A DNA stretch of 64,000 nt from Nitrospirota bacterium (GTDB taxonomy: Bacteria > Nitrospirota > Thermodesulfovibrionia > Thermodesulfovibrionales > Dissulfurispiraceae): NCBI GenBank assembly GCA_040752355.1, contig JBFMHE010000014.1, positions 1-64,000 on the forward strand. The letters run 5' to 3'. Positions within the stretch are counted from its first letter, which is position 1. Each line of letters begins with the position of its first letter. A program made the translations under genes and the position numbers. Of the stretch, positions 1 through 64,000 are shown piece after piece. The notes beneath the pieces are model-generated. The model searched no databases. It was not told the DNA's origin and saw only the letters and a program-made list of their open reading frames with translations.

Positions 1-401
1 TGGGAGACCTCGCCGTCAACATAGCGGAGCGCGCCCTGGAGCTCAACGAGGAGCCGCTGCTGAAGCCCTACATCGATATTCCCCGGATGAGCCAGATCTC
101 GCAGGGCATGACGAGGGACGCCCTCGACGCCTTTGTGGAGCGGGACAAGCGGCTTGCGATGGACGTGATCATGCGGGACGATGAAGTGGACGACCTCAAG
201 CACCAGATCCTGCAGGAGCTGCTCTTCTTCATGGTGCAGGACCCGAGCACCGCGACGAGGGCGATGAAGATCAGCTTCGTGGCCCAGTATCTGGAGCGCA
301 TCGCGGACCACGCGACGAACATCGCCGAGATGGTCATCTACCTGGTCGCCGGCAAGATCATCCGCCACATGCAGCACCCCGAGGAAGAGACCGCGAAGTA
401 G
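1..401 (+). CDS. phoU: PhoU phosphate-signalling regulator, C-terminal part
   Basis: The frame is open from base 3, so the start lies outside the window; about 132 residues are visible. PhoU is a peripheral cytoplasmic protein that couples the Pst phosphate transporter to the PhoR kinase and restrains phosphate uptake. Two helical-bundle metal-binding motifs are visible, GDLAVNIAERAL near the visible start and RIADHATNIAEMV near the end, spaced as in the two three-helix bundles of the family. The stop codon abuts the stop of the convergent cheB with no base between them, leaving no room for a separate terminator. Upstream pst genes are expected but not seen. Confidence 0.93.
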   Translation, partial: GDLAVNIAERALELNEEPLLKPYIDIPRMSQISQGMTRDALDAFVERDKRLAMDVIMRDDEVDDLKHQILQELLFFMVQDPSTATRAMKISFVAQYLERIADHATNIAEMVIYLVAGKIIRHMQHPEEETAK

Positions 402-1457
402 TCACCGTCTCCCGGCGAGGAAGGCGGCGATCCCGTCGAGGGAGGCGACCGTATCGGCTGCGCCCAGCTCTATCGCCTTGCGCGGCATGCCGAAGACGAT
501 GGACGATGCTTCATCCTGGGCGAGCGTAGCGGCTCCTGCCTGTTTCATGGCGAGCAGTCCCCGGGCGCCGTCTTCCCCCATGCCCGTCAGGATAACCCCC
601 ACGGCATTCTTGCCCGCCTCCCTGGCTACGGAACGGAAGAGCACGTCCACCGAGGGCTTGACGAAGTTCACCGGCGGGCCGTCCATGAGCTCCGTGTAGT
701 ACAAGGCCCCGCGCCGTACGACGGTCATATGCACGCCGCCCGGGGCGATCAGGACCATCCCGCGTACGATGCGGTCGCCGGAGGACGCCTCTTTCACGTC
801 CACGCGCGAAAGGGTGTCGAGACGCTCGGCAAAGGAGCGGGTAAAGACAGGGGGCATATGCTGGACGACGACGATACCGGGGGTCTCTTCCGGCAGGGCC
901 GCGATGATCGCGGTGAGGGCCTGGGTGCCTCCTGTCGAGGCGCCGATGGCGATCATTGTATCGGTCGTCGCCATTCTCTGCGGGTCGAACTGCCGGGACA
1001 GGGGCCTGGACCGCTCCAGAGGCGGGGTCCGGTGGCGCGCCCGGACGGTTACCTGAGCCGCGACGCGTATCTTGCTGACGATCTCTTCACTCAGCCGGGT
1101 AATGCCGTTCGTGATATCGCTGCCCGGCTTTTCGACAAAATCGACAGCGCCGAGCTCGAGCGCCTTCAGGGTCGTTTCACACCCGCGGTGAGTGAGCGCG
1201 CTGACCATGATCACCGGGAGCGGCCGGGTGCTCATCAGCTGCTCGAGGAAGGCGAGCCCGTCCATGCGCGGCATCTCGACATCGAGGGTCAGGACATCGG
1301 GCTCGAGGTTCTGGATTTTGGACAGGGCGAAGATCGGGTCCTGCGCGGTGCCGACCACCTCGATGTCGCCGGTCTGGTTGAGTATCTCGGTGAGCAGGTG
1401 GCGCACGACGGCTGAATCGTCTATGACGAGCACGCGTATCTTCTTCCTTGTCATCAT
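402..1457 (-). CDS. cheB: CheB protein-glutamate methylesterase / deamidase
   Basis: Removes methyl groups from chemoreceptor glutamates and resets the receptors during adaptation. The 351 residues match a full-length family member: an N-terminal receiver domain with IDDSAVVR and the phospho-acceptor Asp in TLDVEMPRMDG (about residue 59), a linker, then the esterase domain with the catalytic Ser in IGASTGGTQAL, the His in VVQHMPP and the Asp in GMGEDGARGL. ATG codons at 1457 and 1454 are adjacent alternatives. It is the last gene of the leftward chemotaxis operon, 75 bases after cheR. Confidence 0.97.
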   Translation of the reverse strand: MMTRKKIRVLVIDDSAVVRHLLTEILNQTGDIEVVGTAQDPIFALSKIQNLEPDVLTLDVEMPRMDGLAFLEQLMSTRPLPVIMVSALTHRGCETTLKALELGAVDFVEKPGSDITNGITRLSEEIVSKIRVAAQVTVRARHRTPPLERSRPLSRQFDPQRMATTDTMIAIGASTGGTQALTAIIAALPEETPGIVVVQHMPPVFTRSFAERLDTLSRVDVKEASSGDRIVRGMVLIAPGGVHMTVVRRGALYYTELMDGPPVNFVKPSVDVLFRSVAREAGKNAVGVILTGMGEDGARGLLAMKQAGAATLAQDEASSIVFGMPRKAIELGAADTVASLDGIAAFLAGRR

Positions 1458-1532
1458 CCCTGTGCCTCGAAGCTCCTCCCCAGGCGTCCCCCCGGCCCCT
1501 CGTGACAGAGCAGGAGACCGGACGCTGCTTCG

Positions 1533-2420
1533 TCAGTTCTTGCGGTAGACCGTTATGAAGACCGGAACGAACTGCTCCTTATCGAACATCGTCTCGGAGT
1601 GGCCCAGGAAGAGATGCCCCTCGTCTGCGAGGTGGACATGAAACTTCGACAGTACATGCCGCTTCATCCCGTCGTCGAAGTAGATCATGACGTTCCTGCA
1701 GAAGATGATGTCGAAAGGATGTTTGAACGGGTAGGCCCCCTCTTTGAGGTTCAGCCGCCTGAACCGGATCATCTCCCGCAGGAAATCCTTGGCCCTGATC
1801 CGGCCCGCGTGTTCACCCGTTCCCCTAAGGAAGTAGCGCTCCACGACTTCCCGGGGGATGTCGTCGGGAATCTGTTCGCGCTCGTAAATCCCCGCCTGGG
1901 CGGTCTCGAGCACCCTGGTCGAGATATCGGTCGCGAGTATCCTGATGTCCCGAGAGCGGCTCTCGACGCCGCTCTCGTGAAGGGCCTCGTGTACCGTAAC
2001 AGCAACGGAATAGGGTTCTTCCCCCGTCGAGCAGCCGGCGCTCCATATCCTGACGGTCTTCCGGCCGAGCAGGTCGGGGAGAATGGTTTTTCTCAGGTAC
2101 TCGAAATGGTACTTCTCCCGGAAGAAATTGGTCGTGTTCGTCGAGACGCTGTTGAGCATCTGGATGAGCTCGCCCTCATCACTCCTGACCCGCTCGAAAT
2201 AATCACGAAAGCCGGAGCAGCCGCACTGCTTCAGCCTGCGCGAGAGCCGGGAGACGAGGAGCCCCTTCTTGTTCTGCGTGAGCCGGATGCCGGCAACCGT
2301 ATAGATGAGCTCCGCGAAGAGGGAGAACTCCTCATCACTGATGCCTTCCCGGAAGCGCTCTTCCGAAAGACAGACCGGCACTGCCGGCCTGCCGTGATCA
2401 GAACTCTTCAAAGCCCCCAT
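1533..2420 (-). CDS. cheR: CheR chemoreceptor methyltransferase
   Basis: SAM-dependent methyltransferase that methylates glutamates of chemoreceptors. At 295 residues it has the all-alpha N-terminal domain ([22 protein letters not shown]), the SAM-binding motif [14 protein letters not shown], the motif ILATDIS and the conserved FCRNVMIYF. The first 23 bases overlap the end of the preceding chemoreceptor gene, implying translational coupling. That receptor ends in an aromatic pentapeptide of the type bound by the CheR beta-subdomain, so the two products probably work as a dedicated pair. Confidence 0.96.
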
Positions 2421-4530
2421 TGCCGCCCTTCTTTTCTTTTACCGCAGCAGGCGCCGATGAGGAGAGCCCGGCTCCGGCGAGGGGGAGCGCCGGCTTGAGC
2501 TCCCTTGCCTTGAAGGAGGGCGGCGCAGCGCTCTCGGCTGTTCTCCTGTGCGGTATTCCTTTTTCCTCCTCCACCGTAAAGAAGGAGATGAGGCTGAGGA
2601 GCTCCTTGGCCTGGGAAGCGAGCTCCTCGGCGGCGGCAGCGGTCTCCTCCACCAGCGAGGCGTTCTGCTGGGTCGACTGGTCCACCTGCTCCATGGCCGT
2701 GTTCACCTGGTTGATCCCCGAGGCCTGCTCCGCAGCAGCAGCCGCCACCTCGTCCATGAGGTCCACCACCTTCTTCACTCCCGTGCCGATCTCCTCGAGC
2801 TTCACACTGAGCTCCTGGGCGAGCTGTACGCCCCGGGAGGTCTTCTCCACGCTGTCCTCGATCAGCCCGGTGATCTCCTTGGCGGACTGGGTCGTCCGCT
2901 GCGCCAGGCTCCTGATCTCCGAGGCGACCACGGCAAAGCCCTTGCCGTGCTCTCCTGCACGGGCAGCCTCGACCGCTGCATTCAGGGCGAGCAGGTTCGT
3001 CTGGAAGGCGATCTCCTCGATGACGTTGGAGATGGTGGCGATCTTCCCGGAGGAGCGGTTGATCTCGTCCATGGCCCTGATCGTATCGCCCATCACGGTG
3101 CTGCCGGACTCCGCGAGGGTCTTGGTGCCCTGGGCGAGCTTGTTGGCCTCGCGGGCGTTCTCGGCGGTGTGCCTGATCGAGGCGGACATCTCCTCCATGG
3201 TCGAAGAGGTCTCCTCGACCGAGGCCGCCTGCTCGGTGATGCGCTGCGAGAAGTTCTGGTTCGCCTCGGCGATCTGGTCCGCTGCCGCCGATACCTGCCC
3301 CGACGACTCCTTCGTCTGGGTCACGATGCGCTTCAGGTCAGCGGCCATGCTCGCCATCGCCCTGAAGAGCTCTCCTATTTCGTCCTTCGAGGCGCTCGTG
3401 ATCTCGCCGGTCAGGTCGCCGCCGGCGATGCGATGGGCTACGGCGACCGATTCCCGGAGCGGCCGTGAGATGAGGCGGGCTATCGCGCCGTAGAGCAGGA
3501 CGGCAAGGGCCACGACGAGCACGATGCTCGCGCCGATCACGTAACGCCTCAGGATGATACCGTCCTTATGGAACTCTCTCATGTAGCTCCCGCCGCCGAT
3601 CACCCAGTCCCAGTTTTTGAAGTACGTATAGACGACGATCTTCTCCCGTGCGCTCGTCTCGCCCAATTCCTTGTTGATCCAGGGATAGTAGATGACGCCG
3701 TCCTTCTTGTCGAGTATCTCCCTGATGAACTCCCGCCCGTTGCCGTCCTTTGTGTTCAGGATGTTCTTGCCCTCCTGAGCGGGATGGATGACGAGGGTCC
3801 CGAACTCCTTTCCCGCCTTTGCGTCGAGGGCGTAGACATAGCCGGTGTCGCCGATCTTGAGCGACCGGATTTTATTCTTCAGCGCCTTCAGCCCCTCGGT
3901 GAAGTCGAGACCTACGAAGAGAGCGCCGATGACGTTCCCGTGATCGTCCTTGAGCGGGGTGTACTTGGTCATGTAGTCCCTGCCGAAGAGCGTCGCCTTC
4001 CCGGTGTAGGGCTCACCCCTGAGAAGGCTGGCGCAGGCGGGATGCGCCCGGTCGAGGGCGGTGCCGACGGCCCTGGCCCCGTCTTCCTTCTTGAGCGAGG
4101 TGGTTATCCGGATGAAGTCCTCGCCTTTCTTTGCGAAGATGGTGGCGACGCCGCCGGTCGTCGCCGTAAAGCGGTCCACCGCTGCAAAGTTGAGGTTGAG
4201 CGCGCTGCCTCCGGACCTGAGCACCGGGGTCTCGAGGTCACCGACCGCGACCGTCTTTCCCGCTTCCGCCGAAACCCGCTCGGGAACGTACGAGGCGAAG
4301 ACCGCGCCGAGCTTGTCGGCGCTCTGGCGCAGGCTGCTGTCGTAGACTTCGACCATATCAGCAATGAGCCTGGTCTTGGACTTCAGGTCGTCGAGGCTCT
4401 TGCCGTCGAGCGAGCGGGTGGTGAAGACGCTGATGAATACGGTGAAAAGAGCGAGCGCCGAAAGAACTATGGCGAAGAGCATCAATGAGAGCTTGCTTGC
4501 CAGGGATAGATCGCTGAACCGTTGCCTCAT
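2398..4530 (-). CDS. Methyl-accepting chemotaxis protein with Cache sensor
   Basis: Inner-membrane chemoreceptor of 710 residues. A first membrane helix (about residues 10-32) leads to a large periplasmic region of about 280 residues that looks like the Cache 3/Cache 2 fusion sensor ([42 protein letters not shown]). A second helix follows ([17 protein letters not shown]), then HAMP and the cytoplasmic signalling coiled coil with its hairpin tip ([20 protein letters not shown]). The protein ends GGFEEF. This fits the aromatic-x-x-aromatic pattern of the C-terminal pentapeptides that tether CheR and CheB. The ligand cannot be predicted. Confidence 0.95.
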
Positions 4531-4548
4531 GATACGAACCCTCCGCCT

Positions 4549-5133
4549 CTACGCCTGCAGCGCCCTGCGCTCTTCATCGGCGCCGGGTGAACAATGTTCG
4601 ACTCCCCCGCCTCCCTGCAGCTCGGCGAGCGCCATCGTATCCGTCTCGGAAAGGATTTTATTGATATCCAGAATGATCACGAGAGCGGTATCGACCTTCG
4701 CCATCCCTTTCATGAAGGCAGTGTCGACCCGGGCGCCGAAGGACGGCGTGTCGGAGACGGATTCTTCAGCAATGTGGAGGACGTCGGATACGGCGTCGAC
4801 GATGAGGCCCATGATGCGCGTCTCGACCTCTGTCACGACAACACAGGTATGCCGTTTGTATTCATCCGAGCTCATGGCGAACTTGCGTTTCAGGTCGATC
4901 ACGGGGATTATGGTGCCGCGAAGGTTGATGACACCCTTGAAGAAGTCGGGCAGATGGGGCACCTTGGTGATGGCGCCGAGTTCGATAATTTCCTGTACCG
5001 CCAGCGCGTCGATGGCATATGCCTCGTCGTTAAGGAAAAAGGTGACGTACTGCCGGCCGCCTTCCGTCTGGCTCCCTGTCGCTGGTGCTGTCATCTCTGT
5101 CACGTAGCCCTCCTTTGTATCAGTCTGGCGCAT
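4549..5133 (-). CDS. cheW: CheW chemotaxis coupling protein
   Basis: Scaffold linking chemoreceptors to CheA. The 194 residues hold one CheW/SH3-like domain (YVTFFLNDEAYAIDALAVQE, VPHLPDFFKGVINLRG, VIPVIDLKRKF). They also have a short N-terminal and a Gly/Glu-rich C-terminal extension (GGGGVEHCSPGADEE) longer than in minimal CheW proteins. The gene lies 12 bases downstream of cheA and 18 upstream of the receptor gene. A second cheW is present at 26139. Confidence 0.95.
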   Translation of the reverse strand: MRQTDTKEGYVTEMTAPATGSQTEGGRQYVTFFLNDEAYAIDALAVQEIIELGAITKVPHLPDFFKGVINLRGTIIPVIDLKRKFAMSSDEYKRHTCVVVTEVETRIMGLIVDAVSDVLHIAEESVSDTPSFGARVDTAFMKGMAKVDTALVIILDINKILSETDTMALAELQGGGGVEHCSPGADEERRALQA

Positions 5134-5145
5134 CAGTTCGGCTGT

Positions 5146-7332
5146 CTACCGCCTGCTGAGCTCCCTGCTGATCTCCCTGCTGATCTCAATGATACCCGGG
5201 ACATCAAGGACGAGCGCCACCCTGCCGTTCCCGAGAATGGTGCCGCCCGCGATATCCTTGATCCGCGGGGTTGCGGTACCGAGATTCTTCAATACGATCT
5301 GCTGCTGTCCGGCGAGCTCGTCGACGAGCAGGCCGTAGCGTTTCCCTTCATACGCGGTGATGATGACGATCGCTTCCCAGGGCCGCTCCTGCCGGGAAGT
5401 TATGCCGAGCAGCCTGTCGAGCCGGATGAGGGGGAGGTAGTCACCCCTGACGGCGACCACTTCACCCCGCTCGGTCAGGGTCTTGACGTCGTCCCGTCCG
5501 GGCCTGAGCGACTCGACGACGAGGGAGATGGGGATGACGAAGGGTTCGCCGCCTATCTGTACGATCAGCCCGTCTATGATGGCGAGCGTGAGCGGGAGCT
5601 TGACCGAGATAGTGGTTCCTTCGCCCGGCTTCGTGTGAATGAGCACCCTGCCGTTGAGCTCCTCGATATTCCTTTTTACCACATCCATGCCGACGCCGCG
5701 GCCCGAGACGTCGCTCACCTTGTCGGCAGTCGAAAAGCCGGGAAGAAATATCATGCTGCATATCTGCTCGTCCGTCATCTCCCGCGCCGCCGCCGGATCG
5801 GTTACCAGTCCCATGGCATGGGCCTTCTTCAGGATCTTTTCTCTGCTCAGGCCCTTCCCGTCATCCGCCACCTCGATGAAGACGGCATCGCCCATCTGGA
5901 AGGCGCTCAGGTGAATGGACCCCTTCGGTGTTTTGCCCGCCGCAGCGCGCTCCTCCGGCGTTTCGATGCCGTGGTCGATGGCGTTGCGGATGAGATGGAC
6001 GAGGGGGTCCGTTATTTTCTCGAGGACTCCCTTGTCGAGCTCCGTCTCCTCGCCGCTGATCGCGAGCTCGATCTGTTTATTTTTGCTTACCGACAACTCC
6101 CGCACCAGCCGGGTGAACCGGTGGAAGACCTCGCCGACCGGGAGCATCCGGAGCGACATCGTGCTCTCCTGTATCTCCCTTCCCACTCTATGGAGCTGGG
6201 AGAAGAGCACTTCCAGCTCCTGCAGCGCCGGCACGAGAGACCCCGCCTGTCCCGGATCACCGTTGCCGCCGGGAGCGCCGTTCCCGGCAGCGGGGATGTC
6301 CTGCAGCGCCTGCTGGAACATGGAGTGGATGATGACCATCTCCCCGACGATGTTGATGAGGTGATCCAGCTTCCTGAGGTCTACCCGTATGGTCGAGGAT
6401 ATCGAGCTCTTCAGCGACTCGGTTTTCTTGTGATTCTGCTGCTCCACCACCCGCTCGAGGTCAGTGGGCGTTATCTTGCCCTTTTCGACCAGTATCTCTC
6501 CGAGCTTCTTCTGGCTCTTCAGCGCATTCTCGACGTCCTCCGGCTTGACGGCGCCCTCGCGGACGAGCATCTGCCCCAGGAAGGGAAACTCGGCCTCCCG
6601 GGCGGTGAGGGGGGTGATCCTGATATCGCTTCCCTCTTCGACGAACTCGAAGACCTTTCTGATGTCCGCCTCTGCCGCGGAGCTCTTGAAGTGTATGTCC
6701 CAGCGGACGTAGAGGTCTTCGGGATCGAGCTCGGAGAGGGGGGGCACTGCATCGGTGTATGCCTTTATATGCGCCACGATTCCCAGCCCCCTGAGCTCAT
6801 CGATGAGGATCGACGGGTCTATGCCGCGCCTGAAGAGGTCGGGGCCGGGAATGAACTTGATCAGGTATGAGCGTTCCTGAGCAGGGCATCCGGCCGGGGC
6901 GGCGGCATCGCCGGGAACATCAGGGAGGATGGCGGAGGACCCGGCTCCTCCCTCCCTCAGCGCCTCCATGCGCGTCATCAGCGCCGAGCATCGGGAAATA
7001 TCGAAGACCGATTCCGAAGCCACGCACTCGACCATCTCCTTGATCAGGTCCGTTGCCTCGAGGAAGAGCGAGATGACCTCCTTGTCGGCAACGAGCGTAT
7101 CATGGCGCATGGCATCGAGCACCTCTTCCATCGTGTGGGTGAAGCGGGCGATATCGGTAAGGCCGATGGTGCCGCTCGATCCCTTGATCGTGTGGGCGGC
7201 CCTGAATATGGTATTGAGCAGCTCTTTGTCCTGCGGCGACTGCTCGAGCTCCAGGAGACCGTTCTCGAGGTCCGCTATCCGCTCCATCGCTTCTTCTACA
7301 AAAATGGTATAGAGTTTCTTGAAGTCGACCAT
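5146..7332 (-). CDS. cheA: CheA chemotaxis histidine kinase
   Basis: Central autokinase of the chemotaxis array, phosphorylating CheY and CheB. I chose the ATG at 7332 (MVDFKKLY), two bases after the cheY stop; an upstream in-frame ATG at 7398 lies inside cheY. The 728 residues comprise the P1 domain with phospho-accepting His47 (RAAHTIKGSSG), a P2-like domain (about 155-242), an unusual two-unit insert (about 250-300), P3 dimerisation, the P4 ATPase (HLIRNAIDHGIE, DDGKGLS, GRGVGMDVV) and a CheW-like P5. The insert repeats the pattern LGxxLVxxGxxxPxDxE and resembles motifs in GspE/MshE N-terminal domains. Confidence 0.97.
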   Translation of the reverse strand: MVDFKKLYTIFVEEAMERIADLENGLLELEQSPQDKELLNTIFRAAHTIKGSSGTIGLTDIARFTHTMEEVLDAMRHDTLVADKEVISLFLEATDLIKEMVECVASESVFDISRCSALMTRMEALREGGAGSSAILPDVPGDAAAPAGCPAQERSYLIKFIPGPDLFRRGIDPSILIDELRGLGIVAHIKAYTDAVPPLSELDPEDLYVRWDIHFKSSAAEADIRKVFEFVEEGSDIRITPLTAREAEFPFLGQMLVREGAVKPEDVENALKSQKKLGEILVEKGKITPTDLERVVEQQNHKKTESLKSSISSTIRVDLRKLDHLINIVGEMVIIHSMFQQALQDIPAAGNGAPGGNGDPGQAGSLVPALQELEVLFSQLHRVGREIQESTMSLRMLPVGEVFHRFTRLVRELSVSKNKQIELAISGEETELDKGVLEKITDPLVHLIRNAIDHGIETPEERAAAGKTPKGSIHLSAFQMGDAVFIEVADDGKGLSREKILKKAHAMGLVTDPAAAREMTDEQICSMIFLPGFSTADKVSDVSGRGVGMDVVKRNIEELNGRVLIHTKPGEGTTISVKLPLTLAIIDGLIVQIGGEPFVIPISLVVESLRPGRDDVKTLTERGEVVAVRGDYLPLIRLDRLLGITSRQERPWEAIVIITAYEGKRYGLLVDELAGQQQIVLKNLGTATPRIKDIAGGTILGNGRVALVLDVPGIIEISREISRELSRR

Positions 7333-7334
7333 CG

Positions 7335-7700
7335 TTATTTCACGAATTTCCTGACCGTCTCGACCAGCTGCTCCGGGGTGAAGGGTTTCACGATCCATCC
7401 GCTCGCCCCTGCCTGCTTGCCCTCCTGTTTTTTCGATTCCTGGGATTCGGTGGTGAGCATGAGCACCGGGGTGAATTTGCAGCCCGGTTTTGCGCGGAGC
7501 TGCTTGATGAGCTCGATGCCGTCCATCTCGGGCATATTGAGATCCGTAATGACCATATCGATCGTTGCGCCGGAGAGCTTGTCGACGGCGTCCTTGCCGT
7601 TCACCGCTGCGGTGACCTCATACCCTGCATCCTTCAAAGCAAAGGAGACGAGCTGCCTCATCGAAGCTGAATCATCGACGATCAGTATGTTTTTCGACAT
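7335..7700 (-). CDS. cheY: CheY response regulator
   Basis: Single receiver domain of 121 residues that carries the signal from CheA to the flagellar motor. Visible residues are the acidic pocket (LIVDDSASMR), phospho-acceptor Asp in ITDLNMPEMDG (about residue 53), Thr in LMLTTES and Lys in VKPF. The start at 7700 follows a good ribosome-binding site (AAAGGAG, seven bases upstream) and gives the canonical length; the frame stays open further upstream but without homology. It sits directly ahead of cheA. Confidence 0.97.
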   Translation of the reverse strand: MSKNILIVDDSASMRQLVSFALKDAGYEVTAAVNGKDAVDKLSGATIDMVITDLNMPEMDGIELIKQLRAKPGCKFTPVLMLTTESQESKKQEGKQAGASGWIVKPFTPEQLVETVRKFVK

Positions 7701-7729
7701 GGGAGACTCCTTTTTACGTTTGTGACAAT

Positions 7730-7918
7730 CTAGTTGGCCTGTATCGGTAACGACCGGTAGATCGGGCAGGTCTGCGTATCGAGCTCCTCGCAAAAGCGTC
7801 TGAGCTCGATGATGCTCGGCACATAGGGCGAACGGGCCGCTGCGATGCATACGCCGACATAACGGTCCATGAAGTAGGGACATCTCATGGCACTCTTCTC
7901 CAGCATCCGAATGAGCAT
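7730..7918 (-). CDS. Small cysteine-rich protein of the chemotaxis operon
   Basis: A 62-residue protein, MLIRMLEKSAMRCPYF at the N-terminus, with four cysteines in the contexts RCPYF, VGVCIAA, RRFCEE and QTCPIYR. The spacing (Cys, then 10, 19 and 8 residues between successive cysteines) is compatible with a zinc or iron-sulfur site. I recall similar small four-Cys proteins beside cheY or receiver genes in delta-type genomes, without an assigned function. The start at 7918 is 13 bases after the STAS stop; its ribosome-binding site is weak, and the frame is open upstream over the STAS gene. Confidence 0.65.
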   Translation of the reverse strand: MLIRMLEKSAMRCPYFMDRYVGVCIAAARSPYVPSIIELRRFCEELDTQTCPIYRSLPIQAN

Positions 7919-7931
7919 AGGGTGTTCCCGC

Positions 7932-8186
7932 TCATAGCTCCATCCCGATGGACGCCTGGAGCGCGGCAATCTCTGCGGAAGAAACGATCGTGAGCCGTTT
8001 CCTTGTTTCCCTGCACTCTTTCTGGGCGGCAACCAGCATCTGCAGTGCAGCGATATCGACCCTCCTCACCCGCGATGCATCGACGACTACTGCATCGCTT
8101 TCACGCAGGGCGCCCTGCAGTTGGTGCATGGTCTCGCTGATCTCCCGAATGGTGAATGCATCCCTCATGACAAGGCTTTTTTCCAT
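7932..8186 (-). CDS. STAS-domain protein (MlaB / anti-anti-sigma type)
   Basis: An 84-residue single STAS domain with the core pattern VVVDASRVRRVDIAALQML and the C-terminal strand RLTIVSSA. In kinase-controlled anti-sigma antagonists a Ser or Thr follows the second Asp of this core; here it is Ile (VDIAAL), so phospho-switching is unlikely and a structural or scaffold role as in MlaB is more plausible. A strong ribosome-binding site (GGGAGG) precedes the ATG. It is the first gene of the chemotaxis operon, so it may belong to the array or to an unrelated partner complex. Confidence 0.82.
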   Translation of the reverse strand: MEKSLVMRDAFTIREISETMHQLQGALRESDAVVVDASRVRRVDIAALQMLVAAQKECRETRKRLTIVSSAEIAALQASIGMEL

Positions 8187-8251
8187 ATGCGTATCCTCCC
8201 TCCGCGTGCCGGCCCTCCTGAGTCGGGCGGGCGCAGTCGGTAAAAAGGTGA

Positions 8252-8267
8252 TTCAAGAACAGTGCCA
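8252..8267 (-). promoter_or_regulatory. Candidate sigma-54 (-24/-12) promoter of the chemotaxis operon
   Basis: Read on the minus strand: TGGCACT, four bases, TTGAA. The -24 element matches the consensus TGGCAC exactly, but the -12 element has GA instead of GC. Predicted transcription start is near 8241, about 55 bases ahead of the STAS gene. The neighbouring upstream gene encodes a sigma-54 activator, which supports the idea. The -12 mismatch keeps confidence modest. Confidence 0.4.
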
Positions 8268-8318
8268 AGGCGAGCTGGATGATTTAAAAGGATTTTTGCA
8301 ACAGAAGAGAGGGCAGGG

Positions 8319-8336
8319 TATGGAAACTATTCCATA
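8319..8336. repeat. Inverted repeat TATGGA-N6-TCCATA
   Basis: A 6-bp perfect inverted repeat with a 6-bp spacer, about 55 bp upstream of the candidate -24/-12 promoter of the chemotaxis operon and just after the regulator gene. Size and position suit an operator or activator half-sites, but a single short copy cannot be distinguished from chance. Confidence 0.3.
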
Positions 8337-8358
8337 GTGTGGAGAGCGCTCCAGATTT

Positions 8359-9735
8359 TTAGTGAGTAACTCTGACCGGCGAGTTGATAGCGTATTCCTT
8401 TATCTTGGTCAGCAGGGTCTTGTAGTCGACCTGGAGCATCGAGGCGGCCTTCGACTTGTTGCCGTGGGTAAATTCGAGCACCTGCCTGATAGCTTTCGCC
8501 TCCACGTCCCGTACCGCCATGGCGGAAAGCTCTTTGAGCGGCAGAAGGGGCAGGGAGCTGCTCTCTCCGCTCCTGTCGCCGACCAGGAAATCGAGATGCT
8601 CCGGCCTGATCGTAGCGCCGCTGCAGAGGAGTACGGCCCTCCGGATGACGTTCTTCAGCTCCCGCACATTGCCGGGCCAGGGATAGCGAACGAGGAGCCC
8701 CAGGGCCTCATCCGAAATATCGTGCATCTGCTTGTTCAGCTCCGCCACAGCCTCTCTGAAGAACTTCTGCGCCAGGAAGGGGATATCGTCTCCTCTGTCC
8801 TTGAGCGGCGGCAGGTCGATGATGAATTCCCCGAAACGGTAAAAGAGGTCCTCGCGGAACTTCTTTTCCCTTACCGCCTGGCGGATATCTTTGTTGGTCG
8901 CCGCGATGATGCGGACGTCGATCTCGACCGGCTGGGTGCTGCCGAGAGGATAGACTTTCCTCTCCTCGATCACCCTGAGGAGCTTGCTCTGTACATAGGG
9001 AGACATGTTTTCCAGCTCGTCGATGAGGATCGTGCCGCCGTGCGAATGCTCGAAAAAGCCCTTCTTTTTCCGGTCGGCGCCGGTAAAGGCGCCCTTTTCG
9101 TGGCCGAAGAGCTCGCTCTCGACCAGCGTCTCGGGAATGGCTCCCATATCGACGACGACGAACGGACCGTGCGCGCGCCTGCTCAGCTGGTGAAGGGCAT
9201 GGGCGATCGTCGTCTTCCCCGTGCCGGTCTCCCCCTGGATAACGACCGAGAAGTCGCTCCACGCCACCTGGTGGATCTGTTCGATGATCCCTTTGATGAT
9301 ATCGCTCTTGCCGAGGAGCCACTCGAGCGATACCCCCACCGCGGTATTCAGCCGCTTCACCGCCCGTTCGAGCTCCGCCTTCTCGATCGCCCGCTCGAGC
9401 GTCAGCATGAGCCGGTCGAATTTCGGCGGTTTGAGGATGAAGTCATAGGCGCCGAGCTTGATCGACGCCACGGCGGTCTCTATGTCGCCGTGCCCGGTGA
9501 CGATGATGATGGGGACATCGGGCCGGATCTTTTTCAGCTCCTGCATGGCGTCGATGCCGTCCATGCCGGGCATCTTGAGATCGAGCAGCACCGCCGACGG
9601 CGCCTGCTGTTTGATGAGCTCGATCGCTGCGGGACCGCTCGGCGCCTCAGCCGTCGAGAAGCCGCTGTCGATCAGGATCTGTGCAAGGGTGGAGCGGATG
9701 GTCTTGTCGTCGTCGACGATGAGGATCGTGCTCAT
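8359..9735 (-). CDS. Sigma-54-dependent response regulator (NtrC family)
   Basis: A 458-residue activator in three parts. The receiver domain has phospho-acceptor Asp52 in LLDLKMPGMDG. The AAA+ domain has Walker A GETGTGKTT, the sigma-54-contacting loop GAFTGA and Walker B in TILIDELEN. The C-terminus is a Fis-type helix-turn-helix (NKSKAASMLQVDYKTLL). I chose ATG 9735 because it gives the canonical MSTILIVDDD start and overlaps the upstream stop as ATGA. No cognate kinase lies beside it. Its target may be the chemotaxis operon directly downstream, which has a -24/-12-like element. Confidence 0.95.
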   Translation of the reverse strand: MSTILIVDDDKTIRSTLAQILIDSGFSTAEAPSGPAAIELIKQQAPSAVLLDLKMPGMDGIDAMQELKKIRPDVPIIIVTGHGDIETAVASIKLGAYDFILKPPKFDRLMLTLERAIEKAELERAVKRLNTAVGVSLEWLLGKSDIIKGIIEQIHQVAWSDFSVVIQGETGTGKTTIAHALHQLSRRAHGPFVVVDMGAIPETLVESELFGHEKGAFTGADRKKKGFFEHSHGGTILIDELENMSPYVQSKLLRVIEERKVYPLGSTQPVEIDVRIIAATNKDIRQAVREKKFREDLFYRFGEFIIDLPPLKDRGDDIPFLAQKFFREAVAELNKQMHDISDEALGLLVRYPWPGNVRELKNVIRRAVLLCSGATIRPEHLDFLVGDRSGESSSLPLLPLKELSAMAVRDVEAKAIRQVLEFTHGNKSKAASMLQVDYKTLLTKIKEYAINSPVRVTH

Positions 9736-10076
9736 GGCATGGTGATCGCGAGGTCGTAGGTCCCGACGCTGACCCGGTCGGCGACTCCCTGCTGCCACAG
9801 CAGCTCCATCACCTTTACCCGGGCATGCTTGGGCACCATGAGGATCAGCTTGGTTCCCGGCTGGGCGAGCGTCTTCCAGGCTGCCGCTTTTTCAGGGGTG
9901 ATGGTACTCTCGGTCTCCACCTCGACGAGGGCGAGCACGAGGCCGTGGCTGGCGAGGGTAAGGTCGGGCGTCCCCGAGGGGTTTACCGTTATTTCGCCGT
10001 ACTCCCTCGCGAGCCGGTATCTGAGATGGTCGACTACCAGATCGTGCAAGAGCCGTTCATTTGCCATACGCTGCAT
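9732..10076 (-). CDS. Small hypothetical protein with a PD...ExE nuclease-like pattern
   Basis: A 114-residue protein not recognised by name. It contains GTPDLTL followed 12 residues later by VEVETE, then KLILMVPKHARVKVMELL; this PD-x(n)-ExE layout with alternating strands recalls the PD-(D/E)xK nuclease fold, though the final Lys is replaced. The product could equally be a non-catalytic relative. ATGs at 10076 and 10067 are both possible. It overlaps the sigma-54 regulator by four bases, implying coupled expression. Confidence 0.7.
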   Translation of the reverse strand: MQRMANERLLHDLVVDHLRYRLAREYGEITVNPSGTPDLTLASHGLVLALVEVETESTITPEKAAAWKTLAQPGTKLILMVPKHARVKVMELLWQQGVADRVSVGTYDLAITMP

Positions 10077-10117
10077 CCATATTCAATAGAAACCGGGTAA
10101 AAGGGATGTGTAAAGGC

Positions 10118-10627
10118 TTACCGTTTATGCTTCTTCGTGAAGTCTACTTCAATAACATTATCGGAGCCACCGGCTTTTACTTCACTGCTTCTGCCGTCTC
10201 CCTCCGCCGTTGTCTCCGCAGCAGGCTCGCGCTCGCGCAGAAAGGCGTGCACGCGCTCCACCGCCTTCGATTCGAGCGCAGGCCGCGCTTTCTGAGCCGG
10301 GACCGGCAGGGTGCAGGGAGAGGTGACGAACTGGGCATTCAGCTCCGAGGAGTAGACCGCAGCGATATTCGCGGCGGGGATGAAGCACTTCTGCGGTGAT
10401 GTGCCGAAGACCAGCGTCGCCGTTATCCCGCAGTCGTCCCACGAGAAGCTCATTCTCGCGTTAAAGACGAGGACGATGCCGTTCTCCTTCTCTTCAGCGG
10501 TAAAGCCCCGGTTTCCGAGGACCACCTCATCGGAGTGGCGCACGAGGATGAACGCCCGGCCTGCGAGGTTCATGAACTCGAAAAATATCTGCCGCTTTAT
10601 GGTGTTCAAGTCCCGGGGCGCTTCCAT
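10118..10627 (-). CDS. SspB-like ClpXP adaptor protein
   Basis: A 169-residue protein. Residues 1-103 resemble the SspB fold, which delivers ssrA-tagged peptides to ClpXP: FNARMSFSWDDCGITATLVFG, then CFIPAANIAAVYSSELN matches the family pattern P-x-x-A-[IV]-x-[AG]-[IV]-Y-x-x-E. A low-complexity acidic linker (about 133-155) follows and the protein ends VIEVDFTKKHKR. That layout, a folded domain, a flexible linker and a short terminal peptide, is how SspB tethers to ClpX. The start at 10627 drops a non-homologous upstream extension. It is divergent from the amidohydrolase gene. Confidence 0.7.
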   Translation of the reverse strand: MEAPRDLNTIKRQIFFEFMNLAGRAFILVRHSDEVVLGNRGFTAEEKENGIVLVFNARMSFSWDDCGITATLVFGTSPQKCFIPAANIAAVYSSELNAQFVTSPCTLPVPAQKARPALESKAVERVHAFLREREPAAETTAEGDGRSSEVKAGGSDNVIEVDFTKKHKR

Positions 10628-10679
10628 AGTATCATCTCTCTTGACAAAGGAAATAAAATAATAGAAGTATACCATAACC

Positions 10680-11636
10680 ATGGCAGGCGATTTTGCGAGC
10701 GCGCGCACTTCTCCGGGGCTGCTTATCGTTCCGCCCTTCAGGGACAGCCACATGCATTTCCTCAGGGACGGCAGACCGGTGAGCAGGGAGGTCCTGCCCG
10801 AGATACTGCGGGCGTATCTGCAGTGGGGGGTCTTCTCGGTGTGCGATATGGGGCACCAGAGCGGTATAGGGCTGGAGGCGAAGATGCTTCCGGATATCGA
10901 TATCGTTTCGGCTGGATATGCCCTTTACCGCACGGGGACCTACGGCTCCTTTCTCGGCAAGGCGGCGGCCGGGGCAGCCGCTATAGAGAGGGTCGTCGCC
11001 GAAATCGCTGCTGCGGGCGCCGACTTCGTGAAGGTCGTCAATTCGGGGATCGTCCTCACCCGGGGGGCCGGCATCGTCTCCGAGGGAGGATTTTCTGCGG
11101 AAGAGCTGCGTGTCATCGTGGCCGGGGCAGCCGCGCACGGCCTGCGTACCGTCTGCCATGCGAACGGCGACGGGGCGATACGGCGCGCGCTCGATGCAGG
11201 CGCCTCATCCATCGAGCACGGCTTTTTCATTACGCGCGAGTCGCTCCACCTCATGGCGGAGCGCACGGTCTCCTGGACGCCGACGGCGCATGCGTTCGCG
11301 AGCCTTGCCCGGTACTGCCCGCCGGATGAAGCCGGGCATGTAGAGAGGATTCTCGACAGCCATCTCTCCTCGATCAACTATGCCGCGTCGATCGGCGTCA
11401 CGCTGCATGTCGGCACCGACAGCGGCTCGAAAGGGGTGTCCCACGGCGCATCGTACATCGAGGAGCTGCGGCTCTTCCTGAAAGCGGGACTGCCGCTTGA
11501 GCAGGTGCTCGCCGCAGCCTGCATGGAGCAGGAGGAGATCGACAAGGGGAATTACCTCGTCGTGAAGAGCGACTTCATATCTTCCGGTATCATAGAGGAG
11601 ATCGTCAAAGGAGGAGAGAGGGTCGCGCGGTCGTAA
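10680..11636 (+). CDS. Amidohydrolase family metal-dependent hydrolase
   Basis: A 318-residue TIM-barrel hydrolase of the imidazolonepropionase-like (COG1228) group. Metal ligands are visible in order: DSHMHF near the N-terminus, the Lys in DFVKVVNSG, His in TVCHANG, His in SIEHGFF and Asp in HVGTDSG. No signal peptide is seen, so it should be cytosolic. It is shorter than most relatives and lacks the small beta-sandwich that usually flanks the barrel, so it starts almost at the first strand (LLIVPPFRDSH). The substrate is unknown. Confidence 0.82.
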   Translation: MAGDFASARTSPGLLIVPPFRDSHMHFLRDGRPVSREVLPEILRAYLQWGVFSVCDMGHQSGIGLEAKMLPDIDIVSAGYALYRTGTYGSFLGKAAAGAAAIERVVAEIAAAGADFVKVVNSGIVLTRGAGIVSEGGFSAEELRVIVAGAAAHGLRTVCHANGDGAIRRALDAGASSIEHGFFITRESLHLMAERTVSWTPTAHAFASLARYCPPDEAGHVERILDSHLSSINYAASIGVTLHVGTDSGSKGVSHGASYIEELRLFLKAGLPLEQVLAAACMEQEEIDKGNYLVVKSDFISSGIIEEIVKGGERVARS

Positions 11637-11651
11637 GGTCACGCACGCGCG

Positions 11652-12425
11652 TCATCCTCTCGTGCGCAGCGCGAGGAGCACCGCCCCGGCGATCATCATC
11701 GCCACGCTCAGGAGCTGCCCCATGGTGAACAGGCCGAGGATAAAGCCGAGCTGGGGATCGGGCTCCCGGAAGAACTCCACGAAGAACCTGAACAGCCCGT
11801 AAAGGATGAGAAAGAGGGCGGTGAGCACCCCGGTCCGGCGCACGCGGTCTTTGGCGAACCAGAGAATGAGGAAGAGGAGCACCCCTTCGAGCAGCAGCTC
11901 GTAGAGCTGGGAGGGATGGCGCGGCAGCGGGCCCCCGCCGGGGAAGACCATGCCCCAGGGCGCGTCCGTAACCCTCCCGTAGAGCTCTGCATTGATGAAG
12001 TTCGCCAGCCTCCCGAGACCGAGGCCGACAGGCGCGGTGGCGATGACCAGGTCCGCGAGCTGCCAGAAATCGAGCTTCGCTCTCTTGCAGAAGAGATACC
12101 CGGCGAGCACGCTCCCGATCAGCCCGCCGTGAAAGGACATGCCGCCGTGCCACACGGCGAATATCTCGAGCGGATGGGTCAGGTAATAGGCGGGATTATA
12201 GAAAACAACGTATCCCAGCCGGGCGCCCACCAGGAGGCCGATGATCAGGGCCGAGTAGAGCGATTCGATGCGCTCCTTGGGCAGAGGGAGCCGCTTCTTT
12301 GCCGCCTGATAACGGACCAGGAGGTAGGACGCGAGGAACCCGAGAAGATACATGACCCCGTACCATCTGACCTCGAACGGTCCGATGCGGAAGATCACGG
12401 GATCGATGTCCGGATAAGGAATCAT
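11652..12425 (-). CDS. lgt: Lgt prolipoprotein diacylglyceryl transferase
   Basis: Inner-membrane enzyme that moves diacylglycerol from phosphatidylglycerol to the lipobox Cys of prolipoproteins. The 257 residues form about seven membrane helices with the family motifs MSFHGGLIG (catalytic His region), the signature GRLANFINAELYGR and HPSQLYE. I chose ATG 12425, which follows GGAGG and begins at MIPYPDID as in homologues; the longer open frame has no homology. It converges on the amidohydrolase gene with a 15-base gap. Confidence 0.96.
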   Translation of the reverse strand: MIPYPDIDPVIFRIGPFEVRWYGVMYLLGFLASYLLVRYQAAKKRLPLPKERIESLYSALIIGLLVGARLGYVVFYNPAYYLTHPLEIFAVWHGGMSFHGGLIGSVLAGYLFCKRAKLDFWQLADLVIATAPVGLGLGRLANFINAELYGRVTDAPWGMVFPGGGPLPRHPSQLYELLLEGVLLFLILWFAKDRVRRTGVLTALFLILYGLFRFFVEFFREPDPQLGFILGLFTMGQLLSVAMMIAGAVLLALRTRG

Positions 12426-12461
12426 GCAGCCTCCATGCCCTGTAGTGCAGCCTGAAAGAAT

Positions 12462-12467
12462 ATTATA
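12462..12467 (-). promoter_or_regulatory. -10 element of the lgt promoter
   Basis: A perfect TATAAT on the minus strand, giving a predicted start near 12455 and a leader of about 30 bases before lgt. No good -35 hexamer is visible at 16-18 bases, so the call rests on the -10 box and position alone. Confidence 0.45.
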
Positions 12468-12622
12468 CCTTAAAGTTATAAGCGGAACTTGCGGCAGCGC
12501 CGCGGAGACGAGGAGCACAGCGAGGGTAGTCTTTCAAAATATGAGGAAAAATCTTGCGATACGCCATACAATAGAAGAGAGAGGTACCATATCTTCCCTG
12601 ATATGCTGAAGGAGACCGATCG

Positions 12623-13297
12623 ATGATCCCTTTTAAGGACGACAACCCGACCGAGACGTATCCGTACGTCACCGTAGGCCTGATCGCGCTGAACAGCCTC
12701 ATCTTCCTCTGGCAGTTGATGACTCCGGCAGGGGGGGAGCAGGTCGCATTCCTCTATGGCGCTATCCCTCAAAGCCTCATCACCATGGAGCGCACGCAGC
12801 CGATATCGCCGGTGATGAGCGTCTTTACCTCCATGTTCCTGCATGGAGGGCTCTTCCATGTCGCGGGGAACATGCTCTATCTCTGGATTTTCGGCAACAA
12901 TATCGAGGACTCGCTCGGCCACGTCAAGTTTCTTCTTTTCTACCTCTTCTCTGGTATTGTCGCCGCTTACAGCCATGCCCTCACCGACCCGAGCTCGACC
13001 ATACCCATGATCGGCGCGAGCGGCGCTGTTTCGGGCATCCTGGGCGCCTATCTGCTGCTCTTCCCTCATGCGCGTGTTCACACCCTCATCATCTTCGGCT
13101 TTTTCTGGCAGGTAGTGAGGATTCCCGCCGTGGTGGTCCTCGGTTTCTGGATCGTGCTGCAGGTGTTGAACGGCATTCTCGGCGCCGGGGCCCTGCGGCA
13201 CGGCGGGGTGGCGTGGTTCGCCCATATCGGCGGCTTTATAGCGGGCATCATCACGATAAAATTGTGGCGTCCCAGGAAAAGAGTGAGATTTTTATAG
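12623..13297 (+). CDS. Rhomboid family intramembrane serine protease
   Basis: A 224-residue polytopic membrane protein. The catalytic Ser is in GASGAVSGILG and the paired His in AHIGGFIAG; the L1-loop region MFLHGGLFHVAGNMLYL carries the conserved H...HxxGN pattern. Predicted to cleave transmembrane substrates in the inner membrane. A ribosome-binding site (AAGGAGA) precedes the ATG. It is divergent from lgt. Confidence 0.93.
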   Translation: MIPFKDDNPTETYPYVTVGLIALNSLIFLWQLMTPAGGEQVAFLYGAIPQSLITMERTQPISPVMSVFTSMFLHGGLFHVAGNMLYLWIFGNNIEDSLGHVKFLLFYLFSGIVAAYSHALTDPSSTIPMIGASGAVSGILGAYLLLFPHARVHTLIIFGFFWQVVRIPAVVVLGFWIVLQVLNGILGAGALRHGGVAWFAHIGGFIAGIITIKLWRPRKRVRFL

Positions 13298-13367
13298 GAA
13301 AAGGCAGATAATAGCAGAAATTCGGCGAAATAAGTCGATATCTGCAAATATCCGGCCCTCAAATCTC

Positions 13368-13397
13368 TTGCTTCTTCTTTGCATTTCCGGTTATATT
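13368..13397 (+). promoter_or_regulatory. groESL sigma-70-type promoter
   Basis: TTGCTT, 18 bases, then TATATT, whose last two bases are the first two of the CIRCE element. A repressor on CIRCE would therefore cover the start site, the arrangement expected for HrcA-controlled groESL. Confidence 0.55.
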
Positions 13398-13422
13398 AGC
13401 ACTCATCGGGATTGAGTGCTAA
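13396..13422. promoter_or_regulatory. CIRCE operator (HrcA-binding site)
   Basis: Exact CIRCE: TTAGCACTC, nine bases, GAGTGCTAA. HrcA binds this inverted repeat and is released on heat shock when GroEL is titrated by unfolded protein. It lies 77 bases ahead of groES. hrcA itself is not in the window. Confidence 0.97.
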
Positions 13423-13498
13423 TAACAGCCCTAAGCATCCACGTTAATCCGTCAGGGTGAGAGTGTAAAACTAATTCCAACAAGGAGGTATGCAAGGT

Positions 13499-13762
13499 AT
13501 GAAGATCAAGCCGCTCAAGGACAGAGTCGTAGTGAAGTACTCGGAGGAGGAGGTCGAGAAGACCGCCGGCGGCCTCTACGTGCCGGATGTGGCGAAGGAG
13601 AAGCCCCAGAAGGGCATCGTCGAGTCGGTCGGGTCAGAGGTCAAGGAACTGAAGGAGGGGAACACCATTCTCTTCGACAAGTATTCGGGCTCGAAGATCA
13701 AGATCGACGGTACGGAATATTTGATTCTTAAGGAAGAAGACGTTTTAGGCGTTATCGTTTAA
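13499..13762 (+). CDS. groES: GroES co-chaperonin
   Basis: An 87-residue co-chaperonin (MKIKPLKDRVVVKY start, mobile loop EKTAGGLYVPD, GTEYLILKEEDVLGVI at the end). It caps the GroEL ring during protein folding. An in-frame ATG at 13490 abuts the Shine-Dalgarno AAGGAGGT and is too close to use; ATG 13499 has proper spacing and the canonical N-terminus. It is co-transcribed with groEL 36 bases downstream under CIRCE control. Confidence 0.97.
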   Translation: MKIKPLKDRVVVKYSEEEVEKTAGGLYVPDVAKEKPQKGIVESVGSEVKELKEGNTILFDKYSGSKIKIDGTEYLILKEEDVLGVIV

Positions 13763-13798
13763 GCTCAACAGCGGAATAAAAAAGGAGGATGAGAACAG

Positions 13799-15436
<1,638 letters not shown>

Positions 15437-15480
15437 ACGGCGGGAGCCGGAATTCGGCGCTACAGCAGCAGAGAGGCCGG

Positions 15481-15517
15481 AAAGCAGGGGCGATTGGACC
15501 AATCGCCCCTGCTTTTT
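15481..15517 (+). terminator. Rho-independent terminator after groEL
   Basis: A perfect stem (arms 15481-15497 and about 15499-15515, G+C-rich centre) closed by a minimal loop and running straight into a T tract. Confidence 0.92.
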
Positions 15518-15618
15518 AGGAGATGGTGTATTTGTAGTTTAGGGTAAAGATTTGGTACTATTACTGAAAAGGGCCCCGCTCAATTTTTTGTCCCGTCTCC
15601 TCGATAACATAAGAAGCC

Positions 15619-16722
15619 ATGAGAAAGATAACCGTGAAGAACAACGCGAAGATACTGCTCGGATCGCTCGCCGCGCTCTTCCTGGTCTATATAGGCATTC
15701 AGCTCTTCGTCCCCTCGGATATCGGCAGTATCGGCGCTCCCCAGGTCGAGATCGAGATACCTCCGGGCACCACCTACAAGCAGGCGATCAACATCCTGAG
15801 GAAGCATAATCTCATACGCGACAAGACGGTGTTCATCGTCGTCGGGAAGCTTTCGGGCCTCGACAGGAAGGTGCGGGCAGGCTACTACTCGTTCATGGGA
15901 AAGATGAGCCCCTTCCAGGTCTTCAAGCGCCTCGTCTCGGGAAAGATCATCGAGTACGAGATCACCGTCATCGAAGGCGACAGCCTCCTCGAGATAGGCA
16001 GGAAGCTCGAGACGTACAGGCTCGTATCGGTCGATGATTTCGACGCGCTTGCCAGGGATAAGGAGCTCATGACCCATCTCGGGATCGAGGCCCCGAGCCT
16101 CGAAGGGTATCTCTTTCCCCAGACCTACCGGATACCCAAAGGCGCAACCCCCAGGGCGATCGTACGGCTGATGGTGAATACCCTGCGGGACACGTATACG
16201 GAAAAGCTCAGGGAGCGCGCCGGGAAGCTGGGATGGAGCGAGCGCGAGGTGCTGACCATGGCCTCCATTATCGAAAAGGAGGCGATCGTCGACGAGGAGC
16301 GTCCGGTCATTTCCGCGGTCTACCATAACCGGCTCAAGAAAGGGATGCTCCTCCAGGCCGACCCTACCTCCATTTACGGCGTCAAGAGCTCGAAGGAGCG
16401 CATTACGCTCAGCGATCTCAAGAGGAAGACGGAGTATAACACCTACCTGATCAAGGGGCTGCCTCCCGGTCCGATCGCCTCGCCGGGGCTGAAGTCGATA
16501 ATGGCCGCCCTGTATCCTGCCAATGTCCCCTATCTCTACTTCGTATCGCAGGGCGACGGCACGCACCGGTTCTCGAAGACCTGGACCGAGCATGAGCAGG
16601 CCGTCAAGCGGTTCAGGGCGATTCAGGCGGCACAGGCTGCTCCGGCGCCCGCGCCGGAGGAGACCGAAGAGGCCCTTGCCCCTGTCACTCCTGTTGCCAA
16701 AAAGACCAAAAAACAAAAATAA
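15619..16722 (+). CDS. mltG: MltG endolytic murein transglycosylase
   Basis: Membrane-anchored lytic transglycosylase that cuts nascent peptidoglycan glycan strands. The 367 residues have one N-terminal membrane helix (ILLGSLAALFLVYIGIQLF), a LysM-like region (EIPPGTTYKQAINILRKH) and the YceG catalytic domain with the catalytic Glu in ASIIEKEAI and the motif PTSIYG. The Ala/Pro/Lys-rich tail after about residue 335 is low complexity. Six bases separate it from ispG. Confidence 0.95.
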   Translation: MRKITVKNNAKILLGSLAALFLVYIGIQLFVPSDIGSIGAPQVEIEIPPGTTYKQAINILRKHNLIRDKTVFIVVGKLSGLDRKVRAGYYSFMGKMSPFQVFKRLVSGKIIEYEITVIEGDSLLEIGRKLETYRLVSVDDFDALARDKELMTHLGIEAPSLEGYLFPQTYRIPKGATPRAIVRLMVNTLRDTYTEKLRERAGKLGWSEREVLTMASIIEKEAIVDEERPVISAVYHNRLKKGMLLQADPTSIYGVKSSKERITLSDLKRKTEYNTYLIKGLPPGPIASPGLKSIMAALYPANVPYLYFVSQGDGTHRFSKTWTEHEQAVKRFRAIQAAQAAPAPAPEETEEALAPVTPVAKKTKKQK

Positions 16723-16728
16723 TAGGGA

Positions 16729-17781
16729 ATGATCACGAGAAGGCCTACGCGCGAAATAAGGGTGGGGAGTGTCGCCGTCGGCGGACAGAACCCCATCACC
16801 GTCCAGTCGATGACCAAGACCGATACCCGCACTGTCGGCGCCACGGTGGAGCAGATCCGGGCGCTCGAGGCTGCTGGCTGCGAGATCGTCAGGCTCGCCG
16901 TTCCCGATGAGGCGGCGGCCCGTGCCCTCGGCCCGATAAGGCAGGGGGTGTCGATCCCGATGATCGCCGATATCCATTTCGACTGGAGGCTCGCCCTCGA
17001 GGCGATCAGGCAGGGCATCGACGGGCTCCGGCTCAACCCGGGGAATATCGGCGCCGGCTGGAAGGTGAAAGAGGTCGTGCTCGCGGCAAAGGACCGGAAG
17101 GTGCCGATCCGCATCGGCGTGAACGCAGGCTCCCTCGAAAAAGAGCTGCTCGAGAAGTACGGACACCCGACGCCCGAGGCGCTCGTGGAGAGCGCCGAGG
17201 GGCATATACGCATTCTCGAAGACCTCGACTTCAGGGATATCAAGGTGTCGCTCAAGGCATCCAATGTGATGAAGACGGTCGAGGCCTACCGGCTCTTCTC
17301 GCGGAAGTACGACTACCCGCTGCACATCGGTATCTCGGAAGCCGGCCCTTCCTTCAGCGGCATCATCAAGAGCGCCGTGGGGCTCGGGATACTGCTCGAA
17401 GAGGGGATCGGCGACACCATGAGAGTCTCGCTCACCGCCGAGCCGGAGGAGGAGGTGCGGGTTGCATACGAGATCCTGAAGTCCCTGGGAATTCGGCAAC
17501 GAGGGCCCGAGATCGTCTCCTGTCCCACCTGCGGCCGCTGCTGCATCGACCTCAAGCCGCTCGCCCAGAAGGTGGAGTCCGCGATAAAAGATATGAAAGA
17601 GCCGATCACCGTCGCGGTGATGGGCTGCGTCGTCAACGGCCCCGGCGAGGCGCGCGAGGCCGATTTCGGCATCGCCGGCGGCAAAGGGATGGGGCTCGTA
17701 TTCAAAAAGGGCGAAGTGGTGAAACAGGTCAAAGAGGAAGAGCTGCTCGAGGCGTTGATGAAGGTGATAAGGGAATCGTAA
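16729..17781 (+). CDS. ispG: IspG, (E)-4-hydroxy-3-methylbut-2-enyl-diphosphate synthase
   Basis: Iron-sulfur enzyme of the MEP isoprenoid pathway that converts MEcPP to HMBPP. The 350 residues are the compact bacterial form without the insert domain. The TIM barrel starts at VQSMTKTDTRT; the [4Fe-4S] ligands are the cysteines of SCPTCGRC and CVVNGPGE near the C-terminus. It is probably co-transcribed with mltG. Confidence 0.97.
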   Translation: MITRRPTREIRVGSVAVGGQNPITVQSMTKTDTRTVGATVEQIRALEAAGCEIVRLAVPDEAAARALGPIRQGVSIPMIADIHFDWRLALEAIRQGIDGLRLNPGNIGAGWKVKEVVLAAKDRKVPIRIGVNAGSLEKELLEKYGHPTPEALVESAEGHIRILEDLDFRDIKVSLKASNVMKTVEAYRLFSRKYDYPLHIGISEAGPSFSGIIKSAVGLGILLEEGIGDTMRVSLTAEPEEEVRVAYEILKSLGIRQRGPEIVSCPTCGRCCIDLKPLAQKVESAIKDMKEPITVAVMGCVVNGPGEAREADFGIAGGKGMGLVFKKGEVVKQVKEEELLEALMKVIRES

Positions 17782-17943
17782 TGGCACATGAAAGTTCTCG
17801 AATATTCCGATGAGAGCGCAACCGTGGAGAAGGAACCCTCGTCTATCTTAACCCCTCAAACACACGCTTCCATTTTCTTGATAAGGTAATTTCCTTCGAT
17901 CCGGAGCAGAAGGAATTTTTTGCACACGAGCAAAGGATTTACC

Positions 17944-18504
17944 GTGAAATATGATCCTGATACGCGCCGGCGCCGCTCTGTTCGGCTGCAAGGATATGAT
18001 TACAGCCGGGAAGGGGCGTATTTCGTGACGATATGTATACAAGACCGCGCCTGTCTGTTGGGCGAGGTAATAGACGGCAGGATGCAGTTGAATGATGCCG
18101 GTCAAATGGTCACAAGATGGTGGAATGAATCGGCAAATAAATTCCCGACAATTGAATCCGGCGGATATATTATTATGCCCAATCATATACACAGCATCAT
18201 CGTTATCGTAGGGGCAGCCCTGTGTGGCTGCCCGGAAACAAATAAACAACCGGAAACAGGGCAACCACACAGGGTTGCCCCTACATTGGGTAATATCATT
18301 GATTGGTTTAAAACTATGACGACGAACGAATATATTCGCGGGGCCAGGACGCATGGATGGCAACCGTTCAACGGCAAATTATGGCAACGGAATTATTATG
18401 AGCACATCATACGCAACAATGACGAATTGAACCGGATACGGGAATACATTATCAATAACCCCTCGCGATGGGCGGAGGATGAAAACAACCCGGCAAACAT
18501 ATAA
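17944..18504 (+). CDS. REP-associated tyrosine transposase (Y1/HUH, RAYT type)
   Basis: A 186-residue single-strand transposase of the IS200-related family that mobilises short palindromes. The HUH motif is MPNHIHSII, the N-terminus has RLQGYDYSREGAYFVTI, and the C-terminus has RIREYIINNPSRW with the expected catalytic Tyr. GTG 17944 follows AAAGGA and gives the usual N-terminus; a TTG at 17920 is an alternative. About 30 residues between the HUH motif and the next helix are encoded by an inverted repeat. The gene is clearly richer in A+T than its neighbours, suggesting acquisition. Confidence 0.9.
   Translation: MKYDPDTRRRRSVRLQGYDYSREGAYFVTICIQDRACLLGEVIDGRMQLNDAGQMVTRWWNESANKFPTIESGGYIIMPNHIHSIIVIVGAALCGCPETNKQPETGQPHRVAPTLGNIIDWFKTMTTNEYIRGARTHGWQPFNGKLWQRNYYEHIIRNNDELNRIREYIINNPSRWAEDENNPANI
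18208..18284. repeat. Imperfect 26-bp inverted repeat inside the transposase gene
   Basis: Arms 18208-18233 and 18259-18284 match at 24 of 26 positions when one is reverse-complemented; both begin GTAGGGGC on their own strand. The repeat stays in frame and encodes residues such as GAALCGCP and GQPHRVAPT. It looks like a REP-type palindrome of the kind RAYT proteins recognise, carried inside the gene itself. Confidence 0.85.
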
Positions 18505-18627
18505 CGATAGGAAGATGCAACGAAAGGGCCAGCAGAATGTGTGATATGGTATCATATTTTTCAATGAGATTAGGTGGCTTGGCGGATAGGGTCAAATCTA
18601 TTCGGGCGTGTCGTCTAAGGTGATGCT

Positions 18628-18831
18628 ATGAGTGAACAAGCGATAATAGAAACCGTGCTGAGCTTTTATCCGGCGGTGCAGGCGATTTATCTTTTTGGCA
18701 CCTATCTGACCCCTGATGAGCACAGACTCCAGCGGGCGGTGAGGTTCTGCAATCGCACCGCGAGATACTCGACTCCGACAGAGCTGTACCGCCAGCCCGA
18801 TGACCACCCACGATTTTTTGCGCGACATTAA
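18628..18831 (+). pseudogene. Remnant of an MNT-type nucleotidyltransferase
   Basis: The first 31 or so residues (SEQAIIETVLSFYPAVQAI then YLFGTYLTPDE) match the start of small MNT antitoxin-like nucleotidyltransferases, where AIYLFGS is the strand before the active site. After PDEH the frame has no recognisable sequence: the catalytic DxD is missing and the ORF runs into the next gene. I read it as a 3' truncation next to the transposase. A partner HEPN gene is not seen here. Confidence 0.5.
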
Positions 18832-19573
18832 GATCTACCAGAACAAGGGCGGTTACCGCTTCTCCGTCGATGCGCTTCTCGTCTATTCGTTTATCACGCT
18901 GCCGCGCGTCAAGACGATCGCGGACCTCGGCGCGGGTTCGGGCATTATAGGGCTGCTCCTTGCGCGGAAGTATCCCGAGGCGGGCGTCACCCTGATCGAG
19001 CTGCAGGAGAGCCTTGTCCGGCTCGCCGAGAGGAATGTGGCGGCCAATGGCCTCCGGGACAGGGTAACGGTCGTCAACGCGGATATCACGCACATAACGG
19101 CCCCAAGCATTCCCTCCGCTCCCGGGCCGCCGCTCCGTTGCGGCGAGTACGACCTCGTGGTCTCGAATCCTCCGTACCGGAGGGCCCGGTCGGGAAAGCT
19201 GAGCATCGATGACGAGCGGGCCATTGCACGTCACGAGCTCAAGGTATCGCTGCCCGAGCTCGTGCGGGCAGCATCGGCCCTGCTCAGGCACCATGGCCGG
19301 TTCTGCGTCATCCATCTTCCGGAGCGGCTGGCGGAGATCGTCCACATAATGAAAGGTTACGGAATCGAGCCGAAGCGTCTGAGGCTTGTTCACTCGACCC
19401 TCGGCTCGGAGGCGAAGATGGTGCTCGTCGAGGCGGTGAAGGGCGCGCGGTCGGGATTGAAAGTGGAGCCCCCGCTCATAATCTATGAAGATGACGGGAG
19501 CTATTCTGAAGAGATGAAGATGCTCTATAATGCCGGGGAGCCGGCAGCCGGCGATGCCGGAGCCGATAGCTGA
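18800..19573 (+). CDS. TrmN6-like tRNA adenine-N6 methyltransferase
   Basis: A 257-residue SAM-dependent methyltransferase of the COG4123 group. The SAM motif is IADLGAGSGIIGLLLA, the acidic residue is in VTLIELQE and the catalytic NPPY motif is VVSNPPYRR, typical of N6-adenine methylases. E. coli TrmN6 modifies A37 of tRNA-Val. The last residues (GEPAAGDAGADS) are encoded by a short repetitive tract that continues past the stop, so the native C-terminus may have been altered. Confidence 0.85.
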   Translation: MTTHDFLRDIKIYQNKGGYRFSVDALLVYSFITLPRVKTIADLGAGSGIIGLLLARKYPEAGVTLIELQESLVRLAERNVAANGLRDRVTVVNADITHITAPSIPSAPGPPLRCGEYDLVVSNPPYRRARSGKLSIDDERAIARHELKVSLPELVRAASALLRHHGRFCVIHLPERLAEIVHIMKGYGIEPKRLRLVHSTLGSEAKMVLVEAVKGARSGLKVEPPLIIYEDDGSYSEEMKMLYNAGEPAAGDAGADS

Positions 19574-19641
19574 GAGCTGATTGCCGACGGCTGAAGGCTC
19601 GATTTTAGCGTTGGAACCCGGTAATTTGATATAGTAGAAGT

Positions 19642-20616
19642 ATGACTGTATATATTCTGAAACGTCTCCTCCTGATGATACCCCTTATCTTCGGGATAAC
19701 CCTCATCAGTTTTACCGTGATCCACCTCGCGCCGGGCGGACCGGTCGAGGTCGAGACCGAAATGTCGATGAAGGCGTCGGCCCAGGCCCGGGAGAACCTG
19801 AAAAAACTCTACGGGCTCGACAAGCCGCTCCACATCCAGTACCTCGACTGGCTCAAGAGGTTTGTACGCCTCGACTTCGGGACCTCGTTCGTCGATGGGA
19901 AGAAGGTGCTGGATAAGATAACGGAGCGTATTCCTGTCACCCTGACCATCAATATCCTTTCGCTCCTCCTTATCATGACCATAGCGATCCCGATCGGGGT
20001 CCTGTCGGCGACACGGCAGTACTCGCTCTTCGACAAGCTGACGACCGTCTTCGTTTTCCTGGGGTTCTCGACGCCGACGTTCTGGCTGGCGCTCATCATG
20101 ATGATCATCTTCGGCGTTACGCTCGGGATACTCCCGATTTCAGGGATACAGAGTATCGATGTGTCGGGTATGGGACGGCTCGACCGGCTCCTCGACTGGG
20201 CGAAGCATCTGGTGCTCCCGGTCACCCTCGCCGCCTTCGGCGGCATTGCCGGGTTCAGCAGGTTCAGCCGGTCGAGCATGCTCGAGGTGATACGGCAGGA
20301 CTACATCAGGACAGCACGGGCAAAGGGGCTGAAAGAGTCGACCGTCATTATCCAGCATGCACTGCGCAATGCGCTCCTGCCGATCGTGACGATCCTCGGC
20401 CTTGCCGTGCCCGGGCTCATCGGCGGGGCGGTGATCTTCGAGTCGATCTTCTCGATACCCGGGATGGGGCAGCTCTTCTACCAGTCGACGATGGCCCGGG
20501 ATTATCCGACGATCATGGGGATACTGGTCATCGGCGCGATACTGACGCTCATCGGCAACCTCCTTGCCGATATCTCGTATGCGCTGGTCGATCCGAGAAT
20601 CCGGGTGAGGAAGTAG
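19642..20616 (+). CDS. Peptide-type ABC transporter permease, DppB/OppB family
   Basis: A 324-residue inner-membrane permease. It begins with the family signature [15 protein letters not shown], has about six helices, and the EAA loop ([20 protein letters not shown]) that contacts the ATPase. Substrates are typically peptides, nickel or sugars. Its stop directly abuts the ATG of the second permease. No ATPase or substrate-binding gene lies beside the pair. Confidence 0.92.
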
Positions 20617-21453
20617 ATGGTCGCGATTATCTGGAGGAGGTTCAGGAAAAACGCGCTGGCGGTGGCCGGCCTCGCGATCATTCTCTGCCTCGCGGGAGTC
20701 GCCCTGCTCGCGCCGCTCGTCGCTCCCTACCAACCGACGGCGATCAATGTGTACAATGTGCTCTCGCCGCCGAGTGCGACGCACCCCTTCGGGACCGATG
20801 AGCTCGGAAGGGATGTCCTCTCGCGGATGATATGGGGGAGCCGCATATCGCTCACCGTGGGGTTTGTTGCGGTCGGCATCGCGATAACCATCGGGACGAT
20901 TGTCGGCGCCGTCGCCGGTTTCTACGGAGGGAGAGTAGACGCCGTCCTGATGCGCTTTGTCGATATCATGCTCGCCTTCCCGACCTTCTTCCTGATCCTC
21001 GCGGTGATCGCGATCGTCGAGCAGAGTATCACTACCATCATGATCATTATCGGGGTGACCGGCTGGATGGACGTTGCCCGTCTCGTGAGGGCAGAGTTCC
21101 TCTCGCTGAAAGAGCGGGACTTCGTCGCTGCTGCGCGCGCCATCGGCGCGGGAGACCGCCGCATCATCTTCAGGCACGTGATACCGAACGCCCTCTCCCC
21201 GGTCTTCGTCGCCGCCACCTTCGGTATAGCGGGAGCGATCCTTACGGAGTCGGCGCTCTCCTTTCTCGGCCTCGGCGTGGTGCCTCCTGACCCGAGCTGG
21301 GGGAATATACTCACCGCGGGCAAGGACAATATCACCGTCGCCTGGTGGCTCTCGCTCTTTCCCGGACTCGCCATCCTCGTGACCGTGCTGAGCTACAATC
21401 TCGTGGGCGAGGGGCTGCGGGACGCCCTGGACCCCCGGCTCTGGAGCGAGTAG
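20617..21453 (+). CDS. Peptide-type ABC transporter permease, DppC/OppC family
   Basis: A 278-residue permease partner of the preceding gene. It has an N-terminal OppC-N helix (KNALAVAGLAIILCLAGVALL), the motif HPFGTDELGRDVLSR, and the EAA loop (AARAIGAGDRRIIFRHVIPN). With its neighbour it forms the membrane channel; the ATPase and binding protein must come from elsewhere in the genome. Confidence 0.92.
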   Translation: MVAIIWRRFRKNALAVAGLAIILCLAGVALLAPLVAPYQPTAINVYNVLSPPSATHPFGTDELGRDVLSRMIWGSRISLTVGFVAVGIAITIGTIVGAVAGFYGGRVDAVLMRFVDIMLAFPTFFLILAVIAIVEQSITTIMIIIGVTGWMDVARLVRAEFLSLKERDFVAAARAIGAGDRRIIFRHVIPNALSPVFVAATFGIAGAILTESALSFLGLGVVPPDPSWGNILTAGKDNITVAWWLSLFPGLAILVTVLSYNLVGEGLRDALDPRLWSE

Positions 21454-21520
21454 GAACGCCTGCAGCTCATAGTGCTCCTTCGTGGAAAAGAGGGGGACCG
21501 AATGAGTATTATAGTAGTCC

Positions 21521-24388
21521 ATGAGCCGTGAGCTGCCAGCTATGAGCTACTCGATCCCCGACCCCGAACGGGCCTCCCATAACGTCGAAACCTTTCTCGC
21601 CGAAAATCCCGGTTTCGCCGGGCGCCTTCAGGAAAAGAGGAACGAAGTCTCTCTTCTCTTCTCCTGCAGCCAGTTCCTTGCGACCCACGCCACCCGTCGC
21701 CCCGAGGCGCTCTTTCACGCGCTCGACAACCTCGGTATGTCCTTCGCCGTGGAGGAGCTCGGCAGGGAGCTGCGGGCCCTCTTGAGCTCCTGCGCCTCCC
21801 TTGCCGAAGGGATGGCGGTGGTGCGCCGCTTCAGAAAGGACAAATTCATCGTCATTACCCTGAAGGATCTCCTCCGGAAGGCGGACCTCCAGGAGATCAT
21901 GCTCGATATAAGCACCCTCGCCGATGCCATAGTGGACGAGTCGCTCCGCTTTGTTGAGACAACGCTCCGGCAGCGCTACGGCGACCCGGCCGATAACGCG
22001 GTAGCCGTCATAGGACTCGGCAAACTGGGCGCCCAGGAGCTCAACTACAGCTCCGATATCGATATCATCTTCGTATATCGCGCAGAGGGCGAGACCGGCG
22101 GCGTTGCAGGGATGCAGGGCGTCACCATGAACCGCATCACCGCCTTCGAGTACTACACCAAGCTCGTCGAAGAGATGACGCGGTTCCTCTCCGCCAATAC
22201 CGAGGACGGTTTTGCGTACCGGGTAGACCTCAGGCTGAGGCCGCAGGGACAGCGCGGCAGCCTGGCGCTTTCCCTCAGGGGGTACGAGGAGTATTACGAA
22301 TCATGGGGACAGCTCTGGGAGCGGGCGGCGCTCCTGCGGGCGCGGGCGGTGGCGGGAGACGCTGCGCTCGGCAGAGAGTTCCTCGCCCTGATCGAGCCCT
22401 TCGTCTTCCGGAAGTATCTCGATTTCCAGGCCATCGACGAGATACGGCGCATGAAGTCCCAGGTCGAGCAGATCAAGCCCGGCGCTGTGAGCAGGGATAT
22501 AAAACGGGGATACGGCGGCATACGGGAGATCGAATTCTTCATGCAGGTCTTCCAGCTCATCTATGGCGGCCGGGAACCGCTCCTGCGGGAGCGGAGTACG
22601 GTGAAGACGCTGCATAGCCTGACGCAGAAGGGCATGATAGGGTATGAGGACTTCCAGCACCTCTCGGAAAACTACCTCTATCTCAGGACCCTCGAGCACC
22701 GGCTCCAGCAGCTGAACGACCTCCAGACCCAGTCGCTCCCTGCCGGAGAGCGCGAGCTCGATATCCTGGGGAGGAAGATGGGGTTCAGCGAGGGAAAGGC
22801 TTTCCTCGCCGCGCTCGACCAGCGCCGGCGCAAGGTGCGGGCGATCTACGACTCCCTCCTCGAGGTCCGTCCCGATGATAAGAAGCAGCGGGACCGGGAA
22901 GGGAGCGGAGACAATCTGTTCAGCAGGGCCTTCTGGGATGACGAACTGCCTCTCGAGACGCTGCTCGACGATGCGCTCACGGCAGCGGGCGTCAGGAACA
23001 AGCAGCGGAGCGTGCACTACCTGAACAAGATCAGGAACACGATTCACTCCTTTCAGACGATACGGGGCAGGCGGCTGCTGGAAGAGATCGTTCCGCAGTT
23101 CGTCGAGGCTGCGCTCAAGGGGCCCGACCCCGATCTCGCCCTGCTGCAGTTGGTCGACTTCGCCGCGCTCATCGCTACCAACGAATCGTACCTCGAGGCA
23201 GTCAGCGGAAGACGGGAGATCGTCGAGACGCTCACCTTCATCTTCTCACACAGCGAGTACCTCTCCAGGATTTTTATGAGCAACCCCCGCTATATCGGCT
23301 CGCTCTTCGAGGGAGAGGTCCGGGGCAAGGGGCTGCGGCAGCGCGAGGCCGAGCTGCTCTCGCTCGCCGAGCGGTACGGCGAAGCGACGGCGATACGCCT
23401 CTTCAGAAGGCTCGAGGAGATACGCCTCGGCATCCTCTTCCTCAACAGGGATATAAGTGTCCGGACGCTCATGCACGGGCTGAGCAACAACGCCGAGCTG
23501 ATCATGAAGCTCCTGCTTGCGCAGCGGGGCCCTTCCCCCGGGGAGGGAGCGGCGGGGGGGCGGAGCGGTACGGCGGCCCCTCTGGGGGTTATCGGGTTCG
23601 GCAAGCTGGGCGGCAGAGAGATGACCTTCAGTTCCGACCTCGACCTCATCTTCGTCTCCCCCGGTGACCCGCCTGAAGCGGTGGTCCGCGCTGCCGAGCG
23701 GCTGGTGCGGGTCGTGACCTCCTATACGAAGGACGGGAGCGCTTATGCGGTCGATACGCGTCTCAGGCCGGACGGCAGCAAGGGTCCCCTCGTGAGATCC
23801 CTCGGGGCAATGGCGGATTATTATCGACGGGATGCACAGCCGTGGGAGCTTCAGGCCCTGCTAAAGGGGAGGCCCGTTTCCGGCGATATATATATAGCCA
23901 GGGGGGTCATGGCATTGAGGCATTCCGTCTTGCTGGAGAGAGGAAGGGACGTATCGTTTGCAGATATCAGGAGAATGAGAGAGCGCATTCTCAAGGAGCT
24001 CTCGAAGGAGTCCCCCGGCAGCTACGACATCAAGCTCGGCGCGGGCGGTCTTGAAGAACTGGAGTTCATCGTTCAATATCTGCAGCTCAGCCATTGCAGG
24101 GCCATGCCCTTCCTCCTCGTCCAGGGAACGCTCCCGGCCATTGCGCGCCTGAGCAGGGCCGGCGTGGTGGCCCCCGAGACTGCGGGAAAACTCAGAGAGA
24201 TATATCTCTTCTATCGCGGGCTCGAGACCGTTCTGCGGCTGCGGAACGAGACGGTCCTGCGAGAGGGGAGCGGCACCGTGAAGACGCTATGCGCTACGCT
24301 GGGGCTGAATGAGGAGAGCATCCTGCAGGCGCTCAAGGAGAGCAAGGAATGGGTGTCCGGGCGGTGGAGGGAGCTCGGCCGTTCATGA
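21521..24388 (+). CDS. glnE: GlnE glutamine synthetase adenylyltransferase/deadenylase
   Basis: Bifunctional enzyme that inactivates or reactivates GlnA by (de)adenylylation of a Tyr under P-II control. The 955 residues carry two nucleotidyltransferase domains, GLGKLGAQELNYSSDID near residue 160 and GFGKLGGREMTFSSDLD near residue 690, each followed by a helical domain. ATG 21521 and ATG 21542 are both possible, neither with a good ribosome-binding site; homology starts after the second. A nine-codon ORF with a better site (21502-21531) overlaps the first ATG and may couple translation. Its target glnA is at 28517. Confidence 0.95.
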   Translation: MSRELPAMSYSIPDPERASHNVETFLAENPGFAGRLQEKRNEVSLLFSCSQFLATHATRRPEALFHALDNLGMSFAVEELGRELRALLSSCASLAEGMAVVRRFRKDKFIVITLKDLLRKADLQEIMLDISTLADAIVDESLRFVETTLRQRYGDPADNAVAVIGLGKLGAQELNYSSDIDIIFVYRAEGETGGVAGMQGVTMNRITAFEYYTKLVEEMTRFLSANTEDGFAYRVDLRLRPQGQRGSLALSLRGYEEYYESWGQLWERAALLRARAVAGDAALGREFLALIEPFVFRKYLDFQAIDEIRRMKSQVEQIKPGAVSRDIKRGYGGIREIEFFMQVFQLIYGGREPLLRERSTVKTLHSLTQKGMIGYEDFQHLSENYLYLRTLEHRLQQLNDLQTQSLPAGERELDILGRKMGFSEGKAFLAALDQRRRKVRAIYDSLLEVRPDDKKQRDREGSGDNLFSRAFWDDELPLETLLDDALTAAGVRNKQRSVHYLNKIRNTIHSFQTIRGRRLLEEIVPQFVEAALKGPDPDLALLQLVDFAALIATNESYLEAVSGRREIVETLTFIFSHSEYLSRIFMSNPRYIGSLFEGEVRGKGLRQREAELLSLAERYGEATAIRLFRRLEEIRLGILFLNRDISVRTLMHGLSNNAELIMKLLLAQRGPSPGEGAAGGRSGTAAPLGVIGFGKLGGREMTFSSDLDLIFVSPGDPPEAVVRAAERLVRVVTSYTKDGSAYAVDTRLRPDGSKGPLVRSLGAMADYYRRDAQPWELQALLKGRPVSGDIYIARGVMALRHSVLLERGRDVSFADIRRMRERILKELSKESPGSYDIKLGAGGLEELEFIVQYLQLSHCRAMPFLLVQGTLPAIARLSRAGVVAPETAGKLREIYLFYRGLETVLRLRNETVLREGSGTVKTLCATLGLNEESILQALKESKEWVSGRWRELGRS

Positions 24389-24442
24389 GCGGGAGCATAG
24401 CGCATCGCGGCGGGAGAGATCGGGGAATCACAGGAGGGATTG

Positions 24443-26035
24443 ATGAGCGTCAAACGGCTTCTGATACTGGTGGGTGCAGTGAATGCCGCTGTCCTGGGGA
24501 TCATCCTTGCGCTGTTCATCGGCCACAACAGCAGCGCGCACAAGCGGCTCGAGAAGATGATCGATGTCGATCAGGCGCTGCTCCTCAATCTGAACGAAAT
24601 GCATATCGACGGCATCCAGACGGAGCAGGCGACGCGCAATGTGCTGATCAATCCGAATGATGAGAAGGCGAAGGAGAACTATAGGAAGGCCCATGAGGAA
24701 TTCATAAAGGCGAATGACGGAGCGATCGGGCTGGCCGAGGGGAAGATGCAGGAACAGCTCAAGGCGATCCGTACCGCCTGGGATGGAGCGCATACCCTGA
24801 AGACCGAGGTCCAGGAGCTCGCAGTGGCGGGAAGGAAGGAGGAAGCGGTCAGTGTGCTGGTCCAGAAGGAGACGCCCAAGTGGAGGGATATCAAGGCAGC
24901 CATCGTGCAGCTGAGCAAAGACCAGAAGGCGACCTTCAAGAGGAGCGAGGAGGAAGCGGCCCGGGCCGACCGGCGGGGAACGGCGCTGCTCGTCACCGTC
25001 ATTGTGCTCTCGCTTTTAGGATTCACGGCGTTTCTCTTCATCATCAATAAGACCATGCAGAGGAATATGGCGCAGGCCCTGGAGTGCTTCACCGCGCTCG
25101 AGCGCGGTGAGCTGAAAGCGGAGAACAGGATCGAGGACGACAGGAACTTCCTCAAGGATATCTACAATAAGATCCTGTCGGCCCTGCGGGATACCATCGT
25201 GCGCATCACCTCGGTCGCGCAGAACGTGAAGCAGGACGCCGATGTGCTGATGGAAAAGGTGGACGCCATCGACTCGGGCTCCAAGGAGCAGCTCTCGCAG
25301 GTCGACCACATCGCCTCGGCAACCTCCGAGATGTCGCAGACGATCATCGATGTGGCGAAGAACGCCTCGTATGCGTCGGAGGGCGCAAAGGAGGCGACCG
25401 GCATAGCGCAGAAAGGAAAGGACACGGTCAAGAAGGCCGTCGATGCCATGATCGGCATCGCTGAATCCGTAAAGCAGTCGTCGCGGACGATCGAGGACCT
25501 GGGCGCCAGCTCCAAGGAGATAGGCGAGATCGTGGCGGTCATCAACGATATAGCGGACCAGACGAACCTCCTCGCCCTGAACGCGGCGATCGAGGCTGCC
25601 AGGGCAGGGGAGCAGGGCAGGGGCTTTGCCGTGGTCGCCGATGAGGTCAGAAAGCTCGCCGAACGCACCTCGAAGGCTACCGGGGAGATTGCCGACAAGA
25701 TCAACGCGATTCAGGCACAGTCCCAGGCCTCGGTCGAGGCGATGGGGAAGTGCACGACGGATGCGGAGGGCGGCGTCAGCCTCGCTGAAGAGGCGCTCCG
25801 GGCGCTCGATGAGATCGTCGGCTCTACCCAGAAGGCGATGGACATGATCCAGAGGATCGCGGCAGCGACCGAGGAGCAGTCGTCGGCTTCCGAGGAGATC
25901 GCCCAGAACATGGAGCGGATAACGGAACTCGTCAACACGACGGGAAGGATGATCGAAGAGGCCCGGCATATCATGGGACGGCTCCACACGCAGGAGCGGG
26001 AGCTGAACCAGAGCATAGGCTGGTTCAGGGTGTAA
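24443..26035 (+). CDS. Methyl-accepting chemotaxis protein, four-helix-bundle type
   Basis: A 530-residue chemoreceptor: an N-terminal membrane helix (about residues 5-25), a 150-residue all-alpha periplasmic domain of the 4HB_MCP type ([20 protein letters not shown]), a second helix ([19 protein letters not shown]) and a long signalling coiled coil with tip [20 protein letters not shown]. It has no terminal pentapeptide. The start follows AGGAGGG. It opens a second mcp-cheW-mcp cluster without its own cheA, so it presumably feeds the array made from the operon at 0.4-8.2 kb. Confidence 0.95.
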
Positions 26036-26138
26036 CGATTAACCTCTAAACGAATGCAGCAGAGCTCTCCGAACGCCGGCCGGCGATTGCTATGATCGGG
26101 GGCGGGCCTGCGGGACGCGAGGGACGGGGAGGTGGCGT

Positions 26139-26663
26139 ATGAGTGCAGTCATAGAGTCGTCCGGATCGAGAGGTGAGCTGAAGGGCGCAGCAGGAGACGA
26201 TATCCTGCAGCTCGTGACGTTCACCCTGGGGAACGAGGACTACGCGGTGGATATCCTGAAGGTGCAGGAGATCAACCGTATGAAAGAGATCACCCGTGTT
26301 CCGAACTCTCCGCCGTATGTCGAGGGAGTCATCAACCTGCGGGGGAAGGTCATTCCCGTCGTCAATCTCAGGGCGAAGTTCGGTCTTCCGCAGAAGGACA
26401 GCGACGAGCAGGCGCGCATCATGATTATGGACATCCAGGGGATCACCATGGGCCTGGTGGTCGATGCCGTCTCGGAGGTGCTGAGAATTCCCGCTTCGAC
26501 GGTCGAGCCGACCCCGCCGATGGCATCCCACATCAGCTCGGAGTTCATCAGGGGCATCGCGAAGCTCGACGAGCGCCTTATCATTCTTCTCGATATGGAC
26601 CGCTTGCTGGGCAGGGCCGAAGGCACTGCAATGATTGAATCATCGGCAAGGGCGATAGAGTGA
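26139..26663 (+). CDS. CheW-like coupling protein (second copy)
   Basis: A 174-residue CheW with the usual landmarks LQLVTFTLGNEDYAVDILKV, VINLRGKVIPVVNLRAKFG and GLVVDAVSEVL. It sits between two receptor genes and differs clearly from the first cheW at 4549, suggesting receptor-specific coupling. A ribosome-binding site (GGGGAGG) precedes the ATG. Confidence 0.95.
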   Translation: MSAVIESSGSRGELKGAAGDDILQLVTFTLGNEDYAVDILKVQEINRMKEITRVPNSPPYVEGVINLRGKVIPVVNLRAKFGLPQKDSDEQARIMIMDIQGITMGLVVDAVSEVLRIPASTVEPTPPMASHISSEFIRGIAKLDERLIILLDMDRLLGRAEGTAMIESSARAIE

Positions 26664-26747
26664 GAGGGCGGCGCGCTCATAAGGGAATCCTGCAGGTGAG
26701 GCTCTCGAGACGATTGAGAGGTGAATAAAGGCAAGAGGGAAATAAAC

Positions 26748-28385
26748 ATGAAACTTGCAGAGTGGACGATTGCCAGGAAGCTGAATATCTCGGTCGGCTT
26801 AATCGTATTGGTAGTGGTACTCACTACGGGGTTCTCTCTGTATGTGATTAAGGAGATGCGGGAGTTCCGGGATGATATTGCGGGGCATAGGGCCATTCAG
26901 AAAGAGACTGCAATAGGTAAGGATTTGCAGCTCGAGGTTGCAAATGTCTGGCAGTTTATCACCGATGCCTCATTGACCAAAGATAAGAAGGTTATTGATG
27001 AGGAGGCAAAGCCTGCCCTGGATGCCGCATACAAACATATTGACGCACTCATAACTATGAATAGGGATGATCCGGAGCACCTCAAAAGGCTTGAGGCGCT
27101 GAAAGACGATTTGCCCACAATGTGGGAGACCGGCAACAGGATGTTCAATGCATATCTTGCAGACTGGGCAAAAGGCAATGGAGTCATGGACGAGTACGAT
27201 AAGATTTGTGATAAGGTCATCAGGGATGTGGCGGCGGTGATTAATAAAAATGAGAGCGACAGCGAGAGGGCGGTTAAGGAGATGGTGCAGATGACCACGG
27301 CTGCAATGGGGACCACCACGATGGCCGCTCTGGTGATAGGGGGTACGGGGGGGCTCCTCGCACTCTTCATGCTGATAATGAAGCGTTCTATAGCGAAACC
27401 GCTCTCTGACCTGACCGGAAAGGTCAATGATATGGCCAACGGAGATCTGAGAACGGCTATAGAGTACCACAGCAAGGACGAGATAGGCGTGCTCTCCCGG
27501 GATATGAATAAGATGATCCAGTCCTTCAACACGATTATCAACAGCATACTCACCGGCGCAAACAACGTGGTAGCCATTGTAGATGTCCTGAGGTCGAGGG
27601 CAGAGAAGACCGCAGGGAGTGCAAAAGACCAGTCGGGCCAGGCGAGCCAGATTGCCGCGGCGGCAGAGGAGATGAGCCAGACTATTACCGATATCGCCAA
27701 GAATGCATCGGCAGCATCGGAGACCTCCTCCGAGGCGATGCAGACCGCGGCGAGAGGCAAAGAGATAGCAGACGGCGCGGTGAGCACGGTAAACAAGGTC
27801 TACACCTCCACGGTAGAGCTCGCCGCAGTGGTAGAGAAATTGAACAGCAGGGCGGGTGAGATCGGGGATATAGTCACCGTGATCAAGGATATTGCGGACC
27901 AGACCAACCTGCTGGCATTGAATGCCGCCATAGAGGCTGCCAGGGCAGGGGAGCAGGGCAGGGGGTTTGCCGTCGTCGCCGATGAGGTGCGCAAGCTCGC
28001 CGAGCGGACGATCAAAGCTACCGCAGAGATATCCGATAAGATAGAGGCGGTGCAGAAAGAATCGGAGCAGACCGCGAAATCCATGGGCGAGGCGTCAGAG
28101 GGTGTTGCTCACATAACTGAGTATGTTAGGGAGGCAGGTGACTCTCTGAACAGTATCGTAGGAGCGGTGCAGAAGGTCCGCGACCAGATCACCCAGATCG
28201 CCACCGCAGTGGACGAGCAATCGGCGGCATCGGAAGAGGTGGCCGGCAGTATAGAGAAGACCTCGGCTCTCTCAAAGGAGATGGAGAGGATGTCCGATGA
28301 TGTCATGCACGAGGTCAACGGTCTCGCCACGATCGCCGGGGAGCTGAGAAACGCCACTGCGGGATTCAAGACCAAAGGAAGTTGA
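26748..28385 (+). CDS. Methyl-accepting chemotaxis protein, four-helix-bundle type
   Basis: A 545-residue receptor. ATG 26748 follows AGAGGG and gives [13 protein letters not shown], a typical MCP start; GTG 26721 is an upstream alternative. It has a first membrane helix ([19 protein letters not shown]), a helical periplasmic domain of about 160 residues, a second helix ([19 protein letters not shown]), HAMP and the signalling domain ([20 protein letters not shown]). The signalling half closely resembles the receptor at 24443 but the sensors differ. Confidence 0.95.
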
Positions 28386-28389
28386 GGAT

Positions 28390-28446
28390 ATGTCAGACCA
28401 GATCGTGAGCCTCCTTGACGGTGTCAAGAGAGTGCAGGCAACGTAA
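28390..28446 (+). CDS. Possible 18-codon ORF after the receptor gene
   Basis: MSDQIVSLLDGVKRVQAT, starting four bases after the receptor stop, with a GAGG just upstream. It may be a genuine microprotein, the stub of a deleted downstream gene, or chance. No family recognised. Confidence 0.2.
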   Translation: MSDQIVSLLDGVKRVQAT

Positions 28447-28464
28447 CGACCGAATTGCTTATAC

Positions 28465-28499
28465 ATGAGAGGACATAACCGTCGGTTATGTCCTCTCAT
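28465..28499. terminator. Bidirectional hairpin between the receptor gene and glnA
   Basis: A perfect 16-bp stem, arms 28465-28480 and 28484-28499, with a 3-base loop, between convergent genes. It lacks a long T tract on either side, so it may act as a barrier or as an mRNA-stabilising end. Confidence 0.8.
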
Positions 28500-28516
28500 G
28501 CCTCGCACAGCTTCTT

Positions 28517-29929
28517 TTAGATATCGAAGTAGAGGAAGAACTCGTAGGGATGCGGCCGCAGCCTGAGCTGATCGACCTCTCTCGTCCTCTTGTAGGCGAT
28601 CCAGGTATCGATCGCGTCCTGGGTGAAGACGTTGCCCTTCAGCAGGTATTCGTGATCCTCCTCCAGGTGGCTGAGCGCTTCCTCGAGGCTGCCCGGCATG
28701 GTCGGCACCGAGGCGAGCTCCTCGGGGCCGAGCTCGTAGATGTCCTTGTCGAGCGGATCGCCCGGATGGATCTTGTTCTCGATGCCGTCGAGCCCCGCCA
28801 TCATCATCGCTGCGAAGGCGAGATAGGTATTGCACGACGGGTCGGGGAACCGGACCTCGACTCTCTTCGCCTTCGGACTCGCCGAATAGGTGGGGATCCT
28901 GATCGAAGCGGAGCGGTTCCGTGCGGAGTACGCGAGGTTGACCGGCGCCTCGAAGCCCGGGGTCAGCCGCTTGTAGGAGTTCGTGGTCGGGTTCGTGAGC
29001 GCCGCAAGGGACTTTGCGTGTTTCAGGACGCCGCCGATGTAGTAGAGCGCCATCTCGCTCAGCCCTGCGTAGCCGTTGCCGGCGAAGAGGGGCTTGCCGT
29101 TCTTCCAGAGGCTCTGGTGGACATGCATGCCCGACCCGTTATCCCCGAAGAGCGGCTTCGGCATGAAGGTGACGGTCTTGCCGTGCCTCCGGGCGACGTT
29201 CTTGATGATGTATTTGAAGAGCATGTTCTTGTCGGCCATCTTCACGAGCGAGTCGAACCGCATGTCGATCTCGGCCTGGCCCGCGGTGGCGACTTCGTGG
29301 TGCTCCCGCTCTACGTAGATGCCGCACTTCAGCATCTCCATTACCATCTCGGTCCTGAGGTTCACCTGGCTGTCGGTGGGCGGCACCGGGAAGTAGCCCT
29401 CCTTGTGGCGCGGCTTGTAGGCGAGATTGGGCTTCTCATCGCGGCCCGAATTCCAGATGCCCTCGACGGAGTCGATGAAGTAGTAGCCGCTGTGGGCGTT
29501 CTGGTCGAACATGACATCATCGAAGATGAAGAATTCTGCCTCGGGGCCGAAGTAGGCGGTGTCGCCGATGCCGGTGGATTTGAGATACGCCTCGGCCTTC
29601 TGCGCAATGTAGCGGGGATCCCTCGTGTAAAACTCCTTGGTGATAGGATCGACGATGTTGCAGACGAGGCTGATCGTCGGATATTCCATGAAGGGGTCCA
29701 TGAAGGCGGTCGCCGCATCGGGAATGATCAGCATGTCCGACGTGTTGATCGCCTGCCATCCCCTGATCGAAGAGCCGTCGAAGCCGAGGCCTTCTTCGAA
29801 CACCGCCTCGGTCAGTTCGGAAATGGGTACCGCAAAGTGCTGCCAGATGCCGGGGAAATCGAGAAACTTGAAATTCGCCATGACGGCCTTGTTCTCCTGG
29901 GCCATCTTGAGTACGTCCTTCGGTGTCAT
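28517..29929 (-). CDS. glnA: Glutamine synthetase, type I
   Basis: Makes glutamine from glutamate, ammonia and ATP; the main ammonia-assimilating enzyme. The 470 residues match the dodecameric GSI-beta form: FDGSSIRGW, the metal and substrate motifs ([41 protein letters not shown]) and, near the C-terminus, [10 protein letters not shown], whose Tyr corresponds to the adenylylation site modified by GlnE (also in this window). It lies 117 bases downstream of glnB; a tandem repeat fills most of the gap. Confidence 0.97.
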
Positions 29930-29956
29930 ACCTTTCCTCCTTGAAAATGGTGTTGT

Positions 29957-30013
29957 GCGTTTGTCGCGTCCATCGCGTCCATCGCGTTTATAGCGTTTAT
30001 AGCGTTATAGCGT
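29957..30013. repeat. 9-bp tandem repeat (GCGT-N5) between glnB and glnA
   Basis: GCGT recurs at 29957, 29966, 29975, 29984, 29993 and 30002, then at 30010, with units such as GCGTCCATC (twice) and GCGTTTATA (twice). Related but scrambled sequence lies at 30406-30475 upstream of glnB. It could be decayed slippage DNA or a regulatory array. Confidence 0.8.
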
Positions 30014-30046
30014 AAAGGACGATCTCCTCAACGCTATAGACGGTCG

Positions 30047-30388
<342 letters not shown>

Positions 30389-30474
30389 TCACCTCCTCAT
30401 TACTGCGCGTTGTGCGTTTATAGCATTCATCGCGCTTATTGCGGTACGCTATAACGCGACGGACGCTATAAACG

Positions 30475-31167
30475 CTACTGAAAGAACGCCTCGTAAAACT
30501 GCCTCGCCCTGCCGCTGTATACCTCGTAGGCCTTTTCCGTGGAATCCCGTATCGCGGCGAGATCGACCGCTTCGTCTTTGAGCCAGTCATAGATCATCTC
30601 TTTCGTCACTTCGATATGGAACTGGAAGGCGTACGCCCGTGCGCCGTACCTGAAGGCCTGGTTCGGGAAGAGCGCCGAGCCGGCGAGCCGGACCGCGCCT
30701 GCGGGGATATCGAAGGTCTCGCCGTGCCAGTGAAACACCTTGAACCTCTTCCAGAGGTCCCCTGCCTGCGGATGGGTCGCGAGCCTTCTCATGAGGGGGT
30801 CGCGGAGGCCGCCTTCGGCGAGCTCGATATCGTACCAGCCGATCTCCTTTTCTTTACCCTTATACACGGGTGCGCCGAGCGCCTTCGCCATGATCTGCGC
30901 GCCGAGGCAGATGCCGAGCACAGGCTTGCCCCGGACGGCAAAGTCCCGCGCCAGCGCCATCTCTTCCTTGATATAGGGATAACGGTCGTCCTCGTTCACG
31001 CTCATGGGGCCGCCCATCATGACGAGGCTGTCATACCGTTCCCCGGAAGAGAGGTCCTCTCCCTCCGACAAATCGACGGTCGTGTAGGGGATCGCCTTCG
31101 CCCTGAGGAAGGCCTCGATGGTTCCGGGGCCCTCGATCGATATGTTCTTGCAGATCAGGACAGACAT
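30475..31167 (-). CDS. Class I glutamine amidotransferase-like protein
   Basis: A 230-residue stand-alone GATase1 domain of the GMP-synthase-like (COG0518) group. The nucleophile Cys is in GICLGAQ and the His/Glu pair in FQFHIE. No synthetase partner lies beside it. The acceptor is unknown; relatives include gamma-glutamyl hydrolases. ATG 31167 fits the family start; a TTG at 31185 is the alternative. Neither has a visible Shine-Dalgarno, so the start is uncertain by a few residues. Confidence 0.88.
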   Translation of the reverse strand: MSVLICKNISIEGPGTIEAFLRAKAIPYTTVDLSEGEDLSSGERYDSLVMMGGPMSVNEDDRYPYIKEEMALARDFAVRGKPVLGICLGAQIMAKALGAPVYKGKEKEIGWYDIELAEGGLRDPLMRRLATHPQAGDLWKRFKVFHWHGETFDIPAGAVRLAGSALFPNQAFRYGARAYAFQFHIEVTKEMIYDWLKDEAVDLAAIRDSTEKAYEVYSGRARQFYEAFFQ

Positions 31168-31320
31168 ACGGGAAGGAGTTTGCAAGCGCCATACCAGGAT
31201 CGGGGCCTTTGAAAGTAAATCATTTTTTATGAAAGATCATCGCTGTCTGCCGTCTTTTTGGGCAGGCAGTGCTTAAAAAAGAGGCATAGTCGCCGGGATC
31301 GCCTCCCAGAGTAATAAGAA

Positions 31321-31354
31321 AATGCAGCTCCCGTGCTTCTACGGGAGCTGCATT
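31321..31354 (-). terminator. Rho-independent terminator of the porin transcript
   Basis: A perfect 14-bp stem (arms 31321-31334 and 31341-31354), 6-base loop, followed on the minus strand by TTTTCTTATT. It lies about 95 bases past the porin stop codon. The rest of 31168-31448 shows no gene. Confidence 0.85.
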
Positions 31355-31448
31355 GGGCGGGGGGAAAGGGCGGCTCTCGATTGCGCTGTCGCCCTTTAGG
31401 GCGGGGGTTATCTTGGGCTGATCAAGCCTTTCATCTTATAAGGAGCTC

Positions 31449-32222
31449 TTAGAAGCTTACGGTCAGGTTTATGCCTCCGTAGACAATATCCCTCTTTCCG
31501 TCATTGCTGAAGCCACTGATCGCGCTTTTGGCATCGTTGCTCAGCGGGAACGAGTAGGCTATCTTCGGGGTGATCACAACGGATTTGTAAACAGGGATAT
31601 TCAGTGACGTGGACACCTCTCCGTTGTAGAAGTTGCTGAAGTCGTTGCCGTCGCTGTCGAAGCCCATCACTTTATTGTTGATGTTGTAGCTCGCCGCAGC
31701 GCCGAGGTTGAGGGTCATCTTCGCGAGGGTAAAGGAGTGGCTCAGCGAGGCGATGATGAACGTGCCGTCGCCCTCGTCATAGTCGTAGTAGATCGTGATG
31801 GCTGGCTTCAGCAGGGTGTCGTAGCTGGCCGAGAGGTATACCTCCTGGGTATCGTTGGCGCCCTCGAGGGCATAATAGATATACCCGGCGCCGAGAGTCA
31901 GCTTGCCTATGGGGCGGCTGTAGCTCAGGGTGATATCGGTTTCGGTCACCTCTCCGTGTCCGGTCTCGTCGCCGCTGGTTGCCTCGGCCCGATCGCTGTC
32001 GTAATTGGACCAGAGATTGGCGCCGAAGCTGCCGTAGGTGATGCCGACCGACGGCTGTACGACCCAGCTGTTGCTCAGCTTCTGGCCTCTCCATACATAA
32101 TTGCTCATGATATCCGCCGAAGCGTACCCTCCCACCTTCGTCTCCTCGGCATACGCCGTAACCGCCGCCAGCACCATTACCACTGCCAGAACCGCCACTT
32201 TGAGCCTTCCTGGTACTTTCAT
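31449..32222 (-). CDS. TorF-like outer-membrane porin (putative)
   Basis: A 257-residue exported beta-barrel candidate. A signal peptide is clear (KVAVLAVVMVLAAVTAYA, cleavage before EETKVG). The mature part has alternating aromatic/polar strands (ADIMSNYVWRGQKLSNSW, GSFGANLWSNYD) and ends in the typical C-terminal Phe (GGINLTVSF). It resembles the TIGR02001/TorF family, which often sits beside P-II and amt genes, so a role in diffusion of small nitrogen compounds is plausible. The ATG at 32222 follows GGAGG. Confidence 0.8.
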   Translation of the reverse strand: MKVPGRLKVAVLAVVMVLAAVTAYAEETKVGGYASADIMSNYVWRGQKLSNSWVVQPSVGITYGSFGANLWSNYDSDRAEATSGDETGHGEVTETDITLSYSRPIGKLTLGAGYIYYALEGANDTQEVYLSASYDTLLKPAITIYYDYDEGDGTFIIASLSHSFTLAKMTLNLGAAASYNINNKVMGFDSDGNDFSNFYNGEVSTSLNIPVYKSVVITPKIAYSFPLSNDAKSAISGFSNDGKRDIVYGGINLTVSF

Positions 32223-32250
32223 CGCTTCCTCCAACGTGTATGAATTCTTC

Positions 32251-32269
32251 CGGCGGGCAACGCCCGCCG
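32251..32269 (-). promoter_or_regulatory. Hairpin in the leader of the porin gene
   Basis: An 8-bp G+C stem with a 3-base loop in the 73-base gap between the HTH gene and the porin, without a T tract. It may protect or attenuate the porin message. Confidence 0.5.
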
Positions 32270-32295
32270 TCTCTCTTTTCCCCCGCAAGAACTCT

Positions 32296-32481
32296 TTACC
32301 CATCCGGTCCTTCCGGACGGTTCTCCTTCCTGATACCGTATTTCTTGACCTTATAGCCGATCATCCGCTCCGTTATGCCGAGCATCCGGGCCGCCTTCGC
32401 CAGTACCCAGTCGCTCTCCCGGAGCGCAGCGAGGATCTCCTCTTTTTCCATTTCCTTTACTCTGTCCCGCAGCGAGCTCAT
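32296..32481 (-). CDS. Free-standing NifA-type Fis helix-turn-helix protein
   Basis: A 61-residue protein consisting almost only of the DNA-binding domain found at the C-terminus of NifA: ILAALRESDWVLAKAARMLG, then ITERMIGYKVKKYGIRKE. There is no AAA+ or GAF domain and no room for them upstream, where glnK ends 45 bases away. It has its own ribosome-binding site (GAGGGA). It could bind NifA sites as a competitor or accessory factor, or be what remains after deletion of a full regulator. Confidence 0.85.
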   Translation of the reverse strand: MSSLRDRVKEMEKEEILAALRESDWVLAKAARMLGITERMIGYKVKKYGIRKENRPEGPDG

Positions 32482-32504
32482 GGCGTATTCCCTCTGCGAG
32501 ACAA

Positions 32505-32520
32505 TGCCAGAACCATGCCA
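32505..32520 (-). promoter_or_regulatory. Candidate -24/-12 promoter for the HTH-porin unit
   Basis: Minus strand TGGCATG, four bases, TGGCA. GG and GC doublets are correctly spaced, with one mismatch in each element. The predicted start lies about 13 bases before the ATG. Weaker than the amt and nifB elements. Confidence 0.35.
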
Positions 32521-32526
32521 GGAGGG

Positions 32527-34339
<1,813 letters not shown>

Positions 34340-34433
34340 ACAATTCCTCCTTTCTTTTTATGTAAGAGTGCCTTGATGTCGTACGTTTTGATCGTGCCGC
34401 CGATCATGCGCTCTTGTTCCATGAGCGGGGAGG

Positions 34434-34449
34434 TGCGAAAACCGTGCCA
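34434..34449 (-). promoter_or_regulatory. Sigma-54 (-24/-12) promoter of amt-glnK
   Basis: Minus strand TGGCACG, four bases, TCGCA: the -24 element matches exactly and the -12 GC is kept. The predicted start is near 34424, giving a leader of about 85 bases. Typical of NtrC-activated amt operons. The rest of 34340-34553 shows no gene. Confidence 0.75.
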
Positions 34450-34553
34450 GCGGTAAGGTGATTGTTTTGCCGTGGAATACTCCTCTTATGGGTGCTACAA
34501 AATTGTCAGCAGCCACCAAATTGTAGGACAGCCGATGCCGGGGAGAGGGCGCT

Positions 34554-35282
34554 CTACGGGGAGGGCGCCGGACTGCAGGAGGCAACGAGGGCGGCGACCC
34601 CGGGGTCGGCAGGGTTGGCCATTACGGCAGCGGGAGCGCCGGCCTGGGCGACCCTGCCGTTCGTGTAGACGATCATCGTGTCGGCAAGAAAGGCGGCCTC
34701 GGCCAGGTCGTGCGTTACGAGGACAACAGGAAGATCGAAGTCGCGCCGTATCTCTTTCAGGAGCATGCGCATCTCCATCCGCAGGGGAGTGTCGAGGGCG
34801 GAGAACGGCTCATCCAGGAGGAGCACCGGCGGCCTCCGGATGAGCGCCCGGGCGAAGGCGACGCGCTGCTTCTGCCCTCCCGAGATCTCGGCAGGATACT
34901 TATGCTCCAGACCGTTCAGGCGAAAGGTGTCCACCAGTGCGCCGACCTCCTCTCTCCGTTTATGCCGTCCGGTCCCGTTAAGGCCATAAGCGATATTCTC
35001 GCTGACCGTCATGTGGGGGAAGAGCGCGAGGTCCTGGAAGACGTATCCCAGCGCCCGGCGGTTGGGCGGGACATTGATGCGTGCGCCGCTGTCGAAGAGA
35101 ACACAGTCGTCGACCTGTACCCTCCCCTCGTCCGGTGTCATGAGCCCTGCGATCATCTGGAGGGTCATCGACTTCCCCGCCCCTGAATAGCCGAAGAGGA
35201 CCGCGAGCTCGTTGCCGATCTCCCAGGCCGCTTCGAGCGTGAACCCCTTCACCGCTTTCTTGAGCCGCACCGCTAATCCCAT
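34554..35282 (-). CDS. modC: Molybdate ABC transporter ATPase ModC (short form)
   Basis: A 242-residue ABC ATPase: Walker A GYSGAGKS, Q-loop VFQDLALFPHMTV, signature ISGGQKQR, Walker B VLLLDEPFSALD and switch His in VLVTHD. It ends shortly after the ATPase core and lacks the C-terminal molybdate-binding (TOBE) domain of classical ModC. ATG 35282 overlaps the modB stop by one base. The upstream open frame is not coding. Confidence 0.93.
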   Translation of the reverse strand: MGLAVRLKKAVKGFTLEAAWEIGNELAVLFGYSGAGKSMTLQMIAGLMTPDEGRVQVDDCVLFDSGARINVPPNRRALGYVFQDLALFPHMTVSENIAYGLNGTGRHKRREEVGALVDTFRLNGLEHKYPAEISGGQKQRVAFARALIRRPPVLLLDEPFSALDTPLRMEMRMLLKEIRRDFDLPVVLVTHDLAEAAFLADTMIVYTNGRVAQAGAPAAVMANPADPGVAALVASCSPAPSP

Positions 35283-35947
35283 CAGACGATCCTCCGCGAA
35301 TAGCGGTTGGCAAGATAGAGGAAGAGCGCCGACATGAGCGTGAGGAGCAGTACCATGCCATGAGCCGTGGACCATTCGCCGCTCCCTGCGAGAGCGTAGA
35401 TGGCGATCGGCATCGTATCCGTCCTCCCCGGCAGGTTTCCCGCGAGCATGAGGGTGGCGCCGAACTCTCCCAGGGCACGCGCAAAGGAGAGCACCGCACC
35501 CGCAACGATCCCCCGCTTGGCGAGAGGGAGGATCACCTTGAGCGCGGTCTCGAGCTCCGAATGCCCCAGGGTGCAGGAGGCATTGATGAGGTTCTTGTCC
35601 ACTGACTCGATCGCTGCTCGTGCTGTCTTGATCATCAGCGGCAGCGCAACGACGAAGGAGGCGAGCACCGCCGCGTACCAGGTAAACATGACGGTCCAGC
35701 CGGTCCATTCATGAAGGGGCCTGCCGATGGCGCCGTTTCTTCCGAAAAGGATGACGAGGTAATAGCCGGTGACGGTCGGCGGCAGGACGAGCGGGAGCGT
35801 AAAGAGGATGTCGATCAGCTCTTTACCCCTGAACTCCCGCCGCGCAAGGAAGTAGGCAACGGCAGTACCGATGACCACGATGAAGACGGTGGCCACCGCC
35901 GCTACCTGCAAAGAGAGCCTCATCGAAAAGAGGATCGAGTTATCCAT
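35282..35947 (-). CDS. modB: Molybdate ABC transporter permease ModB
   Basis: A 221-residue inner-membrane permease with about five helices. It has the motif LPLVLPPTVTGYYL after the second helix and the ATPase-contact loop SFARALGEFGATLML characteristic of ModB/CysT-type permeases. It forms the channel for molybdate uptake with ModC. It is separated from modA by 218 bases containing a long inverted repeat. Confidence 0.95.
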   Translation of the reverse strand: MDNSILFSMRLSLQVAAVATVFIVVIGTAVAYFLARREFRGKELIDILFTLPLVLPPTVTGYYLVILFGRNGAIGRPLHEWTGWTVMFTWYAAVLASFVVALPLMIKTARAAIESVDKNLINASCTLGHSELETALKVILPLAKRGIVAGAVLSFARALGEFGATLMLAGNLPGRTDTMPIAIYALAGSGEWSTAHGMVLLLTLMSALFLYLANRYSRRIV

Positions 35948-35980
35948 AGTAATCGTTATCGTTCCCTATACACGTTGATA

Positions 35981-36149
35981 GAGGAGGGGTGAGCCGTTCC
36001 GGAGGCTTTACCTGCGACACCGCAGAAGATTTTCATACTGCCCATCGTGATCGTGACGAGGATTGCGTTTCAGGTGAACGCTTCCTGCTCCCCGCTGAAT
36101 ACGGTATCTCGTCGCATTGTAAAGCCTCCGGAACGGCTCACCCCTCCTC
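35981..36149. repeat. 31-bp perfect inverted repeat between modA and modB
   Basis: Arms 35981-36011 and 36119-36149 are exact reverse complements, enclosing 107 bp that holds two smaller hairpins and no ORF. Either a miniature inverted-repeat element (MITE) or a structured RNA between two genes of one operon. Confidence 0.9.
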
Positions 36150-36165
36150 ATTCCGTCAGACGCTC

Positions 36166-36945
36166 TTAATTCTTACTCATCGTAAACCCGTATTTCTCGA
36201 GTATCCTCTTCCCTTCCGGCGAGGTTACTGCATCGATGAACGCTCTCGCCGGTCTTTCATTTTTAGTTCCTCTCACGACGGCAAGGGGATAGAGAACGGG
36301 CTTATGGCTCTGCGCGGGAGCGGTTGCGATGCCCCTGACTTCTTTCGGCCTGGTCATGGCATCCGTCGCATAGACAACCCCTGCATCCACTTCGCCGCGC
36401 GCCACGTAATCGAGCACCTGGCGCACGTTCCCGGCGAGGACGAGCTTGTCTTCTACTGCGTCGAATATCCTGTAGTACCGGAATACTTCTTCGGCATATC
36501 GCCCGACCGGCGCGGTCTTCGGGTTGCCTATCGCTATCCTCTTGACGCCTTTTGTCGCGAGGTCTTCAAAAGATCGTATCGATGCCGTCGCAGCAGCGGG
36601 CACCACGAGCACCACGGCGTTCGCCGCGAAATCGGTCCTCGATGACCGGATGACGAGCCCCTTCCGGTCCAGCGCATCCATATCGCCCGGCGCTGCCGAG
36701 GCGAAGACATCGACCGGAGCGCCGGCTTCGATCTGCCGGACCAGATCGCCGGAGGGGCCGAAATTGAAGGCCACCCTGGTCCTTTTATACTTCGCCTCGT
36801 ACCGTTTGCCGATTTCCTCGAAGGCGCTCTTCAGGCTGAGCGCCGCGGAAACGGTAATCTCCCGCGCCGGTTCGGCGGAAGCCGGCGGCAGGGAGAGCAT
36901 ACTGCCCGCTAAAAAGACCAGGGCCGGAAGCAGTACCGTCCTCAT
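36166..36945 (-). CDS. modA: Molybdate-binding periplasmic protein ModA
   Basis: A 259-residue substrate-binding protein with a signal peptide (VLLPALVFLAGSMLSLPPASA). Motifs: ITVSAALSLKSAFEEIGKRY, then FNFGPSGDLVRQIEAGAPVD and VFASAA, the oxyanion-binding Ser-rich loops of ModA. It captures molybdate for ModBC. The start is four bases after the nifB stop, so it is co-transcribed with nifB, linking molybdenum supply to cofactor synthesis. Confidence 0.95.
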   Translation of the reverse strand: MRTVLLPALVFLAGSMLSLPPASAEPAREITVSAALSLKSAFEEIGKRYEAKYKRTRVAFNFGPSGDLVRQIEAGAPVDVFASAAPGDMDALDRKGLVIRSSRTDFAANAVVLVVPAAATASIRSFEDLATKGVKRIAIGNPKTAPVGRYAEEVFRYYRIFDAVEDKLVLAGNVRQVLDYVARGEVDAGVVYATDAMTRPKEVRGIATAPAQSHKPVLYPLAVVRGTKNERPARAFIDAVTSPEGKRILEKYGFTMSKN

Positions 36946-36949
36946 GATC

Positions 36950-37843
36950 TTATCCGACCGTGTCGCAGTAGTCTTCGCCGAGCCTCGCGTGGAGCGTCTC
37001 GAGCTCCATATCGCCGTCCTGGCCGAGGATGCCGCAGGCGTCGGCCCTGCACTGCTTGCAGTGGCTCATCTGGGACAGGTAGCCGCCGCACTCGGTGCGC
37101 TTCGCGTGTATCGTCTCGCGCGAAGGGCGTCCGAGCCCGGTGAATTCTGCCTGGGGGATGAGAGGGATAATGTTCATGATATCGGCGCCCTTCGCGCCTG
37201 CTTCCCGGGCGATGAGGGGAAGCTCTCCATCGTTGATCCCGGGTATCATGACGCTGTTCACCTTCACCATCAGCCCCGCTTCAGCGGCCTCGCCGAGCCC
37301 TCTCCATTGATTGTCGAGCAGCAGCGCGGCCGCCTCCCTCCCGGTAGAGCGCCGCCCCCGACAGGAGACCCATGAGTATATTTTTTCAGCGGTCTCGGGC
37401 AGCACCGCATTGATAGTAACGGTGACGCTCCTGACCCCCGACCGCAGCAGCGCATCGAGCTTATCCGGGAGCGCGAGCCCGTTGGTCGAGACGCAGAGGA
37501 TGAGGTCGGGGAATGCGCGGTGAATGGCGCTCATCGTCTCGAAGGTCGCCTCGTTGGCGAGAGGGTCCCCCGGGCCCGCGATGCCGATGACGCTGATGCG
37601 GCCGCTCCGTTCAACGACCGCCTCTGCCCGCTCCAGCGCCTCGGCAGGAGAGAGGACGGTACTGGTGATGCCCGGCCGCGATTCATTGGCGCAGTCGTAC
37701 TTCCTTATGCAGTACCGGCACTGGATGTTGCATGCCGGCGCCACCGGGAGATGTATCCTGCCGAACGTGCGGTGCGCCTCCTCGGAAAAACAGGGGTGAT
37801 CGGCGGCGATCTTCTTTTTCCTGGGCATCGTTACGGGAATCAT
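36950..37843 (-). CDS. nifB: NifB, nitrogenase FeMo-cofactor precursor synthase (SAM domain only)
   Basis: Radical SAM enzyme that builds NifB-co, the [8Fe-9S-C] core of FeMo-co. The N-terminal HPCFSEEAHRTFGRIHLPVA and the cluster motif CNIQCRYC, followed by KYDCANESRPG, are diagnostic. C-terminal Cys pairs (HCKQCRADACG) match accessory cluster ligands. At 297 residues it lacks the C-terminal NifX/NafY-like domain of proteobacterial NifB. ATG 37843 follows GGAGGAAGG. Structural nif genes are not in the window. A clear sigma-54 promoter lies 56 bases upstream. Confidence 0.95.
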   Translation of the reverse strand: MIPVTMPRKKKIAADHPCFSEEAHRTFGRIHLPVAPACNIQCRYCIRKYDCANESRPGITSTVLSPAEALERAEAVVERSGRISVIGIAGPGDPLANEATFETMSAIHRAFPDLILCVSTNGLALPDKLDALLRSGVRSVTVTINAVLPETAEKIYSWVSCRGRRSTGREAAALLLDNQWRGLGEAAEAGLMVKVNSVMIPGINDGELPLIAREAGAKGADIMNIIPLIPQAEFTGLGRPSRETIHAKRTECGGYLSQMSHCKQCRADACGILGQDGDMELETLHARLGEDYCDTVG

Positions 37844-37870
37844 GGATCCTTCCTCCCCCGTCCGCTTTCG

Positions 37871-37896
37871 CAGCACGGTTGTTTTTTACCGTGCTG
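37871..37896. repeat. 9-bp inverted repeat at the nifB start site
   Basis: CAGCACGGT, eight bases including six T, ACCGTGCTG. It lies across the predicted transcription start, immediately downstream of the -12 element, so protein binding here could block initiation. Confidence 0.75.
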
Positions 37897-37898
37897 GT

Positions 37899-37914
37899 AG
37901 CAAGGGCGGTGCCA
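37899..37914 (-). promoter_or_regulatory. Sigma-54 (-24/-12) promoter of nifB-modA
   Basis: Minus strand TGGCACC, four bases, TTGCT, an essentially consensus -24/-12 promoter. The predicted start is near 37888, with a leader of about 45 bases. NifA is the expected activator; no TGT-N10-ACA site was found within about 150 bases upstream. Confidence 0.88.
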
Positions 37915-37923
37915 GGGGAGGAT

Positions 37924-38004
37924 ATGACTGAAAATACAGCATGCTCCTGCGCAGCCGGAGATGCGGACATGGACAAAAAAGGAGCAAAACTGCCAAAAGT
38001 GTAG
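37924..38004 (+). CDS. Possible 26-codon ORF upstream of the CDGSH gene
   Basis: Begins MTENTACSCAAG and ends KLPKV. It has a GGGGAGG directly upstream but only two bases from the ATG. It overlaps the region needed to activate the nifB promoter. Possibly a leader peptide, possibly chance. Confidence 0.2.
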   Translation: MTENTACSCAAGDADMDKKGAKLPKV

Positions 38005-38087
38005 CAGGCGTGAGGCGCTGATCGAGCATGCCCTCTGCCGATGTGGTAGGATGCAGAGGAACAGCATAAGGGAAAGGAGGCTGATCG

Positions 38088-38315
38088 ATGAGCGCGTATT
38101 TCCCGATCGTGAAGGAGCTGGGGCCGGGCACGTACCGGTGGTGCGCCTGCGGCAAGACCGGTACGGAACCGTTCTGCGATGATTCGCATGGAGAGGCGGA
38201 CAGGGGGCCGGTGGAGCTGAAGCTGAGAGAGCGGAAGAAGGTGGCCTTCTGCACCTGCCGGAAGACGAGGAACGCTCCCTACTGCGACGGCACCCACGTA
38301 CACCTCAAGGAGTGA
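38088..38315 (+). CDS. CDGSH iron-sulfur domain protein (two motifs)
   Basis: A 75-residue protein with two CDGSH-type [2Fe-2S] motifs: CACGKT...FCDDSH and CTCRKT...YCDGTH. Each motif supplies three Cys and one His for a labile cluster; two-motif forms act as monomeric electron-transfer or cluster-carrier proteins. A strong ribosome-binding site (AAAGGAGG) precedes it. It is divergent from nifB, where a cluster-transfer role would make sense, but no direct evidence links them. Confidence 0.92.
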   Translation: MSAYFPIVKELGPGTYRWCACGKTGTEPFCDDSHGEADRGPVELKLRERKKVAFCTCRKTRNAPYCDGTHVHLKE

Positions 38316-38334
38316 GCTGAAAGCGGCGGCAGCA

Positions 38335-38343
38335 TGGTATAAT
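38335..38343 (+). promoter_or_regulatory. Extended -10 promoter of the EndoQ gene
   Basis: TGGTATAAT, a perfect -10 with the TGn extension. It ends five bases before the ATG at 38349, so transcription would begin at or next to the start codon, giving a leaderless message. No Shine-Dalgarno is present, consistent with that. Confidence 0.6.
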
Positions 38344-38348
38344 TGCGG

Positions 38349-39620
38349 ATGCGGTTTATCGCCGACCTCCACATCCATTCGAAATACTCACGGGCCACCA
38401 GCAGCGACATGTCTCCCGAAAGCCTCTGGAAGTGGGCGCAGCTCAAGGGGATCGGGGTCATGGGCACCGGCGACATCACCCATCCCGCGTGGTTCAGGGA
38501 GCTGAACGAAAAGCTCGAGTCCGCGGGCAACGGGCTCTTCCGGCTCCGCAGGGAGTTCCGCACCGGCGATGTCCCCGCGTCATGCAGGGCGGAAGTAGGG
38601 TTCATCCTCTCCGCCGAGATCAGCTGCATTTACAAGAAAGGGGAACGGACGCGGAAGGTACACTCCATCCTGTTCCTCCCTGACTTCCCCGCCGCGGCCC
38701 GGCTGAGCATCGAGCTCTCGAAGATCGGGAACCTCAATGCCGACGGGAGGCCGATCCTGGGGCTGGATGCAAAGGAGCTCCTGAAGATCCTCATGGAGGT
38801 ATCGCCCGAGGCGATGCTCGTCCCTGCTCATGTATGGACGCCCCACTTTTCGGTCTTCGGCGCAGAGTCGGGGTTCGACTCCCTCGAAGAGTGCTTCGAG
38901 GAGCTGACTCCCCATATCCACGCGATCGAGACCGGGCTCTCCTCCGATCCCCCGATGAACTGGCGGCTCTCGGCCCTCGACCGCATCACGCTCATCTCGA
39001 ACTCCGACGCCCATTCGCCGGCCAAGATCGGCCGCGAGGCGAATATCCTCGATACCGAGCTCTCCTATAAGGGGATCATGGAGGCGCTGAAGACGAAGCA
39101 AGGGTTTACGGGCACCATCGAATTCTTCCCCGAGGAGGGGAAGTACCATTACGACGGCCACCGGCTCTGCGGGGTGAGCCTCGATCCGAAAGAGACGAAA
39201 CGCCACAACTATCTCTGCCCGGTCTGCGGTAAACGGGTGACGGTGGGAGTGATGCACCGCATGGAGCTGCTGGCTGACCGTGCCGAGGGCTCGAGGCCCG
39301 GGAGCGCGCCGGGGTATCGTTCCATCATCCCCCTGCCCGAGGTGCTCGCTGAGGCGTTGAAGGTCGGGGTCAGCAGCAAGGCCGTGATGAAGGGATATCT
39401 CCGCCTGCTGGAGCAGCTCGGCAGCGAGTTTACCATTCTCATGGATACGCCGCTCGACGAGATAGGCCGGGCGAGCAACGCCCTGATCAGGGAGGCGGTG
39501 GCCCGGGTGCGCGCCGGGAAGGTGCATATCGCGCCGGGCTACGACGGCGAGTTCGGTAAGGTAAAGATATTCGAGGCTGTCGAGCGGAAGGCGATCAAAG
39601 GGCAGGCGATGCTCTTCTGA
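38349..39620 (+). CDS. Endonuclease Q (EndoQ) family PHP-domain DNA repair nuclease
   Basis: A 423-residue PHP-fold nuclease that in characterised relatives cuts 5' of deaminated or abasic sites. Metal ligands: DLHIHSKYSR at the N-terminus, the Glu in SAEISC, His in VPAHVWTPHF, and SNSDAHSP. A zinc-finger insert is visible around residues 274-303 (RLCGVSL, LCPVCGKRVTVGVMHR). The C-terminus GQAMLF fits a clamp-binding peptide (Q-x-x-L-F). It is followed by a stub of a UvrD-like helicase, the partner to which some bacterial homologues are fused. Confidence 0.88.
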   Translation: MRFIADLHIHSKYSRATSSDMSPESLWKWAQLKGIGVMGTGDITHPAWFRELNEKLESAGNGLFRLRREFRTGDVPASCRAEVGFILSAEISCIYKKGERTRKVHSILFLPDFPAAARLSIELSKIGNLNADGRPILGLDAKELLKILMEVSPEAMLVPAHVWTPHFSVFGAESGFDSLEECFEELTPHIHAIETGLSSDPPMNWRLSALDRITLISNSDAHSPAKIGREANILDTELSYKGIMEALKTKQGFTGTIEFFPEEGKYHYDGHRLCGVSLDPKETKRHNYLCPVCGKRVTVGVMHRMELLADRAEGSRPGSAPGYRSIIPLPEVLAEALKVGVSSKAVMKGYLRLLEQLGSEFTILMDTPLDEIGRASNALIREAVARVRAGKVHIAPGYDGEFGKVKIFEAVERKAIKGQAMLF

Positions 39621-39631
39621 GGGAGCGGGAG

Positions 39632-39898
39632 ATGACGGGCTCTTCGATTCTCCGACTTACCCTGAGAGAGGACGACGGTGATATCGAGGAGGAGCGCAGG
39701 CTCCTCTTCGTGGGCACGACGAGGGCGAAGGATGAGCTCTTCCTGCTCCCTGCGCGGAACAGGTTTCTCTGCGGCCAGCGGCGGGCGCCGCTGCTATCGC
39801 CATTCCTCGGGGAGCTCCCGGAGCCGCTCGTGCAGACCATGGTGATCCCGGATAGGGCAACGAAACAGAACAAAGAGCGGCAGATCGGGCTTTTCTAA
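39632..39898 (+). pseudogene. C-terminal stub of a UvrD/Rep-like helicase
   Basis: An 88-codon ORF, residues 10-60 of which match the last conserved helicase block of UvrD proteins (DIEEERRLLFVGTTRAKDEL, then a typical C-terminal segment with SPFLGELPE). All nucleotide-binding motifs upstream are missing; only 11 bases separate it from the EndoQ stop. It ends RQIGLF, again like a clamp-binding peptide. Most simply, an ancestral EndoQ-UvrD fusion or gene pair lost about 500-600 codons. Whether the stub is translated is unknown. Confidence 0.8.
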
Positions 39899-40317
39899 TG
39901 AGCGTGCAGGTACGTTCGTATTTCCTTGATAAAGGTCCTGAAATCTTTTAGTCTCTTCCTGTAAACCGCGTAGGTTACCGAATGCTCAACATCCTCGTAC
40001 CCATGAATGAGGATATTCCTGAAGCGGGCCATTGCTTTGAAGGTATCGGTATGCTCTTTCGCTATGATCCGGTTTCCCGCAAGAATGTCGAAGCATTCCG
40101 CATAGGTTTCGGGCTCGTTCAGATCGAGCGCGCTGACGAGGTGCTTGCAGATATCCACCATCTGCTCAATCGAGAGCTGGATGTTCCTTTCAATGAACCT
40201 CCGGGCTACGGTATTTCCACTGAACTCCTCCAGGGTGGCGACGTTCACAAGACGCAGCTCCCTGATGTGCTCTTCTATGCGCCTGAGCTTTTTTTCGATC
40301 AGCTTTTTATCGATCAT
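39895..40317 (-). CDS. HEPN-family toxin (HepT/DUF86)
   Basis: A 140-residue all-alpha HEPN protein with the active-site motif RNILIHGY (R-x4-H-x-Y). In characterised pairs HepT is an RNase, neutralised when the MNT partner adds AMP to the Tyr of this motif. It overlaps the MNT gene by 11 bases, the usual antitoxin-first order. Its 3' end overlaps the stop of the helicase stub by four bases. Confidence 0.92.
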   Translation of the reverse strand: MIDKKLIEKKLRRIEEHIRELRLVNVATLEEFSGNTVARRFIERNIQLSIEQMVDICKHLVSALDLNEPETYAECFDILAGNRIIAKEHTDTFKAMARFRNILIHGYEDVEHSVTYAVYRKRLKDFRTFIKEIRTYLHAH

Positions 40318-40681
40318 AAGCGCTCATGCCCGAAACATAATTGTACTCGTCATAGTCTGCTATGGTTTTCTCCCTGAATTTCCGATAGGCAGTTTCGTCG
40401 TTGATGGTAAGGGCGACCCTATGCTTCATCACGTGGTGCCTGAGGAAGGCCGATGCAGTGTTGAGGACAACGACATCGACATCCTTTCCGGCCATCTCGG
40501 AGAGCGCAGTGATGAAGCGGAGCAGGTCCATACCCTCCGGCGGCTTATAAAAACAGATCGCTATGTCGATATCGCTGTTTTTCCGGAGCACACCTGCTGC
40601 AGCCGAACCGAACAGGTGGGCAAAAGCCACATTGGGATCGTTTGCCAGAAAGTCTTTGAGCTTTCGGGTTAATTCTTTCAC
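40307..40681 (-). CDS. MNT-family antitoxin nucleotidyltransferase (MntA)
   Basis: A minimal nucleotidyltransferase of 124 residues from GTG 40681, with the catalytic motif GSAAAGVLRKNSDIDI (GSx10DxD) intact and a third acidic residue in KDVDVVVLN. It neutralises HepT by AMPylation. The frame extends to an ATG at 40741, but a TATAAT promoter lies between that ATG and GTG 40681, and GTG has a GAGGG ribosome-binding site, so the shorter form is preferred. Confidence 0.88.
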   Translation of the reverse strand: MKELTRKLKDFLANDPNVAFAHLFGSAAAGVLRKNSDIDIAICFYKPPEGMDLLRFITALSEMAGKDVDVVVLNTASAFLRHHVMKHRVALTINDETAYRKFREKTIADYDEYNYVSGMSAYDR

Positions 40682-40706
40682 GGTTGTGCCCTCACGGCTT
40701 TTTAAG

Positions 40707-40715
40707 ATTATAGCA
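40707..40715 (-). promoter_or_regulatory. Extended -10 promoter of the MNT-HEPN pair
   Basis: Minus strand TGCTATAAT, a perfect -10 with TGn extension; no -35 match. The predicted start, near 40700, leaves a 19-base leader to GTG 40681 and decides the antitoxin start. Confidence 0.55.
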
Positions 40716-40785
40716 CAGACCCTGCATAGACATTCACTCATGAAAAGATTATCATATCCCTAAGAAACCGACCCGGGAGGAAGCA

Positions 40786-41226
40786 GTGGCACGCATCGGG
40801 ATTCTTACCTGTTCCAACGCGACGCAGGAGCTGGGATGCTCCTCGGTGAGCTGCCTCGCTGACCTGCGGAAGCGAAAGGGGTCGTTTGCCGGGTATCCTC
40901 CCGAAGAGCCGCTCGATCTTGTCGGCATCATCAACTGTCCCGGCTGTCCCACCCTTACGGGAGCCGATAAGCTGCTGCAGCGGATCAGGGCGCTCACCGA
41001 GTTCAGGATCAACGCGATCCATTTCTCCAACTGCGTGAAAGCGCTCTGCCCGTTCAAAGAGAAGTACAGGGCGGTGCTCGATGCAGCCTCCCCTGATATC
41101 GAGATCGTTATCGGGACGCACCAGGAGCATATTACGCCGGAAGAGTTCAGGGCGCGGGTGAAAAAGATATTTGCCCGGCCGAGGATTACGATGGTGGATA
41201 TGATCCTCAACCTGGATCAGCAGTAA
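40786..41226 (+). CDS. CGGC-domain protein
   Basis: A 146-residue cysteine-rich protein (ILTCSNATQELGCSSVSC, NCPGCPTL, NCVKALCP) of the CGGC domain family, thought to bind metal through these cysteines; no reaction is established. The start codon is GTG with GGGAGG seven bases upstream. The arrangement of four Cys groups is complete. Confidence 0.85.
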   Translation: MARIGILTCSNATQELGCSSVSCLADLRKRKGSFAGYPPEEPLDLVGIINCPGCPTLTGADKLLQRIRALTEFRINAIHFSNCVKALCPFKEKYRAVLDAASPDIEIVIGTHQEHITPEEFRARVKKIFARPRITMVDMILNLDQQ

Positions 41227-41405
41227 GAGGACTCCATGGCCTGCAAAGATCATGAGCCTATCGCCTTCACAAGACATGCGGAAGTAAGGAGGCGGTGCCG
41301 AAAAGGGCTCACTTTGAGATGCTCATCGCATCGAATGTCAAGGCGAGGTACATGCCCTCACTTTCGATTACACCCTATCTAAAGAGGGAGAAGGCGGGAA
41401 GAGTA

Positions 41406-41729
41406 ATGAGCTTTTTCAAGAAAGCAGATCTCGAGGCGACACGGGTCCGCGATGGAATCGTGCTCAGGGCAATCTCCGGCAATAAGACAATGATCACTTT
41501 CTTCGATTTCGAGCCAGGTGCGGTTATACCTGCCCACAAGCATCCGCATGAACAGATAACCTATGTCATTGAGGGCGAGATGGAGTTTACCGTTGAAGGG
41601 GAGGCAAGGGTTCTCAGGGCCGGCGAGGGTGTCGTAATTTACGCCGATCAGGAGCACAGTGGAAGGGTGCTGGACAAGGCGGCTAAAGCCGTAGATGCAT
41701 GGTATCCGATCCGGGAAGACTATTTATAG
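41406..41729 (+). CDS. Small cupin-domain protein
   Basis: A 107-residue single cupin barrel with both metal-binding motifs: PAHKHPHEQITYVIEGEMEF and DQEHSGRV. It probably binds a divalent metal; small cupins can be isomerases, dioxygenases or sensors, and nothing here decides. ATG 41406 follows GGGAAGAG and fits the domain; the frame is open back to 41295 without homology. Confidence 0.85.
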   Translation: MSFFKKADLEATRVRDGIVLRAISGNKTMITFFDFEPGAVIPAHKHPHEQITYVIEGEMEFTVEGEARVLRAGEGVVIYADQEHSGRVLDKAAKAVDAWYPIREDYL

Positions 41730-41745
41730 GAGTAGCGAGACAGGC

Positions 41746-42267
41746 ATGATCCGGGAATGTACAGAGAGCGACTTCGATAGCATGCATGACATCATCAACG
41801 ATGCCGCGCAGGCATACAAGGGGATTATTCCCCCGGACTGCTGGGAGGAGCCGTATATGTCCAGGGAGCACCTCCGGGAGGAGATCGATGCCGGGGTTAT
41901 CTTCTGGGGACATGAAGAGAACGGAACGCTCATCGGTGTGATGGGAATCCAGCACGTCAAGGATGTCACCCTCATCAGACACGCCTATGTCCGAACAATC
42001 GAAAGAAAGAGGGGGATAGGCGGCGGCCTCCTCGCGCATCTCCTCACTATGGCGGATCGGCCGGTGCTGATCGGCACCTGGGCTGCTGCTCTCTGGGCAA
42101 TCCGTTTTTACGAGAAGCATGGCTTCCGGCTCGTCACTACGGAAGAAAAGGAACGGCTGCTCAGGGCGTACTGGTCGATTTCCGATCGCCAGATCGGGAC
42201 CTCGGTGGTGCTCGCCGGACAGAAATGGTTCGAGCGGTCCGGAGGAGCCCCTCGCGTTTATTCCTGA
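41746..42267 (+). CDS. GNAT-family N-acetyltransferase
   Basis: A 173-residue acetyltransferase: strand GTLIGVMGIQHV, acetyl-CoA-binding loop RKRGIGGGLLAHLL and the closing YEKHGFRLV motif. It could acetylate a small molecule or protein N-terminus; substrate unknown. ATG 41746 gives the usual MIRECTESDF start, 16 bases after the cupin stop, so the two are probably co-transcribed. Confidence 0.9.
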   Translation: MIRECTESDFDSMHDIINDAAQAYKGIIPPDCWEEPYMSREHLREEIDAGVIFWGHEENGTLIGVMGIQHVKDVTLIRHAYVRTIERKRGIGGGLLAHLLTMADRPVLIGTWAAALWAIRFYEKHGFRLVTTEEKERLLRAYWSISDRQIGTSVVLAGQKWFERSGGAPRVYS

Positions 42268-42398
42268 TCGGGAGCGTGGGTATCGGAGGTTTCGGCGGAG
42301 GCATAAACGCGCTGCTGTCATTACGATTGAGTTATCATCATTGACTTGGATTTTAAAGGCAGCAGTTCGGAGTGATACGTGGAAAGCTCCGGAACGGG

Positions 42399-42608
42399 TT
42401 AGATAACTGTTATCTTATTGCCGTCGAGCTCGACAATGTCACCTTTGCGGGCTTTGTAACGCTTGCGCAGCTCGACGGCGCCGTTCACCGTGACGCGGCC
42501 TTCGGCGATCAGTGCTTTCGCCATGCCGCCGCTCTCGCAGAGTCCGGTGACCTTCAGCAGGTTGTGCAGCTCGATAAACTCATGGTCTCCGAGGGGAAAC
42601 TCCTTCAT
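42399..42608 (-). CDS. Small S4-domain RNA-binding protein (YbcJ-like)
   Basis: A 69-residue protein made of one S4 domain (EFIELHNLLKVTGLCESGGMA, then IAEGRVTVNGAVELRKR). This fold binds structured RNA, mostly rRNA; small forms such as YbcJ may assist ribosome biogenesis or rescue. The gene is complete and stands alone between unrelated genes. Confidence 0.9.
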   Translation of the reverse strand: MKEFPLGDHEFIELHNLLKVTGLCESGGMAKALIAEGRVTVNGAVELRKRYKARKGDIVELDGNKITVI

Positions 42609-42768
42609 TACCGTCTCCTGAGCTCTCGAAGGGGTCCGTACCGTCTGCCGGGCTCGGATGATCCTTCGTATCCGTTCTCAGCAGATTATAGCATGCCCGG
42701 CGGGAATGTTTGACAGCTGCCGGGAAAGGAGATACGCTTGAATTAAAGAGGGCTGCGGGAGGTGTCCC

Positions 42769-43164
42769 GTGTTCATTTCCGATTTGATCATCGCGCTCCT
42801 GATCGCTATCGCCGTCACGTTCGTCTTCGCGGTGGTGTTCAGGAGGGTGGGCCCCTGGTTCAGCGTGATCGTCTTCTTTTTCGTTATATTTTTCGCAGCA
42901 TGGGCCGGCGGCATATGGCTCCCTCCTGCGGGACCGTCGCTATGGGGGATTTACTGGGTCCCCTTTCTCGTCGTCGCCCTGATCTTCGCCTTTCTCCTCG
43001 CCGCTACGGCGCCGGCACTGCCCAAGCGGGAGGGGAGGGAGTCCCCGACGCCCGACACCGAGAAGGAAAAGCAGGCGGCAGCGGTCTTCGGGATATTCTT
43101 CTGGATCCTCATGGTCGCCCTCGGCGTCACGATCATCGCCCGCTATATTACGCGATTCCTCTGA
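42769..43164 (+). CDS. Small integral membrane protein, unknown function
   Basis: A 131-residue hydrophobic protein with about four helices (LIIALLIAIAVTFVFAVVF, SVIVFFFVIFFAAWAGGIW, VPFLVVALIFAFLLAA and AVFGIFFWILMVALGVTII) and a charged loop around residues 85-102. It starts at GTG preceded by GGGAGGTG. No catalytic motif or recognised family. Confidence 0.75.
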   Translation: MFISDLIIALLIAIAVTFVFAVVFRRVGPWFSVIVFFFVIFFAAWAGGIWLPPAGPSLWGIYWVPFLVVALIFAFLLAATAPALPKREGRESPTPDTEKEKQAAAVFGIFFWILMVALGVTIIARYITRFL

Positions 43165-43205
43165 GCCTCTTTCCTTTCGACTCGCTGCGCGTTACGCATA
43201 ACGCA

Positions 43206-44768
43206 TTACGGCCTTTTACTTCCCGCTGCAGTCTCCCGCCTGCCCGAGAGCCACTGCTTCAGCAGGGTGATGCCCCCGGCAAACAGCGAGCTGCTCTCGG
43301 AGGATATCATTTCATAGAGGTCCTCCTCGATGAGAGTCCGCTCGGGATCGAACAGGGGAACGTCCGGCTTGATCGTCTTCAGCCACTGCTTCTCATCGAA
43401 GACCGAGTCCATGGTGTGGTGCCTAAGACGGCTCTCCGGGTCCGCGGCAAGCGCGTCGAGAAACCCGACGAGGTCTTTCTGCCGGCCAATGATGCCGGCG
43501 CTCATGCCGGTGAGCTCCGCGAGGAGGCTGAACCGGACGCGGCGGATCGAGCGTATGAGATCGTACTCTGCAAGCGACTCCGCCTCCCAGGACACGTTCA
43601 GCTCGACATCGAGCCCCAGACTGCGGTTTGTGGTGTTCGCCGAGCCGACGGTGAGGAAGCGGTCGTCGATGATGAGCAGCTTGGAATGGATGTAGGTCGG
43701 CCTCCCCCGGCTGCCGCCCGGTTCCGATAGCGAATAATAGATGCCCAGGGAGTGCCCTGTCTCGAGGGCGGTCTTCTCGAGGGAGCGGAGGATGCGCGCC
43801 TGTGCCACGCCGACGGCGATCTCCTCGAGAACGTCTTGCGGCCGCCTGGGGAGAAGGATAACGATCTGGAGCTTCGGCCGGGTTGTGCCGGACATCCTGG
43901 CGACGAGCGCTCTATAAACGGCGCAGGAGCTGAGATACTGGTTTTCTATATAGATAAGGTGTTCTGCCGCCGCTATCGCATCGATGAACAGCTGTTTTAT
44001 TTCGGTGATCGAATGGTTCAGCCTCGAAAAGGTGGCGGCCTGGGTGCGGCTGAGCGCTACCGTCTGTTTCGGGATCGGCAGTCCGTACTCAAGCCCGACG
44101 ATCGGTATATCGTCCGTACCGGGGGCGCCGGGAAGGGTCAGCTGATCGCTGGTCGCAAGCTGCCAGCGCGTCCTGAAGAGCCGCTCGATGCGCAGGGCGA
44201 TCGGGCCCCGATGATAGGTCTGGATCTCATGGTAGGGGCCGTAGGCCGCCCCGTCGGGATTGATCCTGTGGGGGTCGTCGGCACGGTGCAGCCTGGTGTC
44301 CCAGCGGCCCGCACAGATGTCCATGCCGCCGATGAAGGCGACGGAGCCGTCGATGACGACAAACTTCTGGTGCTGGCTCGCCCCGACGGGGTGGGTGCCT
44401 TCGAAACGGAAACGGATCCGCTCGCTGGTGGTCCAGTTGAAGATCCACTCCTGGAGCCACTCGCGCTCGAGCATGAAGATGAAGCTGAAGTCCCAGGCGA
44501 GAATATAGATCTCGAGCTCCGGGTTCCGCTCGCACAGATCGTTCAGGAACTCGATGAAGCGGGTGTCGCCGTCGGCCTCGTCGGCATCCTCCCCGCGCAG
44601 CAGCATCGCTTCGCTGTCGAACTGCCAGCCGGAGATGAGGATATAGCGCCGCGCCGCGCGGGCAGCATGATAAAAGGCGCGGTAATAATCATGCCCGTCG
44701 ACGAAGACGCCCGCTTCGGAGACCTCTTCGATGGTCCAGCAGTTTCGGTGGCTGAGTATCCGGTGCAT
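43206..44768 (-). CDS. Phospholipase D-like protein (cardiolipin synthase family)
   Basis: A 520-residue protein with two HKD motifs: HQKFVVIDGSVAFIGG and HSKLLIIDDRFLTVGSAN, each supplying the His, Lys and Asp of a PLD half-site. The family transfers or hydrolyses phosphatidyl groups. No N-terminal membrane helix is seen, unlike E. coli ClsA. It lies in a cluster with an EEP phosphatase and a VTT membrane protein; those three domains occur together, sometimes fused, in other bacteria. Confidence 0.93.
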   Translation of the reverse strand: MHRILSHRNCWTIEEVSEAGVFVDGHDYYRAFYHAARAARRYILISGWQFDSEAMLLRGEDADEADGDTRFIEFLNDLCERNPELEIYILAWDFSFIFMLEREWLQEWIFNWTTSERIRFRFEGTHPVGASQHQKFVVIDGSVAFIGGMDICAGRWDTRLHRADDPHRINPDGAAYGPYHEIQTYHRGPIALRIERLFRTRWQLATSDQLTLPGAPGTDDIPIVGLEYGLPIPKQTVALSRTQAATFSRLNHSITEIKQLFIDAIAAAEHLIYIENQYLSSCAVYRALVARMSGTTRPKLQIVILLPRRPQDVLEEIAVGVAQARILRSLEKTALETGHSLGIYYSLSEPGGSRGRPTYIHSKLLIIDDRFLTVGSANTTNRSLGLDVELNVSWEAESLAEYDLIRSIRRVRFSLLAELTGMSAGIIGRQKDLVGFLDALAADPESRLRHHTMDSVFDEKQWLKTIKPDVPLFDPERTLIEEDLYEMISSESSSLFAGGITLLKQWLSGRRETAAGSKRP

Positions 44769-44903
44769 CGTTCGTACTCCTTGAGCACGGATTCGTCAGA
44801 AGCAACAATCAAGGAGAAGAAATGAACATCGAGGAGCTCCTCCTCTTGCAATGGCGCTCTTTGATGTGTACTCTTCCTTCTTCAGAAGAGCGCGAGACGG
44901 CTT

Positions 44904-45650
44904 CTAGGTGATACGTACGGTGGCGATCAGCGGCAGATGGTCCGAAGCGATCTGCGTTATGCGGGTACGGGGCACCTCGATGCGCTCCACCGTGAACTCG
45001 GGCCCGACGAAGACGTGATCGATACGGGCGAGAGGATAGACGCTCGGGTAAGTCCTGCGGGGACGGCTGCCGTTGAACGAGAGCTGGACGTCCCTCAGCA
45101 TCCTTTTGAAGGTGCGATAGGTCGGCGACAGAGGCAGCGCATTGAAATCGCCGCAGAGAACGAGCGGCGCACAGCACTCGGGGCTCGCAAGCCACTCCTC
45201 GCTCAGCAGCGACCGGGTCTGCGCCATCCGCTCGCGGCGGTCGAGTCCGAGATGGGTATTGATGATATGGATCTCCTTCCCCTCGAGCTCGACACTCGCC
45301 CAGATCGCCCCCCGCTGCTCGAGCGTGCGGCGGCCGTTGAAGGTCGGGAGCGGGCCGGCCTTGATCAAGCTCAGGGGATAGCGGCTCAGGATCGCGTTGC
45401 CGTACTGCTCATCCTCGATCTCGAAGGAGGGATGAAAGTGGAAATCCATCTCGAGGTGCTCCGCGATGACTTTTGCCTGGTGTACCTGGCCGGTGCGGAC
45501 CCTCCCGTTATCGAGCTCCTGGAGCGCAACGACATCGGGCTGATATTGAGCGATGACGTTGGCGATGCGGAAAGGGGAAACTCTGCCGTCCCTGCCGATA
45601 CAGCTGTGGACATTATAGGTCATGATGCTAAAGGTATGTGACGACTTCAT
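44904..45650 (-). CDS. Endonuclease/exonuclease/phosphatase (EEP) family hydrolase
   Basis: A 248-residue EEP-fold enzyme. Metal and catalytic residues: MTYNVHSCIGRDG, the Glu in ALQELDNG, HIINTHLGL, the Asp/Asn in CGDFNALP and the final SDHLPL. Fold members cut nucleic acids, sphingomyelin or inositol phosphates; next to a PLD-like protein a lipid phosphodiesterase role is reasonable. No signal peptide is seen. The gap 45651-45847 holds no gene, only two direct copies of GCACGTGA 16 bases apart. Confidence 0.92.
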   Translation of the reverse strand: MKSSHTFSIMTYNVHSCIGRDGRVSPFRIANVIAQYQPDVVALQELDNGRVRTGQVHQAKVIAEHLEMDFHFHPSFEIEDEQYGNAILSRYPLSLIKAGPLPTFNGRRTLEQRGAIWASVELEGKEIHIINTHLGLDRRERMAQTRSLLSEEWLASPECCAPLVLCGDFNALPLSPTYRTFKRMLRDVQLSFNGSRPRRTYPSVYPLARIDHVFVGPEFTVERIEVPRTRITQIASDHLPLIATVRIT

Positions 45651-45847
45651 TACTGCACAAGAGGGCCTGAGGCCAAAGAACTAATTCTGCCCTTATTATA
45701 CACGAAAAGCACCGTATCCCACAAGAAAACCGGAGCGCTTCGCAGGGCAGTCGCATCACTATGGACACCCTTTCAAAGCACGTGATTGCGGCAGCACGTG
45801 AAGCGGGTTAGACTTAAGTATACGTCACCGCAGGAGCAGAGGCGACT

Positions 45848-46570
45848 ATGGGCAGAGGAAGAACGGGTGAGCGCAGCGGAGCGGTCGGGAGCAGACACGC
45901 GGCAAGGGATATCATCCTCCTCGCGGTGCTGGCAGCGGCGATAGTGTTTCTCCGCCGGTCGGGGCTCGGCGATCACCTGACGTTCGAGAACCTCAAGGAG
46001 AACAGCGCGCTCCTGCTCGCCTTCGTGGAGCGGCATTATCTCCTTGCCGTGGCGGTCTATATAGGACTGTTCATCTCGACTGCCTTTGTCGTTCCCGGAG
46101 CGCTCGTGCTCACGATCGCTGGCGGCTTCCTCTTCGGCGTCATGCCGGGGACGCTCTACACGACCCTCGGGGCGTCGGCAGGCGCGAGCCTCTCCTTTTT
46201 TGCCGCGCGCTATCTCGCGGGGAAGCGGATCCAGCGCCACTACCGCACGCAGCTCGAACGATTCAATGCCGAAATAGACAGAAACGGCTACATTTATCTC
46301 TTCATCATGCGGGTCGTGCCGGTGTTTCCTTTCTTCGTGGTCAATGTCCTCGCGGGCCTGACGAGGATTCCCTACCGGGTCTTCCTGGTGATGACGCTCC
46401 TCGGCATGATCCCCGGCGCAGCCGTCTACTCGTTTGTCGGCAGGCAGCTGAGTACGGTGCATACGGCGGACGACCTCCTCTCGCCCGGCATCATCGCCGC
46501 GCTGGTGCTGCTGGCCCTCTTCACCCTGGCGCCGATCCTCTACCGCCATCGGCGGAGAGCGCGCAGGTAA
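45848..46570 (+). CDS. TVP38/TMEM64 family (VTT) membrane protein
   Basis: A 240-residue polytopic membrane protein of the DedA-related VTT family, implicated in moving lipids between membrane leaflets. Diagnostic motifs: STAFVVPGALVLTIAGGFLF, and RVVPVFPFFVVNVLAG with the re-entrant P-x-x-P and N-x-x-A-G pattern. N- and C-terminal ends are basic. It is divergent from the EEP/PLD pair. Confidence 0.93.
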   Translation: MGRGRTGERSGAVGSRHAARDIILLAVLAAAIVFLRRSGLGDHLTFENLKENSALLLAFVERHYLLAVAVYIGLFISTAFVVPGALVLTIAGGFLFGVMPGTLYTTLGASAGASLSFFAARYLAGKRIQRHYRTQLERFNAEIDRNGYIYLFIMRVVPVFPFFVVNVLAGLTRIPYRVFLVMTLLGMIPGAAVYSFVGRQLSTVHTADDLLSPGIIAALVLLALFTLAPILYRHRRRARR

Positions 46571-46622
46571 GGGCAGCGGGCCGTATGTTGCATTAACCGG
46601 GACAAAAGATGAACAATAGGGT

Positions 46623-47396
46623 ATGCCCAAGGCAAATCACCATGGAACAGAGGAGCGCGCCGAGGCCCCGCCGGATATCCGCGGAGGAGAGCGGTGCGTC
46701 ACCGAGGATTTCCTCGCGCATCTGCTCCACGACCTGAAGACGCCGGTGATCACCATCAAGGGCTATGCAAAACGCCTCCAGGAGGAGAAGCTCGGGACGC
46801 TTACCGCGGAGCAGGCCGAAGCGGTAGCGCTGATCACCGAGAGCTGCGACCGCCTCGAACATGACCTGAAGATGATCCTCGAGTACGCGCGGTCCGCATC
46901 GCGGACGGAGATCGAGATCCCGGCCGAACCGTTCGACCTCACGGAAACCATCACCGGCCTCGTCAAGAGCTTCAAGCCCCTTGCGCGGAGGAAGAAGATC
47001 GCCCTCACCGCGGATATGCCGCGTGCTCCCCTCGCCATTCACGCCGACAGGCGCATGCTCGACCGCGCTGTTGCGAATCTCGTCGACAACGCGATAAAGT
47101 TCACCGACCCCGGCGGATGGGTGAAAATATCCCTGTCTGAGAGAGAAGAGGTCGTCGAGGTGCGGGTCAGCGACAGCGGAAAGGGCATGGAAAAGAGCAA
47201 GGTCAACCTCATCTTCAAGCCGTTCGAACAGGTCATCGGCATCGACGACCGGGAGCTCCGCGGCGTGGGACTGGGGCTCGCCAACGTGAAGCGGTATGTC
47301 GAGCTCCATCGGGGTGTGGTAGCGGTGGAGAGCGAGGTCGGCAAGGGGAGTACCTTCATCATCCGGCTTCCGAAGCGGCAGTCCGGCGCTAAGTAA
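46623..47396 (+). CDS. Soluble histidine kinase without sensor domain
   Basis: A 257-residue kinase core: the H-box with phospho-His in LLHDLKTPVITIKGYAKRL, N-box LVDNAIKF, G1 SDSGKGM and G2 GVGLGLANV. No membrane helix or sensor precedes it (only about 28 unrecognised residues), and no response regulator gene lies next to it. It may act as a partner kinase in a larger complex or for a distant regulator. It ends just before the promoter of the glycan operon. Confidence 0.93.
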   Translation: MPKANHHGTEERAEAPPDIRGGERCVTEDFLAHLLHDLKTPVITIKGYAKRLQEEKLGTLTAEQAEAVALITESCDRLEHDLKMILEYARSASRTEIEIPAEPFDLTETITGLVKSFKPLARRKKIALTADMPRAPLAIHADRRMLDRAVANLVDNAIKFTDPGGWVKISLSEREEVVEVRVSDSGKGMEKSKVNLIFKPFEQVIGIDDRELRGVGLGLANVKRYVELHRGVVAVESEVGKGSTFIIRLPKRQSGAK

Positions 47397-47421
47397 CCGT
47401 GTCGGACGGGCTTACACTTTC

Positions 47422-47450
47422 TTGACAATCCCTCAAACCTCTGTTATATG
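47422..47450 (+). promoter_or_regulatory. Sigma-70 promoter of the glycan operon
   Basis: TTGACA, 17 bases, TATATG: a perfect -35 and a 4/6 -10 at optimal spacing. Predicted start near 47457. Confidence 0.65.
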
Positions 47451-47456
47451 TTTAAA

Positions 47457-47714
47457 AGAGACACAGCTCTCTCCGGGGTATCGCGCAGCACTACGGTCCG
47501 CCTTACCCGGTATATCCGCTATCTCTGCGCAGCGGTTCCAGGGAGATAGACACATCATCATTCTTATTAACCGTCGATAGCGAAATTTCTCGCACAGCGC
47601 TGCACCAGGCGACATTTCTTCGCACCCTCATTTCTGCCGCACCCGCCATCTCACGATTGTTTCTGCTGTGGGCAGCCGCAACGGGAAATGCAACTGTACG
47701 GTGAGGAGGATACC
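47457..47714 (+). other. Untranslated leader of the glycan operon
   Basis: About 258 bases between the predicted start and GTG 47715 show no credible ORF and no strong hairpin. It is a long leader for an otherwise tightly packed operon and could host regulation that I cannot see. Confidence 0.4.
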
Positions 47715-48833
47715 GTGAGCAAACACATCTTGATTACGGGAGGCGCAGGCTTTATCGGCTCCCATCTTGCCGATGAGCTGCTCAGGCAGGGCTATCGTGT
47801 TCGCGCGCTCGATAATCTCTCGGTTCAGGTCCACGGGCCCGACTGCACGAGGCCGGAGTATCTCAGTCCCGAGGTGGAGCTGATCGTCGGGGATGTGCGG
47901 GACCCGGAGGCGGTGGCGCGGGCCCTCGACGGCATCGATGCCGTGTACCACTTCGCAGCGGCAGTCGGCGTCGGGCAGAGCATGTACGAGATCGAGAAGT
48001 ATATCGATACGAACAGCAGGGGCACTGCCGTTCTCCTCGAAGCGGCGATCAAGCGGCCCGTGGCGCGGCTGGTCGTCGCCTCGAGTATGAGCGTCTACGG
48101 CGAGGGGCTCTACTGCGCGCCGGACGGTACGGTCTGCAGCGATGCGGGGAGAAGCCTCGGGCAGCTGAAGGAGGGCAGATGGGAGCTGCAGAACCGGAAC
48201 GGCGCTATCCTCGTGCCGGTGCCGACCCCCGAAGCCAAAAAACCCTGTCTCACCTCGGTCTACGCTCTTTCGAAATACGATCAGGAACGCCTCTGCATGA
48301 TGGCGGGCCAGGCGTACGGGATCCCCGTGACGGCGCTCCGCTTCTTCAACGTCTTCGGAACACGCCAGGCCTTTTCGAATCCGTACACCGGGGTGCTCGC
48401 CATCTTCGCCTCACGGCTCCTCAACGGCAGACCGCCGCTCATCTTCGAGGATGGCTACCAGCAGCGCGATTTCGTGAGCGTCTACGATGTCGCGCGCGCC
48501 TGCCGGCAGGCACTGGAAGTCCCCGCCGCAGCGCATAACATCTTCAACATAGGAAGCGGTACTCCCTATACCATCCTCGAAGTCGCCGAGCGCATGGCGG
48601 AGGTCTTCGGGAAACGGCATATCAGGCCGCAGGTCGTCGGAAAATATCGAATGGGAGATATCCGCCACTGTTTTGCCGATATCTCCCGTGCCCGCGAAGT
48701 CCTGCATTACGAACCCTGCGTCACCTTCGACGAGGGTCTGCTCGAGCTGAGCGAGTGGATCGAGGGCAAGGTCGCCTTCGACCGGGTCGAAGAGGCGAGT
48801 GCGGAGCTGGCCGGGCGGGGGTTGACGGTATGA
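47715..48833 (+). CDS. NAD-dependent sugar-nucleotide epimerase/dehydratase
   Basis: A 372-residue extended SDR enzyme: Rossmann motif ITGGAGFIGSHLADELL, catalytic SSMSVYGEG and YALSKYDQERL (Tyr-x3-Lys), and the substrate motif RFFNVFGTRQAFSNPYTGV. It acts on a nucleotide sugar, probably a 4-epimerase or related step. GTG 47715 follows GAGGAGG and is preferred over ATG 47688. A 40-residue insert around residues 120-160 is longer than in GalE. First gene of the operon, overlapping the next by four bases. Confidence 0.92.
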   Translation: MSKHILITGGAGFIGSHLADELLRQGYRVRALDNLSVQVHGPDCTRPEYLSPEVELIVGDVRDPEAVARALDGIDAVYHFAAAVGVGQSMYEIEKYIDTNSRGTAVLLEAAIKRPVARLVVASSMSVYGEGLYCAPDGTVCSDAGRSLGQLKEGRWELQNRNGAILVPVPTPEAKKPCLTSVYALSKYDQERLCMMAGQAYGIPVTALRFFNVFGTRQAFSNPYTGVLAIFASRLLNGRPPLIFEDGYQQRDFVSVYDVARACRQALEVPAAAHNIFNIGSGTPYTILEVAERMAEVFGKRHIRPQVVGKYRMGDIRHCFADISRAREVLHYEPCVTFDEGLLELSEWIEGKVAFDRVEEASAELAGRGLTV

Positions 48834-50944
48834 GCGAAGTGCGTTATCTCACGACCAGGATGCGGGACCGGCTCGCGAAGTCGGTGAGGGTGCAGAGCCC
48901 GCAGGCGACGCCGTCCCGGCGCGCGGGACCGGTCATCGGCATGAGCGAAACGTTCCGCACCGGCGCCTGCGACGAGGTCGAGCAGGTGTTGCATGATCTC
49001 AAAGCGCTCGGCGTCACCGAGCTCCGGGCGCCGGTCTCCTGGGCTCACTGGCAGACGCCCGCGGGAGAAGAGTGGTATAACTGGCTCATCCCCCGCCTGA
49101 CTCAGGAAGTGCAAGTCCTTCCCTGTCTTGTCCAGACGCCCCCCTCCCTGGGGGTGCTTCCGAAAACATCCGCCCCTCCCCGTGACCCCAGGTCATTTGC
49201 CGACTTCGTCGAGGCGTTCCTTACCCGCTTCGATAAGTTCCTGGAGTATGTGGAGCTCTGGAACGAGCCGGATAAAGTATACAACTGGGACTGGCGGCTC
49301 GACCCCGAATGGCGCATCTTCTCCGAGATGATCGGCAGCGCCGCGTACCGGGCCCAGCAGTACGGGAAGAAGGCCGTCCTGGGGGCGACCTGTCCTACCG
49401 ACCCGCACTGGCTCCGCCTGCTCTGCGAGCGCGGTATCCTTTCCTATATCGATGTCGTGGGATTTCACGGTTTTCCGGGCACGTGGGAGTTCGACTGGGA
49501 CGAGTGGTCGTTCAAGGTGTCAGAGCTGCGCGATGTCCTGGACACCTACAGTCTCGACAAAGAGCTCTGGATTACCGAGACCGGCTTCTCCACCTGGAAG
49601 CATGACGAGCTCGGACAGCTGAGGGAGTTCATCAAGGCGGCCGAGGCACCGGCAGCGCGCGTCTACTGGGCGTCGGTCCGGGACCTCCCTCCCGACCTTC
49701 CCGGCCCCGAGGGCATGCATACCGATGAGCGGTGCTATCACCTCGGGCTGCGGCAGAGCGACGGGAGACCGAAGCTGCTCTTCCGGCTCTGGCAGAGCGG
49801 CGGGATCGATGCGGTGCGCGAGACGTTCCGGCTCACGCTCCCCCCCGTGCCTGCGCCTGAGCACCGGCTGCAGCCGGTGCTCATTATCGGCGGCGCAGGC
49901 TTCATCGGGACCAACCTCGCCCACCGCCTGCTCGCGACAGAGCAGCCGGTGCTCATCTACGATAACCTTTCCCGGCCGGGCGTCGAGCGGAACCTGCGCT
50001 GGCTGCGGGAGGCGCACGGCGACCTCGTCCGGGTCGAGATCGCGGACATCTGCAACCGCGCAGCCCTCCGGGAAGCGCTGCGCGGAGCCCGGCAGGTCTT
50101 TCACTTCGGCGCACAGGTAGCGGTGACGACGAGCCTCGTCAATCCCGATTATGACTTTACGGTCAATGTCTGCGGCACGATGAACCTCCTCGAAGAGCTC
50201 CGCAGACTCGAGAGCCCTCCTCCCCTGGTCTTCACCTCGACCAACAAAGTCTACGGGGGACTCGAAGATATCTATTTGCGGAAGTACGGCGCACGGTACG
50301 AGCCGATCGATTTCCTGACCAGGCTCTCCGGCATCAACGAGCGGTGCATGCTCGATTTCCAGAGCCCCTACGGCTGCTCCAAGGGCACGGCCGACCAATA
50401 TATACTCGATTATGCCCGCACCTACGGGATCCCGGCGACGGTCTTCAGGATGAGCTGCATCTACGGCCCCCACCAACTCGGCACCGAGGACCAGGGGTGG
50501 GTGGCGCACTTCCTGATCAGCGCCATCAAGGGCAGGCCGATCACCATTTACGGTGACGGGATGCAGGTCCGGGATGTGCTGTATGTCGAGGACCTCGTCG
50601 ACGCCCTGCTGATCGCCCAGGCGAATATCCGGCTCCTCTCCGGCCAGGCCTTCAACATCGGCGGCGGACCGGCGAACACGCTGAGCCTCCTCGAGCTGGT
50701 CGAGATGGTCGCCGGCCTGCACGGCGCGCGGCCGGAGGTGCACTTCGACGAGTGGCGCCACGGCGACCAGCGCTATTACGTCTCCGACGCGCGGAAGTTC
50801 AAGACCATGACCGGCTGGACCCCGCGGACGAGCGTACACCAGGGCGTCGCGAAGCTGTACGAGTGGCTGACGCTCTTGCGCGCCTCCTCCCCGATCCTCT
50901 TACAGGAGAAAGAGCCGCATGAAGTACTCATTGATCAATCCTGA
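48830..50944 (+). CDS. Fusion: clan-A glycosidase-like barrel + CDP-tyvelose-epimerase-like SDR
   Basis: A 704-residue two-domain protein. Residues 35-325 look like a GH5/GH39-type TIM barrel with acid/base Glu146 in VELWNEPD and nucleophile Glu250 in WITETGFSTW. Residues 350-690 form an NAD-binding SDR (GGAGFIGTNLAHRLL) with FTSTNKVYGG, SPYGCSKGTADQY and MSCIYGPHQLGTEDQ, closest to CDP-paratose/tyvelose 2-epimerases. There is no signal peptide, so the barrel is cytosolic and may trim or transfer a lipid-linked sugar rather than degrade polymer. ATG 48830 overlaps the upstream stop. Confidence 0.9.
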   Translation: MSEVRYLTTRMRDRLAKSVRVQSPQATPSRRAGPVIGMSETFRTGACDEVEQVLHDLKALGVTELRAPVSWAHWQTPAGEEWYNWLIPRLTQEVQVLPCLVQTPPSLGVLPKTSAPPRDPRSFADFVEAFLTRFDKFLEYVELWNEPDKVYNWDWRLDPEWRIFSEMIGSAAYRAQQYGKKAVLGATCPTDPHWLRLLCERGILSYIDVVGFHGFPGTWEFDWDEWSFKVSELRDVLDTYSLDKELWITETGFSTWKHDELGQLREFIKAAEAPAARVYWASVRDLPPDLPGPEGMHTDERCYHLGLRQSDGRPKLLFRLWQSGGIDAVRETFRLTLPPVPAPEHRLQPVLIIGGAGFIGTNLAHRLLATEQPVLIYDNLSRPGVERNLRWLREAHGDLVRVEIADICNRAALREALRGARQVFHFGAQVAVTTSLVNPDYDFTVNVCGTMNLLEELRRLESPPPLVFTSTNKVYGGLEDIYLRKYGARYEPIDFLTRLSGINERCMLDFQSPYGCSKGTADQYILDYARTYGIPATVFRMSCIYGPHQLGTEDQGWVAHFLISAIKGRPITIYGDGMQVRDVLYVEDLVDALLIAQANIRLLSGQAFNIGGGPANTLSLLELVEMVAGLHGARPEVHFDEWRHGDQRYYVSDARKFKTMTGWTPRTSVHQGVAKLYEWLTLLRASSPILLQEKEPHEVLIDQS

Positions 50945-52220
50945 CTGGACCTTCGGCGGCAGCATCTACTTCGGATGCCGCGAGCCGCACCTCCCCCTCG
51001 AATACGGGTATGCGAAGGCGCTCCTGGAGCGCGTGGGACACGACGTGCTCCTTATCGACGGGCATAGGGATGGTCTCCCGGCGCAGGCGATTGCGCAGCA
51101 GACGCATGCCTTTGCCCCGGATATCATCGTCATTACCACGGCGCCGAGCTATCTCTTCTGGCGTTGCGCGCCCCCGGAGCTCCGTGCGCCCCTGGAGATC
51201 GTGCGGGCAGTGCGCGAGAGCGGGGCGCTTACCGTTGCCGTGGGGCCGCACGGCTCTACAACGCCCGAAGCGGTGATGAAAAAGCTGGGCGTCGACAGGG
51301 TGATACGGGGAGAGCCCGAAGAGGTGCTCCCTCTCCTGGCGCAGGACCCGGGAAGAGGGAAGACTATCCCCTCGGTCTTCTGGCGGGAGGAGGGGGGCGC
51401 AGGAAGAAGAGGAACGCCGCACGAAAGCGACATGGCTGCGCTGCCGGCGCTGCGGTGGCCCCGGGAGGTCCTCGCCCGGCGCCGGCACCACCACCACCGC
51501 TTCGACTGCGCGCCCGGGCAGACGGGTGCACCGGGCGCCGAGGTCGAGAGCTCGCGGGGATGCCCTTACAGCTGCTCCTTCTGCGCCCGGGAGACCTTCC
51601 GGGGCCGGTATCGCAGGCGTCCCGTGCCGGTCGTGCTCGAAGAGATCGACGACCTCGTGAGCAAGGGCGTGAGCTACCTCTACTTCATCGACGAGCTGTT
51701 CATGCCCGACAGCGCGCTGCTCGCTGCAGTGGGGGAACGGGATGTCGCCTTCGGCATCCAGACGAGGATCGACCTCTGGACCCCGGAGCTGCTGGAGCGG
51801 CTCGGCGCCGCGGGCTGCGTCTCGATAGAGGCCGGCATCGAGAGCGCGAGCGAGGCGGCGCGCCTCGCCCTCGGCAAGCGGTGTATGAAGACGAACAGCG
51901 AGCTGATCGATCTCCTGAAGTGCGCGCGCGACCATGTGCCGTTCGTTCAGGCGACCCTGCTCGCCTCGGATGCCGACGATCCGGCGCTGACTGCAGAATG
52001 GCGCGACCTCCTCCTCCGCTCCAACGTATGGACCAATGAGCCCGTGCCCCTCTTTCCCTATCCCGGGTCGCAGGAATATGCAAAGCGCTGGGGGCCTCCG
52101 GATGAGTATGCGTGGGAGCGGGCGCACGGCTGCTACCTGCAGCAGCACAGCGCCTTCAGCGATATCCAGGAAGAGCGGCCGCTTCCCCTCGCCCGGCTCG
52201 AAGCAGGCGGGGGGCGATGA
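50919..52220 (+). CDS. B12-binding radical SAM protein
   Basis: A 433-residue protein with an N-terminal cobalamin-binding Rossmann region (LEYGYAKALLERVGHDVLLI, lacking the usual DxHxxG His ligand) and a radical SAM barrel with cluster motif SRGCPYSCSFCARETF. Such enzymes often methylate or rearrange unactivated carbons. I believe it corresponds to TIGR04295 ('rhizo-twelve system'), recalled from memory. It overlaps the upstream fusion gene by 26 bases and the next gene by four. A run of five His with Arg/His neighbours near residue 190 is unusual. Confidence 0.9.
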   Translation: MKYSLINPDWTFGGSIYFGCREPHLPLEYGYAKALLERVGHDVLLIDGHRDGLPAQAIAQQTHAFAPDIIVITTAPSYLFWRCAPPELRAPLEIVRAVRESGALTVAVGPHGSTTPEAVMKKLGVDRVIRGEPEEVLPLLAQDPGRGKTIPSVFWREEGGAGRRGTPHESDMAALPALRWPREVLARRRHHHHRFDCAPGQTGAPGAEVESSRGCPYSCSFCARETFRGRYRRRPVPVVLEEIDDLVSKGVSYLYFIDELFMPDSALLAAVGERDVAFGIQTRIDLWTPELLERLGAAGCVSIEAGIESASEAARLALGKRCMKTNSELIDLLKCARDHVPFVQATLLASDADDPALTAEWRDLLLRSNVWTNEPVPLFPYPGSQEYAKRWGPPDEYAWERAHGCYLQQHSAFSDIQEERPLPLARLEAGGGR

Positions 52221-53365
52221 GCAGGGCGATGAGGCGGCATCCCAAGCGTATTCTCATGACCGCCGATACCCTGGGCGGCGTATGGACCTACGCCGTCGAG
52301 CTCGCGCATGTCCTCTGGAAGCACGATATCGAGGTGGTCCTCGCAACCATGGGCGCCCCCCTGTCGGCGCAGCAGCGCGCCGACCTTCGCCAGATCCCCG
52401 GCGCCGAGCTTCATGAGAGCACGTTCAAGCTCGAGTGGATGGAGCACCCGTGGGACGATGTCGCCCGCGCCGGAGAGTGGCTGCTCAGGCTCGAAGAAGA
52501 GCTCGAGCCCGATATCGTCCATCTCAACGGGTATGCGCACGGGGCTCTCCCCTGGAAAGCGCCCCGGCTCGTCGTGGGGCACTCCTGCGTCCTTTCGTGG
52601 TGGGAGGCGGTCCTGAAAGAGCCGGCTCCCCCGGAGTGGAAGCGGTACCGTCATGAGGTCAAGCGCGGCATCGCTGCAGCCGACGCCGTCGTCGTCCCGA
52701 CTGCGTCGATGCGCGATGCGCTCGCACGCCACTACCATAGCGACATCGCCTGCAGCATTATCCCGAACGGACGGAATACCGAACTGTTTGCGCCGGGGAT
52801 CAAAGAGGCGCTCGTCCTTACGGCGGGAAGGCTCTGGGACAGGGCGAAGAACGTGGCAGCGCTCATGGAGAGCGCGCCGCTCCTCTCCTGGCCGCTCTAT
52901 ATCGCCGGCGAGGAGTGCCCCCCGTCCGGGGGCGGCGACACCGCGGCAGGGCGCCATAGCGCGGTCCGCCGCCTCGGCCGGCTCCCGGCAAGCGGGATCG
53001 CCTCGTGGATGTCGCGAGCTTCTCTCTATGCATTTCCTGCCTACTACGAACCCTTCGGACTTTCGGTGCTCGAGGCAGGGCTGTCCGGGTGCGCGCTGGT
53101 GCTCGGCGACATCCCGAGCCTCCGCGAGCTCTGGCACGATGCGGCGCTTTTCGTTTCACCCGACGACACCTCTATGATACGGGAGGCGATCGAGACACTC
53201 ATCCGCAATGCGGCATACCGGCAGGAGATGGCGGAACGTGCACGGGTGAGGGCCCAGGAGTTCACGCCCCGGCGCATGGCAGCGGGCTATCTCGCGGTGT
53301 ACGAACGTATGGTGCAGTCGGCTGCGGCGCCGGCCTCCGAGACGGAGGGGCAATGCGTATCGTGA
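52217..53365 (+). CDS. GT4-family glycosyltransferase
   Basis: A 382-residue GT-B enzyme. The N-terminal donor/acceptor fold begins ILMTADTLGGVWTYAVELA; the C-terminal domain holds TAGRLWDRAKN and the GT4 signature FPAYYEPFGLSVLEAGLSGC with the E-x7-E pair. It transfers sugar from an activated nucleotide, retaining type. ATG 52217 overlaps the previous stop as ATGA. Confidence 0.93.
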   Translation: MSRAMRRHPKRILMTADTLGGVWTYAVELAHVLWKHDIEVVLATMGAPLSAQQRADLRQIPGAELHESTFKLEWMEHPWDDVARAGEWLLRLEEELEPDIVHLNGYAHGALPWKAPRLVVGHSCVLSWWEAVLKEPAPPEWKRYRHEVKRGIAAADAVVVPTASMRDALARHYHSDIACSIIPNGRNTELFAPGIKEALVLTAGRLWDRAKNVAALMESAPLLSWPLYIAGEECPPSGGGDTAAGRHSAVRRLGRLPASGIASWMSRASLYAFPAYYEPFGLSVLEAGLSGCALVLGDIPSLRELWHDAALFVSPDDTSMIREAIETLIRNAAYRQEMAERARVRAQEFTPRRMAAGYLAVYERMVQSAAAPASETEGQCVS

Positions 53366-54465
53366 TGTTCTATCACTCGCTCCTCTCGGACTGGAACCAC
53401 GGCAATGCGCATTTTCTGCGCGGCATCGCCTCGGAGCTCCTGTCGCGCGGGCATACGGTGGCGGTGTACGAGCCCCGGAACGGCTGGAGTCTCTCGAACC
53501 TCCTCGAAGAGCACGGCACCGCGCCGCTCCGTGAGTTCCGCGGGGCCTATCCCCATCTCACGAGCATACGCTACCGCCGCGAGACGCTCGATCTCGACCG
53601 TGCGCTCGACCGCGCCGACCTGGTCATCGTGCATGAATGGAACGATCACGACCTGGTGCGGCGCATCGGGGAGTACCGGAGCCGGGCAGGCGGCCTTACC
53701 CTCCTCTTTCATGATACCCACCACCGCTCGGTGACGGCGCCGGAGCTGATGGCGGCCTATGACCTGTCGCACTACGACGGCGTGCTCGCCTTCGGCGAGG
53801 TCGTCCGCACGATCTATCTCTCGCGCGGCTGGACGCAGCGGGCATGGGTCTGGCACGAGGCTGCGGATACCAGGATATTCTACCCCGACAGCGCTCGCGG
53901 AGAAGAAGGGTGCGAGGGCGACCTCGTCTGGATCGGGAACTGGGGCGATGAAGAGCGGACCGCGGAGCTGCAGGAGTTCCTGCTCGGGCCGGTGAAGCGA
54001 CTCGGGCTGAAGACGCGCATGCACGGCGTGCGCTATCCCCGGCATGCGCGGGACATGATCGCCGGCGCAGGGATCGAATACCGCGGGTGGCTCCCGAATT
54101 ACAGGGTACCGCGGGTCTTTGCGCGTTTCAGGCTCACGCTCCATGTGATCCGGCGTCCCTATGTGCAGGCGCTGCCCGGGATCCCGACGATCCGTCCCTT
54201 CGAGGCGCTCGCCTGCGGCATCCCCCTGATATGCGCGCCCTGGGAAGATGCGGAGGGCCTGTTTACTCCGGGCGAGGACTTTCTCGTTGCGCGCAACGGC
54301 AACGAGATGCTGCGCCATATGAAGACCCTGCTGCGGGACGCCGAGATGTCCCGCGCGCTTGCGGAGCACGGATACCGGACGGTCGTCAGCCGCCACACCT
54401 GCGCTCACCGCGTGGATGAGCTGCTCGCTGTTTGCCGGGAGCTCAGGGGAGTGAATCCGGAATGA
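53353..54465 (+). CDS. CgeB-type glycosyltransferase (first of four)
   Basis: A 370-residue GT-B protein of the CgeB/DUF3880 kind. It starts MRIVMFYHSLLSDWNHGNAH, has the family's central SxD-type repeat region (DLVWIGNWGDEERTAELQ) and the C-terminal block RPFEALACGIPLICAPWEDA with the acidic sugar-nucleotide site. It overlaps the upstream gene by 13 bases. Substrates unknown. Confidence 0.9.
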   Translation: MRIVMFYHSLLSDWNHGNAHFLRGIASELLSRGHTVAVYEPRNGWSLSNLLEEHGTAPLREFRGAYPHLTSIRYRRETLDLDRALDRADLVIVHEWNDHDLVRRIGEYRSRAGGLTLLFHDTHHRSVTAPELMAAYDLSHYDGVLAFGEVVRTIYLSRGWTQRAWVWHEAADTRIFYPDSARGEEGCEGDLVWIGNWGDEERTAELQEFLLGPVKRLGLKTRMHGVRYPRHARDMIAGAGIEYRGWLPNYRVPRVFARFRLTLHVIRRPYVQALPGIPTIRPFEALACGIPLICAPWEDAEGLFTPGEDFLVARNGNEMLRHMKTLLRDAEMSRALAEHGYRTVVSRHTCAHRVDELLAVCRELRGVNPE

Positions 54466-54479
54466 AAGGACAGCACCGT

Positions 54480-55565
54480 ATGCGCATCGCCTTTTTCGGT
54501 TCGAGTCTCGTCTCGGCCTACTGGAACGGGGCGGCGACCTATTACCGCGGCATTATCCGCGAGCTCCACCGGCTGGACTACCGGATCACCTTCTATGAGC
54601 CGGATGCTTACGGGCGGCAGCAGCACCGCGATATCGTCGATCCCCCCTGGGCCCGTGTCGTCGTCTACGCAGCCGACGACGAGGGCCTCGCCGCTGCCCT
54701 CGACGACGCGCGTCATGCCGACCTCATCGTCAAGGCGAGCGGCGTCGGCGTCTTCGATGAAGCGCTCGAAGCAGCGGTCCTCCAGATAAAGCGGCCCGGC
54801 GCAGCGGCTGCCTTCTGGGATGTGGACGCCCCCGCGACCCTCGACCGCGTTCAGCAGAGTCCGGACGATGCCTTCCGCGCGCTCGTCCCCCGCTACGACT
54901 TCATCTTTACCTATGGAGGCGGCGACCCGGTGGTGACGGCGTATACGTTGCTGGGGGCGCGGCATTGCATCCCTATCTATAATGCCCTCGACCCCGCGAC
55001 CCACTACCCCGTCGCCCTCGATACGCGGTTCAGCGGCGACCTCGGCTTCATCGGCAACCGCCTCCCCGACCGGGAGGCGCGGGTGAAGGAGTTCTTCATC
55101 GATGTCGCGCGCCGGCTGCCCCGCTGCCGTTTTCTCCTGGGCGGCAACGGGTGGGAGCCACCGCTCCCCGGGAATATCACGTATCTCGGGCATGTCTATA
55201 CGCATGAGCACAACGCATTCAACAGCACGCCGCGGGCGGTGCTCAACATCAACAGGGAGAGCATGGCCCGGTACGGATTCTCCCCGCCGACCCGCGTCTT
55301 CGAGGCTGCCGGCGCCGGCGCCTGCCTGATTACCGATGCCTGGGAGGGCATCGAGCTCTTCCTCGAGCCGGGGCGCGAGGTCCTCGTCGCCCGGAGCGGG
55401 GAGGAGGTCGCCGAGCAGCTCCTCTCGCTTACCGTCGACCGCGCCGCCGGGATCGGTGAGGCGGCGCTCAAGCGTATCACTGCAGAGCATACCTATGCCC
55501 ACCGGGCGAGGCAGCTGCATGCCGTGCTCGATGCCCCTGCAGGTCGTGCAGGAGGGTGTGCATGA
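54480..55565 (+). CDS. CgeB-type glycosyltransferase (second of four)
   Basis: A 361-residue relative of its neighbours: start MRIAFFGSSLVSAYWNGAAT, central LGFIGNRLPDREARVKEFF, and C-terminal PTRVFEAAGAGACLITDAWE followed by the E-GREVLVAR block. ATG 54480 has AAAGGA upstream; ATG 54462 (ATGA overlap) would add six residues. Same family as genes at 53353, 55562 and 58795 but clearly divergent. Confidence 0.9.
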   Translation: MRIAFFGSSLVSAYWNGAATYYRGIIRELHRLDYRITFYEPDAYGRQQHRDIVDPPWARVVVYAADDEGLAAALDDARHADLIVKASGVGVFDEALEAAVLQIKRPGAAAAFWDVDAPATLDRVQQSPDDAFRALVPRYDFIFTYGGGDPVVTAYTLLGARHCIPIYNALDPATHYPVALDTRFSGDLGFIGNRLPDREARVKEFFIDVARRLPRCRFLLGGNGWEPPLPGNITYLGHVYTHEHNAFNSTPRAVLNINRESMARYGFSPPTRVFEAAGAGACLITDAWEGIELFLEPGREVLVARSGEEVAEQLLSLTVDRAAGIGEAALKRITAEHTYAHRARQLHAVLDAPAGRAGGCA

Positions 55566-56644
55566 GCTCCCGGCAACTGACTATCGTCATGCTCGGGCTG
55601 TCGATCACCTCCTCCTGGGGCAACGGACATGCGACGACCTACCGGGGGCTCGTCCGGGGGCTGGTGGAGCGGGGGCATACGGTGCTGTTCCTCGAGCGCG
55701 AGGTGCCGTGGTATGCGGACAACCGCGACCTTCCCAAACCGCCCTATTGCCGCACGGAGATATATCTCAGCCTGACGGATCTGAAAAAGCGCTTTGCGGC
55801 CGAGGTGCGGGAGGCGGATGCGGTGATCGTCGGCTCGTACGTGCCCGAAGGCATAGCGGTCGGGGAATGGGTCACCGCAACCGCACGGGGCATTACCGCC
55901 TTCTATGACATCGATACCCCGGTGACCATGGCGAAGCTGGAGTACGGAGATGCCGCCTACCTTTCGGCATCCCTGATCCCGCGCTACCGCCTGTATCTCT
56001 CGTTTACCGGGGGGCCCCTGCTCGACGGCATCGAAAAGCGCTACGGCTCTCCCCTGGCCCGGCCGCTCTACTGCTCGGTCGACCCCGAGCTGTACTTCTT
56101 CCGGGAGGCCGGGAAGCGGTGGGATATCGGGTATCTCGGCACCTACAGCGACGACCGCCAGCCGCTCCTCGACCGGCTGCTGCTCGAGCCGGCGCGCCGG
56201 AGCGAGCGCTGCCGGTATGTCGTGGCCGGGCCGCAGTATCCCGAGAGCATCGTATGGCCGTACAACGTGGAGCGCATCGTGCACCTGAACCCCGCGGAGC
56301 ACTGCGCGTTCTATAACGGCCAGCGCTTCACGCTGAATATCACCAGGGCCGATATGGTGCGCGCCGGCTACTCGCCCAGCGTGCGGCTCTTCGAGGCAGC
56401 GGCCTGCGCTACCCCCATTATCAGTGATTACTGGGAAGGACTGGAACAGTTCCTGGAGCCCGGGAAGGAGATCCTCGTCTCCCGTTCACCCGAGGACACG
56501 CTGCAGTACCTCCACGATATTGCCGAGCAGGACCGCCTCGCCCTCGGTGCGCGGGCCCGGGAGCGCGTCCTTTCCCAGCACACGGCGGCGCATCGCGCAG
56601 CCGAGCTGGAGGGCTATATAGCGGAAGTGATCTCCGGGAGCTGA
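55562..56644 (+). CDS. CgeB-type glycosyltransferase (third of four)
   Basis: A 360-residue enzyme with N-terminal GLSITSSWGNGHATTYRGLV, central YLGTYSDDRQPLLDRLLLEP and C-terminal SVRLFEAAACATPIISDYWE. It is the closest paralogue of the enzyme at 58795; both share the SSWGNGHAT and TYxDDRQ blocks. ATG 55562 overlaps the upstream stop and follows GGAGG. It ends the first block of transferases before the SRPBCC-dehydrogenase pair. Confidence 0.92.
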   Translation: MSSRQLTIVMLGLSITSSWGNGHATTYRGLVRGLVERGHTVLFLEREVPWYADNRDLPKPPYCRTEIYLSLTDLKKRFAAEVREADAVIVGSYVPEGIAVGEWVTATARGITAFYDIDTPVTMAKLEYGDAAYLSASLIPRYRLYLSFTGGPLLDGIEKRYGSPLARPLYCSVDPELYFFREAGKRWDIGYLGTYSDDRQPLLDRLLLEPARRSERCRYVVAGPQYPESIVWPYNVERIVHLNPAEHCAFYNGQRFTLNITRADMVRAGYSPSVRLFEAAACATPIISDYWEGLEQFLEPGKEILVSRSPEDTLQYLHDIAEQDRLALGARARERVLSQHTAAHRAAELEGYIAEVISGS

Positions 56645-56692
56645 TCTCATGAAGGGATGTCGTATGCACGCAGCAGCACAAAGGGAGGGACT

Positions 56693-57445
56693 ATGGCGAC
56701 GGCAGAGACAGCGATCGAGCCTCGGGAGAGGCGGATGGTCATACGAAAAGAGCGCAAGGGAAAAGGAGTGAACGTCGGGCGGGCGGAGCGCTGGATCTCG
56801 ATGATGGGCGGCAGCATTCTCGCACTCTACGGTCTCACCCGCCGCTCCCGCCGGGGCCGGGCGCTTTCCCTGCTCGGCAGCTACCTCCTCGTATCCCGCG
56901 GCAGGTCGGGACATTGCCCCCTGTACGGCGCCCTCGGCGTTTCGACTGCAGGAGCGGCGGCCGCCGAGGGGATAAGCATGGAGAAGAGCGTCATCATCAA
57001 CCGTCCGCGCGAAGAGGTCTACCGGTTCTGGCGGAACTTCGAGAACCTCCCCCGCTTTATGCGCCACCTCGAGTCGGTGCGCAGCACCGACGGACGCTCC
57101 CACTGGGTAGTGCGCGAGCCGGGCGGCATCACGGTGGAGTGGGATGCGGAGATGACCGAAGACCGGGAAAACGAGTTCATCGCATGGCATACTCTCGAGA
57201 ATGCCGATATCCGGCATAAAGGCAAGGTCATGTTCAGCGATGCGACCGGCGGCCGGGGCACCGAGGTGAGAGTGAAGATGAAGTACCGCCCTCCGTTGGG
57301 CGCGCTCGGAGCAGCGGCAGCGAAACTGCTCACTGCGATACCGAAGAACCAGCTCGAAGAGGACCTGCGGAACTTCAAGCAGGTCATGGAGGCGGGAGAG
57401 ATCCCGACGACCGAGGGGCAGCCCTCGGGCAGGCAGCGGCGCTGA
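56693..57445 (+). CDS. SRPBCC lipid-binding-fold protein with N-terminal membrane region
   Basis: A 250-residue protein. Residues 30-95 contain YgaP-like (DUF2892-type) membrane segments (ERWISMMGGSILALYGLTRR, ALSLLGSYLLV, CPLYGALGV). Residues 100-235 form a START/SRPBCC domain (SVIINRPREEVYRFWRNFEN, LPRFMRHLESV) that binds hydrophobic ligands. Together they suggest a membrane-tethered lipid-binding or cyclase-like role. SRPBCC genes of this layout commonly precede zinc alcohol dehydrogenases, as here. Start preceded by GGGAGGG. Confidence 0.88.
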   Translation: MATAETAIEPRERRMVIRKERKGKGVNVGRAERWISMMGGSILALYGLTRRSRRGRALSLLGSYLLVSRGRSGHCPLYGALGVSTAGAAAAEGISMEKSVIINRPREEVYRFWRNFENLPRFMRHLESVRSTDGRSHWVVREPGGITVEWDAEMTEDRENEFIAWHTLENADIRHKGKVMFSDATGGRGTEVRVKMKYRPPLGALGAAAAKLLTAIPKNQLEEDLRNFKQVMEAGEIPTTEGQPSGRQRR

Positions 57446-57544
57446 GCAGGAGGCCGGCGCGGCTGCCGCCGCCGGATGCGGATCGCGAACCCCTGATGAA
57501 AAGACTCTCGCAAACAGGCTCCGTTGCGAGAGGGGAGGACGAGT

Positions 57545-58714
57545 ATGAAGGCATTATGCTGGTACGGGAAGAACGACGTGCGGGTAAAGGACGTGCCCGC
57601 ACCCTCTGTCATAAATCCGCACGACGCGATCGTGCGCGTAACGCTCTCCGCGATATGCGGGTCCGATCTGCACCTCTACGACGGGTATGTCCCGACCCTG
57701 AGGGAGGGCGACATCCTCGGCCATGAGTTCATGGGGGTGGTGGTCGATGCCGGCAGCGCGGTCGAGACCGTGAGGCCCGGAGACCGGGTGGTCGCCTCGT
57801 TCACGATCTCCTGCGGCCACTGCTTCTTCTGCGCCAACGATATGTGGTCGCTCTGCGACAACTCCAACCCGAACGCCGCGATGATGGAGAAGGTGTACGG
57901 CTACGCGACCGCAGGGTTTTACGGATATGCGCATATGTTCGGCGGCTACGCGGGAGGCCAGGCGGAGTATGTGCGCGTGCCGTTTGCCGATACGGGGCTG
58001 CTGAAGCTCTCCGACGGCGTGCCGGACGAACAGGCCCTCTTCCTTTCGGATGTCTTTCCCACGGGCTATATGGCTGCGGAGAACTGCGGCATCAGGCCGG
58101 GAGACACGGTTGCGGTGTGGGGCTGCGGCCCGGTGGGCCAGTTCGCGATCAAGAGCGCCTACCTGCTCGGCGCCGAGCGGGTCATCGCCATCGACCGGTT
58201 TCCCGAGCGGCTCGGCATGGCGCATGAGGAGGGCAAGGCCGAGGTGATCGACTATACGCAGGTGGACCTCGACGAGACCCTTGCGGATATGACCGGCGGC
58301 CGGGGGCCCGACGCCTGCATCGACGCCGTGGGCATGGAAGCCCACGGGACCGGCATCGACGCATGGTACGACCGGGCGAAGCAGGCGGTGCGTCTCGAGA
58401 GCGACCGCCCCACGGCGCTCCGCCAGGCGATCAAAATCTGCAGAAAAGGGGGCACCGTCTCGGTCCCCGGGGTTTACGGCGGCTTCATCGATAAAATGCC
58501 GATGGGCGCCGTGTTCAACAAGGGACTGACCATCAAGACAGGGCAGACGCATGTCCAGAAGTACATGCGGCCGCTCCTCGAGCACATAGAGCAGGGGCGC
58601 ATCGACCCCTCGTTCATTATCACGCATCGCCTGCGCCTCGAGGACGCGCCGCGCGGCTACGATATCTTCAAACATAAAGAGGAGAACTGCATCAAGGTCG
58701 TTCTCAAGCCGTAA
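57545..58714 (+). CDS. Zinc-dependent alcohol dehydrogenase
   Basis: A 389-residue medium-chain dehydrogenase. Catalytic zinc ligands: Cys in ICGSDLH and GHEFMG; the structural zinc site is [15 protein letters not shown]; the NAD-binding motif is [12 protein letters not shown]. It is of the glutathione-independent formaldehyde dehydrogenase-like group; the true substrate is unknown. The start follows GGGGAGGA. It lies between the third and fourth CgeB-type transferases with 80-100-base gaps, looser than the rest of the operon, hinting the SRPBCC-ADH pair was inserted as a unit. Confidence 0.93.
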
Positions 58715-58794
58715 GCCGGAGCTGCCCGCTCCGTCTGCCGCGGGAGGACGGTGCGGAACAGAGCAACCACCACGACGGATCTTCAGAGCTGGTT

Positions 58795-59913
58795 ATGAAA
58801 CTGGTCATCTTCGGACTCACGATAAGCTCTTCCTGGGGAAACGGGCATGCGACGCTCTGGCGCGGGCTCTGCCGCGCATTGGTGCGGCGGGGGCACCGGG
58901 TCGTCTTTTTCGAGCGGGACGTCCCCTACTATGCGCACCACCGCGACCTCATCGAGCTCTCCGGCGTGACGCTCTGCTTCTACCAGAGCTGGTCCGCGGT
59001 GCTGCCTGTTGCCCGGGAGCAGCTTGCCGATGCCGATGCCGGCATGGTGACCTCCTACTGTCCCGACGGGGTCGCCGCGTCGGAACTGGTAGGATGCTCG
59101 CCGGTGAGACTGCGTACGTTCTACGACATGGATACCCCGGTGACTCTGGAGCGCGTACGCGGGGGCCAGCCGGTCTCCTATATCGGCCCCCGCGGCCTCC
59201 GGGACTTCGACCTGGTGCTGAGCTACACCGGAGGGAAGGCGCTGGAGGAGCTCCGGACGCTCCTGGGCGCACCCCGTGTCGCGCCGCTTTACGGGAGCGT
59301 CGATCCCTCGACGCACTACCCCGTGCCGTCCGTCGACGCCTACCGGGCCGACCTCTCCTATCTGGGGACGTACGCCGACGACCGCCAGCGGATGCTCCAG
59401 GCGCTGCTGGTCGAGACCTCCCGGAGGCTCCCCCGGCGGCGCTTTCTCATCGGCGGCTCCCTCTACCCGGAATCGTTTCCGTGGGGGGAGAATATCTGCT
59501 ACATCCCTCACGTGCCGCCGCCGGAGCATCCCTCCTTCTTCTGCTCCTCGACCTTTACGCTGAATGTCACCCGCGGGGCGATGGCGGAGATGGGGTACTG
59601 TCCGTCGGGCCGTCTCTTCGAGGCAGCGGCCTGCGCAGCGCCGCTGATCAGCGACTGCTGGGAGGGCCTCGAGCAGTTCTTCTCGATCGGCGCCGAGATC
59701 GCCATTGCACGGACGACGGAGGAGGTGATGGCTGCGCTCGAGATGTCTCCTGACCGGATCGCCCGGATCGGCCGGGCTGCGCAGGAGCGCGTGCTGGCCG
59801 AGCACACGGCCGACCAGCGCGTCCGCGACCTCGAGCGGGCGCTGGACGCCGCAGGACATGCGCTTGCGGAGTTCGGCGCATACCGGTACTACCCTTCAAC
59901 CGCGGAGGATTAG
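58795..59913 (+). CDS. CgeB-type glycosyltransferase (fourth of four)
   Basis: A 372-residue paralogue of the protein at 55562: IFGLTISSSWGNGHATLWRG, then RTFYDMDTPVTLERV, YLGTYADDRQRMLQALLVET and SGRLFEAAACAAPLISDCWE. Conservation of the FYDxDTPVT block in both proteins marks a shared subfamily, presumably acting on related acceptors. Two bases separate it from the nucleotidyltransferase gene. Confidence 0.92.
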   Translation: MKLVIFGLTISSSWGNGHATLWRGLCRALVRRGHRVVFFERDVPYYAHHRDLIELSGVTLCFYQSWSAVLPVAREQLADADAGMVTSYCPDGVAASELVGCSPVRLRTFYDMDTPVTLERVRGGQPVSYIGPRGLRDFDLVLSYTGGKALEELRTLLGAPRVAPLYGSVDPSTHYPVPSVDAYRADLSYLGTYADDRQRMLQALLVETSRRLPRRRFLIGGSLYPESFPWGENICYIPHVPPPEHPSFFCSSTFTLNVTRGAMAEMGYCPSGRLFEAAACAAPLISDCWEGLEQFFSIGAEIAIARTTEEVMAALEMSPDRIARIGRAAQERVLAEHTADQRVRDLERALDAAGHALAEFGAYRYYPSTAED

Positions 59914-59915
59914 GT

Positions 59916-60641
59916 ATGTGGGGAATCATTCCCGCCGCAGGCGTCGGCAGCAGGATACAGCCGCTCGCCTTCTCGAAGGAGCTGCTCCCGGTGGGCAGCC
60001 GGCTCGACCAGGGAGTCGAACGGCCCCGCGCGGTCAGCGAGTATCTCGTCGACCGGATGATCGCGGGCGGTGCGACAAAGATATGCTTCATTATCGCTCC
60101 GGGCAAATCGGATATCCTGGAATACTACGAGGGCAATGTGAGCTCAGCACACGTCTGCTATACCGTACAGCCCCGTCCCGCCGGACTCTGCGACGCCATC
60201 TTCCGCGTTCTTCCGCTGATCCATCCCGACGAACAGGTGATCGTGGGACTGCCGGACACCATCTGGTTTCCCGAAGAGGGGTTCCGCCTTCTCGATGACG
60301 CGGCCCTCTCGTTCCTCCTGTTTCCGGTCGAGCACCCCGAGCTCTTCGATGCGGTCGTCACCGATGACAGGGGCGCCGTCCGCGAGATACAGGTGAAGCA
60401 GCCCCGGCCCGCCACCTCATGGATATGGGGAGGGTTCAAGCTCTCCGGGGCGGTCTTGCGCGGCCTCTTTGCGCTCTGGTCCGAGCGGGACCGCAGTGAC
60501 GAGTATATCGGCACGCTCGTCAACGCCTACCTGGCGCGCGGCGGTGAGGCCCGGGGCGTGAAGGGCGGGCAGTCCTATGTGGACGTGGGGACCCTCAACG
60601 GCTACCGTGAAGCGATCAAACTGCTCAGTGCGCGAACATGA
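59916..60641 (+). CDS. Sugar-1-phosphate nucleotidyltransferase (RmlA-like)
   Basis: A 241-residue NTP transferase: nucleotide loop IIPAAGVGSRIQPLAFSKEL with the activating Lys, VIVGLPDTIWFPEEG in place of the usual GDN/D metal motif, and a C-terminal YVDVGTLNGYREA. It should make an NDP-sugar for the surrounding transferases. At the second metal site the common Gly-Asp is replaced, so the preferred sugar may be unusual. Confidence 0.9.
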   Translation: MWGIIPAAGVGSRIQPLAFSKELLPVGSRLDQGVERPRAVSEYLVDRMIAGGATKICFIIAPGKSDILEYYEGNVSSAHVCYTVQPRPAGLCDAIFRVLPLIHPDEQVIVGLPDTIWFPEEGFRLLDDAALSFLLFPVEHPELFDAVVTDDRGAVREIQVKQPRPATSWIWGGFKLSGAVLRGLFALWSERDRSDEYIGTLVNAYLARGGEARGVKGGQSYVDVGTLNGYREAIKLLSART

Positions 60642-61447
60642 ACCTTTCTCAGGAGCAAAAGGAGATGCTCTCTATGACGTATCATTCCTCAGTTCCGTCT
60701 TCAGTCCCGCCGGACCGGCTCACCCCTGACGAGATCAGGAGGAGAGTGGCCGAGCTCGGTCCGTGGTTCCATAACCTCAAGCTGCGCGGCATCGAGACCG
60801 CTCCCGATCACTTCCTCGGCGACTACCCTGAAGTCAAATGGCGCCACTTCGCCCATGCCGTCCCTGCCGACCTGCAGGGGAAGTCGGTGCTCGACATCGG
60901 CTGCAACGCCGGGTTCTACGCCATCGAGATGAAGCGGCGCGGCGCCGGACAGGTGGTGGGCATCGATTCGGATGCGGATTATCTTGCACAGGCGCGCTTC
61001 GCCGCCGCTGTCCACGGGATGGAGATCGAGTTTCAACAGCTCTCGGTATACGAAGTGGCGCGGCTGGGCAGGAGCTTCGATATCGTCCTCTTCATGGGGG
61101 TGCTCTATCACCTCCGCCACCCGCTCTTCGCCCTCGACCTCCTCCACCGCCATGTGGTCAGGGACCTGCTCATCTTTCAATCCATGCTGCGGGGCAGCGA
61201 CGAGGTCGCTGCCATCGAAGACGACTACTCCTTCAGCGAGCGCTGCATATTCGAAGACCCTTCGTTTCCCCGGATGCATTTCATAGAGCGCAAGTACTCG
61301 GGGGATCCCACGAACTGGTGGCTCCCGAACCGCGCCTGCGTCGAGGCGATGCTCCGCAGCGCCTCGTTCGAGATCATCGACCACCCCGAAGAGGAGGTCT
61401 ACATCTGCCGGTCCTTGGAAAGAAAGGAGGGGGGCATCGATGATTGA
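60638..61447 (+). CDS. CmoB-like SAM-dependent methyltransferase (TIGR04290-like)
   Basis: A 269-residue methyltransferase: FHNLKLRGIETAPDHFLGDY as a pre-motif, SAM-binding SVLDIGCNAGFYAIEMKRRG, GIDSDADYL and VLFMGVLYHLRHPLFALDLL. The layout matches CmoB-type enzymes, but genome context points to a sugar or lipid substrate rather than tRNA. I recall TIGR04290 as the family linked to the rhizo-twelve cluster. It overlaps both neighbours (ATGA upstream, eight bases downstream). Confidence 0.9.
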   Translation: MNLSQEQKEMLSMTYHSSVPSSVPPDRLTPDEIRRRVAELGPWFHNLKLRGIETAPDHFLGDYPEVKWRHFAHAVPADLQGKSVLDIGCNAGFYAIEMKRRGAGQVVGIDSDADYLAQARFAAAVHGMEIEFQQLSVYEVARLGRSFDIVLFMGVLYHLRHPLFALDLLHRHVVRDLLIFQSMLRGSDEVAAIEDDYSFSERCIFEDPSFPRMHFIERKYSGDPTNWWLPNRACVEAMLRSASFEIIDHPEEEVYICRSLERKEGGIDD

Positions 61448-62327
61448 GGCCGTCATGCTCTGGAACGAGCCGAACAACCTGTCCCATTGGGACTTTCATA
61501 TCGACGCCGAGTGGAACCTGTATGCCGGGATGGTGAAGAGCGCCGCCGCCGCCGTCGCAGCCGAGAACCCGCGCCTCCTGCGCGTGCTGGGCGGCATCTC
61601 CCCCATCGATCCCAATTTCGTCGCCAACATGAAGAGCAAGGGCGTGCTCGACCACGTCGAGGTGGTCGCTGTCCACGGGTTCCCTCTCGACTGGAACCAC
61701 TGGACCATCCATGAATGGCCGGACAAGCTCGGAGAGATACAGGCGGTCACCGACCTGCCGGTCTGGGTGTCGGAGGCGGGGGTCTCGACCTTCGGCGCCG
61801 AGGAGGTGCAGGAGTTCGGGCTGAGGCGCACTGCCGAGCTGCTCCGGGGGCGGGCCGGGCGCATCCACTGGTACAGCCTGTACGACCTGCCGAGGGCGTG
61901 GCCCGCCACGACACGCCACCGCGAGGCCGAAGGGTCGTCGTACTACCGCCATTTTTACATGGGGCTGCTCCGTGAGGACGGCTCTCCCAAGCTCGCACTT
62001 CCCTCTTTTCCCGCGTACACGCCGGAGCTCGGCATCTGCCAGTGGTTTCATTTCGAGGACCACCGCCTCGACGACGCCGTGCGATGGCTCAAGAGACTGG
62101 GAGTGAGCTACCTGCGGACCGGCCTCAGCTGGGCGGACAGCCTCCGCCCGGATGCCGATGCATGGTTCGACCGGCAGATGAAGGCGCTCGAGGGATTCAG
62201 CGTGACGCTCACCTTCTGCTTTACGCCCGAGTCCCGCGGCATTACTCCCCACCACACCAGCCCGCCCCGCCGGCCCGAGGAGTTTGCGGAGTTCTGCGCG
62301 CGGATGGTGCGCCGCTATGCAGCATAG
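61440..62327 (+). CDS. Circularly permuted clan-A glycosidase-like protein
   Basis: A 295-residue protein whose two halves match the barrel at 48830 in reversed order. Residues 1-190 start directly at the fourth strand with acid/base Glu10 (AVMLWNEPN) and nucleophile Glu112 (VWVSEAGVSTF). Residues 195-295 (WLKRLGVSYLRTGLSWA, then TFCFTPESRG and EFAEFCARMVRRY) correspond to strands one to three. Both catalytic Glu are kept. I recall database entries called beta-xylosidase of similar layout. Eight-base overlap with the methyltransferase gene sets the start. Confidence 0.85.
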   Translation: MIEAVMLWNEPNNLSHWDFHIDAEWNLYAGMVKSAAAAVAAENPRLLRVLGGISPIDPNFVANMKSKGVLDHVEVVAVHGFPLDWNHWTIHEWPDKLGEIQAVTDLPVWVSEAGVSTFGAEEVQEFGLRRTAELLRGRAGRIHWYSLYDLPRAWPATTRHREAEGSSYYRHFYMGLLREDGSPKLALPSFPAYTPELGICQWFHFEDHRLDDAVRWLKRLGVSYLRTGLSWADSLRPDADAWFDRQMKALEGFSVTLTFCFTPESRGITPHHTSPPRRPEEFAEFCARMVRRYAA

Positions 62328-63408
62328 GGCCGTCCATGCGCCGCTGACCGTGCTCAATGTCGCCTATCCGCTGGCGCCGGTCGGTCCCGATGCCGTGGGC
62401 GGCGCAGAGCAGGTGCTCGGCATGATCGATGACTTCCTCGTGCGTTCGGGCCACCGGTCGGTCGTCATCGCCTGCGAGGGCTCGGCGGTGAGGGGCGCTC
62501 TTATCAGTACTCCCCGGGTCGAAGGACGCATCGACGAAGCGGCGCGCGCCTTTGTGAGGGAGCAGCATCGAAGGGCTATAAAGAAGGCGCTCTCCGCCGG
62601 GCACATCGATGTCGTGCATATGCACGGCATCGATTTCGAGCACTACCTCCCCCCCGAGGGAGCGCCGGCGCTGGTGACGCTCCACCTGCCGCTCGCCTGG
62701 TATCCGCCGAGCTCCCTGCGGCCCGCGCGGCCGCTGACGTATCTCCATACCGTCTCTGCGGCGCAGCATGCGACCCGCCCGCGCAGTCTGGACCTGCTGC
62801 CGCCGATCGACAACGGCGTGCCGGTCGAAGAGCTCTCTCTCACCGTGAGCAAGCGGAACTTCGTCCTTTCCCTGGGCAGGATCTGCCCCGAGAAAGGATT
62901 CCATCTCGCCCTCGATGCCGCGGGCCGGGCCGGTATCCCGCTGATCCTCGCCGGCGCGCTGTATCCGTATGAGGTGCATATGCGTTATTTCACCGAAGAG
63001 ATCCGGCCCCGCCTCGAGGGCCGGCAGCACCGCTTTCTCGGCCCCGTGGGATTCTTTCGCAAACGCCGCCTCCTCACTGCAGCGCGGTGCCTGCTCATAC
63101 CGAGCCTCGTGGCAGAGACGAGCTCGCTGGCAGCCATGGAGGCCCTCGCCTGCGGAACGCCGGTCATCGCCTTCCCTTCGGGAGCGCTCGCGGATATCGT
63201 CGAACAGGGCAAGACCGGCTTTATCGTGCGCGACGTGCGGGAGATGGCCGAGGCCATTGCAGCGGCGCCGGAAATAGACCCCGGGCTCTGCAGGAGCGAG
63301 GCGAGGAGGCGCTTTTCCCATACCGCCATGGTGCAGCGCTACCTGGAGCGGTATTGTGCCCTTGCTGCGAACAGGAAGCTCTCTTCAAAAGAATGTGAGG
63401 TATCATGA
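62317..63408 (+). CDS. GT4-family glycosyltransferase
   Basis: A 363-residue GT-B enzyme: VGGAEQVLGMIDDFLVRSGH, acceptor-side HMHGIDFEHYL, then LSLGRICPEKGFHLALDAAG and the signature AETSSLAAMEALACGTPVIA. ATG 62317 overlaps the upstream gene by 11 bases. Likely acts after the earlier transferases on the same glycan. Confidence 0.93.
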   Translation: MQHRAVHAPLTVLNVAYPLAPVGPDAVGGAEQVLGMIDDFLVRSGHRSVVIACEGSAVRGALISTPRVEGRIDEAARAFVREQHRRAIKKALSAGHIDVVHMHGIDFEHYLPPEGAPALVTLHLPLAWYPPSSLRPARPLTYLHTVSAAQHATRPRSLDLLPPIDNGVPVEELSLTVSKRNFVLSLGRICPEKGFHLALDAAGRAGIPLILAGALYPYEVHMRYFTEEIRPRLEGRQHRFLGPVGFFRKRRLLTAARCLLIPSLVAETSSLAAMEALACGTPVIAFPSGALADIVEQGKTGFIVRDVREMAEAIAAAPEIDPGLCRSEARRRFSHTAMVQRYLERYCALAANRKLSSKECEVS

Positions 63409-64000
63409 ATAGGGAATCATTGTCGCTGCATATCGAGGAAGTAACCACCGGGCGCGGGCTGGAGGCCCTCGTCCCCGAGTGGTCAGCGCTCTGGGCGCGC
63501 TCTCCTTCAGCAACTCCCTTCCAGACCCCTGAATGGCTCCTGCCCTGGTGGCGGCATATCGGCCGCGGTGAGCTCCTGGTCATAACGGTACGTTGCGAGG
63601 GGAGACTGGTCGGGCTGGCGCCCTTGTTCATCGATGACGGTCCGGGCTATGACGGTCCCGCGTGCTGCAACCGGCGGATAGCCCTTCTGGGGAGCGGCAT
63701 TACCGACTACCTCGACGTCCTCTTCGAGCCTGACGCAGCCCCTGCCGGGACCGCTGCGGTCTTTCGCTATCTGCTCCGCGAGCGTGCCCGGTGGGAGCTC
63801 TGCGATCTCCGGGAGATCCGGACGACCTCTCCGCTGCTCGGGTGCACGCTGTCTCATGGACTCTCTGCGAGGATACGCCCTCTCGAAGCCTGTCCGGTGC
63901 TGGAATTGCCCGAGAGTATCGAGGCCCTCAGGAGCGGGATTTCCGCTGCACAGAGGGTGCGGGTGGACCGCGCCCGGCGGGCGGTGGATTCTGCCGGAAG
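63405..64000 (+). CDS. CelD/FemAB-type GNAT acyltransferase, N-terminal part
   Basis: The frame starts at ATG 63405, overlapping the upstream stop as ATGA, and runs off the window after about 198 residues. The N-terminal pattern WSALWARSPSATPFQTPEWL, followed by PWWRHIG and LVGLAPLFI, is typical of CelD/BcsL-type acyltransferases found in polysaccharide operons, where they acylate sugars. The domain is cut off in its second half. Confidence 0.85.
   Translation, partial: MNRESLSLHIEEVTTGRGLEALVPEWSALWARSPSATPFQTPEWLLPWWRHIGRGELLVITVRCEGRLVGLAPLFIDDGPGYDGPACCNRRIALLGSGITDYLDVLFEPDAAPAGTAAVFRYLLRERARWELCDLREIRTTSPLLGCTLSHGLSARIRPLEACPVLELPESIEALRSGISAAQRVRVDRARRAVDSAG

Follow-up and report, generated by a model that had tools for sequence, protein, structure and literature searches.

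The window analysed here, the whole stretch of 64,000 nucleotides at the start of contig JBFMHE010000014.1, closes within a long series of rightward genes for sugar-active enzymes. This raises the question of what the operon produces and whether the product remains in the cytosol or reaches the cell surface.

Gene content and marker proteins

All fifteen rightward genes of the original prediction are present and belong to the classes assigned to them, as judged by Pfam and NCBIfam and, for the glycosidase, by a permutation alignment together with a structural model. The overlaps of 4–26 bases ascribed to most of them are found at 10 of the 14 junctions when the most plausible gene starts are used; the other four are gaps of 12, 78, 80 and 2 bases.

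The operon, with all genes on the forward strand, opens with SDR1 (47688..48833, starting at ATG 47688 or GTG 47715), a GalE/LegB-like NDP-sugar epimerase or dehydratase that is matched by PF01370 in two stretches and, judging by profile gaps, carries an insertion of about 40 residues. It is followed by the two-domain protein SDR2, the radical SAM enzyme rSAM (50919..52220) and four glycosyltransferases, namely GT4 (52217..53365; PF13439/PF13692) and the CgeB-like GTa (53353..54465, start at 53353 or 53362), GTb (54462..55565) and GTc (55562..56644), the latter three matching PF13524. Two accessory genes come next, one for a protein with an SRPBCC domain and a YgaP-type transmembrane part (56657..57445; PF03364, PF11127), the other for a zinc-dependent dehydrogenase (57524..58714; PF08240/PF00107); their families occur in 13 and 9, respectively, of the 89 loci compared below. 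A further CgeB-like glycosyltransferase, GTx (58795..59913; PF13524), precedes a sugar-phosphate nucleotidyltransferase of the RmlA superfamily (59916..60641; PF00483; 38.1 bits to RmlA of the PDB), a CmoB-like methyltransferase (60638..61447), the glycosidase XYL (61440..62327), the glycosyltransferase GT4B (62317..63408; PF00534) and a CelD/GNAT-type acyltransferase (PF13480), which runs from 63405 to the window end at 64000 and on to contig position 64520. Read at full length, the acyltransferase scores 98.2 bits against PF13480 (cut-off 22) and has no NCBIfam match.

The contig continues to position 106,040 and the operon to about 66.9 kb. Downstream of the acyltransferase gene lie, on the same strand, a gene for a 578-residue protein with a choline-kinase-fold C-terminus (64517-66253) and one for a PHP-domain protein (to 66929, by Pfam), and a gap of about 290 bases then separates the operon from the next rightward gene, an SDR at 67222. 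By eye, the central part of the 578-residue protein resembles a phosphoribosyltransferase (DEGPGLSGSS in A5). Neither a flippase nor a polymerase nor an exporter was found among the nine downstream ORFs searched with Pfam or, by eye, among the other ORFs to ~103 kb, and the reported lack of an exporter therefore holds for the neighbourhood in this genome, including the sequence past 64000.

Both proteins put forward as markers of a conserved cluster are members of the families expected. rSAM, a B12-binding-domain enzyme with a CxxxCxxC motif, scores 613.6 bits against TIGR04295 over residues 1–422 (curated cut-off 400), and the methyltransferase 391.7 bits against TIGR04290 over residues 2–226 (curated cut-off 300). 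The domain make-up of rSAM is that of AprD4 from apramycin biosynthesis and other B12-domain radical SAM enzymes, AprD4 being its nearest relative of solved structure (45.8 bits). Unlike these enzymes, rSAM reaches at most 58.3 bits with any NCBIfam family except TIGR04295, and with 38.2 bits against a cut-off of 500 it is not a member of the AprD4 family NF033070.

Conservation of two modules across phyla

The same families, in a largely constant order, are found in 89 loci from six phyla, within and outside the rhizobia, which bears out the conserved neighbourhood that had been proposed. The cluster consists of two modules. Module A comprises SDR1 (family present in 82/89 loci), SDR2, rSAM, four glycosyltransferases and sometimes a UDP-xylose synthase, while module B comprises the methyltransferase, the glycosidase, a glycosyltransferase (GT4B is a member in the window, where GTx opens the module) and a variable gene, which is an inositol-phosphate synthase in Alphaproteobacteria and elsewhere mostly a nucleotidyltransferase. 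The two modules are often separate in genomes, yet they co-occur, and the window operon joins them.

Among the profiled families, rSAM is directly preceded by SDR2 in 59 loci and by SDR1 in 28, the remaining 2 of the 89 having it at a contig end, and is followed by GT4 in 65. The run rSAM-GT4-GTa-GTb is kept in 48/89 loci, the six-gene run from SDR1 in 33/89. In a set of 395 genomes rSAM exceeds its cut-off in five and the permuted glycosidase is found in six, all five being shared (chance 7.7e-11); moreover, 30 of 33 genomes that have no glycosidase near rSAM encode it elsewhere. Recent horizontal spread was considered and rejected, as the branches of the rSAM tree follow the phyla almost completely (6 label changes against a minimum of 5 for 77 labelled rows); the patchy presence in 5/395 genomes may therefore equally reflect loss.

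The TIGR04295/TIGR04290 neighbourhoods of Azospirillum, Bradyrhizobium, Tistrella and Methylobacterium contain the families of the window operon in the same order. In contrast to these loci, the window holds both modules in a single operon, has neither the inositol-phosphate synthase nor the UDP-xylose synthase within it, and shows the SRPBCC and zinc dehydrogenase genes inserted and the CelD, kinase-fold and PHP genes appended.

'Rhizo-twelve' is the name given to the TIGR04290/TIGR04295 cluster in the original prediction; the library text of the two models, both hypothetical equivalogs in NCBIfam, does not carry this label. The literature search yielded no paper under 'rhizo-twelve', TIGR04290 or TIGR04295, and no title about the cluster or about this permutation; PMC13364846 is listed under 'rhizo12'. 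The accessible portion of PMC3164672 mentions neither Rta_068 nor radical SAM, and that of PMC9658432 gives the sugar composition of a Ramlibacter exopolysaccharide.

Two forms of a PslG-like barrel

The XYL family consists of circular permutants of the PslG-like barrel, as the original prediction of a permuted glycosidase implied. The protein begins at strand 4 and runs through strands 4–8 before strands 1–3, and the order of profile positions, ~126–306 followed by ~21–125, is seen in 45 of 45 sequences (one of which begins at 101). Two catalytic glutamates lie on strands 4 and 7, as a GH39/PslG-like glycosidase requires: the acid/base motif WNEPN is present in 45/45 and the nucleophile pattern, as a regular expression, in 43/45 sequences, and E10 and E112 are invariant in all 33 aligned rows. 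The strand order of the GH39/PslG family itself is not found in XYL, and the window protein matches no Pfam or NCBIfam model, hence no curated glycosidase model; PF11790 matches two of its homologues, but with scores short of the cut-off.

In the AlphaFold2 model of XYL (pLDDT 90.6), PslG aligns to residues 1–195 only, with 2.4 Å over 175 residues, 22% identity and a Z of 12.0. Unrelated barrels align over the entire length with Z up to 13.8 at 3.4–4 Å, and Foldseek alone returns diffuse TIM-barrel matches. The relationship with PslG is based on rmsd, identity and motifs. PslG, a GH39 enzyme of the Psl exopolysaccharide cluster, has the barrel, the NEP acid/base motif and the nucleophile glutamate in common with XYL, but differs from the proteins described here in that XYL is circularly permuted and the barrel of SDR2 is fused to an epimerase.

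SDR2 is the second of two SDR modules that had been proposed. Both are present, but residues 1 to ~350 of SDR2 form a glycoside-hydrolase-like barrel and not an SDR. With a start probably at 48830, profile and motif alignment places a GH39/PslG-like TIM barrel at 48830..49880 (end approximate). Its strand order is normal, both catalytic glutamates are kept (WNEPD, ITETG), and the match to PslG is weak (E 0.097). The C-terminal SDR (49862..50944) is nearer to CDP-tyvelose 2-epimerase than to other SDR sugar enzymes: it matches PDB entries 9rl0 and 1orr along the entire domain with 280.5 and 267.8 bits, the next family following at 124.2 bits. In contrast to these epimerases, that of SDR2 carries a glycosidase-like barrel, and the window protein is an unpermuted PslG-like barrel joined to a CDP-tyvelose-epimerase-like domain.

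The distribution of the two barrels would fit a hand-over of catalysis. In 12 genomes the fused barrel has lost a catalytic glutamate, and the permuted form is present in 11 of these, whereas it is absent in four of five searched genomes with an intact fused barrel; the window has both. Fisher values, which ignore relatedness, are 0.010 without and 0.004 with locus L038; a phylogenetically corrected test (p 0.5) has between 2 (supported) and 4 independent pairs to draw on and hence no power. Assembly G411 appears to contain rSAM and a degenerate fused barrel and to be devoid of the permuted glycosidase, a combination that would run against a hand-over. For enzyme evolution, catalysis that apparently passes between a normal and a circularly permuted form of one barrel would be an example rarely met in nature.

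Stress-promoter motifs and the putative product

A motif of the published EcfG promoter (described in the available part of PMC6599016), scored as GGAAC-N17-20-GTT, lies upstream of the first gene in 15 of 37 alphaproteobacterial clusters (of 40 loci, three lacking a usable upstream stretch), compared with 5 of 455 control upstream regions and 1 of 45 non-alphaproteobacterial clusters. The strict motif is absent in the other 22 and reverse-oriented in 5 of the 37. This promoter evidence is confined to Alphaproteobacteria and does not extend to the present genome, and control of transcription by EcfG is putative. Stress-type neighbours are found at 31/89 cluster loci and 2/33 controls, a comparison that leans upward because the profiles derive from cluster loci and the loci were chosen for holding the cluster. 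Two of the neighbour families, presumably YhdF-like and YbhP-like, show only SDR and endonuclease/phosphatase domains in Pfam. The suggestion of a stress-related product thus gains from the EcfG motif in Alphaproteobacteria and, more weakly, from the neighbours, the product itself being putative.

With a probability of roughly 0.4, the operon represents both modules of one widespread pathway to a small methylated oligosaccharide, probably cytosolic and induced by general stress. SDR1, SDR2 (of the C2-epimerase type), the UDP-xylose synthase and the nucleotidyltransferase would supply activated sugars, and in Alphaproteobacteria inositol-phosphate synthase and a histidine phosphatase may provide inositol as the probable acceptor. 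Chain assembly would fall to four to six glycosyltransferases, rSAM and the TIGR04290 protein may methylate or otherwise modify the chain, and a catalytically intact PslG-like barrel could trim, transglycosylate or recycle it. Acylation, which had been part of the original prediction, is not a core feature, the CelD family being found in 6/89 loci. A cytosolic location is suggested by the fusion of the SDR2 barrel to a nucleotide-sugar enzyme and by XYL beginning directly with a strand of the barrel core; inspection by eye showed no signal peptide.

A realistic but doubtful alternative is a glycolipid of the cell surface or a building block for exopolysaccharide, exported by a general or dedicated ABC flippase. 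An MsbA-type ABC half-transporter adjoins 4/89 clusters, so that the absence of an exporter is true here but not for all clusters and export is favoured in those four; one such transporter has MsbA as its best NCBIfam model (407 bits, below the cut-off of 602). CelD and PIG-L in some clusters, lipid-type neighbours (phospholipase-D family 10/89, YbhP-like 9/89, VTT 7/89) and the frequency of glycosidases in exopolysaccharide clusters, such as PslG (available part of PMC9075953), point in the same direction. However, at 85/89 loci no MsbA-type half-transporter exceeds 400 bits within the sequence examined, six of these loci showing weak ABC matches of 63–131 bits, and the transporter also occurs in 1/33 control stretches. 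Furthermore, neither a Wzx/Wzy-like protein nor an initiating transferase is among the Pfam-annotated recurring families (flanks mostly 10 kb).

Inositol-phosphate synthase was detected by profile in 25/40 alphaproteobacterial and 0/49 other loci, although Pfam alone reveals a divergent one inside the non-alphaproteobacterial cluster G183. UDP-xylose synthase is found in 21/40 and 7/49 loci, respectively, and lies directly upstream of SDR1 in G093, G120 and G233. Inositol is likely in the product of Alphaproteobacteria. Homologues of both synthases occur somewhere in 5/5 rSAM genomes of the phylum (only rSAM genomes were counted), and since those of the window genome lie on other contigs, to place inositol or xylose in its product is guesswork.

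Together with the AprD4 relationship of rSAM, the alphaproteobacterial synthase could suggest a secreted pseudo-oligosaccharide natural product of aminoglycoside-like assembly. This is improbable in view of the low NF033070 score, the conservation across phyla and the general-stress promoter in Alphaproteobacteria, and the annotated recurring families include no sugar aminotransferase (a Cys/Met-type PLP enzyme occurs in 4 loci). Even less probable is a mycothiol-like pseudodisaccharide, in which a sugar-inositol would be deacetylated by PIG-L and then N-acylated by CelD. Inositol-phosphate synthase, GT4 enzymes and, in some non-alphaproteobacterial loci, PIG-L (8/89 loci overall) are shared with mycothiol-type systems; the best models are TIGR03450 (mycothiol INO1; 528.8 bits, cut-off 638) for an in-cluster synthase and BshB2 (52.7 bits, cut-off 195.25) for a PIG-L protein. 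All these scores remain under the cut-offs, however, and four to six glycosyltransferases are far more than a disaccharide needs. PIG-L is confined to non-alphaproteobacterial and the profiled synthase to alphaproteobacterial loci, G183 being the sole locus with both, and the window operon contains no PIG-L.

Within the preferred reading of a cytosolic methylated oligosaccharide, a wider proposal is speculative and unlikely to hold in full: bacteria of at least six phyla would answer general stress with a protective metabolite of a novel class that contains inositol or a pentose, and its synthesis would need one active PslG-like barrel in either of two interchangeable forms, epimerase-fused or circularly permuted, the fused form decaying to a pseudo-enzyme once the permuted one is present. 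The pathway, which comprises at least a dozen genes with their order kept across six phyla and has a general-stress promoter in many Alphaproteobacteria, marks a costly compound, made by soil- and plant-associated bacteria, for which no name was found in the literature searched. With rSAM, the permuted glycosidase, inositol-phosphate synthase and the EcfG promoter as markers, the pathway becomes directly testable.

The operon and its surroundings

The window comprises the first 64000 bases of a 106,040-base contig from a genome of 3.57 Mb. All fifteen rightward genes of the original prediction are present and belong to the classes assigned to them, and with the likeliest starts overlaps of 4–26 bases occur at 10 of the 14 junctions. 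Both family assignments are confirmed: the B12-binding radical SAM protein (rSAM, 50919..52220, + strand) reaches 613.6 bits with TIGR04295 (cut-off 400), and the methyltransferase (60638..61447, +) 391.7 bits with TIGR04290 (cut-off 300).

The operon extends beyond position 64000. The gene of the CelD-type acyltransferase ends at 64520 and is followed by those of a 578-residue protein (contig 64517-66253) and of a PHP-domain protein (ending at contig 66929). The family of the 578-residue protein, found in 13 of the 89 loci compared below, has no Pfam or NCBIfam match. An AlphaFold2 model of its homologue from locus L076 (pLDDT 82.5) possesses a choline-kinase-like C-terminal half, which superposes on the choline-kinase fold with a Z-score of 17.6 and 4.8 Å over 255 residues. 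A phosphoribosyltransferase-like motif was spotted by eye in this kinase-fold family, and together with the PHP gene it might serve ribosylation of the product. Among nine further ORFs up to 91 kb no exporter was detected by Pfam, the remainder to about 103 kb being inspected by eye only.

Directly 3′ of the operon lies the gene of a YhdF-like SDR (contig 67222-68094; 4223-5095 of stretch L006), whose family adjoins 10/89 clusters and is also present in 2/33 control stretches. Upstream, a phospholipase-D family gene (43206-44768, − strand), a YbhP-like endonuclease/exonuclease/phosphatase gene (44904-45650, −) and a VTT/DedA gene (45848-46570, +) belong to families found beside 10, 9 and 7 of the 89 clusters, respectively; the loci concerned come from Nitrospira, 'Deltaproteobacteria' and the phylum of the window. 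A small histidine kinase (HisKA + HATPase; 46623-47396, +), a possible local regulator, is encoded after the VTT gene and ends 291 bases ahead of the epimerase/dehydratase gene SDR1.

Two gene modules and their co-occurrence

Scanning the rSAM alignment against 84,980 species genomes matched 531 stretches, 457 of them encoding a relative. The best 80 of the 457 (the most query-like), the window contig, 4 of 11 plasmid records and 4 genomes of the window's phylum make up the 89 loci. By label, the rows comprise 36 from Pseudomonadota (alphaproteobacterial according to their titles), 25 from Acidobacteriota, 8 from Myxococcota (most of them titled Deltaproteobacteria), 4 from Cyanobacteriota and 2 each from Nitrospirota and Thermodesulfobacteriota; another 12 are unlabelled. 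The rSAM nearest to that of the window is from Nitrospira (61%).

The ORFs of the 89 loci were grouped into gene families, and members were then assigned with profiles. Flanks of usually 10 kb, or 18 kb on plasmids, were included in the counts, though contig ends cut many of the stretches short, and the glycosyltransferases GTc and GTx are paralogues that are difficult to distinguish. Module A consists of SDR1 (82/89), SDR2 (58), rSAM (89) and the glycosyltransferases GT4 (66), GTa (71), GTb (79) and GTc (50), frequently with a UDP-xylose synthase (28). The run rSAM-GT4-GTa-GTb is found in 48 loci and SDR1-SDR2-rSAM-GT4-GTa-GTb in 33. Module B comprises the TIGR04290 methyltransferase (42/89), the permuted glycosidase XYL (45), the glycosyltransferases GT4B (10) and GTx (35), inositol-phosphate synthase (25), histidine phosphatase (24), an RmlA-superfamily nucleotidyltransferase (NTP, 19), the kinase-fold protein (13), PIG-L (8) and CelD (6).

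Module B occurs in two flavours, split between alphaproteobacterial and other loci: the profiled inositol-phosphate synthase is present in 25/40 versus 0/49, the nucleotidyltransferase in 3/40 versus 16/49 and PIG-L in 0/40 versus 8/49. The cluster of genome G183 contains a divergent inositol-phosphate synthase picked up by Pfam only. In 20 extra stretches around glycosidases separate from rSAM, GTx, NTP, methyltransferase and XYL are consecutive in nine, an inositol-phosphate synthase lies upstream in seven, all alphaproteobacterial, and in two the glycosidase is the sole module B gene. A phosphopentomutase encoded inside or beside the cluster in locus L040 (14419-15624; 510.5 bits, cut-off 256), as well as in L107 and L118, hints at a pentose-1-phosphate precursor.

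Modules A and B belong together. Among 395 genomes of the window's phylum, rSAM exceeds the cut-off in five, including the window genome, and the permuted glycosidase is found in six, with all five shared (hypergeometric 7.7e-11). The sixth, G361, a relative of the window genome and one of the 20 extra stretches, carries module B at a contig end (L152, contig C161) in the order NTP-MT-XYL-GT4B-CelD-kinase, and no rSAM over the cut-off was found in its assembly. For rSAM loci lacking a nearby glycosidase, the enzyme is encoded elsewhere in 30 of 33 genomes, in four of these (G416, G423, G432, G439) with one in-frame stop within the match; the three negative cases (L049, L094, L113) are all short contigs from metagenome assemblies. 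In total 79/89 carry the permuted glycosidase (45 in the locus, 4 + 30 elsewhere in the genome). Homologues of inositol-phosphate synthase and UDP-xylose synthase are present in all five rSAM genomes of the phylum, to which this count is confined. In the window genome they are encoded on contigs other than that of the operon, and one of its two inositol-phosphate synthases reaches 512 bits with the in-cluster profile.

Permuted and fused barrels

The predicted circular permutation of the glycosidase (61440..62327, +) is correct: the profile of the SDR2 N-terminal domain matches 45/45 XYL proteins as two order-swapped pieces, positions ~126-306 preceding ~21-125. The AlphaFold2 model (pLDDT 90.6, pTM 0.89) depicts an eight-strand barrel beginning with the WNEPN-bearing strand. 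Residues 1-195 superpose on PslG 156-356 with 2.4 Å, 22% identity and Z 12.0 (VIA-align, rank 34), while unrelated barrels reach Z-scores up to 13.8 but with worse rmsd; the last third remains unaligned, as expected of a sequential aligner given the permutation. By pattern the acid/base motif is present in 45/45 and the nucleophile motif in 43/45 sequences, and both catalytic glutamates are invariant in a 33-row alignment.

In 18 loci SDR2 exceeds 550 residues and comprises an unpermuted barrel fused to an epimerase-like domain, which in the window (49862..50944) is similar to CDP-tyvelose 2-epimerase. The fused barrel retains both catalytic glutamates in 7/18 (window, L038, L052, L054, L055, L087, L091), whereas the other 11 have lost one or both. 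All 11 genomes with a glutamate-deficient fused barrel possess a full permuted glycosidase (564–601 bits). None was found in the genomes of L052, L054, L087 and L091 or, with the search limited to the plasmid, in L038; L055 was outside this search. This distribution suggests that one active barrel is required and that the permuted form can take over. The association gives Fisher values of 0.010, or 0.004 including L038, which ignore relatedness, a relatedness-corrected test being without power. In the window both barrels are intact, and L049, with a degenerate fused barrel and no permuted glycosidase in its assembly, speaks against the rule. In L053 the nucleophile is intact, and the acid/base half was not recovered.

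Stress association and the predicted product

The published EcfG motif, GGAAC-N17-20-GTT (PMC6599016), precedes SDR1 correctly oriented in 15/37 alphaproteobacterial loci (3/40 lack a usable stretch), reversed in 5/37, and in 1/45 other loci. Controls, taken from 21 stretches of 11 of these alphaproteobacterial genomes with three further alphaproteobacterial stretches excluded, contain it in 5/455 upstream regions and 35/3192 windows. The near-identical form N16-19 occurs in 15/37, compared with a mean of 0.59 and a maximum of 4 in 200 shuffles. EcfG-dependent genes named in that paper include topoisomerase IB, Ku and zinc alcohol dehydrogenase, and genes of the topoisomerase IB and zinc alcohol dehydrogenase types adjoin some clusters. 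At least one of SRPBCC, zinc dehydrogenase, YhdF-like SDR, topoisomerase IB, DUF1003 and YihY/BrkB is present in 31/89 loci versus 2/33 control stretches, an upward-biased comparison, since its profiles derive from cluster loci and its loci were selected for carrying the cluster. Genes of YflT-domain (heat-induced stress) proteins lie near some clusters (L062, 17742-18329, and three other loci).

The main rival reading is that the pathway makes a surface glycolipid. It draws on the PIG-L, CelD and lipid-type neighbours and on MsbA-type transporters adjoining 4/89 clusters; these half-transporters (contig C4 of G183, with L042 and neighbours; L072; L079; L080) are candidate dedicated exporters in their lineages. 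The sequence evidence does not decide between this glycolipid and the oligosaccharide described next; the glycolipid is the somewhat less probable of the two, and neither reaches even odds. The analysis has shown a two-module pathway of conserved gene order that is linked to general stress in many Alphaproteobacteria. The product would be a methylated oligosaccharide, likely made and retained in the cytosol, whose alphaproteobacterial form would include inositol.

Follow-up and report, generated by a model that had tools for sequence, protein, structure and literature searches.

Why a glycan-synthesis cluster should need a glycosidase is a puzzle already stated in work on PslG of Pseudomonas aeruginosa, and it is raised again by a 64,000-nucleotide stretch of a Nitrospirota genome (hereafter the window), in which one gene joins a glycosidase-like barrel to a CDP-tyvelose-type epimerase. 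The initial annotation regarded the product as a cytosolic fusion that processes a nucleotide- or lipid-linked sugar, or as a transglycosidase that feeds the epimerase on the same chain. The question is what the glycosidase does in such a cluster, and whether it has to share a chain with the epimerase.

The fused gene encodes a single cytosolic polypeptide

The fused gene (48830-50944, on the forward strand, as are all the cluster features given below) is a single uninterrupted frame of 704 codons, enclosed in a stop-free stretch of 801 codons. Modelled in full length with AlphaFold2 (mean pLDDT 89, pTM 0.86), the protein consists of an N-terminal barrel and a C-terminal extended SDR. The gene start overlaps the stop codon of the upstream SDR gene (SDR1) in an ATGA, and the 3' end overlaps a TIGR04295 radical SAM gene by 26 nt, so that the fused gene belongs to a tightly packed operon.

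A survey of the conservation of the fusion retrieved 80 relatives from named genomes, every one of them with both domains in one frame; the genomes span the Cyanobacteria, Armatimonadota, Acidobacteria, Verrucomicrobia, Bacteroidota, relatives of Geobacter, Alpha- and Gammaproteobacteria and Myxococcota, in addition to an actinobacterial MAG. Together with the 801-codon stop-free stretch, this excludes an assembly artefact or the frame error near position 49880 that the initial annotation had named as a refutation. As the 80 relatives are the best full-length matches to the fused query, the fusion is real, and either old or mobile, and a constant fusion of the two domains is not implied. A hydrophobic N-terminal segment is present neither in the window protein nor in any of the 80 relatives (best 17-residue Kyte-Doolittle mean ≤0.93); secretion of the fused protein is rejected, in agreement with the cytosolic protein without a signal peptide proposed at the outset.

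The fused barrel resembles PslG

The barrel domain (residues 34-340; 48929-49849) is probably a retaining clan-A glycosidase of PslG/GH39-like type, as judged from its profile and its model. In the AlphaFold2 model, eight strands (residues 35-39, 64-70, 95-101, 140-143, 181-184, 209-214, 245-251 and 277-281) form a (β/α)8 barrel with pLDDT mostly >90. Glu146 follows strand 4 and is preceded by Asn145, and Glu250 sits at the end of strand 7, an arrangement characteristic of clan A; both residues are found where the initial annotation placed them, in the motifs LWNEP and WITETG. A profile built from 32 barrels has PslG as its best solved relative (E 4.5e-4), followed by GH1 and GH39 enzymes. The profile alignment pairs Glu146 (codon 49265-49267) and Glu250 (codon 49577-49579) with positions 139 and 250 of the PslG chain, which an offset of 26 converts to E165 and E276, both reported to be crucial to the activity of PslG (PMC9075953). 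Glu146 and Glu250 are the predicted acid/base and nucleophile, respectively. The window protein keeps the two, as do 73 of the 81 proteins in the alignment; one more is truncated at Glu146.

The glycosidase half is unnamed in the annotations seen: a Pfam scan of the window barrel gave no match, and the plasmid records mention only an epimerase. This absence extends to the GH39 family (PF01229), which only one of the 32 relatives touches (E 0.43), whereas three of the 32 match PF11790 (Glyco_hydro_cc; best 2e-4). In the fold search with the full model, SDRs took up the results, so that the barrel part received no comparison.

PslG (PDB 5bx9 and 4zn2) is the nearest working analogy for a glycosidase in a glycan cluster. 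It shares with the fused barrel the clan-A fold, the NEP and TE motifs and the equivalent glutamates, and is likewise encoded within a glycan biosynthesis cluster (Psl), where its activity is needed for the normal exopolysaccharide product (PMC9075953). However, the similarity is at the profile level only (E 4.5e-4) and PslG lacks a fused epimerase. Moreover, most PslG resides at the inner membrane and some in the periplasm; the window protein, in contrast, has no export signal.

The C-terminal domain is a TyvE-type epimerase

The C-terminal SDR domain (SDR2, residues 349-681; 49874-50872) matches CDP-tyvelose 2-epimerase at E ~1e-81 by sequence, and the fold search aligned it to the Salmonella enzyme (PDB 1orr) with a Z-score of 44.8 over 327 residues, at 1.5 Å and 40% identity, which bears out the initial assignment of this half. 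The GGxGFxG motif (GGAGFIG) and T471, Y514 and K518, the latter two in a YxxxK motif, are those of an extended SDR. In addition, T471-N472-K473, Y514, K518 and Q555 correspond to T124, N125, K126, Y164, K168 and Q205 of TaTyvE from Thermodesulfatator atlanticus (PDB 9rl0; PMC13098431). All six residues are invariant in an alignment of 49 sequences. SDR2 thus has in common with the solved enzymes the catalytic triad, the TNK motif and the Gln205 equivalent, but the VAM segment of TyvE reads VAV, and the solved TyvE proteins stand alone whereas SDR2 bears an N-terminal barrel. Given the sequence and structural match and the kept residue set, the best-supported activity is NAD-dependent epimerisation of some nucleotide sugar at C-2.

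Gal10-type proteins, in which UDP-galactose 4-epimerase is fused to a mutarotase, offer a parallel. Similar to the window protein, they combine a nucleotide-sugar SDR epimerase with a second carbohydrate-active domain; however, the partner there is an aldose 1-epimerase instead of a (β/α)8 glycosidase barrel, and the domain order is reversed.

Gene cluster around the fused gene

The gene directly before the fused one, both in the window and in most relatives, is SDR1 (47688-48833), which encodes a GalE/LegB-like nucleotide-sugar SDR. Downstream follow the B12-binding radical SAM protein (TIGR04295, 50919-52220; 613 bits against a cutoff of 400), a GT4 glycosyltransferase (GT4a, 52217-53365) and three PF13524 glycosyltransferases (GTb, 53353-54465; GTc, 54465-55565; GTd, 55556-56644), then an SRPBCC-like protein, a zinc dehydrogenase and a further PF13524 glycosyltransferase (GTe, 58795-59913). 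The order continues with a sugar-phosphate nucleotidyltransferase-like protein (59916-60641), a TIGR04290 methyltransferase (60638-61447; 392 bits, cutoff 300), a second barrel whose start the methyltransferase gene overlaps, and a GT4-type glycosyltransferase (GT4f, 62284-63408). GT4a to GTd were assigned from domain matches and synteny and GTe from its domain match, and GT4f adjoins the second barrel in genomes of the window's taxonomic order.

The order SDR1-[barrel+SDR2]-(radical SAM)-GT4a-GTb-GTc-GTd is kept across phyla among the fused relatives, most of which have the TIGR04290 methyltransferase nearby, and in one close relative the whole cluster set is collinear with the window. The scanned cluster proteins included no recognisable polymerase or flippase, in a scan not aimed specifically at transporters, and the same proteins yielded no CDP-glucose cytidylyltransferase. 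The gene content and the lack of a recognised polymerase or flippase suggest that a methylated oligosaccharide or glycoconjugate is synthesised in the cytosol. The nucleotide-sugar and glycan context of the initial interpretation stands.

The same cluster, fused gene included, is carried by plasmid p42b of Rhizobium etli CFN 42 (12856-22233); a literature search found no paper connecting this gene to the plasmid-b LPS loci. Literature searches on TIGR04295 and TIGR04290 found no paper, and those on TyvE fusions and on the CgeB/radical-SAM cluster gave nothing relevant. In the window, genes resembling phospholipase D, endonuclease/exonuclease/phosphatase and DedA/VTT proteins are adjacent at 43206-46570, with a histidine-kinase-like gene (46623-47396) downstream of them, all identified by eye.

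A circularly permuted second barrel

The more interesting part of the locus, absent from the initial annotation, is the second barrel (61440-62327). Searching with the fused protein matched 61434-62318 as two blocks in swapped order, and blastp gave the same picture. The encoded protein of 295 residues stands alone and belongs to the same family; it begins with strand 4 (MIEAVMLWNEP) and ends past the helix after strand 3, so that strands 4-8 precede strands 1-3. The cut lies just before strand 4, which puts the acid/base strand first. In global alignment to the fused barrel the sequence scores 102 as it stands and 372 after rotation by 192 residues, compared to ≤-3 for shuffled controls, and the model shows a barrel whose eight strands follow the permuted order (mean pLDDT 86). 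With homologous blocks swapped over the whole domain and a barrel in the model, the protein is, as judged from both, a circular permutant of the fused barrel; its strand order also sets it apart from PslG. Glu10 (61467-61469) and Glu112 (61773-61775) are the equivalents of Glu146 and Glu250.

Relatives of the permutant occur across phyla at 65-86% identity to the window copy; all 53 loci encode it at full length with the identical permutation, and N9, E10 and E112 are kept in every copy. Some records name it β-xylosidase. The fold search with the permutant model returned many unrelated TIM barrels (Z 12-14) with no clan-A family ahead, a result to be expected of a sequential aligner given a permuted barrel, and one that does not speak against clan-A membership. 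Four genomes of the window's taxonomic order carry the permutant without a fused barrel. As a side observation, loci L312-L315, from that taxonomic order, hold the sub-cluster (GTe)-NTP-MT-permuted barrel-GT4f-GNAT, with the SDR1/SDR2 part absent nearby.

Natural circular permutation of a TIM-barrel glycosidase is known from GH70 versus GH13, which are clan-H α-glucan enzymes. The permutant resembles this pair in the natural permutation of a catalytic (β/α)8 barrel, but differs in that a clan-A fold is cut just before strand 4. Literature searches on circular permutation in clan GH-A found no paper, and those on circularly permuted glycosidases nothing relevant. The locus provides a clear natural case of a clan-A barrel whose circular permutation is linked to loss of the unpermuted copy.

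Fused and permuted barrels have a complementary distribution

One or both catalytic glutamates are lost in 13 of 87 fused proteins (K/E, R/A, Q/Q, E/A, G/E, E/G, A/A and E/S), requiring at least six changes of state on the tree. The SDR signature is intact except in one protein (L177, with TRK and F for Y), another (L011) being cut by the contig end. In other genomes the fused barrel is missing altogether. Sinorhizobium meliloti pSymB has the order SDR1-SDR2-GT4a-GTb-GTc with an SDR2 of 373 residues and no barrel; a permutant with 76% identity lies ~7 kb away.

In 269 Rhizobiales genomes, SDR2-type matches occur in 26 and are strong (>480 bits) in 22; a barrel match of whatever kind occurs in these same 22 genomes and in none of the others. 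SDR2 is unfused in 18 of the 22, all 18 of which have the permutant. Among the four fused cases, G1203 and G1268 lack the permutant and are both E/E, and G401 has both barrels intact. The fourth, G1231, appears caught mid-decay: its fused barrel carries E146G and a deletion after strand 4 and has lost conserved loops, whereas an intact permutant lies elsewhere in the genome; its sister on the SDR2 tree, G1194, has no fused barrel.

In the Myxococcales, SDR2 is present in 41 of 145 genomes; five are fused, all without the nucleophile, and the permutant accompanies 25 of the 41, compared to two of the 104 genomes without SDR2. Both barrel forms are lacking in nine genomes with a strong SDR2, and in three more the sole barrel is a decayed fused one, so that either the pathway can do without a live barrel or its place is taken by another glycosidase. 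A first association, in which six of seven decayed barrels came with a permutant, weakened once the Myxococcales were added. Both barrels are intact in twelve genomes, the window included.

On the SDR2 tree, with outgroup and duplicates removed before counting, the permutant accompanies 12 of 76 epimerases with an intact fused barrel, nine of the 13 with a decayed one and 39 of the 45 without a barrel (Fisher p ~3e-15), in a pooled table biased by the gathering of the intact-fused set through similarity to the fused query. Since relatives on a tree are not independent, we also compared pairs of tips on non-overlapping paths, drawn 300 times: of 14 such pairs, 10 on average support the association, none opposes it and four are tied (sign test p ~0.002). 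These pairs and the even Rhizobiales sample reduce the sampling bias but do not remove it. The tree itself has uneven node supports, one permutant (G745) is a partial match, and gene absence in draft genomes (G019, L033) is uncertain.

Proposed roles of the two barrels

We lean towards a reading in which epimerase and glycosidase catalyse separate steps of one cytosolic glycan pathway, with the glycosidase suppliable in cis or in trans. The SDR half would make one nucleotide sugar of the glycan, and the N-terminal barrel would hydrolyse (or transfer) a glycosidic bond in a cytosolic intermediate; its substrate would be the product of the cluster's glycosyltransferases, and its role most likely the trimming or release of an intermediate. 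The permutant may perform the same hydrolysis in trans, and where it is present the fused barrel would tend to decay or be deleted. We consider it probable that this has happened repeatedly, the permuted clan-A glycosidase taking the place of the fused domain, with dead-fused/live-permutant intermediates surviving. Neither both activities on one chain nor direct hand-over between active sites would be needed. Weighing against this reading are the Myxococcales with a strong SDR2 and no live barrel, the twelve genomes in which both barrels are intact, and the four genomes of the window's taxonomic order that have the permutant but lack the fused form.

The tight coupling of the initial annotation, in which the barrel channels its product directly to the fused epimerase, now seems quite improbable. 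Retention of the fusion over many phyla and the confident two-domain model (pTM 0.86) speak for it, but the epimerase occurs without a barrel in S. meliloti and in most of the sampled SDR2-carrying Myxococcales and Rhizobiales, the fused barrel loses its glutamates while the SDR motif persists, and the SDR2 tree requires at least 12 changes between the fused and the barrel-less state. Besides, the permutant, with its glutamate pair always kept, is usually present where the fused barrel is decayed or missing. The same glutamate losses, double Q/Q changes included, could mean that the barrel serves chiefly to bind sugar or as a structural element, its chemistry being irrelevant, especially as the other pocket residues R66, W71, W144, W247, T255, Q263, W280 and D285 are kept despite them. 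We doubt this reading, as the pair is kept in the large majority of fused barrels and in all permutants, and its loss is associated with an intact permutant, which suggests that the property under selection is catalysis.

It is likewise unlikely that the permutant has an unrelated job, for example one connected with the TIGR04290 methyltransferase, and is found alongside SDR2 only because modules of the cluster travel together. The methyltransferase does lie ≤1.5 kb from the permutant in 30 of 53 loci, and the two are also found in loci without SDR2 nearby. However, co-travel does not predict a permutant specifically where the fused barrel is decayed or missing, and none of the 14 independent pairs opposes the replacement of the fused barrel by the permutant. 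The two apparently interchangeable barrel forms and the natural catalytically dead versions provide a ready comparative and genetic test in strains that are tractable in the laboratory, with R. etli CFN 42 carrying the cis (fused) form and S. meliloti the trans form.
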